Positions 1-44,218 of a stretch of DNA of 44,218 nucleotides are shown here, piece after piece. Source of the stretch: Priapulus caudatus. Lineage: Eukaryota > Priapulida > Priapulimorpha > Priapulimorphida > Priapulidae. The stretch covers positions 1-44,218 of the forward strand of contig NW_014577583.1 in assembly GCF_000485595.1 (NCBI RefSeq). Reading direction: 5' to 3'. A program made the translations under genes and the position numbers. Every line of letters begins with the position of its first letter. Positions within the stretch are counted from its first letter, which is position 1. The notes beneath the pieces were generated by a model, which did not search any database, was not told where the DNA came from, and saw only the letters and a list, made by a program, of their open reading frames with translations.

Positions 1-76
1 CGTGTGGGGCGCAAGTGTTCGGCATGACTGATTTCGTAACGAATCACTGATCCTCCTGAAAATTCGTCCTCCTTTC
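1..76. repeat. Palindromic satellite, left edge block
   Basis: This block contains one TTTCGTAACGAA palindrome next to a CATGACTG module. The first ~100 bases match the reverse complement of about 2240-2345, including the shared GATCCTCCTGA stretch, so the window opens inside one arm of a large imperfect inverted repeat. No coding signal. Confidence 0.75.
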
Positions 77-1195
77 TTGCCACCAGCCTTCTCCCTTAGT
101 AGACTCTTTCCCCCTCCTCCTCCACCAGCTTCCCTTCTCGCCCCTCCTTCTCCCCTTCTCTCTTCTCCACCAGCTATCTCCCTCCTGCCTCTCTCACAGC
201 TTTCTCCCATTCCTCCTTCTCACCACCATTCTCTGCTTCTCCCCTTCCTCCTTCTCCACCAGGCTTTCGTTCCCCCTCCTCCACACCTTCTCCTTCTCCC
301 GCTCCTCCTCACGCAGCTCCTTCTCTCCTCCTTATCCCGCTTCCGCCTTCTCCCCTCCTCCTCACCAACTCCCTTCCCGCCCTCTTCTCCCCTCCCTCCT
401 TCTCCACCAGCTTCTCCCCTCCTTTCTTCTCCACCAGCTTCTCTCCTTCTCACACCACTTCTCCTTCTTCTTCAACCCCTCCTCCTTCTCCCAGCGTCTC
501 TCTTATTACCGAGTGGGATATCTTCGAGGGATCATGGACTCCATCCATAGCAAATTCATTCTGATAATGTCCACCACCTTCTGCCCTTCTCCCCTTCCTC
601 CTTCTCCACCTGCTTCTCCACCTCCTCCTTTTTCACCACCGCTTTCCCTTCTCCCCTTCTTCATTCATCCACCAGCCTTCTCCCTTCTCGCATTCCCACC
701 AGGCTTCTTCCCCTCCTCCTTCTCCACCACCTTTTTCCCTTCTCCCCTTCCTTCCTTCGTCCACCAGCTTCCCCCTCCTTCATCCACTAGCTTCTCCCCC
801 CTGCCTCCACCACCTTCTCCGCTGCCTCCATTATCCACAGCTTCTCCCCTCCTCTTTCTCCACCACACCTCTCCTTCTCCCCTTCCTCCTTCGCCACAGC
901 TCTTCTCCCTGCCCCTTCTCCACCACCTTCTCCTCTCCACCTTCCTGCCTCCTTTCACGCATTTCTCCGCCTCCCTCCTTCTCTACCAGGCTTCTCCCTT
1001 CTTCCCTTGCTCATCTCTCGCACCAGTTCTCCCCTCCTACTGTCTCCCCAGCTTCTCCCCTTCTCCTTCTCCACCACGCTTCTCCCTTTCCCTTCCTCAT
1101 TCTCCAAAGCTTCTCCCCTCCTCCTTCTCCACCAGCTTCTCTCCTCGCTCCTTCTCCACACACTCACCAGCTCCTCGCCTCCTGTACCGGCCTGA
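77..1195. repeat. Pyrimidine-rich minisatellite (CTTCTCCACCAG units)
   Basis: About 1.1 kb consists almost only of C and T on this strand. It is built of degenerate 25-40 bp units of the form CTTCTCCACCAG followed by CTTCTCCCCTCCTC. The long open frames here encode only Ser/Pro/Leu-rich low-complexity sequence and exist because stop codons are rare in such DNA. The same unit occurs on the opposite strand at 2195-2275 and 41010-42035. The strand asymmetry (polypurine/polypyrimidine, with mirror-like stretches) is of the kind that can form triplex DNA. Confidence 0.9.
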
Positions 1196-1489
1196 ATATA
1201 GACAAACCCCGTTCCGATTTCTCCTAAATTCCCGCAGTCCACATCCTTAGACCCCTGGTACAACTCGCTCCCATCTTTGATTACTCGATGCGTACTAAGC
1301 CATCGAGTAACTAAGGCGAGAGGTGGAACCGGGTAGCCAGGTCTATGCCACATCCATGTCACCGTCACGCGCCCCAATGTATGCACTATTTTTTCATTTT
1401 TCTATGCTTTAATCCATTTAACTATTTTTTCCGCGCAATATAATAAATAATAATAAACGCAAATATTTACATGATTTATTTGTAGACTT
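1196..1489. other. Spacer and inverted arm
   Basis: There is no gene here. Positions 1375-1500 match the reverse complement of about 2075-2185 (shared TTTTTTCATTTTTCTA and TTTAACTATTTTTTCCGC), which places this stretch as the second anchored part of the inverted repeat that encloses the minisatellite. The part before 1375 looks unique. Confidence 0.6.
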
Positions 1490-2945
1490 GATTTCGTAAC
1501 GGAACAATCACTTTGTAGACGTTGATTTGCGTGTACGAAAATCAGTCATGCGACACTTGGCCGGCCCTACTGCCAAGTGTAGCATGAGTTTCGCTAACGA
1601 AATCACTCGATTGTAGTAGCTGATTTTCGTAACGAAATCACTTTGTAGACTTGATTTCGTAACGAAATCACTTTTGGTAGAACTCATTTCGTAACGGAAA
1701 AATATCACTTTGCTAGGACTTGATTTCGTTGCGAAATCAATGATTATAGAGTAAGAAATAATGCGACAACTTGGACGCCCTTACGCAAGTGTAGCATAGA
1801 TTATCCGTACGGAATCACTCTATTTGATTGTTAGTAGCTGGTTTCGTTCACGAAATGCACTTTGTAAAGATTTTTTTATTTCGTAACGAAATCACTTTGC
1901 TAGAGCTTTGATTTCGTACGAAATTATCTACTTTGTATGACTTGAATTTCGTTACGAAATCAAATGATTTAGTAACGAAATCATAGCTACACTTGGCGTA
2001 AGGCGCCAAGGTGTCGCATGACTGATTTCGTAAGCGAAATCAAGTCTAAAAGTGATTTCGTTAACGAAATTCAAGTCTACAAATAAATCAATGAACATAT
2101 TTGGCGTATATTATATGTATTATATGTGCGGAAAAAATAGTTAAATAGATAAGATTAGAAAAATGAAAAAATATGCATACATGGGGGCGTGCGCTGCGCA
2201 AGGGGAGAAGGAGGGGGAGAAGGCGAGCTGGTGGAGGAGGAGGGGAGAGGGAAGCTGGTGGACGAAGGAGGACGATTTGTCAGGAGGATCAGTGATTTCG
2301 GTAACGAATCAGTCATGCGAACTTTGGCGCCCCACACAGCCAAGGTTAAGCATGATTTTCGTTACGAGAAATCACTCGCAGTAGCCTTGATTTCGTAAAC
2401 GAAATCAGAGTCATGCCTACACCTTGGCGCCGCGCTCGACCGAGCTTTGTCGCATTTATTTCGTAACGAAAATAACGCTGCAGTAGTTGATTCGTCAACG
2501 AAATCACATTTGTAGACGTTGATTTCGCTTACGAAATCAAGGTCATGCTACACTTGGCGCGCCACGCGCGCAAGTAGACTCGATGCTTTTTGTCACGAAA
2601 TCACTCGCAGTAGCTGATTCGTAAACGAAATCACTCGCAGTAGTTATTTCGGTAACGAAATCAACTCGGCAGTAGTTCGATTTCGTAACGAAATCATCTT
2701 TGGACTGTTGATTTATTGTAACGAAATAAAGTTCATGCGAGCACTTGGCCGTGCGGGGGCGCCAAGTGTAGCATGAAATTTCGATACGCAAATCACTTTG
2801 CGTAGCTGATTTCGTTACGAAATCACTCGCAGTAGCTGATTTTCGTAACGAAATTCACTCCAGTAGTTGATTCGTAACGAAATACTTTGTAGACTTGATT
2901 TCGTTACAAATATGATTTTCGTACGAAATCAGTCATGGCGACATG
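1490..2945. repeat. Palindromic satellite (TTTCGTAACGAAA / ACTTGGCGC modules)
   Basis: Two palindromic modules alternate with short linkers such as CACTCGCAGTAG and CACTTTGTAGACT. One is GATTTCGTAACGAAATC. The other is a CATGCxACACTTGGC arm with its complement GCCAAGTGTAGCATG, for example at 1548-1588. More than twenty copies of the first module occur, many with single-base insertions or deletions. A short reversed piece of the pyrimidine minisatellite (2195-2275) lies inside. No gene is seen. Confidence 0.9.
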
Positions 2946-3098
2946 TTGGCGCCCCATGAGTTCCACCTGTGTGCGGATGCAAAAATCCCTCGCTCGGATC
3001 GGCGAGCACGCACCACGACGTAACGCGGACGCGCGCGCGCGCGCTACATACACACACAGCGGCGCACCACGCACGCACGCAACTGCACGCGACACACA

Positions 3099-3101
<3 letters not shown>

Positions 3102-3131
<30 letters not shown>
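3102..3131. repeat. (CA)n microsatellite
   Basis: An uninterrupted CA run follows a CG/CA-rich stretch (3025-3100). Frames through it are low-complexity Thr/His or Cys/Val and are not genes. Confidence 0.95.
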
Positions 3132-3133
<2 letters not shown>

Positions 3134-3149
3134 ACCACACATAATATAT

Positions 3150-3203
3150 CAGGAGTTAATAAAGACAGATTAACTCCTGATTATAACTCCTTTATTAACT
3201 CCT
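3150..3203. mobile_element. CARGAG hairpin insertion (copy 1, rearranged)
   Basis: The left arm CAGGAGTTAATAAAG pairs with a right arm TTTATTAACTCCT. An extra right arm (TTAACTCCTG, ending 3179) lies between them. The flanks AATATAT (3143-3149) and AATACAT (3204-3210) match at 6 of 7 positions if the terminal G has been lost. It belongs to the GTTAATAA subgroup with the copies at 19119 and 29073. Confidence 0.6.
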
Positions 3204-3469
3204 AATACATATATATATATACATATATATATATATCCCTATTAATATATAAATATAAATAGATAAATAGATAAATAGAAATGAGGTGTTCCTCTGACGC
3301 CTGGTGCTACAGTACGTAATTATGTCTGCTGAGGTTTACAGCGCATACGTTACGGTATCCATAGTAATGCCTCAACTTATATTAGTCGCGACGAATAGTC
3401 GACTATAATTGTGGATAATAAAAGGCGAAGATGAATAAAAGGTGAATATATATAATTTGTGAGATAGAT

Positions 3470-3903
3470 AGATAGATAGATAGACAAACAGACAGCCAGA
3501 CAGACTGGCATAGGTACCAGGTCTGTCATCCGAATGGCTTTGAGCTAAATCATATATCACTACTAATATTGCTAATATATTACGCCCGACTGTCAGTGCA
3601 CTGTAGTAAGGCAATATAAGGGGAACGAAATTCGTAAAAAAAACTTCCGCTGCTTCACTATAATGAATGCACCTCATAAGCGCCACATCTTGCGGATAAT
3701 TACTGTCGTGACCGTGTACGTAGGGCACGTTCTGTCAAGTACTGTGCGATAGTTTTTTACTACTGTGCACTGACAGTCGGGCGTAATATATTAGTAGTGA
3801 TATATGATTTAGCTCAAAGCCACTCGGGTCACCGACCTGGTACCTATGCCAGTCTGTCTGGCTGTCTGTTTGTGTATCTATCTATCTATCTAGTCTATTT
3901 CTG

Positions 3904-3905
<2 letters not shown>
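3470..3905. mobile_element. Foldback (inverted-repeat) element
   Basis: Two arms of about 140-150 bp (roughly 3470-3606 and 3752-3905) are inverted copies. They share CACTGACAGTCGGGCGTAAT, ATATATGATTTAGCTCAAAG and CTATGCCAGTCTGTCTGG in reverse complement. The outer end of each arm runs into GATA/TATC tetranucleotides. The left arm carries a small insertion (AATATTGCT). There is no coding capacity, and the frame crossing it is incidental. Confidence 0.85.
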
Positions 3906-3936
<31 letters not shown>

Positions 3937-3961
3937 GTTTATCATATCGTATTTAATCTAA

Positions 3962-3995
<34 letters not shown>

Positions 3996-4095
3996 CTATC
4001 TATCTATATCTATCTATCTATCTATATCTATCTATATCTATCTATATCTATCTATCTATATCTATCTATATCTATATCAATCTATCTATTATACC
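3876..4095. repeat. (TCTA)n microsatellite
   Basis: About 200 bp of TCTA/TATC repeats with TATATC interruptions continue the outer end of the right foldback arm. The left arm holds only a short (GATA)n (3466-3483). The expansion is therefore on one side only. Confidence 0.95.
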
Positions 4096-4106
4096 TATAT
4101 CAATCA

Positions 4107-4125
4107 TCTCTATTATGTGCTCTTG
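4107..4125. mobile_element. Solo arm of a CARGAG hairpin (TACATAATAGAGA subgroup)
   Basis: This is the reverse complement of CAAGAGCACATAATAGAGA, one base different from the arm ends at 12461 and 28361. No partner arm is found upstream, where the TCTA array now lies. Confidence 0.55.
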
Positions 4126-4140
4126 ATATATATGTAAAAC

Positions 4141-4180
4141 CTTGGAGTAATCATTCTGAAACTCCAATGATTACTCCAAG
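4141..4180. mobile_element. Hairpin insertion with 7 bp duplication (divergent ends)
   Basis: The arms CTTGGAGTAATCATT and AATGATTACTCCAAG flank a 10 bp loop. The element is flanked exactly by GTAAAAC at 4134-4140 and 4181-4187. The ends read CTTGGAG rather than CARGAG, so it may be a related family with the same duplication length. Confidence 0.75.
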
Positions 4181-4922
4181 GTAAAACATAGATCCATACT
4201 GCTACCCACTAGACGATAATATCAGGATTCATGTCGAAATTTAACCATTAATACGTACCCCCTCAGAAGGGATCGAGCATACATGCCGTGCTGTCTTCGA
4301 GTAATAGTCAGAGTAACAGTGCTGACTTTAGGTAGCTGGCCTGGACTGTGCGGCCATGCAGGTTAATAAGCTCATCACGTGCCTACTGAATCACACGTGC
4401 CTACTGAATCACACGTGCCAGCTACGATAGGCTAGCACCGATGTGTACACAGACATATGTACCAGGGTCCCGCACAGGACATGTTACACCGGTTTGCACG
4501 GGTAATTAAGCGCGCGATGCGTAAACATGATTCTGATTCAGCATTACATGGCCACGTGCATACTAGTATCAGGAGCATATCAGTGGTGAATGAAAACTAA
4601 TTTTGTTTTTATTCACATGTATTAATTAGTTTTAAAAATTATTAATTAAAATACATGTCGCAGGTAACTCACACAGAAATAGCGTTAGGACAATATAGTG
4701 TGGAGATATCGGTAATGTGCAGATTTTGACGTCTCACATCTTACTGGGTGTACAATCGTTTTTCTGCCTTTCTCCAAAATAAAAGTTTACTTTCTCTGCG
4801 GTCTACACGCTATAATCATTGTTCATATATGTTCTTCCTGAAGCGTTTTACAAAAGAGCAATGAACTGCGATAAATTTATGAGCAACTGCATAAATATAA
4901 TCTCGGATAACATGCATTATAA

Positions 4923-4962
4923 CAGAAGTAGATAATAGGGATAACCCTATTATCTACTCCTG
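4923..4962. mobile_element. CARGAG hairpin insertion (copy 3)
   Basis: The arms CAGAAGTAGATAATAGGG and CCCTATTATCTACTCCTG pair with one mismatch. The flanks ATTATAA and ATTAATG share only their first four bases, so the target duplication is decayed or absent. Confidence 0.65.
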
Positions 4963-5051
4963 ATTAATGATCCAGAAACAGACAAATTGCACTTCCGTGC
5001 ATAAATATACAGTCGTTGCCACCCATCGGGTAAGTACAGAATAAAAATAAT

Positions 5052-5086
5052 CAAGAGTAATATAATACATATATTATTAGCTCTTG
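5052..5086. mobile_element. CARGAG hairpin insertion with exact 7 bp duplication
   Basis: It starts CAAGAGT and ends AGCTCTTG, with complementary AT-rich arms carrying a few mismatches. It is flanked exactly by AAATAAT at 5045-5051 and 5087-5093. The right arm belongs to the GCTAATAAT subgroup. Confidence 0.75.
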
Positions 5087-7310
5087 AAATAATCAAATAA
5101 TTATTCACACACGCTGATTCTGCACCCTTCGCCTTGGTATAAAAGGCAGGGGTGGAACGTAGAGGTGAAAATGTATATGAGAGGAACGTAATTAAGGTAG
5201 AGAAAGGGAAGAGCGTAGAGGAGGTGCGGAAATAGGGGAAGGTCGCTGGTTAAAAAAAGGTAGGGATGACCGAGAGCGCAACAGCTGTTTACAAGATCGT
5301 TATTTATCGGTGACGATTTGCACCATCGTAAAACCCGTTCAGGGATTGCGGTAGAAGAAAGCAGGGGGACTACCCCGGGGGACTACAGCGCCCTGTCTGG
5401 GAGAGAGGCTTAGCACAGCACGTTGGGGGGGGATGGTGAATCGCCTGCGAACGATCTTCGAAAAATGTACCTTCGTTCTTCATCTGTAGCGCTGCGCTAG
5501 TCACAGTAAGTTATAAGAACAATCATGCAGTAGGATGAAGGGGCACATAGGATATAATAATACAATATAGCAATAACCATATAGATAAAGGTAATTATTT
5601 CCTGCTGAAGACACTATAAAGATGTAATTTTTCATTTGCTTTAAAATTTCGAAAGAAAACTGGATTCCCCTAGTTAGCATTTGGTCCCTTCTCCCAATAT
5701 GAGCTTGGCACCAACCTGATCCCACATGTCCGCAACCCTAACTCTCCCTCCAGGAGTAATAATTTACAATAATCTTTGGTGCCACCCCTGAATCCCCTCA
5801 GACGAATATCAAATCTGAACGTGTTTCTTACGCTCGGGCTAATACAAATGCCCTACCAGTGTAATATTTGAACACTAAGATCGAGCTAACCGACATTCGC
5901 CCGCGTAGGTGTTGCGCGGGTGCATTGCGAGCCGTATGTATGCAATTATGATAATGACATGGAATTATAAAATTTAAAGGTTTGCTTCACTTCACTCACA
6001 CACAAGCATTTCCCTTACTATATGCAGTTATAAATCAAACTTTTTTATTTGTGACAGATTTCTCGTGTGAAATATATGCCAGATAATATGGTGTAAACAC
6101 TAGATTAATTGTGTACAATGTATTAGATTTGTATACATGTGTCTCCGGATATAAGGTTGGCTGATCGAGTGCGTATAGAGATGGAGGTGGCCACGCTGAT
6201 GGGGTTCTAGCAAGTAGTTACGTTATCGACAGTCATTCACTGACCTCTTTGACATAGATTATTATATAGACGGTTTGGCATCTATTCCCGGTGATGGACA
6301 GCCATGGTTGAAGCGGAAAAGCCGAATAATTGTTTTAGGCCCAACGTTTCTGAGATTCATAATAATTATAATGTTAGTTTTGGTTGTTTAGTGTGATGTA
6401 CGAGGTATTTGTTATAGCTGTCCGTGCGGAAATACCGCTTTCCTGTAGAACGTAAATAGTTAAAAAGTATGAAGATTGTGATTTCAATGCAAATATATTG
6501 CGGTTTAAGTGTGAAGATGTTTATAAAATGATCGTGTGTAAATGTTTCAACGAAATTTTATCTCGTGGTTTAGTTTAATCAAATTTCTTTCGATTTTTTT
6601 TGTACAAACGTTTTTGTAATTTTATAAGAGAAAGTGATCAATTAACTTTACACGTGTTATTATGAATATTCAATTCGAATGTAACGGTGATATAAAAGAA
6701 ATACTGTTGGCCGAAAATCTTAATTTGTACTCAATATAATAATTTGGTCCCAGCATTCATTAGAGGTAGTTTACAAAGCGGTAGCATATCCGCAAAAAAA
6801 TAGGTAGCACAAAATCGGTAGCACATAAATCGGTAGCACAATCCGCAAATTTCGAAATTATTAGGTTGAGTGGCACAACTGCAACCAATTTTCCTGTTAC
6901 TGTTTGTACAAAACTGGTGGCACCTTGAATGACCACACTGGGAAGTCGTATTTCAGCTTGACAGTGGTAATCTGGAGTTCTATTCTGCAGTTATGAGTGC
7001 TAGCGCAACTATTAGTAGGCTTCACTATACGGTATCTCAGTATATACAGAGTTTGCTTAAATTTCTAATGGTTAGTAATACGTACCTCAACAGATGTGAT
7101 ATTTACATAAAATAAACTTTAAATACGCAGAATAATCATACACGTACACACGGTAAAATTCAACATGCTGGTAAATAAAATATGTTCAAAATGTCTTCGC
7201 TTACTTATGTCCCTGATTTTTTTTATATAAAAAAATATTAAAAATATTAAAAATTAGCCCTTCGGGGCAATTTTGTACATCACTGTTCCGGCCAGTGAAC
7301 AAGCGACCAA

Positions 7311-7348
7311 GACCACATAAACCCTCATAACACAGGGTTTATGTGGTC
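7311..7348. repeat. Perfect hairpin, GACCACATAAACCCT arms
   Basis: Two perfect 15 bp arms surround an 8 base loop. The left side is preceded by CAA, giving CAAGACCACATAA, which resembles the CARGAG ends, but the right end lacks the matching TTG and no target duplication is present. It may be a damaged member of the hairpin family or an unrelated palindrome. Confidence 0.5.
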
Positions 7349-7396
7349 ATAAAGCAATGTCTAGATACGGTTGACATGTAGCGAAATAAATATTGG

Positions 7397-7398
<2 letters not shown>

Positions 7399-7433
<35 letters not shown>
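7399..7433. repeat. (TA)n microsatellite
   Basis: A simple TA run with no associated element. Confidence 0.9.
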
Positions 7434-7438
<5 letters not shown>

Positions 7439-7740
7439 CATTGAGTAACCAGATGATTATCATCCATTTTAAGAAATTTAAAATAATTCACGATAAGGGT
7501 CAGGCAATAGCTGTAAAATATTAACAAGAAACGTAGCCTACACTGACCCACTTCTTCGTTGCATTCCAGTACACATTCCATTTCATTCCACAGAGAAATT
7601 ATGCAATGATCTAACTTCGATGCATGTATATTACACCGCTATCATTATTTCATTCACTACTTCATTAGGTTCTTCTCTGTCCATCCAACCATTACACTGG
7701 ACATTTTTCTTCGCATTACTGAGCGGCCTCCAGATCTACA

Positions 7741-8712
7741 TCACTGTCTTGTATACCGTGGTTTGTAGCCGGCCATTAACATGAACTCGTAGCAATGTTC
7801 CTCTATAATTTTGATGACACGCGGTGGAAGTGCGTCCATCCACGCTGTTGCTGTCGCGTTGGAATCATTGCGGAACGTTCCTAAGCGATACACCTTGGGT
7901 GTCTGCGTGCCACTGACCTTTCCATGAGTGTTCACGTCCAACCATTCGTAAACGTTGGACGGGAGTTCCGGCAAGCCAACAAAGTCATAAAGTTGTTTGG
8001 CACTCTCTACGGGCGCTGCAGCCAAATCCTCGTACCTAACACGACGATAGCTCGAAGGTGCGCGCAGTCGCAGGCTGTTGCCTTGCACGAGATTTTTCAG
8101 TTGATCTGCGCAGTGGATCTTCACATTTGCACGTAATCTCTCGACTGATGCGGAGACGTTCTTGGAGAGGTTCGGCCACCAAGACCGGAACATGCCTCTC
8201 GGATCACGGATGAGATGAATTATTTTCACGTCGAGGATAGGATGTTCAAGCAATGGTTCAAGGTCGCTGATGTTTGCACGGATCACCTTAATCGCAGAAT
8301 GCCTGTACGTGTTGCAGACCGCTGGCACCACCTTAAATCGTTCACTCACCTTTTCCGTCAAGATTTTCCTACATTTCGGTTCCATCTTCATTGCCAGTTG
8401 TGTTACCAAAGTCAAGTAGTTTAGTCAAGGAAAAGAAATTCCATATTGGTTGGTAGTCCTTATTCGGTTTGCACAAAAACAAGCTCGTGAGAAGAGATCG
8501 CTGCCTTGCGGCCTTTTGTTCGAACGACAAGTTAGCGTAGTCAGTCACTCTACTTTCAAGTGCGTGAAGCGGTTCAAAGACATAATACACATCCGCGTTT
8601 TGATTGAATATTTCGCCCGTGAACGTAGATCCTGATCGGTAGCGCGTACTGATGAGGATGGCCTTCTTTCGTTGTTGTAGTGGTTGGGGTCTTTCAAATT
8701 TCCATTGATTTC
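7741..8712 (-). CDS. Carbohydrate (CHST-type) sulfotransferase, last exon, one frame break
   Basis: The product should be a Golgi type II membrane enzyme that transfers sulfate from PAPS to a sugar of a glycan or proteoglycan. The exon follows an acceptor TGCTTCAG (AG at 8713-8714). It encodes the 5'-phosphosulfate loop ILISTRYRSGSTF early on, then YYVFEPLHALE, and later the 3'-phosphate motif IIHLIRDPRGMFRSWW, ending in GYKPRYTRQ and a stop at 7741-7743. About 320 residues are present. The N-terminal membrane anchor must be in an upstream exon at higher coordinates, which I could not identify. The frame through 8712-8369 stops at GNEDGTEM, while the C-terminal two thirds reads from about 8415 in another frame. 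One extra base (or two missing) within 8369-8415 separates them, and no intron fits. The gene is therefore either a young pseudogene or intact with a sequence error. The sulfated substrate cannot be predicted. Confidence 0.85.
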
Positions 8713-8996
8713 CTGAAGCACAAAGCAACATTCACACAATACTCAAGTTATACTAAAACATGGAGTTGTTATTTATGCTATACCTACGTTACCTGCGTTT
8801 ACCTACGTAAAATGCTAATAAGTAACTATAGGCATACATTTCGTTGGCATTCAGGGTCGGCGTTACTGTGATAACCTAAAAGTGATTGTCAAGTGATGCC
8901 CGTATTGATGCGGCATTAATGCATGTCGATCCCGATATTGCAGTTCATTACTTGTAGTATTTCGAAGACAAGAGGATTTATTTTGTTAATAATTGA

Positions 8997-9078
8997 CACA
9001 CCCACACGCACGCACGCACGCACGCACGCCACACACACACACACAGCGGCACACGCACACACACACACACACACACCA

Positions 9079-9160
<82 letters not shown>

Positions 9161-9324
9161 CAGAGAGTAAAAAACACATGGCACAGCCACGTAGATAGAA
9201 ATTTATACTATAGAAAAATATGATTTAAGTGTCAATTTTTTATATACAATAAATGGCGTATAAAATAACTGACACAATATTCTATTTTTCTATGCTATAA
9301 TATATTTTCATATTATTATTATTT

Positions 9325-9359
<35 letters not shown>

Positions 9360-9368
9360 ATATATATT
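8997..9368. repeat. Compound (CA)n-(TA)n-(GA)n and mirrored (CT)n-(AT)n
   Basis: Positions 9000-9115 are CA/CACACC repeats, 9116-9139 are TA and 9140-9161 are GA. About 165 bp later the order is reversed and complemented: CT (9326-9359), then AT (9360-9368). The (TA)(GA) and (CT)(AT) blocks form an inverted repeat around a unique AT-rich core. A CARGAG hairpin abuts the right side. Confidence 0.85.
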
Positions 9369-9370
9369 AT

Positions 9371-9408
9371 CAACAGCGTATAAAGAAGGCCTTCTTTATA
9401 CGCTCTTG
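9371..9408. mobile_element. CARGAG hairpin insertion with exact 7 bp duplication
   Basis: Two 19 bp arms meet with no loop (AAAGAAGG joined to CCTTCTTT). They start CAACAGCGTATA and end TATACGCTCTTG, with one mismatch. The flanks are exactly ATATTAT at 9364-9370 and 9409-9415. Confidence 0.85.
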
Positions 9409-9840
9409 ATATTATATATATATATAAATTGTTAACACAGTCTATACATATACGGCGTTTCTGTGTGACACTAAATATTTTTTACATAGCTTTATCAGAA
9501 TATGGTTTTTTAGCAAACATACCTTTGCTTTCCATGTACATATTACTATTGAGAAATAGTAGCTTGACCAGCCATATCAAAACGAATGCTGCTATTGTGC
9601 TAACCAGTCCCTTTTGTAGAAGAATCGACTGATTCGCCCTGCAACTTGAGGGTCGGCCACACCATGTTCAACTTATATGTGTCGTCACATCTGCTCTAAG
9701 TTTTCACCTGTGAAATGAAATTAACACCGATAGGAATACGCAACTCTGATTGACTTGGTAGGTACTGTGCCTACCCATTTTATACCAGGGGATGATTTTC
9801 TGTGCCTAACGGAAAAGTCTACAACTTTAATTTCTTAATT

Positions 9841-9904
9841 CTCTTCTTCTTCTTCTTCTTCTTCTTCTTCTTCTTCTTCTTCTTCTTCTTCTTCTTCTTC
9901 TTCT
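9841..9904. repeat. (TTC)n microsatellite
   Basis: About twenty TTC units without interruption; polypurine/polypyrimidine. Confidence 0.95.
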
Positions 9905-11118
9905 ATATACTGAGCTGGGCTCTTAAAAAAGCGTAAGTAGCTCAACGATACTAGGCGTGGTGGTGGCGCACAATGTCTCAATGTTAAATCATACATTAAT
10001 TAATTTAATTAATTTTAACATTGCGCATATAACATTATTGCGCATTATGCATGTATTTAAGCAATTGAAATTAGAAATCTTTTGCACGTTCTACCAGCTT
10101 GCAGCTGGCGCACTTGGTGTATTAGTAAGTAGATGACTTCTCTAAGTGTTGTGTTTTCGGAAACTACGTTGACGCGAGTTAAGAATATATTTTGACACAT
10201 TTAGGCCATTGTTTTATTCGTTACTTTTTTCGGTCAACGTAACTGATGTGTGGCCTTGTAACTATCAGCATGTGATCTCATTAACGCTATCGATGTATAA
10301 CATGCTGCCACGGCGATATATGCCCTACCACATCCCTCATTCTTCTATCACCCGTGTCTTCTAGCGCCTTCCAGACTCTCGCCCCTTTCCCTATGCTATA
10401 TGACATATGTTATATCCGTTCCTTTCCTCAGCCTCCCCTCACTCGATCTCTCTTCCTCTCTCTTTTCATGCCCTATTATTTCTTCTGTTTATTATTGATA
10501 TAAAACCAATTTCCTCTTTCTGACCAATTTTCCAGTTCTATTCATGATAGTGCTCATACAAAAACACCACCACGTTGCCTACAAGTAAAAACAGACCTAG
10601 ACTATTAACAAATCTTGAGCTTTTATGTTACGATTACCTATAATGTAGGTTACATTGTGATATTTTGATGACAATTGATCAAGCCTTGGATCGAACTACC
10701 CAAGCTCTATATTCTATGAAGAGCCCACAGTACAGGGAAGAAGGTACAGATTTCGTTGAACGTATTGAAGGTTTCTAGCTACCACCAGAGGCTTTTTATC
10801 CCTCTGTAGCTTATGTGTCCTATAGAGATACACACAAGGATTGGTATTATATACCATATATGTCACTTCATAAATTAATACTTTGTTACTCACTAACTGA
10901 AAATGGGCATGCATGCATATATGAATTTAGACATTTTAGATGTCTCTCATGATGAAATCGACGTCAAACAATATCCTAGCAATGAGCGGCAGTACGACTG
11001 GAAAAGCTTGGGACACGCTTTTAATTGTGTTACAAACGTTGGTAAAGCGATATTGTAAGTGTCTTTAGGTAAACGTGATGTGCCATCTATATGCCTCTTC
11101 TGTAGTGTATTTTATACA

Positions 11119-11269
11119 CCGTACAGACTGCAAATTTGATCCTACATCAAACTAGTCCGGCGAGGCGCGCGCTAAATTTTTGCTAAATGTACGCTGCGGT
11201 TTAGCGCGCGCTGGCGCGGGCCTGGCCCGGACTAGTTTGATGCAAAATCGAATTTTGCAGTCTGTACGG
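11119..11269. mobile_element. Small foldback element (CCGTACAGACTGCAAA ends)
   Basis: The ends CCGTACAGACTGCAAA and its reverse complement TTTTGCAGTCTGTACGG flank further paired blocks (ATCAAACTAGTCCGG in both arms, then TAGCGCGCGC-type blocks) around a short centre. No clear target duplication and no coding capacity. Confidence 0.75.
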
Positions 11270-11425
11270 GGTATTAAAGACTGAACGTCGCCTGCCGCGG
11301 ACAGCTCTGATGCCTCCGGGGTGATCAGACCTGTACATTCCACCCTAAACCTAATGCGTTTATTGACCTTAACGTGAACCATCGTTAATGTTGTTGACGG
11401 TGTTTATGTCGTCATAAACACATGA

Positions 11426-11735
11426 CCTACGGCCGTGACAGAGCAAGTACATCGTTAAAAGGGGGCTTATGTCGGGCTTGCGAGCCGACTCGACTGGAAG
11501 CAACTGGCTGCAATTCACTGCGACTGCAGTGCTTATAAGCCGGTCGTCTGCGACGCGACTGCCTGCGACTGGCCGCCACTAGTTGCTCGGAATAGAACAA
11601 TGGGCAACTGGACGCAACTATAGTTGCTGCCGATCGCTTCCAGTTGCTCGAAATCCAGTTGCTTCCAGTCGAGTCGGCTCGCAAGCCCGACATAAGTCCC
11701 CATTAACGATGTACTTGCTCTGTCCCGGCCGTAGG
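11426..11735. mobile_element. Foldback element with GCAACTG/GCGACTG core
   Basis: The arms at 11426-11507 and 11655-11735 are ~80 bp inverted copies with few mismatches. Both contain CAGAGCAAGTACATCGTTAA, CTTATGTCGGGCTTGCGAGC and CGACTCGACTGGAAGCAACTGG in parts. The core between them is made of degenerate GCGACTG/GCAACTG/CCAGTTGC motifs. Frames through it are incidental. Confidence 0.8.
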
Positions 11736-11939
11736 CTGAACAAATTCCTAGGGGGGACAAAATTTCATCAGTCAACTGTGTAATGATGAGCGACAGGCGC
11801 AGCTCTTGATCGACGTCCATAGTGTGGTAGGGGTGGGTCTGAGACAATTAAGGCTTTCGCTGATAAGTGACCAAAAAAATCACGTTCTGGTTATTTACGA
11901 TTATTAGCTAAGCGTATTTTTTTAATTTTGCTCCAAAAT

Positions 11940-11994
11940 CTAAGGGGGCAGCTGCCCCCTTGCCCCCTTCCCCAGAGGCTATATACGCCCCTGT
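11940..11994. mobile_element. Possible DNA-transposon terminus (ACGCCCCTG end)
   Basis: A GGGGGCAGCTGCCCCC stretch is followed by TATATACGCCCCTG, the style of end seen at 39861-39869 and in hAT-like non-autonomous elements. No matching CAGGGGCGT start was found upstream, so this looks like a truncated end. Confidence 0.35.
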
Positions 11995-12006
11995 CTGTCT
12001 ACTCCT

Positions 12007-12400
12007 ATGCAGCATTTTAGCCGTTTAGAGACAACTGACGCGGATGCTCTATATTTATAAACAAGAGCTAATAAATACATGTATTATTAGCTCATGATAT
12101 AAAGCATTCTAGCCGTCTAAAGATAACAGATGTGCTTGCTCTATCAGTAGGCCTATGCAGCATTTTTGCCGCTATAAATATGGACAACAGACGTGCTTGC
12201 TTTATCGACATGCGCCATTCTAGATGTCTGTTGACAACGCGGATGTGTATGCTATCGATATGCAGTAACCTTGCCGCCCATATTATTATAAACAACAGAT
12301 CGACGTGCTCATTCATCGATATGAAGTACTCTGGCTGTCTATTGACAACGGTTGTACTTGCTGTATATCTAATTATCTATATACAACATTCTTGTCGCCC
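12007..12400. repeat. Degenerate ~50-60 bp tandem array
   Basis: Six to seven units follow the pattern ATGCAGCATTxTxGCCGTxT, GACAACxGACGxGxATGCT, TATCGAT. Units begin near 12007, 12103, 12166, 12219, 12269, 12330 and 12379. The first unit is about 40 bp longer than the others because it contains the hairpin at 12062-12096. Confidence 0.75.
12062..12096. mobile_element. CARGAG hairpin insertion inside a tandem array
   Basis: It starts CAAGAGCTAATAAATAC and ends GTATTATTAGCTCATG. The flanks TTATAAA (12055-12061) and ATATAAA (12097-12103) match at 6 of 7 positions. The neighbouring array units lack it, which marks it as an insertion. GCTAATAAT subgroup. Confidence 0.8.
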
Positions 12401-12460
12401 CCCCCCCCATATAGAAAACCCGGCCTGTGCACCCGCTGCGTTATTGTTGCTTATTAGTAT

Positions 12461-12524
12461 CAAGAGTACATAATAGAGATTTTGTTACATAATCTTGATA
12501 CATAATCTCTATTGTGTACTATTG
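12461..12524. mobile_element. CARGAG hairpin insertion (TACATAATAGAGA subgroup)
   Basis: The left arm CAAGAGTACATAATAGAGAT pairs with AATCTCTATTGTGTACTATTG. The loop carries a further partial copy of the arm. The flanks TTAGTAT and TTACTAT match at 6 of 7. The arm is identical over 18 bp to the ends of the large foldback at 28361-29057. Confidence 0.75.
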
Positions 12525-13786
12525 TTACTATGTACGCCCTATACCTGACGTGACTAGTTATATTGCATAGACATCGTGTTTTGTCAAAAATGTGATGATG
12601 ACGTCTCATATATTTCGATCTGAACTCTTCGGCTGACCTCGTGCGTGCGCGTTTGTTTGCTCGTTGTTTGTACCTAGAACCGTTGCTGTTGTGCTCCACG
12701 CTTATAATATAATAAATGTTATGCTATAATGACGGATTAGCTACCAACACAACACCAACGAACGCGACCAATTACTCAGCAATTTAAACACTTCCATCTG
12801 AATTCACAATCAAACTGCGCATGCAGCTATTCTGTATATACTCAATTGGCAACTTGGCGTCGCAGTGCCTTTCTCTCTGTTAAAACGAACCCTGTATCGA
12901 AGTTTATAGCATCGAAACCGCGATCGTGCATACTCACCGTGCGTATGTGTGAATAGACCCTACACGGATCTACATCCTCGCTAATCCCTGACGCGTCAGG
13001 CCACAGGTCCCGAAACGTTGCGGGTGCTACGTGCGTGTGTCACTGTCGCCGCCAGCGATCCTGCTCCTGATGCGAGCAGTGTCGCTGCAACTTCGTAAAT
13101 AGGCTAGTAGTCCCGGTATACAGCAGGTTATTCTTATAACTGCGGCGCCCCGCACGTGAATGCGAGCTACGAAGCTTGACGAAACAGAACATTGGTTCTA
13201 GTTAGAAGACCACGCAGGCAGATCGGAATGGGAACGCCGCGCTAATATGAACGCAAATGATTTGTCCATTCATCTGCAGGTTCGCGGTGAGGAAGCGCAT
13301 GCTGGAAAGCGCGTGACACATTTCACGGCGTGAAACAGTGTAATGGCTACAGACTGCAGACTGCAGACGCGCTGTACAGTTATAGATATCTATCTAATGG
13401 TCCGCTTCGTGCACGTATTTCGTGCGCTCGAGGGAATGAATATGCGCCGTGAATAACACGCACGGACTGAGGTAGAATGATCGATGCCGCCTTTTGATGC
13501 TCATGCACACTGAAGGAACAACGCCTCAAGGACAACAAAGCGTATTATGTTGAGTATCGACCGATACGGCCTACGGCATTTTACTAGCAGCATGCTGTTT
13601 ATTGCACAATATAACTATGGGCTGTTTTTACATTCTTTACTGTGTAGTATTAAAACGGATATAGCGCTCCGGAACGGAAGTATTTCACGTGCCGCCGCAC
13701 ATGCTTGTATGGTCTAACAAAATTGCCATCGCACTGCGTGCGGTTTCACAGTGTTATAAACTTATTAATCCTAGTTATTCTATCCG

Positions 13787-14345
13787 ACGTCGTGCACGAC
13801 GTTACATGTGTTTCACCACGACGTCACACGTTTTTTCCCCGCGGTCACGCGTTTTCAAACGCGACGTCACACCTTTTCAACCACAACAATATGCGCTTTT
13901 AAATACGACGCTATGTGTGTTTTTCAACCACGACGTCACGCGCTCTCAACCACGACGTCATATGTTTTTCAACCCCGACGTCACGCGCTTTCAACCCCGA
14001 CGTCACGGGCTTTCAACCACGACGCCATACGTTTTTCAACCACGACGCCATGCGTTTTTTAATCACGATGTCACGCGTTTTTAACGACGCCGTCACGCGT
14101 TTTTAACCGCGACGTCACGCGTTTTCACCCATGGCGTCACATGTTTTCAGCACGCGGCCACGCGTTTTCAACTACTACGTCGCGCGTTTTCGAACAACTA
14201 CATCGACCACGATATTGCGCAACCACTAACGCGTGTCAACCACGATATGTCTCGTGTTTTTAACCACGACGTCAAGCTTTTTTTACCACCACATCACGCA
14301 TTTTCAACCACGACGTCATGCGGTTTTTCAATCACGTCACACAAG
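13787..14345. repeat. ~22 bp minisatellite with CGACGTCACGCGTTTT units
   Basis: About 25 tandem units of the form CAACCACGACGTCACGCGTTTT occur with point changes. Each unit carries a GACGTCAC core, close to the CRE/bZIP site, and several CpGs in an otherwise CpG-poor region. The overlapping open frames encode only repetitive Phe/Arg/Pro peptides and are not genes. Confidence 0.9.
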
Positions 14346-14721
14346 TAACGCGCATCATATCTTATGATAAAAAAACACAAATTTTATGTCGACATTAAAA
14401 TCATCATCACTGGCATTGCAAAAAACTGTGCAATGCATAATGAACAATAAACATTTCCTTACTTTCTTTGTCATTCAAGAAAGAATTTGTAGTCCATCAT
14501 GCACGATAATGGCTACATAACAGGAAATCTATTATGGAGAAGGACGCGTTTAAAATAGGAAAAAAATTGGAAGATATCATCCTGCGAACAAGGTTAGCAA
14601 ATTGGATGAAATATTTGCTGCTGTGAATGCAGAGCTCTGCCTACACTGACGCTGCTGCACAGGGAACCGCGCGCGGACTATCAATGTGATTCACCCGCCG
14701 ACTGAATATCCAGGATATAAT

Positions 14722-14763
14722 CAAGAGCTAATAATACCTAATAATAGGTATTATTAGCTCTTG
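14722..14763. mobile_element. CARGAG hairpin insertion with exact 7 bp duplication
   Basis: Perfect 19 bp arms (CAAGAGCTAATAATACCTA and complement) surround a 4 base loop. It is flanked exactly by ATATAAT at 14715-14721 and 14764-14770. This is the type copy of the GCTAATAAT subgroup. Confidence 0.9.
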
Positions 14764-14946
14764 ATATAATTATGTTATTCATGATACACAGCTAAGCATG
14801 TAGCTGAGCTGTTTTGCCATTTTTCCAGTATGACCTCGTGCTGGTGCATAATTTTAAATAGTGAAATATCAGGTTGGCGTAGGCCTATATCTTAATTTGT
14901 GTGGACCGTAATAAACAGACAGAACCATTTTTTACACTAATGTTAT

Positions 14947-14989
14947 CAGGAGTAAGATAATATAGATTATCTATATTATCTTACTCCTG
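14947..14989. mobile_element. CARGAG hairpin insertion with exact 7 bp duplication
   Basis: Perfect 21 bp arms, starting CAGGAGTAAGATAATATAG, surround a single-base loop. The flanks are exactly ATGTTAT at 14940-14946 and 14990-14996. The interior is not shared with any other copy in the window. Confidence 0.9.
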
Positions 14990-15289
14990 ATGTTATGACA
15001 AACGACGTGTAAAACCAATATAACGAACACACGTGATTGTGTTTACCTGGGTAAATTCTGCACGCATAAGCGGATCGATCTCTATATAGCTTCCTCCGGT
15101 GAACAGGCGATCGTCTCCTTCGGATATAATTTAGTAACTACAGGCATTATCCGTGGCAAAATTGCGCTTTTAATCCAGTCCGTATCAATTATTACCTAGA
15201 CACGTTAGCGGGCGTGCATACGCGTGGCGGGGTGCGTATGCGTAAGTGCGTTAGTGCGCGTATGAGCGCGCTCATGCATATCTACCCCA

Positions 15290-15770
15290 ACCACTGAATC
15301 TATTCTATATATAACTATATTATATAACTGTTATATATAGAGCATGCAGTGAGCCCATCAGCAGTACTAGTACATCACAACAACAATACCTCACCACCAT
15401 AGCCTTGGTGGAATACAACAGTAACCAATGGCAATGCGCTATGCAACATGCCAGAGCCGCTAGCATGCTAGGTCTAGTACTATAGCCCCAAACTCCACGA
15501 CAGGTGGCGCTCTCGCTCTGGCTCAATACTACTCAATACTTTGCTCAATACTACTCAATAATACTCAGTATTATCCTGAGTGTGGGAAGGAGGCGCTGCA
15601 TGCAGTTTGCTATAGCCCGCGTACTGTTGCCGCAGGCCTGCCTTCTCTGGCCTGCCTGCGGCAACTGTACGCGGGCTATAGTACTAGAGCTACTAGCATG
15701 CAAGAGCGTTATAAACATGCTCTGCACAGAGCATATAAATCAGAGCATATAATTTTGCTCTGCTCTGCAT
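15290..15770. repeat. Cluster of nested palindromes
   Basis: CTAGCATGCTAGGTCTAGTA (15459-15478) pairs with TACTAGAGCTACTAGCATGC (about 15681-15700). Inside it, GCTATAGCCCGCGTACTGTT (15610-15629) pairs with AACTGTACGCGGGCTATAG (15662-15680), around a GGCCTGCC centre. A run of ACTCAATACT repeats (15525-15565) and a hairpin insertion (15727-15762) are also present. No gene. Confidence 0.75.
15727..15762. mobile_element. CAGAGC hairpin-family insertion with 7 bp duplication
   Basis: It starts CAGAGCATATAAATCA, identical over 16 bp to the start of the hairpin at 39115, and ends TTGCTCTG. It is flanked exactly by CTCTGCA at 15720-15726 and 15763-15769. The duplication resembles the element's own ends, so this call is weaker than the AT-rich ones. 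Confidence 0.55.
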
Positions 15771-15773
15771 CAA

Positions 15774-16138
15774 TGAAAAGTATATTTTTAGAACAAATTA
15801 AAGAAATTGGAAGTAATTGGGCAAATGAGGCTTTAGAAATCATGAGTAATTATGAAAAGTAGAAGTTAGAAACAGTAATTATGAGAGATACCATGAGGTC
15901 TGGCGAGAAAACAAAAATGAAAATGATAAATATATCGAAAGCTATGTATTAAAGCCATATAGGCCCTATGACAAAACTGTCATTTGATGATGCATGCTTT
16001 GTGTTTAGGTGTAAGACGTGCATGATTAACTTAAAAAGTTATTTAAAAAATAACTACAGTAATGATATATGTGATTTGTGTGACGAAAGGAAAAAAGAAA
16101 ATTTGGAACATTTATACTCGTGTAAGGTATATAGAGAT
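15774..16138 (+). pseudogene. Decayed LINE reverse-transcriptase C-terminus
   Basis: One frame, broken by stops after SNYEK and SKAMY, encodes LSFDDACFVFRCKTCMINL and then NDICDLCDERKKENLEHLYS followed by CKVYRD. The spacing CX2CX9HX3C and the context are those of the cysteine/histidine knuckle at the end of many non-LTR retrotransposon ORF2 proteins. No reverse-transcriptase catalytic region is present. This is a 5'-truncated, inactive remnant about 0.7 kb upstream of DHX34. Confidence 0.7.
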
Positions 16139-16768
16139 TAGAGGGTATAATAAAGGGGAACGAGTAGAAGATTGGAAAAGTGATGACCCGAAAATACTAA
16201 AACCAGCACTAGAATATGTTAGAAAGGGTTCAATTAGAGAAAGTAAAATAATTAATGCTATCTTGTAGACAGAATTTCCTTATCTACAGGATTTCCCCGC
16301 ACATTCCAAGAGAATCAGTGCCTTGTGAAATACAAGAGCGGGACCCCAAGATACAAGATACAAAATACAAGATCAATGGCTCTGCAACATGCTGCCCTCT
16401 ACTGTTGTAAATGGTTGTAAAACATCTCAGGTGCCGATGTCACGTGATATAACATGTCTGCGTCCATAATACACTTCTGTGGCACAAGCACTGAAGCAGT
16501 ACTACTAGTACTACTACAGATTGCAGTGCAAAATATATTTGCGCCCAGTTCGGTTATATTCCATGAATATCCAGTGAAGATAAATGCAACACTGCATTGC
16601 TGATTCAAATTCAAAATGGTATATAACACGATATCATTCATGGGTCAGAACAGAAGTACAGGTAGTTCTGTTGAGTGACGTGAGTGTTGTCTGACTGAGG
16701 AGAAGGCAGCTGATTGTACCATCAAAGCGTACACAATCAGCGGCGAATTCTTGGGCAGTGCAAGAACA

Positions 16769-16823
16769 ATGGCATGAAGGCACAGAATTAGACACATGTA
16801 AATAATATCGCTAAATGCAATGA
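16769..16823 (+). promoter_or_regulatory. Cluster of minimal upstream ORFs before the DHX34 start
   Basis: Four tiny frames precede or overlap the DHX34 ATG: ATGGCATGA (16769-16777), a six-codon frame at 16774-16791, the start-stop ATGTAA (16796-16801), and ATGCAATGA (16815-16823), whose TGA overlaps the main ATG at 16820. They matter only if this DNA is transcribed as 5' leader, which the sequence alone does not prove. An in-frame stop at 16799-16801 rules out a longer N-terminus without splicing. Confidence 0.45.
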
Positions 16824-18652
16824 GTAATCTGAATTACAGAGCAAAATCTGATAAAAATACTTACAGCCGATACGGTCATCCAAGCAGTGAAAAAGGGGAT
16901 CGACATAGCACGCATAACATGGATATGTCACGTACACACCAACACCAAAGTGAAAGCCATCGGCATAAGGAACGCTACCGTGATAAACACAAATCAGCGT
17001 CATCTTACTTGAATAACGAGCATGATAAACACAAAAAAGGTTCCATTTCTGATAGTTTAGAGGACTGTGATGATAACAACTCTGACTTTGATTGGGAAGC
17101 ATATAGATCATCACTGAACCGAATTTTCTTTACAGACACCGACCCTATTAAAGTAGAGACCCCTGACTACCATAGTTTTTGGGCATTTTTAAAGAAATTC
17201 CAGGCTTTCAATAAGATGAAACGTACGACAAAAAAGTTAGTGACAAATGTATTATCCAAGACTGTGCTCGACCTTCCAGCTTGTTATGATAAGCGCTACC
17301 GAATTAACCTTGCGCTCGCAAAAAACATGGATGAGATGAGGAAAATAGCATCAACCACAACAAAAGGTAGAGAACTCACTGTCACACGACTGTCACAATT
17401 TAAGTACATTCTATTGTGTTACATGGATTTTTGTCAGAAGCAAAAATTTAACAAGTTGAGACAATTAAAAAAAACGCAGGAGAACTTGCCCATTTTCAAG
17501 TACAAACAGGAAGTCATTAAGGCTGTTCATCAACACCCTGTGGTTGTAATTGCTGGAGATACTGGATGTGGGAAGTCTACCCAGGTAAATGCTCTATAAT
17601 ATAAAATTGTTTAAATATTGCAAGTATTAGGTCATTGTAAACAGCATAGTACCATCATCACAATTAAATTGTGCCATTAATTTCGATATAGGTAGTTGAG
17701 TTCATGACATGGAATGATTTTAATGTATAAATAAAATGCATACGTAACAAATTTCGATATATGCACTTGTCACAAGTATCAGTTGTAGTTATTGCTATAA
17801 ATGAGTAAATAGCATTGAAAAAAATTAATTTGAAAAAAATTAAAATATTTTCTTAGATATCTACCCTACCTTCTCCTGGCTATGTTCCCCCAAACATGAT
17901 ACTTATTTTGTTTGGCTTATTTGGCATATGTGTATGTGTGTGCATGCGTGCGTGCGTGCGTGTGCATAATATGTTTTCCATACAGAGTTTTTAGCATCAT
18001 AGCTTTAGCAAGTGCTAATATGGGTGCTAGCATATGGGTGTGTGTTTGTTTGATTGTTATGCAGGTTCCCCGATATCTATTGGATGCTGGTTTCACCAAT
18101 ATTGCATGCACACAGCCACGGCGAATCGCCTGCATGTCATTATCGAAACGAGTTGCGTATGAAACACTGAATGAGTATGGTTCCAAAGTTGGGTACCAGA
18201 TAAGGTAAACCTGGATTTGTTATATTTATACCATTTAAATCATAGTTTATAATTATTAAGTTGAATAATATAAATAAAGTTAATCTGCAGCTGTAACAGT
18301 AAATTATATAATAAAGTTGAAACAGCCGATAAAGCGAGCGTGTTAAATCTACAATAAATGAAACAATCCAATTTTGGACCAATGCCCATCAGTGAAAAGA
18401 CAGTAGACCTTACAGCACAAAGAAACATCCTGGTTTAAAGTTATGAATGACTGCTGTGTATGTGTGTGTTAGAGCAATCGCTCTGTACAATTGGTGTATA
18501 TTAGCATTTTTCAGCAAGGGAATTTTATATGACTATCATGAATAAGTGTCTATTATGTAGGTATTTCGGTGGATATATGTCATATGACATAAACTTTAAC
18601 AACTAACTTCTATCCGCAATGCGGATGTAGATTCAAAATCATTAGATGTATG

Positions 18653-18703
<51 letters not shown>

Positions 18704-21700
18704 GCAAATGTCAAATATAACTCTGTCTGGTGTGTGCTGCAGGTTTGAGAAGCACAAGACACAGCACACGCGCATTCTGTTCCTCACGGAGGGGCTGCTG
18801 CTGCGGCAGATGGAGACTGACCCTGAGCTCTCTGCTTACACTCTCATCATTCTCGACGAGGTCCATGAGCGCCACCTACACATGGATTTCTTACTGGGAG
18901 TCCTGCGCTGTCTAGTACAGGTGTGAATTACAGGCTGTTATTGTACAAATGCCATAATGCTTTTTACTGAAAATGAATCTGCAATTCGTCTCAGGCAAAT
19001 TTGATATATATTTGTTTTAATTTTGGCTTTGTTACAAGCATGTGGCCATTGTGTTGTTTCAATGATAATGTAAGTGTAACTGTGTTTGTCTTGATATAAA
19101 ATGTATGTACAATAATATCAGGGGTTAATAATGACAAAATTTGTCATTATTAACCCCTGGTAATATCCATGAACACGTTTCTATTGCCATGATACAAAAT
19201 TGTGATTATACTGTGCTCTGACCTTGTCTATACTGTTTATCAATAAATTGAACAAATTATGTTTATTACAACAATTTCACCTCATCATGAAAAGGCAATA
19301 TTCAATAGTAATGCAGTGATCATTACTGGTATATCAGCAATTGGTTTCTCCGATTTAAAGCATCGAAAAGACCTAAAGGTAGTGTTGATGTCAGCTACCA
19401 TCAACATCGAATTGTTCTCAGAATACTTTGGCTCTGCCCCAGTTGTCAAGGTGCCAGGACGTCTATATCCAATCAAGCTAAACTATATGTAAGCCAAACA
19501 TATATATACTAACGTTGTAAACAGATATAGATATTTCCAGATCGTAATTCTAATTTTTTTATGCTGTTATATATGCAAAACTGGTAAAGGCTACATAAAA
19601 ACCCGTCAATTTTGTGTTTCATTAGGGAATCAAGATTATTCAGTTAATTGTATATGCCTGTATCACATTTCAGGCCTGCCAAAAATCCAGAGACGAAAAC
19701 TGAGCGATTGGATCCATCACCATATGTTCGCATTCTACAGATGATTGACAATAAGTACCCAGCAAGCGAAAGAGGTTATAGTCATACTAGATTTGGTAGT
19801 GTTGCGCAAAATTGCCATGAAGGTTGCTAGCTGACAATGGGCTTATTGGTAAAAAGATATTGTTAGGGGTATCTTACAATAAATATGTTGGTTTGTGATT
19901 GTATCAGGAATCAAATATTTATTTTGGCATGTGTGTCCCCGCAAAGTTAATCACAATCAATACAAAGGTGTCATTTTTGGTCTTAATATATTTTTGTATT
20001 GCCTCTGATGAGAAAATACAAGTAAAATGTCATTATTAAACCCTGAAAAAACGAGCATTATCCCTGAGAAGACAATATAATATATATATTATATTGCAAG
20101 AATATGAGGATAGTTGTATTCCCTATCAGGTGGTTAATATAATAGCCAGATTATAGCTTGAGGTCTGTGAATTCAGGTGATATGCTGATTTTCATGTCGG
20201 GGATGTCAGAGATCCAGATCGTGGTGGAGGCAGTGAAGGCATATGCAGAAAATAAGCAACGCTGGATCGTGGTTCCGCTGCATAGTGCACTCTCCATAGC
20301 TGAACAGGACAAAGTAGGTGTTTGAAGATGTCACCATGCACTGCCACGGTTGCATGTCCTATACTTGTGGTGTGAGTGGTGGTGTTGGTGCCCACTGAAT
20401 GCCTGAGAAATCAGTACATTGTATGTTGTAAACTACCTTAAGTTGGAGTGATTAGTGTAATAAAGGATATATATTTGGTAATTGTTGGAAAAGTAAAGGT
20501 AACGTAGAAAGGAGGGGAAAATGGTTGGAGAGAAAAGCATGGTTGTTCATCTAGCTCATAGGACAAATAAATAGTTTGGAGAAATTCGGAATGTATGAGT
20601 TATCATGGGGAGAAATTTTATAACAAGGCAAATTTTATATTGACTTATTTGGTTTTGAATTACCAGGTTTTTGATGTGGCACCAGAAGGAGCTAGAAAAT
20701 GTGTTGTATCTACCAACATTGCTGAGACGAGTGTCACAATAGATGGTATCAGGTATGTGTATGTCAGAAAAAAGATGTTCTCCTTACCCTCATAGCATTT
20801 CACAGTTATATGTCAGTATAAAATTGATACGGAAAAATGTGCCGCCATCTAGTATGAATAATAGGTACACATGATATGTTCTTTTAATTAGACAATATGG
20901 ATACTTTAGTATCACTGCTGTATAGCTTGTAGTTACTAAAATACCCATATACATACATGTATATACATGCGTGGATATTCGTGGGTGCATGTGAATGTAC
21001 ATAAATATATGTAAAAACATGCACATTACATGCTACATACAGCATGGATTCCTTATCACCAGAGTATGCAAATACACTGCAGAGATGCAATTAGCCTCAG
21101 TGTATACACCCAGAGTTGGGTACACTTTCCAGATAACGAAAATTTTTATTCCTGTTTTGTGTGTCACAAGTAAAGTATAGTTTATGTAATTATTGAAATT
21201 AACTGTTATGACTTGATTTGAAAACATGCAAAGTATAAAGGATTGTCTTCCTATTGCTGTTGAAGTGGGGATTTGCATATTCTGATTGCATTTCTGACTG
21301 CATAATGTCCACATATTTCAGGTTTGTCGTAGACTCTGGCAAGGCGAAGGAGATGAATTATTTCTCCCAGTTTAAGATGCAGCGTTTGCAGGAGTTCTGG
21401 GTGAGCAAAGCCAGTGCTGAGCAGAGAAAGGGACGAGCAGGTGAGCCTCCCTACCAGTACTTTCTCTAACTTAACACAAGTAATGTATATAGGTGTGCAG
21501 CTAATGTTAATATAATAGACCCAAATCAGACTCACACTGCTCTTCCTCTATTTGCGCTTGTTAATTTCGTTTCTTTGATTTAATTGTGACAAGATGTATT
21601 TTTGTATATGATGCATGTTGGTTGGTGAGAACATTCCCTGCAACATTTCATGACAGTATAAAACTATTGATGCTTTCTATCCGGGCTGTAAACCATACGA

Positions 21701-24700
21701 CTATGATGTCTAGCAGTGGGTGTTTCCTATTCAAGTTGTAAGCCATGCTACCGTAGTGTCTATAGCTGTGGCTGAGGTATCATGCTATTGGGATCAATAA
21801 CCATCTATATTTATTCTATAACATCTAGGCAGAACAGGTCCAGGAATCTGCTACCGTCTCTACACGGAGCAGGATTACGAAGCATTTGATGACTACACAA
21901 TGCCGGAAATTCACAAAGTGCCGTTAGACTCGCTCGTCCTGCAGATGATTGCCATGGGCTTGTCCGATGTCAGAACGTTCTCATTCATAGAGGCGCCATC
22001 TAGTGCTAGTATTGAGTATGCAGTGCAGAGTCTGAAGGAGCATGGTGCGCTTACACAAAGTGAAAAGCTAACGCCTATAGGTAACAATGATAGATTATGA
22101 TTATTATTATTATTGAAGCCTTATTACACCGGTACAATTTGCACTGAACAACATTAGAAACAGGTTATCTGCATACACACGTGCATAATAACGACACTGT
22201 ATGCGACTCTTCCAGGACAGATGCTGGGAAAGCTTCCCGTTGAAGTTGTCCTAGGAAAAATGCTAATTATGGGGTGCATTTTCAACATTGTGGAGCCGGT
22301 GACTACAATGGCTGCTGCACTGGCCATACAGAGTCCTTTCACAAACTATGCATACAGGTACAGCATGAGTTATCCACTGCTAGTAATACGAAGTGCATTT
22401 ACTCGATGCTTGATATTTCCACATTAACATCTGCATATCTGGCACTAATATCATAATTTGGCCACTACTCAGAGTTCAAAGTAAGTATCAGAGTTTTGCT
22501 CTCACACCTTTCCCTTGGCATTTTCTTGGTCAATTGCATGTCGCTTCAGACAATCTGTTATTACATCTTGCGATGAAGGCAGCTCACAGCCTAATAGAGG
22601 CACGATGTTACCAGTGTACGCACGCATCGGCCTGGTGCTGACGATGTGAAAAATATCAGTCTTCAATATATGTATTTGTATTTGAATTACATGCAATAAA
22701 GAATATATAAATAATAATAAATGATAATAAATGTCAAATGATAACAATAATAATATTCACCCCGGATGGTGTAAAAATTATGTCGAGCTTGATGTTATCG
22801 ATATGAAATCATCACATGCATGTATTATAAGCAATCTATGACATTCATTTCCACTCGGCCCACAAATGTTTCCGCTGTCCTCTCAATCAGGCAATATTAT
22901 ATACACATGCGCGCGTGTATGCGTGTGTGTGTCCTAGGGCGCTCTCCTAATTATACACACAGGTCTACTGATAAGAATTAATTACAGAAATCTATGCTGA
23001 GATACCCCTGACCATATTTAAATGCATTTTCAACACAAAATATAACTCCTGACGTGAGATATTAAGCATGTGCTAAAAAAGTAACGTAGCCAGATTGTGT
23101 ACTGACTGGTTTATGCAGCGGAGACCTTACATGCAAGGTCTGCTTCCTATTTCATAACTAAGTGAGGTCTACTGATGGAATATTATCATAGAAATCTATG
23201 CTGGGATAACCCCTCTTCACTTTAAATTCATAATTTTGGCAAGATATTCTTCTTCTTGAGAGATATTGCGCATGCGCGAGCACCGTTTCAGACGTGCAGT
23301 ACAGCCTAAATAAAAGTACGTAATATAGCTTGCTCCGGGAGCGAGGGGTGGGAAACTGAGGAAAGGTGGCAGGAAAGACAGCCGAGGGGCGGTGGAAGAA
23401 AAAGGAGGCTGAGCGTGCGACAAGGAAGACAAGAGAAAGGAAATAATGTTCTGTATGCCGCACAGGGACCCCGACGTCCTGCTGGCCCGAAAGAACCTCG
23501 AATCAAGCCACGGCGACTCGTTCACTCTGCTGAACTGCTTCAACGAGTGGCTGCAGCTGAAGGCGGGTCGAGGCACGTCGTCTCGACGCTGGTGCAAGAC
23601 GCGAGGTCTCGAGGAGCAGCGCTTCTACGAGATCACAAAGGTATTCGAGCGATGTGTGTCGGTAGTAGTAACAGGGGCGACGATGGAGGCCAGCTTAACC
23701 GCCGCCACCAAATCCGCAAAAGATATGTCTAAGTCTGTATCTTTATATAATTGTGGTGTGACCGCCGCCTAGGTGACTGATAAGCTGAGAGGAATTTAGA
23801 ATTTTTTGTGGTGGCAGTGGCTGGGTTGGGAGCAGCAGCAGTAGGGCAGTGGGGTAGTGGCAGCATGGGGGATTGTTGTGGTGGTGCCTATGCCTATCTA
23901 TATATATATATATATCTATATATGCCTATCGTATATACCATTGAAGCGTTGGTTGTTAGATGCACATGCATGCCACCGGTGTGCTGTAGGTAGTAATATT
24001 GCAGCAGTCACTTGCTGACCGTGCGTGTTGTATAGTCGTATGTGTGCATCCACAGCTGAGGCAGCAGTTCAGACAGCTTCTAAGCAGCCATGGGCTACTG
24101 GAGAAGAAGCCAGACCTGCAGACGAGCACAGAGCGGAGGCAGTACTACGGGGAAGTACAGCGGCTGAAGCGTATGAAGCGGGAGTATCACAGTGCCGCAC
24201 CACGCAAGCGCAAGGTCCTCAAGCGTGAATCCAACCACGAAATCGTAAGTTCTCTGTTGTTGCAATAAAATAACTGGCTGCTAACAGCCATCTGCTACTA
24301 GGAAGGTTAATAATGACAAATAATTTGTCATTATATTGTATGTATATAATTTGTATATTGTATATGTATATGTAATGTATATTGTATGTATGTATTGTAA
24401 TAATGACATAATAATTTGTCATTATTAACTGCTGATAACATGTCGTATGTGGATAAGGTTTCGTTAACTGCATTATTTAACATAAGAGTGTCAATTTAGT
24501 AGATGTACTTCAGACATTGCAATCTTAATTGCATCGATTTGGTTTTTCCCTGTTATATTTAATTGTCCCGTTGTTTATTTTGGTTGCGATTTCAGGAAGG
24601 GTTTCACGGTCACAGCAGTGACGAGGAGAAAGCTGTCGATATTCGAGATATCGATTTTCATCTTGCTCACAGCTCGTCAACACTGCGAGAGGAGGTAGAA

Positions 24701-27700
24701 GCAACCCAGCTGACTCACAAACATGTTATCCTGCTGAAGGTACTGCATTCTGTCATTGCAGTGGTAAAATAACATTCTATTCTTGCAGTTGTAGCGATGG
24801 ACACCCGTTTTCAAGGGTATAAAATGTACCACGTATTATCGTCGTGAAATGTAGATAGCACATTATACCATGGCGCGGATATGGTACCACGTTCTATGAT
24901 AGCATGATTAGTTCTAAATTTTATTGTTGCAGTGTTGAACCACAACGTTACATCATGATGGTGGTAAAAAGATACTATAGAGTTCATCATTGCAGTGCTG
25001 ATCCCCCGTATTCTATAATAATGGTATGGCAACATAGAGCTGCATTTACATAATCAGGTTAACTGCTCATTGTCTTACAGCTGATACTGAGCAGTGGCCT
25101 GTACCCTCAGTTGGCGATCGTAGATGAGAACAATTCTTTCCGACCAAATACCGATCAAGTGTTTCACACGAAAGACAAGCCGTTCGTAGTGCTGCACCCT
25201 GTTGGTGTGTTTGCTTCCGATCCAGAACTTCTGCAGCTGAAGGTTAACATGTCACTGTTTTATTGAGTTTGGCACTGTTCATTATTTTCTAGGCTGCTAT
25301 TTTTGCGAACACACGTGTCGTTTGCTGTGTTATTTGATTACGTTCTTCGTTTTGCCCCCGCATCTGTTGGCATGTTTTGTAGAGAGTTGTGCATCTAGAA
25401 ATTATTAATAACATTAATAGTTTACATTTAACATTAATACATTAATAACCTACTAGAGAATATTGATGAACATTATTACTCTGATAGACCGGCTTAATTA
25501 TCTGTATATTGTTTTTTGATCCAAGGACCTGGATGTAATGAGTAGCGAAGAGAGTAAGGACACTCAGCAAGTACAGACAAGCGCTAAGCATCAACTCCTA
25601 ACATATGTCACTCTGATGGAATCAAAGAACAAACCTTACATTATCAACACAACACGAGTTCCTGCACTGCAGGTGCGTTATTGCTACCTCTATTCCCGAT
25701 TTATTATTTCAAACATTTACAGTGCCTCGTGCTGATATCAGGCGTGAATAAAAACACGTTTTTAACCATGTTTTTGTCCACTATATATATATATATTAGG
25801 AATCACTAGGATTGTCCAATATTAGCTTTCAGTCTAGTACTGAATGTGTTCATGCATACGTTGATTTGACATATTTTGAGGTGTCAAAGTAAGCAGTAAA
25901 ACCCCATCTCATCGTATTGCTCCGCTCATAACTCTACTCTAACCATGTATGACAGACTTTGCTGCTGTTCGCCCATGCATTGGACACCAGTGCAGACCTG
26001 CAGAGGGTCGTTGCTGATGGCTGGTTGGAGGTGACCTTCATAGACACCGACCAGGCACATGGTACTATCAGTGGTGTGATACAAATCCGCCGTGCATGGG
26101 CTGAACTAGTGGAGAAACGACTCAGTGGTGAGTTGCTATCCAAGCACTAATATATAGCTATCATTTTTCACATGCAAGGAGGTGAAAGCATTTGAAAGTT
26201 TTTTTTTGCTTTTGTTTTATAACTGCACACTCCAATTTATATGGTTCTACAATGATTGTGTATACTAATTATGGATTTTTTAAAAGCAATTCGTTCAAAA
26301 TGTTGAAAACTTGCTATCATGCTGTGCTGTCCAATTTTTCCTTTTCCTTTTAAAATTAACTCCTGAATTTCTTATATACTTTATGTAAAGAACATCATTC
26401 ATGTAATATATTGTACCTCTGCTGGCAATACAGACATAAGTGGGAAGCATACCGAGGTACCAGCGATGTCGGAAACCAAGCTAGAGAGAAGATTGCAGGC
26501 ATTAATGTACACGGAGATTCCATATAAACTCAGGAGGGTGTTGGCAGCAGAGCGCCAGCATATGTACCTAGGATCAAGAGCAGGTAGTGTGTGTTTGCCG
26601 ATATCAGAACAGTGGTTGCTAAGGTGATTTTGTCAGATACGCGATGATGCTATTGCATCTATTTGATGTTTTGTTATAATGTCACTGTTGGGTAGCACCA
26701 AAATCGTCTTTGCATAGTATTAGGATACCAGATAACAGTTAAGCTTTACTTTTTGTACCTGTACATAATATGGCCAAATAATATTGGGCTATCAGCAGCA
26801 AATAGAATCCCACAATTTCAGGAGAGTTATCCACAGGGGAGAATCCCTTCTCTCCTGGTGAACAATGCGAGCTGGATGCTGTAAAGGGAGGTCTGCAGGT
26901 AACGGATTACCTCACCTATGGCTGGTAAGTTAAAATTCGCATGACTGCTACCCCTACCGCCTTCTGCGGCTGTATACACCCTTGTGTGTACATGCGTTGG
27001 TGTGTGCGTGTGTGCATGCGTGTATGCACACATACCTGTTTGTGTTTCTTTTTAATTGCTTTCCATGCAGTGACGTTAGTGGTTTTGCATTTTTTCATAT
27101 CCATAGTCAGTCGACTCGACTATGAGAATAAACATCTATATTATGTTACCGTCTCTTGGAGCTAACTTGGGTGGTGCTGCAATAGGCAGGTTATATATAT
27201 TACCAGTTTTCTCTTTCCCCATGCCCAAGTAGTGATTCAATGGACAGGTTTTCATGTACTGTGACCACTGGCATATAAGTTTGCTTGTTTTCAGTGCCCC
27301 CCCCCCTCGCCACCCAAATGGTACAGCATTTCCTAATTGCACCTGCTGCCAATTTTGTGTGATCATCATCTGCCTTGTCATCTGTGTTGCAGCCTTGATT
27401 GCTCAAGTCACAGCACGGCATTCCTAAGTAGTGTTTGGACGTGTCCAAGCTGTGAGTGCAAAATGGTGGTCAGCGAATTGCAGAGACTGCAACACGAGAA
27501 CAGCTGTGGTATGACGGAAGGTAACTACATAAGCACCATCGCTAATCTTAAGGTTACAGTCGGATGCCCACGTGAGACACTTATCAAAATATTTAATTAA
27601 TGTCATATTTAAAATATGGTTAATACTGTCTTTAGTCTTACGGTCTCTTACCCAGATATTTCAGAAGCATCAGTGCTTGAGTTTTATATCTTTATATCCA

Positions 27701-28269
27701 TTATATCTCTTTAATATCCATTTACAAACAATTCACATTCATTAAAAGGTAATACTATTCTAGCTTTCAGCATAATTTTCAGCTCTATTGGGCTCAATTT
27801 TTGGTACATAATAATTTTTACTACTCGGCATTAATATGAAATAACTAAAATTCGACTTAAAAATCGATGGTCGAAAATTTTAAAGAGAAAATAACTTGCC
27901 CTCTCTTCAAGTTATTGGTAATACCACTGCTTGTGATGCCTCTTGTGGCAATGACACAATATGCACTCATTTTCGCAATATTAGTCTGTTTATCTCTCTG
28001 GCTAGCTGCTATTTACGGTGTGGATTTTATCATATCTGCTCATTCAATCGTAATTGAACGAATACTCGATGTTCCTACGAGGTAGCATTGACGAGTTCAT
28101 GCCATGTGTTATTGCAGGAGAGGCGAGTAAAGTGGAGGAGGAAGAGGAGGAGGAAGATGATGGGCCAGTGAATCCTCTTAAGAAGTCCTATTATTGCGAA
28201 CCATGTAATAAGAATTTCAAGTTTACCTCAGTGGAGATTCTCAAACACAAGAAGCAGCATGCACAATAA
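16820..28269 (+). CDS. DHX34: DHX34, DEAH-box RNA helicase of nonsense-mediated decay
   Basis: ATP-dependent RNA helicase; in animals DHX34 helps activate UPF1 during mRNA surveillance. Exons: 16820-17584, 18065-18204, 18743-18920, 19361-19488, 19674-19774, 20177-20313, 20667-20752, 21322-21440, 21829-22080, 22216-22357, 23466-23640, 24056-24244, 24596-24739, 25081-25242, 25526-25672, 25956-26127, 26434-26583, 26822-26924, 27393-27520, 28118-28269. All introns are GT-AG and all phases agree, giving 3570 nt and 1189 residues (human is about 1140). Motifs: [10 protein letters not shown] 246-254, Ia TQPRR 271-275, II DEVH 340-343, III SAT 372-374, IV LIFMSG 441-446, [13 protein letters not shown] 498-509, VI QRKGRAGRTG 546-555. 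HA2/winged-helix and OB-fold regions follow. A His/Ser/Arg-rich N-terminus precedes [17 protein letters not shown]-terminal finger-like modules are CPSC...HENSC (exon 19) and CEPC...HKKQH (exon 20), separated by an acidic run. No lesion was seen. Confidence 0.96.
18655..18705. repeat. (TA)n microsatellite in DHX34 intron 2
   Basis: A TA run ends about 40 bp upstream of the exon 3 acceptor. Confidence 0.9.
19119..19159. mobile_element. CARGAG hairpin insertion in DHX34 intron 3
   Basis: Perfect 20 bp arms (CAGGGGTTAATAATGACAAA and complement) surround one central A. The flanks ATAATAT and GTAATAT match at 6 of 7. Relative to other copies it has GGGG in place of GGAG, matched by CCCC in the other arm, so the change is present in both arms. 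Confidence 0.85.
20074..20098. repeat. AT palindrome in DHX34 intron 5
   Basis: CAATATAATATATATATTATATTG is self-complementary but lacks the CARGAG ends and any duplication. Confidence 0.6.
22652..22745 (+). mobile_element. LINE/SINE 3' end with AATAAA and TAA-rich tail, intron 10
   Basis: TTTGAATTACATGCAATAAA (22681-22700) followed by (TAA/AAT)n-rich sequence is shared with 36284-36325, together with ~25 bp before it. Short shared 3' ends with microsatellite-like tails fit 5'-truncated retroposon insertions. The parent family is not identified. Confidence 0.55.
22961..23285. repeat. Diverged tandem duplication in DHX34 intron 10
   Basis: Two direct copies start at 22961 and 23165. Both begin AGGTCTACTGAT, continue with AGAAATCTATGCTG, GATA and CCCCT, then TTTAAAT, and end with GAGATATT followed by GCATG. 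Unit length is about 205 bp. No function is apparent. Confidence 0.6.
24296..24437. mobile_element. Long hairpin related to the GTTAATAATGACAAA subgroup, intron 12
   Basis: GGTTAATAATGACAAAT near the left pairs with TTTGTCATTATTAACTGCTG at the right. Each arm also folds on itself (TAATGACA...TGTCATTA). The centre is TGTATAT-rich. The arms are those of the hairpin at 19119, but with a ~100 bp interior and decayed ends; no clean duplication. Confidence 0.6.
24740..25080 (+). repeat. Degenerate repeat with splice-acceptor-like motifs, intron 13
   Basis: Motifs of the form TTCTxTCATTGCAGTG or ATTxTTGCAGT recur near 24746, 24780, 24920 and 24985, before the real acceptor TCTTACAG at 25080. They look like degenerate repeat units. 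The exon 14 start at 25081 is fixed by protein similarity and phase. Confidence 0.45.
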
Positions 28270-28360
28270 GATGCCAGCACTACGTATGTGTTTGCTGGTT
28301 TATGTTCTCGCCAGGTGGCCTCACTAGCTGTTAAATAACCAAAATATATTATATATATAT

Positions 28361-29057
28361 CAAGAGTACATAATAGAGAAGAGTATGACACCGTTTTAAC
28401 AGCGTTTTGCATAGTTTTCAACTGTGACTATCAATATGTGAATAAATATATTCAAACTTTACCTTGTTTTCGTATATGATTCTCCTTTAATCATATGACA
28501 CCACCAATTTACCTGAAAATCGTATGTGTTCTTCAAAAAAGTTATTTGAATAGGACACGGTTTCACAGTTTCCCCAAACTTTTGCATCTCTGCCGCCAAA
28601 CTTGATATATCGGCGGCAGCACCAGGTTGTAACTACGGGTGCTGGGGGCTGTTGTGGATATTAAGTAAGCGCAGTAACAGAACTTGTTTCACTTCCTTAT
28701 CAGGAACACAATGGCAACACAGCTAAAATCAGCTGCTAGCTCGCCGTGAGCACATTTATTTTTAGCACGCTGGAAACGCTACACGCTGAATACAATTCGA
28801 TGCCTAATCTCCCCAGCAGCCCCCGCCGTCCCGTCATAGACAATAGAACACTAATCTTATAATAAACTATGGCCGAACAAATGTGACCATTTGTGAAAAC
28901 TATGTGAAACCGTGTCGTATTCAAAGAACTTTTTTGAAGAACACATACGATTTTCAGGTAAATTGGTGGTGTCATATGATTAAGGGAGAATCATAGATGA
29001 AAACTATGCAAAATGCTGTTAAAACGGTGTCATACTCTTCTCTATTATGTACTCATG
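28361..29057. mobile_element. Large foldback element with CAAGAGTACATAATAGAGA ends
   Basis: Two inverted arms (about 28361-28582 and 28880-29057) share AAGAGTATGACACCGTTTTA, TTTGCATAGTTTTCA and ACCACCAATTTACCTGAAAA. The left arm has an extra 55 bp (28421-28475) where the right has three bases. The loop of about 300 bp has no gene. The ends match the small hairpin at 12461 over 18 bp. Both flanks are TA repeats, so the duplication cannot be resolved. Confidence 0.85.
28441..28446 (+). terminator. DHX34: Likely DHX34 poly(A) signal AATAAA
   Basis: This is the first AATAAA after the stop (172 bp downstream) and is followed by T-rich sequence. It lies inside a 55 bp segment present only in the left arm of the foldback at 28361-29057. 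Confidence 0.55.
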
Positions 29058-29072
29058 ATATATATATAATAT

Positions 29073-29113
29073 CAGGAGTTAATGAGACAAACAATTTGTC
29101 TCATTAACTCCTG
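29073..29113. mobile_element. CARGAG hairpin insertion with exact 7 bp duplication
   Basis: Perfect 19 bp arms (CAGGAGTTAATGAGACAAA and complement) surround a 3 base loop. It is flanked exactly by ATAATAT at 29066-29072 and 29114-29120. It lies 15 bp from the end of the large foldback. Confidence 0.9.
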
Positions 29114-29120
29114 ATAATAT

Positions 29121-31075
29121 ATATACATTTGTATGCAATACACATGTGCAACATGTATACAATGCGCGTGCGCCATGTTAGCGACAATCTACATCACGTG
29201 ATCCTTTGTTACTGCATGTAAATATGAAAAAATAATTTGTACTTCCAATTACAATAAAATCTATAGTGTAAAATGATTATCTCCTGGCATATATATAAGC
29301 ATTTATTACTATACAATCAAAAAATACATTATTACAGATCAAGCTTCTTCCATGAACTTCTGCTATAATATATGTACAGCATTTATATTTAGCACAAATG
29401 ATTAAATCACTGTTTTTATATCTGAAGGTAGGGTAGGGAAGCTAGGTAAACATCCAGTGTGCGCGTGGGTGCGTATGTATGCATGTAGCTCCTATTTCCT
29501 CATAAAAACGGTGTTCAACACGTGTCAACAACGTGCTAACAGAGTTCGACAGTCGTTATGGACCGGATGTTGACTGATTAGCATGGACAGGTTATCAGAT
29601 TAAAGTGTTGTTTGAGTTTGTAAGATAAAACTGGCATGCACTCGTATAAACACTCCTTATTCCATTATTCAGTGAACCAGAGAGAACAGGCCATAAAATG
29701 AACGAAAACTATTTTGACTGGACATTCCAAAGCATTTTCCAATTTACATTTGAATTACATTTCATGATAACAATGCTTCAAACAAAAAACAACTCTATTA
29801 TCCAATGAACCTCGAACACCTAGCGCACACTCTGCAAATGCCCTGTACATCTGTGCTAACACACAGACTAGCAATCAGCACTAAGGTACTCTTTTACTTG
29901 TACGCAACTCTGCCACACTTTCTCATTTACAGATGCACGACTAGTCGCTGCGACTAGCAACAGGTAAGTCAGCCTGGTCTCATGTCCGTGTTGCCTCCAG
30001 CAACGCTATTGGTCTTGTCAACTTAAGCAGATTAAAATAGCTGGGTGCGATACTCATGGTTGATTGCACACCGTAGTTATTACAAGGCCTACGACGCAGC
30101 AGTTTCTGCTTTTCACTATAGAGCCATGTAGACCTGCTCAAACGCATTCTGCAATATCATCATTGAACAAATATTGAAGTAGCATAGTACGCAATAGTAT
30201 AGAAGCATGAAATAGTATATAATGCATGTTCAAATAATCTTCAGCAGATACTAGACTAAGACTATCAATTTTAGAATGGCACACCTTATACTTTGTCTGA
30301 TACAGCCTCATAAAAATTTCAACGCGACTCGGCAGAAAGCTGCATAAGCAATGCAAATACACATTCACGCGAGATACGACTGTTTCTTGGAGCTACAGCA
30401 AAACATGCCAGGACTAATATTTACTGTTATATTTACACGAGCAAAGGTGCATGCGCGTGTATGATAGTGTATTTACACGTGTCAAGACGCAAAGGAAGTC
30501 ATTGCTGAACCTTTGCTGAACCATCCTAAGCCAGAGTTTGCAGAAGCACAGCAATATATTTACTTGGCTTACCTACAACTCACTCTACATGTACTCGCCA
30601 ATATTTAAACAGAATATTTACAAATCATCTGCCTAGTTTAACTGGACTATGGAGCAAACATACATGCTCTTGCTGCACATGGTAGGTACAGAGACGTTTC
30701 TAGGGAGCTATAGCTAGCTTCCCATCTGAACATGGCAGAAAACATCCCCCCTGCTAATAGCTCATTTCACAGCAAGTGGTAGTTAGAGGTAAAGTTTTCC
30801 AATGTAACATGCCACGGTTTTAAAAGCACATGGGTCCTGCACCATCTCAGTTCTCCATGGTCTCATCCCTCCATTTCACATAAGTATGCACTGCAGAACT
30901 AGCATTTTCTACATGCGCATAAGAACGGACTACAGTACTTACAAGGCACAAGGACCTTATTTACACAATATACACAAGTATGTGAATCGCAGATGTGTAA
31001 CCAATGTGCATGTTAGATTACTGCAAGCCAAGCTTCTTTTAGAACATATATATATCCTTGTCCACTATCTCAGTA
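29121..31075. other. Intergenic region between convergent genes; nothing recognised
   Basis: This is presumed 3' UTR and intergenic DNA between DHX34 and the BCL-2 gene. A TTTATT at 29302-29307 is an AATAAA on the minus strand and a possible but distant poly(A) signal for the BCL-2 gene. No gene, RNA or repeat was recognised. Confidence 0.4.
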
Positions 31076-31198
31076 TCAGGACTTCGCAAATTTGAAGATG
31101 AGTCCAGCTGTTCCAAGGCCGAATAGTGTCCACGCAAGTCCATTCCAAACCTTGTCATCGTCGTCGTGTTTGCTAGCAAATTTCTTCTCGAAAGCATC
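31076..31198 (-). CDS. BCL-2 family protein, last exon (membrane tail)
   Basis: This exon follows the acceptor GTTTTCAG (AG at 31199-31200), encodes 40 residues and stops at 31076-31078. It opens DAFEKKF, which completes the BH2 motif begun in the first exon (WIRKNGGW then DAF). Next come a charged linker KHDDDDK and a hydrophobic tail VWNGLAWTLFGLGTAGLIF ending KFAKS, the usual C-terminal anchor for the mitochondrial or ER membrane. Phase 0 joins exactly to the first exon. It is too short to stand out as an open frame and was found by searching the intron for the missing tail. Confidence 0.9.
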   Translation of the reverse strand, partial: DAFEKKFASKHDDDDKVWNGLAWTLFGLGTAGLIFKFAKS

Positions 31199-31310
31199 CT
31201 GAAAACATTAAAAGGACATCATTAGAAAATGGTAGTAACCAAGCAGAAACGTGTGAAGAGCGGGAAATGTATTTTTTGGAAAACGATACTCCTGCAACGT
31301 ATGGTATTAT

Positions 31311-31365
31311 CAAGAGCTAATAATACCTTAGCTCTTGGTAGCTTAAAAGGTATTATTAGCTCTTG
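31311..31365. mobile_element. CARGAG hairpin insertion with exact 7 bp duplication
   Basis: It starts CAAGAGCTAATAATACCTT and ends AAGGTATTATTAGCTCTTG, with an extra TAGCTCTTG in the loop. It is flanked exactly by GTATTAT at 31304-31310 and 31366-31372. It lies 112 bp inside the BCL-2 intron from the last exon's acceptor. Same subgroup as 14722. Confidence 0.9.
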
Positions 31366-31423
31366 GTATTATTGTAGCGAGAAACAAAGCTAAAATGTCT
31401 GTATCTTACTATAAATTGGAGAT

Positions 31424-31427
<4 letters not shown>

Positions 31428-31458
<31 letters not shown>

Positions 31459-31486
31459 ACGCGACCTGATGTGTGTGTGTGTGTGT
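31428..31486. repeat. (GT)n microsatellites
   Basis: Two TG runs (31428-31457 and 31471-31486) are separated by GACGCGACCTGA. Confidence 0.95.
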
Positions 31487-31714
31487 GGTGTAGTGTCCGG
31501 GCTACACGCTTTCCGCACGCTCAACGGATCCTCCTTCCAAACTTGTACGAACTTCTACAGTCATGACACGCTGCATGGGGCTATTTTTTTTCGCCCAGTT
31601 TCATTTTTTTCACATTCCACGTTCAAAACACCATTAAAATAGTGTAATTTTTATTGCATGCAACATCACAACACGACAAACACCGACGCCCAACCTGATC
31701 GGATCTTATATGAC

Positions 31715-32340
31715 TGTTCATATTTTTTTATTTTTTTTATTTATTTTTAGTTTTGCAACAACCTAACGGGGCCATGGACCGGGCTATTGGCTTAGACTAG
31801 CCGGTGCCCCCCAGACTGGCCCGTCTTATTTCAGGCCGCAGCCGTTGATCCCATCATTTCTTCAAAATGTTGCTCGAGGCGGCTATTGCTCCCCTAGGTG
31901 CGTTGGCCCTTAAATTACAAAAAACAGGGAATTACGAGATTATGGGATTCACTGGGAATTTCGCTTAGTCTGAATTCTGCGGCAACGCAGGACTCCGGAC
32001 TGCACTTGACACAGCCCTTCCCCGTCCCGTAGCCTTCTCGTTGGCGCCTTGCTGCGTAAGCATGTCATCGTACACATTCGTTGCAAAAAACATTGTCTGG
32101 CATCTGAAAGCGCACCGAAAAACCTATAATTAAAAACTGAAACTACCCTAATTACCTCAAATGACTTACTGCCCACCGCATGCCACTCACGATGTTTACT
32201 CGGTGACCGCATCTTTTTTTTTCTCTTTGCCCCATCGCACAATCCCCATTGGTTGTATACAAATCACGTGCCTCAAACTCCCTCAAATGGACGCCCCATG
32301 TTGTCAAGCCGACACATCCATAACGACATAACCCCAATGA
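31715..32340 (-). mobile_element. Possible retroposon 3' end with A-rich tail
   Basis: Read on the minus strand, GC-richer sequence unlike its surroundings ends in GGTTGTTGCAAAACTAAAAA and then an AATAAATAAAAAAAATAAAA tail at 31716-31751. This is the layout of a retroposed copy. The frames inside (31949-32242 and 32152-32337) resemble nothing I can name. Its 5' limit is uncertain. Confidence 0.35.
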
Positions 32341-32769
32341 CCCGATAGCTCTGAAAACGCCTTAGAAGCCACAGACGACACTGCCTGAAAACTGTCGTTG
32401 GATTCGCTCAATCCCATCTGTTTTTAATCTATTTCCTTCGGTTTTCTGATTTTTCTATTGTTTTCATCCATATTTACATGATTTAAAAAAAAAAATAAAA
32501 TTTTACAACAGTTTAATAACAACAAATATTTTTTTGGTTTTATAGAGTTCGTAGTGTTGTTAGGGTTAGCTTCATTGGGTGGTCACAATGCCACCATAGA
32601 ACAGGAGTCGAAGGTACCGCGTGATTTATCAACAATGCGGATTGGGAGCTATGAGGCCACAGTGTATATTTTCTCGCGCATATGGCCTGCGTCTCTTATT
32701 TATGGCTTGGGCACCATGGGAGTTTATACGCGTTAGGGCTTTTCGGGTAGCAAGCAGTATGGCGGGAAT

Positions 32770-33070
32770 TGTTCCCTGCGTACCAAGCCGCTACGCCGCA
32801 CCCGCGCGTGTTACTGCCAAACACAACTCATGCACCACGTGTACCTGCACACGTCACGCACGCGCACGCACTTGCACGCGAACGTGTACTGCACACTCTG
32901 CCGCGCACACGTTGCGCGACCACGCACTGTGTACACCTTGCCACACGGACCGCACACACCACATGCAGCAATGTGTAAGTTCTCACACGCACCACGCACG
33001 CACATGTAAGTCGCACGCTCGCACTCAACGTGTAGCGTGCACACCACTGCACTGTCGTACGTGCACTACA
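32770..33070. repeat. Degenerate CACACG/CACGCA-rich sequence
   Basis: Low-complexity CA/CG-rich sequence; frames are Thr/His/Cys-rich artefacts. It resembles the complement of the TG-rich block at 42950-44218. Confidence 0.7.
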
Positions 33071-34797
33071 TAAACAGTGTTTCTTATTCAGTAACATGTG
33101 GTCATTCATATGCTAAATAGTCATGCAGCTAACGCTTTGTCTTTCTGCCAACCACAACACATAAACAAATACATTGTGAGCGGTTCTCTGATCTATAACT
33201 GCTGGTGTTCACGTGAACATCGCTATTTAGGCCTGTTTCGCGGTCCTCTCCGCTCATGATGGGGCTGTGTAGTCTTGATATGTGTTGCCTGTAAATTAGA
33301 TCCCGCTAAAATTCTGGGAGACTGTTCGCTGCTCAGCACATTGAATTTGGCCGCCGCGTCTTCTGCGATACTTGGCGCCAGTGTTTGCCATCCTGAGCAG
33401 AAAACAGCTGTCAGTCCTGGCTAGGGCCTATAGGCTTCCTAAAAAGTGCAGGGCCCGCCAGCGAAGCCTTGTAGGCCCTCTGCCAATTTTCGGACGCACA
33501 ATCTACCAGTACATTAAAACCAGCATTATTCATGTCTTCCTTGTGTTTATTATCATTATCAAACTGGTCCTATAATTCATTAATCCCCTCTGCTGTTTCC
33601 TTCCTTTTCGTCGGATGACCTGTTTTATGGCGCTTTCTATTGCTCGCGGGGGCTACACCAATAGGATAACGCCACATCGGTGTTACTATGTAGCTCCTGG
33701 GTTAACTACGACCCTGCTCCACGTTGACAGCATGCAGAGACCAGACTGAGGACTGTAGTCTCGGTACACATCGGCGCCTTCTATCTGGCGGCTGGCCGGC
33801 CAGAACGTTTTTGAAAAAATTATAAGCTCTGAGATGCAATTTAGCAGCCATTTCACGGGCTACTCAATACATATACAACTAGCAACACTTTTGGCTGGCA
33901 AAAGGGAAAACCCATCTACACCTACACCTCCATCCTTATGTAAAAGATTCTTACGCCCTACTGGTAAAATTTTGATCGGGCACTGGCGGAATTCTGCGTC
34001 TGTTGCTTGAGGTGTGTCAAATTAGCTAAATGTATTTTGCTAGCACATACAGCTCTTTACTACGGAAAGCTTTCTATTTAGCTAATCTCTGTATATCACA
34101 AATGTATTATAGTTTTGTTCAAACGGTTAAAACATGATGACCACGGCCTTAAACCTGAGTGGTGCGGACGAGGCCTGTATAGCTGCCTTGCATTGCTAGT
34201 AAGTATAATACGACGGTGCTTTGCAGCTTAAAACAACTAGTGACTTAATGACATTGTTGTGTACAAACTTGAGACACACTTATTATTTACATACTTTACT
34301 TGTACAACTTCGAACATGAGTATATTACCTAAATCTTCTTAATTATGTATTATTAAAACAGCTATACTGATCGTTTCGTAATAACTACCAGAGTACCAGT
34401 CATACTTTATTGTTTACATCCAAACGTGAAATGCGCGGGGATGTGAGAATTACTCCACAACCTAGCGCACGTGAACAGTGAGCGTGCTGCACGACCCGTG
34501 CACGTAAATAAACCCTGGCCAACACAATGTAAAAGGTTCGCTACCACTGGCCAAAAGTAAGCTCCACCCACTTCTTATCGATTTTTGGTATGCCAACGCT
34601 GCTACTGGATTCAGGAACCTGTGCTAACCTGTGCGTCCGAACATCCCACGCACGTTTCTTGAATGCCAACTAAAGTTGATTGCAGTGGGCGAACGCATTG
34701 TTTACATGTATGTCACGGTTTATCACGGATTAGTTTTCAAATAAATATGCCTGGAAGTTAATATGCATGAACAGATTTCTACAGGTAACAGTTTCTC

Positions 34798-34923
34798 AGT
34801 GTTTCGAATTTTCGGTGATCAAATAGCTGTAGGATCAACAGGCCTGTTTGATCAAGAAGCTGTAGGCCCGGCATCGAAACTGCCGGCGGCGGGCCGACGG
34901 GCCGGCGTGAATTTCGAACACTG
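34798..34923. mobile_element. Small inverted-repeat element (CAGTGTTTCGAA ends)
   Basis: CAGTGTTTCGAATTTT at the left pairs with GAATTTCGAACACTG at the right. The interior has two GATCAA..AGCTGTAGG direct copies and a GCCGGCGGCGGGCCG palindrome. No target duplication is clear. Confidence 0.5.
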
Positions 34924-36189
34924 TTTGGCGCACGGATCAATAGCTGCCAGCGCGTGATACTTTCGTAGGACGTTCCCGCGGTCGCGTGCGCCTTGCCGCC
35001 GAACTGCACGCAAGATTCGCGCTTAGCGGGCAGGATCAACACCTCTCAGGCGACGCTTCTCTGGTTTCCGGTCTCTCATCTGGTTACAGTAAATTGATGG
35101 GGACAATTGGTAACGAGTAACAGCAGTGCTCATGAGATCATGTATTTATGGCACTACCATCTATCTAAAATCGTTTGCACTGAGAATGCCTGATGAACGT
35201 TGTTTTGCAGATTGCATCCACTTGTTTCCGTTGTATAAACCAATATAATGAAATCAATTCACGGAATGCAAGCATTGATTTAACTGCAATGATGCACACA
35301 ACGTCCATGAACGCACTGTATACCCCAAAAACAGGAACTGACAACTTTCCGCATTTAAGTTACACAAGCCAGTTAGTTGGAATTCCTACCTATATGCCCC
35401 CATCAACATTAGGATTGGCAGAGCGTGCACTTTACATACATGTAACATTACCCGTATGTACCATGTACTGTAAAAACTTGCTCTACAGCTTTTGTAAATC
35501 CTTGTACGAACTGGTGGTTTCACTGGTTTGTCACGGTTGTGTTACGCTAGCTATGTTACTGTGGCATGCACAATGGCTAGCAGTACTGTAGCGCACTACC
35601 AGTTTGAATCAGGTCACGTATATATCTCACGAGGCCACTCTCAAATTCTTTCTCAATTCTCGTTTGTTGTACATAGTAACTGTAACCCAACCCAACTTTT
35701 CAGGGTTGGGTAAATAGTCAAAGAAAATTTTCAATTAATCAAGGAACTCAACTATTTAATTATATTAGTTAAAAGAATTGACAAACTGATAAAAATTGGT
35801 TTGCTTCTAGTGAAGAACTCATGTTATTTGAGTTGATCATGGATTCTGGTCAAATGTTTCGTTATATTGTAGTACATTACTATTTTTGCAGTATAACTTG
35901 TTTGAAACGACTGGTAAAGGTAAAACAATCTAATAAACAAGAACATAAAAACATAAGAGTTTACAGGAGTGGGAGACTGACATCTCAACAAATAACAACC
36001 TACCTTGCATGTCATCTCTTTCCTGCTATTATGTTCCAGTTTATTAGATTGTAATATCAAATAGCAAAACAAAAATTTCGAATGTGTTATAATCCCCCAT
36101 GGATCCAGCCCAGTGTTGCAATGATTTTTAAGTGTACCTTAATCACTTTACTTGTACAGAAAGTATTGTCGTTTTTGTATTATATTTTT

Positions 36190-36326
36190 CCTTTGTTGTA
36201 TAATGCTGTTTTGTACTTTATTACTAGACTTACTATTTGAACCATCTCCATTAAAAAGACTGTCTTCAGTACATGTGTTTGGGTTTGAATTACATGCAAT
36301 AAAGATTTAATAATAATAATAATAAT
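36190..36326 (+). mobile_element. LINE/SINE 3' end with (TAA)n tail
   Basis: It shares TTTGAATTACATGCAATAAAG (36284 onward) and some upstream bases with 22652-22745, then ends in (TAA)n. The following ~100 bp (36327-36425), with CTTGCTCAAGGGCATAGCGG and CCGACTTGAACTC, resembles the tail shared by L2-type LINEs and many SINEs. That resemblance is from memory of the pattern and is not an alignment. Confidence 0.5.
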
Positions 36327-36514
36327 GGCAACTGAAGCAGACTTTGATAAAGTAACTTGCTCAAGGGCATAGCGGCAGTGACAACGGTCCGACTTGAACT
36401 CAAAGACTACTACTGCTCCCACCACAGGTACAAGGGTACATCTTACCTAGATGCCTAGAACACCGGTTCAGCATCCCTAATCATAAATATCATCAACATC
36501 ATACATCGCCACCA

Positions 36515-37775
36515 TAGCTCTAGAACTATAGCCCTCCGCCCCGCCGCAGGGCTATAGAACATACTATGGCAATTTCCAGGGAGTAAGCATACAACTTTTT
36601 TGCAGTTAATTACTTAGAACTTCGGTATGCCAAATAAAGCACATTCTCTGCCGCACAAATGTCTTAAAGGGACAGTAGCCTCTAGGATTTTACTGCATAC
36701 AACTGTACTTACTGTATAACAAATCGTCTATACCACCACGTATTTGTTACCAGATACCTAATTTAATTGTTATAATTAATTACACATCAACGCTACGAAA
36801 TTTGAACGGCGCCATGACACCCGCGACCGTGCTGCCACCCCGAAAAAGTTGCGTATTTGACCATTTATTTTGCACGTTACAGACCGAGGGCTAATCACAA
36901 AAGTGCAATTATATTTATACCTAAATGCTATTTAACCGAACGATATTCATTTTAGGGCAAATTTATCCATATTATAACTGAAACTATATGTCGTTTATAA
37001 GATATTGCAATCCTGCTTTTAAATGAATAAATAAGAAACACCCTCGGTCTGTAGCCCTTGGCTGGAAAGTGGTTTTGCGCAACTTATCAGATCGTTCGCT
37101 TTGAGTGGCGCCACCGTCGTTGTAATCAAATTGTAGTCGTTAGTTTTAAAACATTTTTTAAAAATATTTCTAATGGTGATTGAACCATGAAACTTTTTAT
37201 GTAGCGTAACTATAACCTAAATTAGCTGAAAATAACCCTAGAACCTAGAGTAAACTCTCCCTTTAAGTTACTATAAACACTAAAATTAAACCGCAAACTA
37301 ACGCTTAAATGTTGTACTTGCTATATTACTTGTCGACGAAGATTGTTTACCAACTTGTAACCGCCATTTTTCAATGTATTTCCAAGTGGAGGGGTGGGCA
37401 GGTTGCACGCGGATGCAAACCGCCATTTTTCGTTGTGCAGCGCGAGCGTGGTTTGCAACCACGTGCAGCCTGCCCACCCCTCCACTTGGAAATACATTGT
37501 GCCCGCTCACTAGCGAAAAATGGCGATTACAAGTTGGTAAACAATCTTCGTCGACAAGTACCGGTAATATAGCAAGTACAACATTTAAGCGTTAGTTTGC
37601 AGTTTAATTTTAGTGTTTATAGTAACTTAAGACATTTGTGCGGCAGATAATGTGCTTTATTTGGCATACCGAAGAAGTTATTAACCGCAAAAAAGTTGTC
37701 TGCTTACTCCCTGGAAACTGCCATAGTATGTTCTATAGCCCTGCGGCGGAGCGGAGAGCTATTGTTCTAGAGCTA
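36515..37775. mobile_element. Full-length palindromic foldback, Mutator-like layout
   Basis: Without its nested insertion, this is one near-perfect palindrome of about 666 bp with arms of ~330 bp. Outer ends are TAGCTCTAGAAC and complement, then GCCGCAGGGCTATAGAACAT in both arms. The inner part, around 37262-37625, contains CCGCCATTTTTC and CCAAGTGGAGGGGTGGGCAG. Flanking repeats TCGCCACCA at 36506-36514 and 37776-37784 (12 bp if shared end bases are counted) suggest a ~9 bp target duplication. Long inverted ends plus 9-11 bp duplications are typical of Mutator-like elements, but no transposase is present, so the family is inferred. Confidence 0.85.
36668..37262. mobile_element. TTAA-flanked non-autonomous element nested in the foldback
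   Basis: A 595 bp insertion is bounded by TTAA (36664-36667 and 37263-37266). The ends AGGGACAGTAGCCTCTAGG and, inverted, AGGGAGAGTTTACTCTAGG match at 15 of 19. The opposite foldback arm reads straight through a single CTTAAG (TTAA at 37627-37630), which is the empty site. TTAA duplication is typical of piggyBac and a few other superfamilies. No coding capacity. Confidence 0.85.
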
Positions 37776-38068
37776 TCGCCACCATAACTTCAATCTCATT
37801 AAAAATCGACATCATGTATGTATTGGTAACCTAAATGGAAACGACATCAGAAATGAAAATCTGGTCGCAACTTTCCAAACACCAACCCGATTACCAGCGC
37901 AGTAGCATAAACCTAATCAGGGCAGTGTTTGGAAATTTATGACCATATTTTCGTGCACAATCCTAGTTTGGGACAGCGCAAATGTGTTTTTCACAAGTGT
38001 GCTAAACTAGGATTGGGCATCTTCATTACCGACCCCGTTCCAAGTGTCAAGTGTGTGATAATACCTAC

Positions 38069-38614
38069 CCAACCGCCATTTTTCCGAATCCAACCTCCAA
38101 GTTCAGTTGACGTATACTCTGCCAAACTGGTGACAAGTGCCTCTGTGTCTATATTTTTTGCTTTGCAATACTTCGCTATTTTCCCAGCAAAGGAATGCAG
38201 GGCGACAATTCGTCCCCAGTTGACTTTTCCATCACTGAAGACCTGCTGCGCGATGTTGCCGATGACTTCGTGACTGTGGTTTGCCAAGCCATTTTTCAGT
38301 ATGCTCATGACAAACTCCGAGAACTGCATTTCATGTTTACTGAGTATCTCATCACACAATCTCAGCATCGTCTTGCATGTCTTGTCCGGAGCCTCGCTAG
38401 CTTGCAAACCTCCCTTGTAGTAGTCGATGATGAAACGGGAAATCACGAGCTCCTTGTTCGGCGACCAATATCTATGTTCTGAAACGTGCGATCGTTTCTT
38501 GTTTCCTGCGTGTCCACAGAACGACGTATCCCTAGGTTCAACTTCAGTGTCAGTGATGCCACTGTCACTAGCCCTACTAAACACTTCAGAGTCACAGCTT
38601 GCTACAGTCGTCAT
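38069..38614 (-). CDS. BCL-2 family apoptosis regulator, first coding exon
   Basis: 182 residues start at the ATG at 38614 (context ACAATGA). With the 40-residue last exon the protein is 222 residues, normal for the family. Visible regions: BH4-like LVISRFIIDYYKGG, BH3 TMLRLCDEILSKHEMQFSEF, BH1 VFSDGKVNWGRIVALHSFAG, and BH2 LGGWIRKNGGW, where the exon ends at the donor GTAGGT. An intron directly after this BH2 tryptophan is a conserved position in animal BCL-2 genes. The complete NWGR and BH4-like region favour the pro-survival branch (BCL-2/BCL-XL/MCL-1-like) that binds BH3 proteins at the mitochondrial outer membrane; this is inference. The N-terminal ~40 residues are Ser/Thr-rich. Upstream noncoding exons are not visible. 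Confidence 0.93.
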
Positions 38615-39679
38615 TGTACTGCTTGGTATGCGAAACAAGCCCTGACAGCAGAATACAGAGAGCAGATTATGTATATGTTGTGCTCAGCAACAGCATAGAT
38701 AGGCACTGCGTACCGTACCACAAGCCACCGCACCGAGTAGTAGTACTAGTAAAGTAAACACTTCCAGCGCCGCAAATGACTCACAAATTTCTTGGAATCG
38801 TGACGTCTGACCATATACGTCTGACGATATCAAATGCAATTATCAATGTCAATGACTCAATACTCGACAATAGTGCAAATGCAAGCAATAATTAAACGTA
38901 TTTAACCATTATTATTCCGTGAAAACTTTAGACAAACAACATCAATCACCTTTTGGCGTTGTATTTCGCTTTGTCAACACACCAACAACAAAGATAACCC
39001 AAAATGCAACTGCAAGGTCTGTAATGGCGGCGATCCGCCATTGGCCGAACATGATATCATGTCTAAAAATAACTAATCGTCGCTAGCCTCTTGTTTGGCG
39101 TGTTCCAAATTTACCAGAGCATATAAATCACGGTGATTTATATCTATATGCTCTGATATAACCTCAAAAATATTAGTCTTCAAAGTCCAAGGTTCCTATA
39201 TCGAAGACGGAAAGAGACAAAGTTGATCAAATAGACAGATCAACACTGCAGATCGCAGTAGAAAATACCTCAAATTTGCAATTAACTAAAGGTGGTGAAC
39301 AACAGTAGATCGCGTCCATAGGCAGCAGGCCTGAATAAGCATCGAACAGATATTAATTAAAAAATACTCACACTGTTACTTCGCTTACACAACATACACT
39401 TTATTCATGTTAAATAACTACAGATTCATGCTCTATGCTCCGCTCGAAACTATTGCAGGCTCTATGATGCGAATTTCTACAAAGTTGTCTGACCACATTT
39501 GATCCACAAAAATGGCCGACCGGCGACCATGGCTACGCCACTAGCTGGAATGGCACAATTACACAACAAGACCAATTTTACTTCTAATGCTTTCTAGACG
39601 TCCACGAGGCATCTAACTTGCGTGCATAATGCAAATTATTGCAATCTAGTGCCGAATTTCAGCGAAAAAAAATGCCAAA
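38615..39679. other. Upstream of the BCL-2 gene; little recognised
   Basis: This should contain the promoter and any 5' UTR exon of the minus-strand BCL-2 gene; no core motif could be assigned. A hairpin lies at 39115-39155. Confidence 0.4.
39115..39155. mobile_element. CAGAGC hairpin of the same style
   Basis: CAGAGCATATAAATCACGG pairs with CGTGATTTATATCTATATGC then TCTG, with a small bulge. The flanks AATTTAC and ATATAAC match at only 4 of 7. It shares its first 16 bp with the element at 15727. Confidence 0.6.
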
Positions 39680-39870
39680 ACAGGGGCGTGTACAGGATTT
39701 GTACCAGGGGGGGTCTAACCGTAACCTAAACCTGCAAGCACGCGAAGGGAGGGGGTCTGGGGGGCCCTCCCCCACAAATTTTTTGAAATTAGACCCCCTT
39801 AGATGCGTTTTCTGCGCGAGCAGGGGGGGGGGTCCGGACCCCCTGGACCCCCCCCTGTACACGCCCCTGC
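39680..39870. mobile_element. Small inverted-repeat element (CAGGGGCGTGTACAGG ends)
   Basis: It starts CAGGGGCGTGTACAGG (39681) and ends CCCTGTACACGCCCCTG (39869), giving 16 bp inverted ends with G- and C-rich runs just inside. The ~190 bp between encodes nothing credible. The end style is hAT-like, but no convincing 8 bp duplication flanks it. Confidence 0.6.
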
Positions 39871-39904
39871 AAAAAAATGCATTTTCTAGAGACGAAATAG
39901 TTGA

Positions 39905-40230
39905 ACATCCGTCCATCCATCCAGCCAGCCAGCCCGGCCCCCCACTCCGAGGTCGGGGCCGGCAGCCAGCCCATTCATCCATTCTTCCATTCCACCCAAC
40001 AAAACTCCCGCCCACCACCCGATCCATCAGTCATCCAGTCTATTCCATTCATCCATCCATCCATCCATCCATCATCCATCCATCCAGTCCATCCATCCAT
40101 CCATCCATCCATCCATCCATTCGATCCATCCATCCTCCATCCCATCCATGCCATCCATCCATCCATCCATCCATCCATCCATCCATCCATTCATTCCTCC
40201 ATGCACCCATCCAGCCATCCACCCAATCAA
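39905..40230. repeat. (CATC)n tetranucleotide array
   Basis: About 320 bp of CATC/CATT repeats with interruptions. Frames reading Ile-His-Pro-Ser or Met-Asp-Gly-Trp repeats are artefacts of the period. Confidence 0.95.
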
Positions 40231-40689
40231 CTATCCACCAGGCCAAAACGCGGCTAAACTCCGATTTAAATAACTCGGATGGAATAGAACCGTAGGTCAA
40301 AAAGAAGATGGCTATAGGGTTTATCTCCAGCATCAATCGTGGGCTGAGCCTTCTACAGGAGATATAAGAAATAAAAGGGGGTGACCCAGACAGAAATAGG
40401 GTGGGTTAGATGAACATGGTAAAACAAAAGTTACAAAACCTTGGGGGTTTGGAGCTATTTATATGGACCATGAGCGGCGACAGATATGAAATAAAATTCA
40501 GTAATATACGACTCATTACCAAGACTAGACAGCGTTATCAGATTATCAAGGCGCGTACTTGTTTGTATTTGGCGGCGTACGTCCACACGTGTGCGTGTTT
40601 ACGCACTCGAGCGCGCGCGCGTATGGAAAGATTTGTACAAAAAACATAAAACCACTGAGGCAACATATAAGCATTAGGATTACGCTGGT

Positions 40690-40925
40690 AACAACTGGTT
40701 TTTAAGAGACTAATTCCAAGTTATAGACCCGGTTTTATAAAAAGCCTTAAAACTAGGTTTACGCTCTTCCCTTTAAGTTTAAAACCCGGATTTAAGCTCT
40801 TAATACCTAGTTTTAGGCGTAAAAACTATGGTTTTTAGACCCTTAAAACTAGTTTTAAGAGCATAATTCCAAGTTTAGAGCTCAAACCGGGTTTTAAGAG
40901 CTTAAAACTAGGTTTTAAGCTTCGA
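40690..40925. repeat. Palindromic satellite (TTAAAACTAGGTTTTAA), block 1
   Basis: Tandem ~18-20 bp palindromes of the form CTTAAAACTAGGTTTTAAG and CTTAAAACCGGGTTTTAAG alternate with small indels. The block stops at the purine minisatellite and resumes beyond it. Confidence 0.85.
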
Positions 40926-42040
40926 GGAATTTAGCTTCGATTGGCTAGTCATTGCTTATTGCTGTGTTCTGCGGTTGGGACTTGCGATACAGTTCCTGGC
41001 ACAGAAAACGAACAAGGAGGGAGCAGAGAAGCTCGTGGGGAGAAAAGGAGGGGGAAAAGGGGGGTGGCGGGGGGGGGCTGGGGAAGAGGAAAATGAGAGA
41101 AGGAGGGGTGAGGAAGGGAGCTGGTGGAGGAGGAGGGGGAGAAGCGAGAAAGCCTGTGTGGAGAAGGAGGAGGGGAGAAGCTGGTGGCGAGAAGGAGGAA
41201 GGGGAGAAGGCAGAAGGTGGTGGAGAAGGAGGAAGGGGAGAAGGAGGGAGAAGGAAGCTGGTGGAGGAAGAAGAGAATAAAGGAAAAGCTGGTGGAGAAG
41301 GAGAAGGGGGAGAATGAGGAAGGGGAGAAGGGAGAAGGTGGTGGCAAAAGAAGGGGGGAGAAACTGGTGGAGAAGGAGGAAGGGGAGAAAGGAGAAGCTG
41401 GTGGAGAAGGAGGAAGGGGAGAAGGAGGGGGAGAAGGAAGAAGGAAAGAAGGAAGGGGCGAAGGGAGCTGGTCGAGGAGGAGGGGAAGAAGGGAGAATCT
41501 GGTGGAAAGGAGGAGGAGAAAAGCTTGGGTGGGAAGGAGGAGTGCGGAGAAGCTGGTGGAGAAGGAAGAAGAAAGAAGGAAGGGGCGAAGGACTGCGTCG
41601 AGAAGGAGGGAGAAGGGAGAAGTGGTGGAGAAGGAGGAGGGGGAGAAGCTGGTGGAGAAGGAGCAAGGGGAGAAAGAAGAAAGCTGGTGGCGAAGGAGGA
41701 AGGGGGAGAAGGTGGGGGAGGAGGGGGAGAAGCTGGTGGAGAAGGAGGAGGGGAGAAGGAAGAAGTGGTTGAAAGGAGGGGGGGAAGTGGTGCGAGAAGG
41801 AGAGGAGAGCTGTGAGAGAAGAAGGAAGTGGGAGAAGGAGGGGAGAAGGGAGCTGGTGGCAGGAGGAGGGGAGAAGCGGGCTGTGTAGGGAGAGTAGGGC
41901 AGAAGAAAGGGCAGAAGGGATCGAGAAGGATGGGGAGAAACGCTGGTGGAGAAGGAGAAAGCTCGGTGGAGAAGGAGGAGGGAAAAGGGAGGAAGGTGGT
42001 GGAGGATCGAGGGGGGGAGAAGCTGGAGGTCAGAAGAGAC
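40926..42040. repeat. Purine-rich minisatellite (CTGGTGGAGAAGG units)
   Basis: After about 80 bp of unique sequence, roughly 1 kb of A/G-rich units GCTGGTGGAGAAGGAGGAAG follows. This is the reverse complement of the array at 77-1195. Long open frames encode Glu/Lys/Arg/Gly-rich peptides in one strand and Ser/Pro/Leu-rich peptides in the other; neither looks like a protein gene. Confidence 0.9.
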
Positions 42041-42360
42041 CTTTAAGCTATAAAACTGGGTATTTAGACCCTTTAAACGAAGTTTTAACGGTCTTTAAAA
42101 CCCTCGGTTTTAAGGTCTAAAACCCAGCATTTAAGGTTCGTAATACCTAGTTTTAGGGCTCGTTTAATTCTTAGTTTTAGAACTGAAACCGCTTTTAATA
42201 TCTTAAAAACCGGGTTTAAGGTCTAAAACAAGTTTTATGCCTTAAAACTAGGTATTAGAAGCCTTAAAACCCGGTTTTTAGAACTTAAAACCTAGTTTAT
42301 AAACCTTTCAAAACCCTGGTTTAATGACCGGTTTTATGGTCTAAAACTAGGTTCTTAATG
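42041..42360. repeat. Palindromic satellite (TTAAAACTAGGTTTTAA), block 2
   Basis: Same palindromic units as 40690-40925, continuing after the minisatellite. Confidence 0.85.
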
Positions 42361-42420
42361 ACATTAATGTATTCATTAGTCTGTGGCCGACCACTTCCGA
42401 TCAGCCTGTATACATAATAA

Positions 42421-42477
42421 CAGGAGCCTAAATAACGACAAAGCATTCATTATCATTTTGTCATTATTCAGCTCCTG
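42421..42477. mobile_element. CARGAG hairpin insertion with exact 7 bp duplication
   Basis: It starts CAGGAGCCTAAATAACGACAAA in two parts and ends TTTTGTCATTATTCAGCTCCTG. The arms pair with mismatches around an AT-rich loop. The flanks are exactly ATAATAA at 42414-42420 and 42478-42484. Confidence 0.85.
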
Positions 42478-42484
42478 ATAATAA

Positions 42485-42502
42485 CACGGAGTATCACTCC
42501 TG
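42485..42502. mobile_element. Minimal 18 bp hairpin sharing the neighbour's duplication
   Basis: CACGGAGTATCACTCCTG is 18 bp: a GGAGT/ACTCC stem with a three-base loop. It is flanked by ATAATAA at 42478-42484 (shared with the previous element) and 42503-42509. This gives three copies of the 7 bp repeat around two hairpins. Confidence 0.65.
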
Positions 42503-42509
42503 ATAATAA

Positions 42510-42949
42510 AATGCGTTACAACTACTAGTTAGACCATTAGATTACCCATAAGATATAGAGAGATATATAAGAATATAGATATAGGTGCGAGGCAGACAGC
42601 GGGACTTTACCACATCCGCGGAGCTCGTATGGCGCTGAAAACAACAGCCTGGTCTTCCGTGAGCAATTACATGTATGCAACCCCATTTCAAACCAAAAGC
42701 ATTAATAATTTCCTTGCATATATAGCCGCAACTTAGGTAGTCGGCCTGTAGGTTGTCACAATCTATATATTGTACAAGATAAGAAAAATATTTTTTGAGA
42801 TGCCTTACACAGGGTGATTAAGTCATAACTCATCGTGCATATGTGCTGGACTGCCCACTTAAATGTAAATGATAAAATGAGTAAATCTAAATGGTACGCA
42901 TGTGAGTTCGTCAAATTCTCCAACTATTTGTTCTGATCATTTACGTGGC
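42510..42949. other. Unique AT-rich sequence, nothing recognised
   Basis: No gene or repeat recognised. Confidence 0.5.
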
Positions 42950-44218
42950 AACCGGTAAACTACGTATTTTTATAACTGCGGTGTGTTGTGCCGTGGCGCG
43001 CGTGCGTCGTGTGCGTAGCGTGTGCGTGTGGGCCCATGCGTCTCTTGTGTGTTGCGTGTTTGTGAAGTCCTTGTGTTGTGCGTGCTCGGTTGTGCGTGTC
43101 TATGCGTGTGCGTGTCAGTGTGTCACTGCCGTTGTGTGCGAGTGGTCAGTGCGTGGGTGGTGTGAGTGCTGTCACTGTGTGTACGTGTGCGTGGTGGTGA
43201 TGTTATGCTGAGGCGATGTACGTCGTGCGCTGCCATGTACGTGCGTGGCGTGTGCGTCCTGAGTGGTTCACTGCGTTGTGTGTGTTCGCGTGCGCCCGCG
43301 TGCCGTGCGCGGCTTGTTGTGCGTGTGCGTTGCGTGCGTGGGTGTGCGCCGCGTGCGTGATTTGATGTGTTTTGTGTGTGTGCGTGTGCGTATGCGTTGT
43401 GCGTAGTGCGTCGTGGTGTGCGTGTTGCGTGTGCGCTCTGTGCGTGAAGCATGTGTGTGAGTTGTGTCACTGATTGTCGAGCGCGATCTTGTGCGTGTGA
43501 GTGTGTCACTGTGTGTTCCCGTGTGGCGTTGTGAGTAGTTTGTCGCTGGTGTTGCGTCGCGTGTGTTGGTGGCGTGCGTCGTGCGTGTGCGTGCGCGTGT
43601 GCGTGTGTGTGCCAGTCAAACTGCTTAGTTGCGTTGCCGTGCGTGTGCGCGCGTCGTTTTTGCTGTGTCTTGTTGTGTGCGTAGTGTGGCGTGCGTCGTT
43701 GCGCGCGTGCGTGGTGCGTGTGCGCTGATTCCCCTAGTGCGGTTGCTGTGTCCTTGTGGTGTGCATGTGCATGTGCGTGTGAGTGTGTCACTGTGCGTTG
43801 CCGAGTGCGTGATGACGTGTGCCTGTGAGTGCTGCAACTGTGGTTTGGTGTCCTTGCTGTGTGCGTGTCGCGTATGTGCGTGCCGGTCGCGTTGCGTGCG
43901 TGTGCCTGTGCGTGCGTGCTGTGCGTCAACCACTACGGTGTGCTGTGTGCTATTGCGTGCGTGCGTGCGTACGTGCGTGTTTCGATTGTGGTGTGCGGTG
44001 TGCGTTTATGCGTGTGCTGTGCGTGTGAGTGCTGCTCACTGTGTGGCGATCGCCAGACGCCTGTGGTTGTGACGTTGTCGGGTGCGTGCGCGGTGTGCCG
44101 TGTGCGTTGTGAGTGTGTCACTGTGTGCGTGTTGAGGTGTCACTTGTGTGCGATCCGTGTGCGTGTGCGTGTGTGTGTGCGCAATGTGTAATCTTGGACT
44201 TTGTTTTGTTCACGAGAG
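42950..44218. repeat. TG/GCGTG-rich low-complexity block with GTGAGTGTGTCACTG motif
   Basis: About 1.25 kb is dominated by GTGCGTG, continuing to the window end. A palindromic motif GTGAGTGTGTCACTG (or variants) recurs near 43108, 43160, 43455, 43498, 43778, 44030 and 44110. The long frames are Cys/Val/Arg- or Thr/His-rich artefacts. Confidence 0.85.

Follow-up and report, generated by a model that had tools for sequence, protein, structure and literature searches.

Short hairpins between target-site duplications in the genome of Priapulus caudatus: probable excision scars of larger P-like transposons

A stretch of 44,218 nucleotides from Priapulus caudatus (the window) contains short self-complementary segments that begin CARGAG and end CTCYTG, many of them set between two copies of an AT-rich 7-mer. 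Are these segments transposons in their own right, or something that larger transposons left behind? An earlier note on this DNA described them as a dispersed family of tiny insertions. The hairpin ends are indeed transposon ends, the 7-bp repeats are target-site duplications (TSDs), and the family is dispersed. We favour the reading that the hairpins are end-joined excision scars of larger P-like transposons and not miniature transposons, and give it a probability of about 0.83.

Hairpins and duplications in the window and the genome

The window was scanned for CARGAG/CTCYTG ends (at most one mismatch) joined by a stem, with flanks ignored. Nine candidates were obtained, against a mean of 0.17 and a maximum of 1 in 60 Markov-1 sequences built from the window dinucleotides. 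An exact 7-bp direct repeat bordered five of the nine, compared with 1 of 72 swapped flank pairs; for the same hairpins, exact repeats were found in none at lengths 3-6 and 8-14, and in five at length 2. A generic hairpin scan of the window gave 11, 7, 4, 6, 1, 0 and 0 cases for repeat lengths 4 to 10. The six cases at length 7 are sites already listed and at length 5 all seven are listed sites displaced by a single base, while lengths 4, 6 and 8 yielded AT runs, interiors of longer stems, or other hairpins (15615-15676, 36527). The exact form CARGAGN{0,30}CTCYTG matches six times in the window (3150, 5052, 14722, 26819, 29073, 31311), and the hairpins seen span 18-92 bp. The relaxed target RTANTAY, a consensus loosened post hoc with the window data in view, fits seven of nine window TSDs at 6/7 or better, versus 8% of AT-rich 7-mers.

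All ten exact 7-bp repeats and three 6/7 repeats listed in the earlier note are present in the sequence (Table 1). Membership is doubtful at 15727, because the CTCTGCA repeat shares bases with the CTCTG motif of the element itself, and at 4141, where CTTGGAG stands in place of CARGAG. Two hairpins are additions to that list: the one at 3150, whose TSD agrees at about 6/7 provided that the right tip has lost its final G, and the one at 4923. A tip similar to the right end of the latter is found again in the genome, with centres that vary. Sites 5052 and 12062 resemble each other over their whole length. The remnant at 42485 reflects either a second insertion and excision inside the TSD of the first scar or a repair duplication. 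A search for a partner to the single 19-nt tip at 4107..4125 found none.

Table 1. Candidate scars and related features of the window
Feature	Coordinates	Strand	Flanking repeat	Remarks
Putative scar with filler, site 3150	3143..3210		AATATAT/AATACAT	
Single 19-nt tip	4107..4125	-		CAAGAGCACATAATAGAGA; one mismatch to 697-bp element
Hairpin, site 4141 (doubtful)	4134..4187		GTAAAAC, exact 7 bp	CTTGGAG..CTCCAAG, 40 bp
Hairpin	4923..4962		no clear TSD (4/7)	begins CAGAAGTAGATAATAGGG; 40 bp
Putative scar, site 5052	5045..5093		AAATAAT	35 bp
Putative scar, site 9371	9364..9415		ATATTAT	38 bp; tips CAACAG left, CAAGAG right
Putative scar, site 12062	12055..12103		TTATAAA/ATATAAA (6/7)	begins CAAGAGCTAATAA
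Putative scar, site 12461	12454..12531		TTAGTAT/TTACTAT (6/7)	tip CAAGAGTACATAATAGAGA; 64 bp
Putative scar, site 14722	14715..14770		ATATAAT, both sides	CAAGAGCTAATAATACCT tips; 42 bp
Putative scar, site 14947	14940..14996		ATGTTAT	43-bp near-perfect palindrome
Hairpin, site 15727 (doubtful)	15720..15769		CTCTGCA	CAGAGC..GCTCTG
Putative scar, site 19119	19112..19166		ATAATAT/GTAATAT (6/7)	tip CAGGGGTTAATAATGACAAA; 41 bp
697-bp element	28361..29057		see text	ends CAAGAG/CATGAG; copy of dispersed ~770-bp family
Putative scar, site 29073	29066..29120		ATAATAT	41 bp
Putative scar, site 31311	31304..31372		GTATTAT	tip as at 14715, centre different
Putative scar, site 42421	42414..42484		ATAATAA	57 bp
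Putative remnant, site 42485	42485..42509		third ATAATAA follows	18 bp, CACGGAGTATCACTCCTG

The Priapulus caudatus assembly (385.2 Mb) holds 4685 exact matches to CARGAGN{0,30}CTCYTG and 876 to the reversed pattern. This corresponds to about one per 82 kb; the window is some 11 times denser than the genome average, so the density of one per 3 kb from which the earlier note expected very many copies could not be extrapolated and was overstated. A genome-wide scan for hairpins bordered on both sides by ATNNNAT returned 1328, whereas the reversed pattern gave none. Among the first 50 of the 1328, the three variable flank bases are identical in 43 and off by one base in six more, compared with identity in 178 of 2450 swapped pairs. 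TSDs of 8 bp were also seen in some cases, and the hint at P-type transposons drawn from duplications of 7-8 bp fits. Joining the flanks of eight scars gave no convincing paralogous match spanning the join; two matches to the segment joined at 4141 (77-80% identity) cross it by 7 and 12 bases, and a decayed array around 12062 has a weak empty-site match (72% identity). A viral collection has three matches to CAAGAGCTAATAATACC and none to CAGGRGTTAATAATGACAAA; within the 90 bases viewed, none of the three has a hairpin or a TSD.

Tips, centres and a larger element with the same ends

Hairpins that share a tip mostly differ in the middle. The tip CAAGAGYWCATAATA defines a family of 142 hairpins genome-wide (0 for the reversed pattern), and 48 of the first 50 sequences, with strands merged, are distinct; 4 of 50 are perfect palindromes. 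Arms of 20 nt are kept in 34 of 100 and of 21 nt in 12 of 100, on a yardstick that itself ends at 21 nt. The share of the commonest base drops along the arm: it is 86% at position 16, 50% at position 20 and 39% at position 21. A second family comprises 234 hairpins, with 30 of the first 50 distinct; here about 16 nt are kept, the commonest base standing at 88% at position 16 and 66% at 17. Tip length varies by family (16 nt vs about 20 nt). The tiny-mobile-element part of the earlier reading is unsupported, while its TSDs, transposon ends and dispersal stand.

Within one tip family the ends are conserved for 15-21 nt, and in the middle the tips overlap slightly, abut directly or are separated by filler. 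Trimming of the tips is often one-sided, unequal between left and right. Filler is in part copied from the hairpin's own ends: over 18 centres the longest own-tip word is 6.4 nt, versus 4.4 nt in shuffled centres, with p<0.05 for 5 of the 18. Of 16 window hairpins, three contain copies of their own tip/TSD junctions; in one of these three the copy includes only two TSD bases. The centre at 31304..31372 holds a copy of its own right tip (TTAGCTCTTG) running into GTA, three nucleotides of its own TSD, and the filler at 12454..12531 copies both of its own junctions (TCTTG/ATAC and TTG/TTAC). By eye, the 40 longer tip-family members, some viewed over 80 letters only, look like patchworks of their own tips, with one exception (C266:326795); an identical pair is present among them.

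A larger element with the same ends does exist. The 697-bp element in the window was detected by a tip-profile search (53 matches, against 8-25 for 20 column-permuted profiles) and was absent from the earlier list. Its terminal inverted repeats are 60 bp long and nearly perfect, it has additional inverted arms of 110 bp, and it lies in an AT run in which an 8-bp TSD reading is exact and a 7-bp one is not; a strict scan of the window for long CARGAG-ended elements with exact 7-bp TSDs found none. Nineteen of 30 fetched copies of its ~770-bp family are two-ended, and of these eight have an exact 7-bp TSD (for example, ATAGTAC), seven an exact 8-bp TSD and four neither. The hairpin at 12461 has exactly the first 19 nt in common with the 697-bp element. 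Base 20 is T in the commonest scar tip and A in the ~770-bp family, and a parent element carrying the T was not seen: for 20 fetched ends of this tip, a second tip lay within 150 bp in 17 (15 with a TSD), three were ambiguous and none was seen as a long element.

No P-type transposase gene with CARGAG ends was found at the loci examined. Domain searches of the genome gave 64 matches to PF21787 and 14 to PF12017, both P-type transposase domains. None of 30 loci of 2.6-3.4 kb contained such a gene with CARGAG ends and a TSD, the only end pair there (L012) being weak, with 14/18 matching and a TSD of 3/7. Six wider transposase loci showed no CARGAG end pair, and neither inverted-repeat/TSD searches around P transposases nor inter-copy homology boundaries revealed CARGAG ends with a TSD. 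A pair with TGAAAT ends in L068 is unrelated.

Differing centres, one-sided trimming, partly self-templated filler and a larger element sharing the ends together point to independent end-joining scars, and not to amplified 18-64 bp transposons. We infer the staggered cut, the P-type transposase and the repair enzyme as follows. A P-like cut-and-paste transposon would insert with duplication of a 7-bp (sometimes 8-bp) AT-rich target near RTANTAY. On excision, the transposase would cut one strand at the edge of the element and the second some 16-21 nt further in, leaving each donor end with part of the terminal inverted repeat as a single-stranded tail. The tails would then be sealed by end joining, probably of the polymerase-theta kind: they would overlap by a few bases, meet bluntly or be bridged by filler templated on the tails themselves. 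Since the two tips are inverted copies, the product would be a hairpin between two target copies. Counting against this reading are the failure to find a P-type transposase gene with CARGAG ends at the loci covered, the unseen parent of the commonest tip, the recurrent forms, the end-to-end likeness of 5052 and 12062, the unequal tip lengths of the families and the want of a convincing paralogous empty site.

Known systems and rival readings

The closest parallel is P-element excision in Drosophila, which leaves 17-nt tails (Chan et al. 2010, PMC2895639). Junctions there carry the TSD and as much as 17 nt from each inverted-repeat tip. The tips are connected by 1-3 nt overlaps, blunt joins or insertions, the larger of which are mostly templated nearby; the commonest tip-retaining junction in its Table 1 is a 2-nt overlap. 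The junctions compared come from Rad51-deficient flies, about 29% of them through longer overlaps with the tips mostly lost. These are laboratory events at one locus, with an 8-bp TSD, a single tip and some products lacking tips, whereas the Priapulus scars have 7- or 8-bp TSDs, 16-21 nt tips, many tip families and thousands of copies in the assembly.

Of the other readings, the one that survives best, though we think it unlikely, keeps the scars and assigns them to a non-P superfamily that likewise cuts with a long stagger. In its favour, no P transposase is tied to the CARGAG ends and tip lengths depart from the 17 nt of Drosophila. P transposases nevertheless exist in the genome, and the 7- or 8-bp TSDs, GTANTAC-like target and long inverted repeats match Galileo of the P superfamily, described in PMC2775673 and PMC4168063 with 7-bp, rarely 8-bp, TSDs, a GTANTAC consensus and long inverted repeats. 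The 7-bp TSD and palindromic TA-rich target of Galileo are shared, and its long foldback-like inverted repeats have a counterpart in the 697/770-bp family; a difference is that no transposase is tied to the CARGAG ends here.

Less probable still are internal deletion derivatives, of any length, arising by interrupted gap repair (aborted synthesis-dependent strand annealing, SDSA) at larger elements. The exceptional long member noted above is one clear case, a plain internal deletion of the ~770-bp family retaining about 60 nt from one of its ends. According to the Drosophila paper (PMC2895639), incomplete SDSA with subsequent end joining accounts for most products of its assay in wild-type flies. 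Gap repair would be expected to give a broad spread of arm lengths; the arms of the first tip family stop at 15-21 nt, and only 1 of 40 longer members is seen to reach deep into the larger element.

A slightly poorer fit, and improbable in our view, is that the hairpins are 18-64 bp miniature inverted-repeat transposons, themselves moved by a transposase. Hairpin-forming MITEs have an inverted-repeat structure, TSDs and an interior common to copies. The structure and TSDs are alike here, but most Priapulus hairpins have only tips in common, and a conserved interior is absent save in recurrent forms. Genuine TSDs and common ends suit such transposons, as do recurrent identical hairpins (16 of 50 in the second family, the GGGAATTCCC forms, the identical pair) and the end-to-end similarity of 5052 and 12062, which hairpin copying would also give. 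Against this, same-tip copies are mostly distinct, trimming is unequal, filler comes partly from the hairpin's own ends and sometimes its own TSD, and members of 18-26 bp would hardly have room for two transposase sites. The recurrent form of the second family is, moreover, the product expected when two 16-nt tips overlap by 2 nt (TA). In Anopheles gambiae, P-derived MITEs are likewise non-autonomous with P-type ends and TSDs (8 bp); they measure 205-2450 bp, and their families number 5-310 copies, the median pairwise identities being 80.7-95.9% (PMC1562414). The Priapulus hairpins measure 18-92 bp, and copies with the same tip mostly have different centres.

Chance hairpins, or a structural motif without transposon history, could account for some matches to the loosest form (876 reversed against 4685) and perhaps for single degenerate sites, but as an explanation of the whole class they are refuted by 9 hairpins in the window against 0.17 expected, 1328 flanked hairpins against 0, and TSD agreement in 43 of 50.

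A possible archive of P-type excision

P-element footprints are known event by event from laboratory crosses; here there are thousands in one animal assembly, and full-text searches of open-licence papers gave no report of such a genomic scar collection. Repeat finders may mistake scars of this kind for a diverse set of ultra-short MITEs. We lean towards regarding this genome as a natural archive of P-type excision, with scars on the order of ten thousand by extrapolation, some of them left by transposons that were not seen in intact form. Families now extinct ('ghosts') may have nothing but their 16-21 nt tips to show for themselves, each scar would be an independent record of double-strand-break joining, and scars rather than elements would be the main trace of the group. 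If the hairpins are scars, it would become possible to measure the frequency with which a DNA transposon left its site as against staying, the stagger made by the transposase of each subfamily, and the spectrum of germ-line break-repair junctions in a phylum with little genetics. The genome of this worm would then document, as a natural record, both past jumps and the way in which the resulting breaks were repaired.

Target-site duplications of the hairpins

The hairpin sites listed by the earlier note are all present in the window sequence. A scan of the window using only the end motif (at most one mismatch) and stem pairing, with flanks ignored, recovered nine hairpins, against a mean of 0.17 and a maximum of 1 in 60 Markov-1 sequences. 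An exact 7-bp flanking repeat accompanied 5 of these 9, compared with 1 of 72 when flanks were swapped between sites, and none of the nine had exact flanking repeats at other lengths from 3 to 14. Five matched at 2 bp, which AT common to target edges would produce. Genome scans covered the 385.2-Mb assembly of 2952 contigs (G000), in which the window is C523:1-44218. The pattern ATNNNAT-CARGAG-N{8,32}-CTCYTG-ATNNNAT has 1328 matches genome-wide, and the reversed pattern has 0. At the first 50 sites in contig order, where NNN was free to differ between sides, the left and right triplets were identical in 43, one base off in 6, and further off in 1, whereas swapping flanks gave identity in 178 of 2450 comparisons. 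These results settle the identity of the 7-bp repeats as target-site duplications (TSDs), as the earlier note had proposed.

Conserved tips and variable middles

We interpret the hairpins as end-joined excision scars of larger transposons, with a probability of about 0.83. If they were instead small transposons in their own right, copies with the same ends should have their middles in common. Among the first 50 ATNNNAT-flanked sites, 47 hairpins are distinct. The tip CAAGAGYWCATAATA (the inverted-repeat end kept in the arm) is found genome-wide in 142 hairpins with at most 30 bases between fixed 15-nt arms and in 40 further matches with 31-61 bases, counts that overlap slightly (C35:452239 is in both); the reversed patterns, at both spacings, have 0 matches. 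From the 142 we analyzed the first 50, together with all 40 longer members, some of the latter over their first 80 letters only. With strands merged, 48 of the 50 are distinct (49 without merging), and their centres range from a 2-nt overlap to a 21-nt filler. Arms retain 15-21 nt of the tip (20 nt in 34 of 100 arms, 21 nt in 12), as measured with a pattern that conceals arms below 15 nt and a yardstick ending at 21. Despite these limits, the drop in arm length agrees with base composition, the commonest base declining from 86% at position 16 to 63% at 19, 50% at 20, and 39% at 21. By eye, interiors of the 40 longer members look like pieces of the same tips, except in C266:326795, a simple internal deletion of the ∼770-bp family of larger elements described below.

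A second tip, CAGGAGTCTATCA, is carried by 234 hairpins genome-wide, and 30 of the first 50 are distinct. One product recurs in 16 of the 50, matching expectation for two 16-nt tips with a 2-nt TA overlap. At position 16 the commonest base stands at 88% and at position 17 at 66%; with the recurrent product excluded, these figures are 82% and 50%. In 18 centres of testable length, the longest word from the hairpin's own tip averaged 6.4 nt versus 4.4 nt after shuffling, the excess being individually below 0.05 in 5. Copies of a hairpin's own tip/TSD junction were absent from 12 of 16 window hairpins tested (fillers are listed in the table).

The exact hairpin form has 4685 matches genome-wide against 876 for its reverse, an excess of ∼3800. 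Since this form fits 5 of about 14 window hairpins, extrapolation from one rich window suggests very roughly ten thousand scars in the genome.

Adjoining scars were seen at C3:572274-572364 and C27:661219-661300; one pair has different tips and a single TSD copy common to both, and the other is an identical pair 51 bp apart. An identical 61-bp scar lies in opposite orientation at C378:194221-194281 and C1241:9717-9777, which probably reflects duplication or a haplotype copy within the assembly.

Features of the window (positions in nt)
Feature	Position	Description
697-bp element	28361-29057	Ends CAAGAG/CATGAG; 60-bp near-perfect inverted repeats; 110-bp inner inverted arms
Scar filler	31311	TTAGCTCTTG then GTA: own right tip and three own-TSD bases
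Scar filler	12461	Copies of both own junctions, four TSD bases each
Scar filler	3150	Copy of one own junction, two TSD bases only (AT, common to most targets)
Scar filler	42421	4-nt match
Sixth exact-form match	26819	Probably chance
Decayed element	24300-24434	Both ends are hairpins of tip TTAATAATGACAAAT
Hairpins of second end type, CAGAGCATATAAATCA	15727-15762; 39115-39155	Duplications doubtful
Inverted repeat	36514-37776	154 nt (92%) over 1263 bp, CGCCACC on both sides; may represent a further transposon and its 7-bp duplication
Different short inverted-repeat element	11426-11735	82-nt inverted arms (95% identical); total length 310 bp
Palindrome TGATTTCGTAACGAAATCA	1611-2953	Densely repeated
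Bcl-2 family protein (predicted)	37991-38638, minus strand	100% identity to a Priapulus caudatus record over 85% of query; marks the window as genomic DNA of a priapulid

Larger elements and the P superfamily

A tip-profile search of the window located a 697-bp element, in which stops interrupt all six reading frames. Its first 19 nt, exactly and no further, are common to scar 12461, and a single end at 4125 carries the same 19 nt with one mismatch. The element belongs to a dispersed ∼770-bp family (317 candidates, 40 scored). Both ends were visible in 19 of 30 fetched loci, the window copy included; 8 of these 19 have an exact 7-bp repeat (e.g. ATAGTAC, ATTGTAT, GTGAAAC), 7 an exact 8-bp repeat inside alternating purine-pyrimidine runs, and 4 neither. 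The scar tip found most often has T at base 20; its exact 21-mer, CAAGAGTACATAATAGAGATG, occurs at 53 places, and no parent was seen among 20 fetched. A second tip lies within 150 bp in 17 of the 20, with a TSD matching at least 6/7 or 7/8 in 15; of the other three, one enters a tandem repeat of 12-bp units, another is degenerate, and the last is unreadable. At C189:204960-205310, a scar tip passes directly into a tandem array of the 12-bp unit GATGATAGAGTA, which resembles the tip's own sequence; the array is perhaps a minisatellite born from a repair event.

Drosophila P transposase is described as leaving 17-nt 3′ inverted-repeat tails on both donor ends (PMC2895639; the 17-nt stagger is also given in PMC10983969), and end joining then yields TSD, tip, overlap or filler, tip, and TSD (PMC2895639). 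Larger insertions there derive mostly from nearby templates, polymerase theta takes part, and longer overlaps, mostly without tips, mark about 29% of junctions (PMC2895639). Those junctions came from Rad51-deficient flies; in wild-type flies, gap repair is favoured initially (PMC2895639). Galileo belongs to the P superfamily and has long inverted repeats of foldback-like type; its TSDs are reported to be 7 bp long (8 bp in three copies), with consensus GTANTAC (PMC2775673, PMC4168063). RTANTAY, a relaxed pattern picked with the data in view, is fitted at 6 or more of 7 positions by 7 of 9 independent window TSDs versus 8% of the window's AT-rich 7-mers.

P-type transposase domains are present in the P. 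caudatus genome (PF21787, 64 matches; PF12017, 14), several of the transposases forming multi-copy families of about 88-98% identity; neither domain was matched in 14 control genomes. CARGAG ends with TSDs were found around none of the P-type transposases at the loci examined; the connection to P is thus based on mechanism and target rather than on a complete element. On those two grounds, the P superfamily is quite likely the source of the scars.
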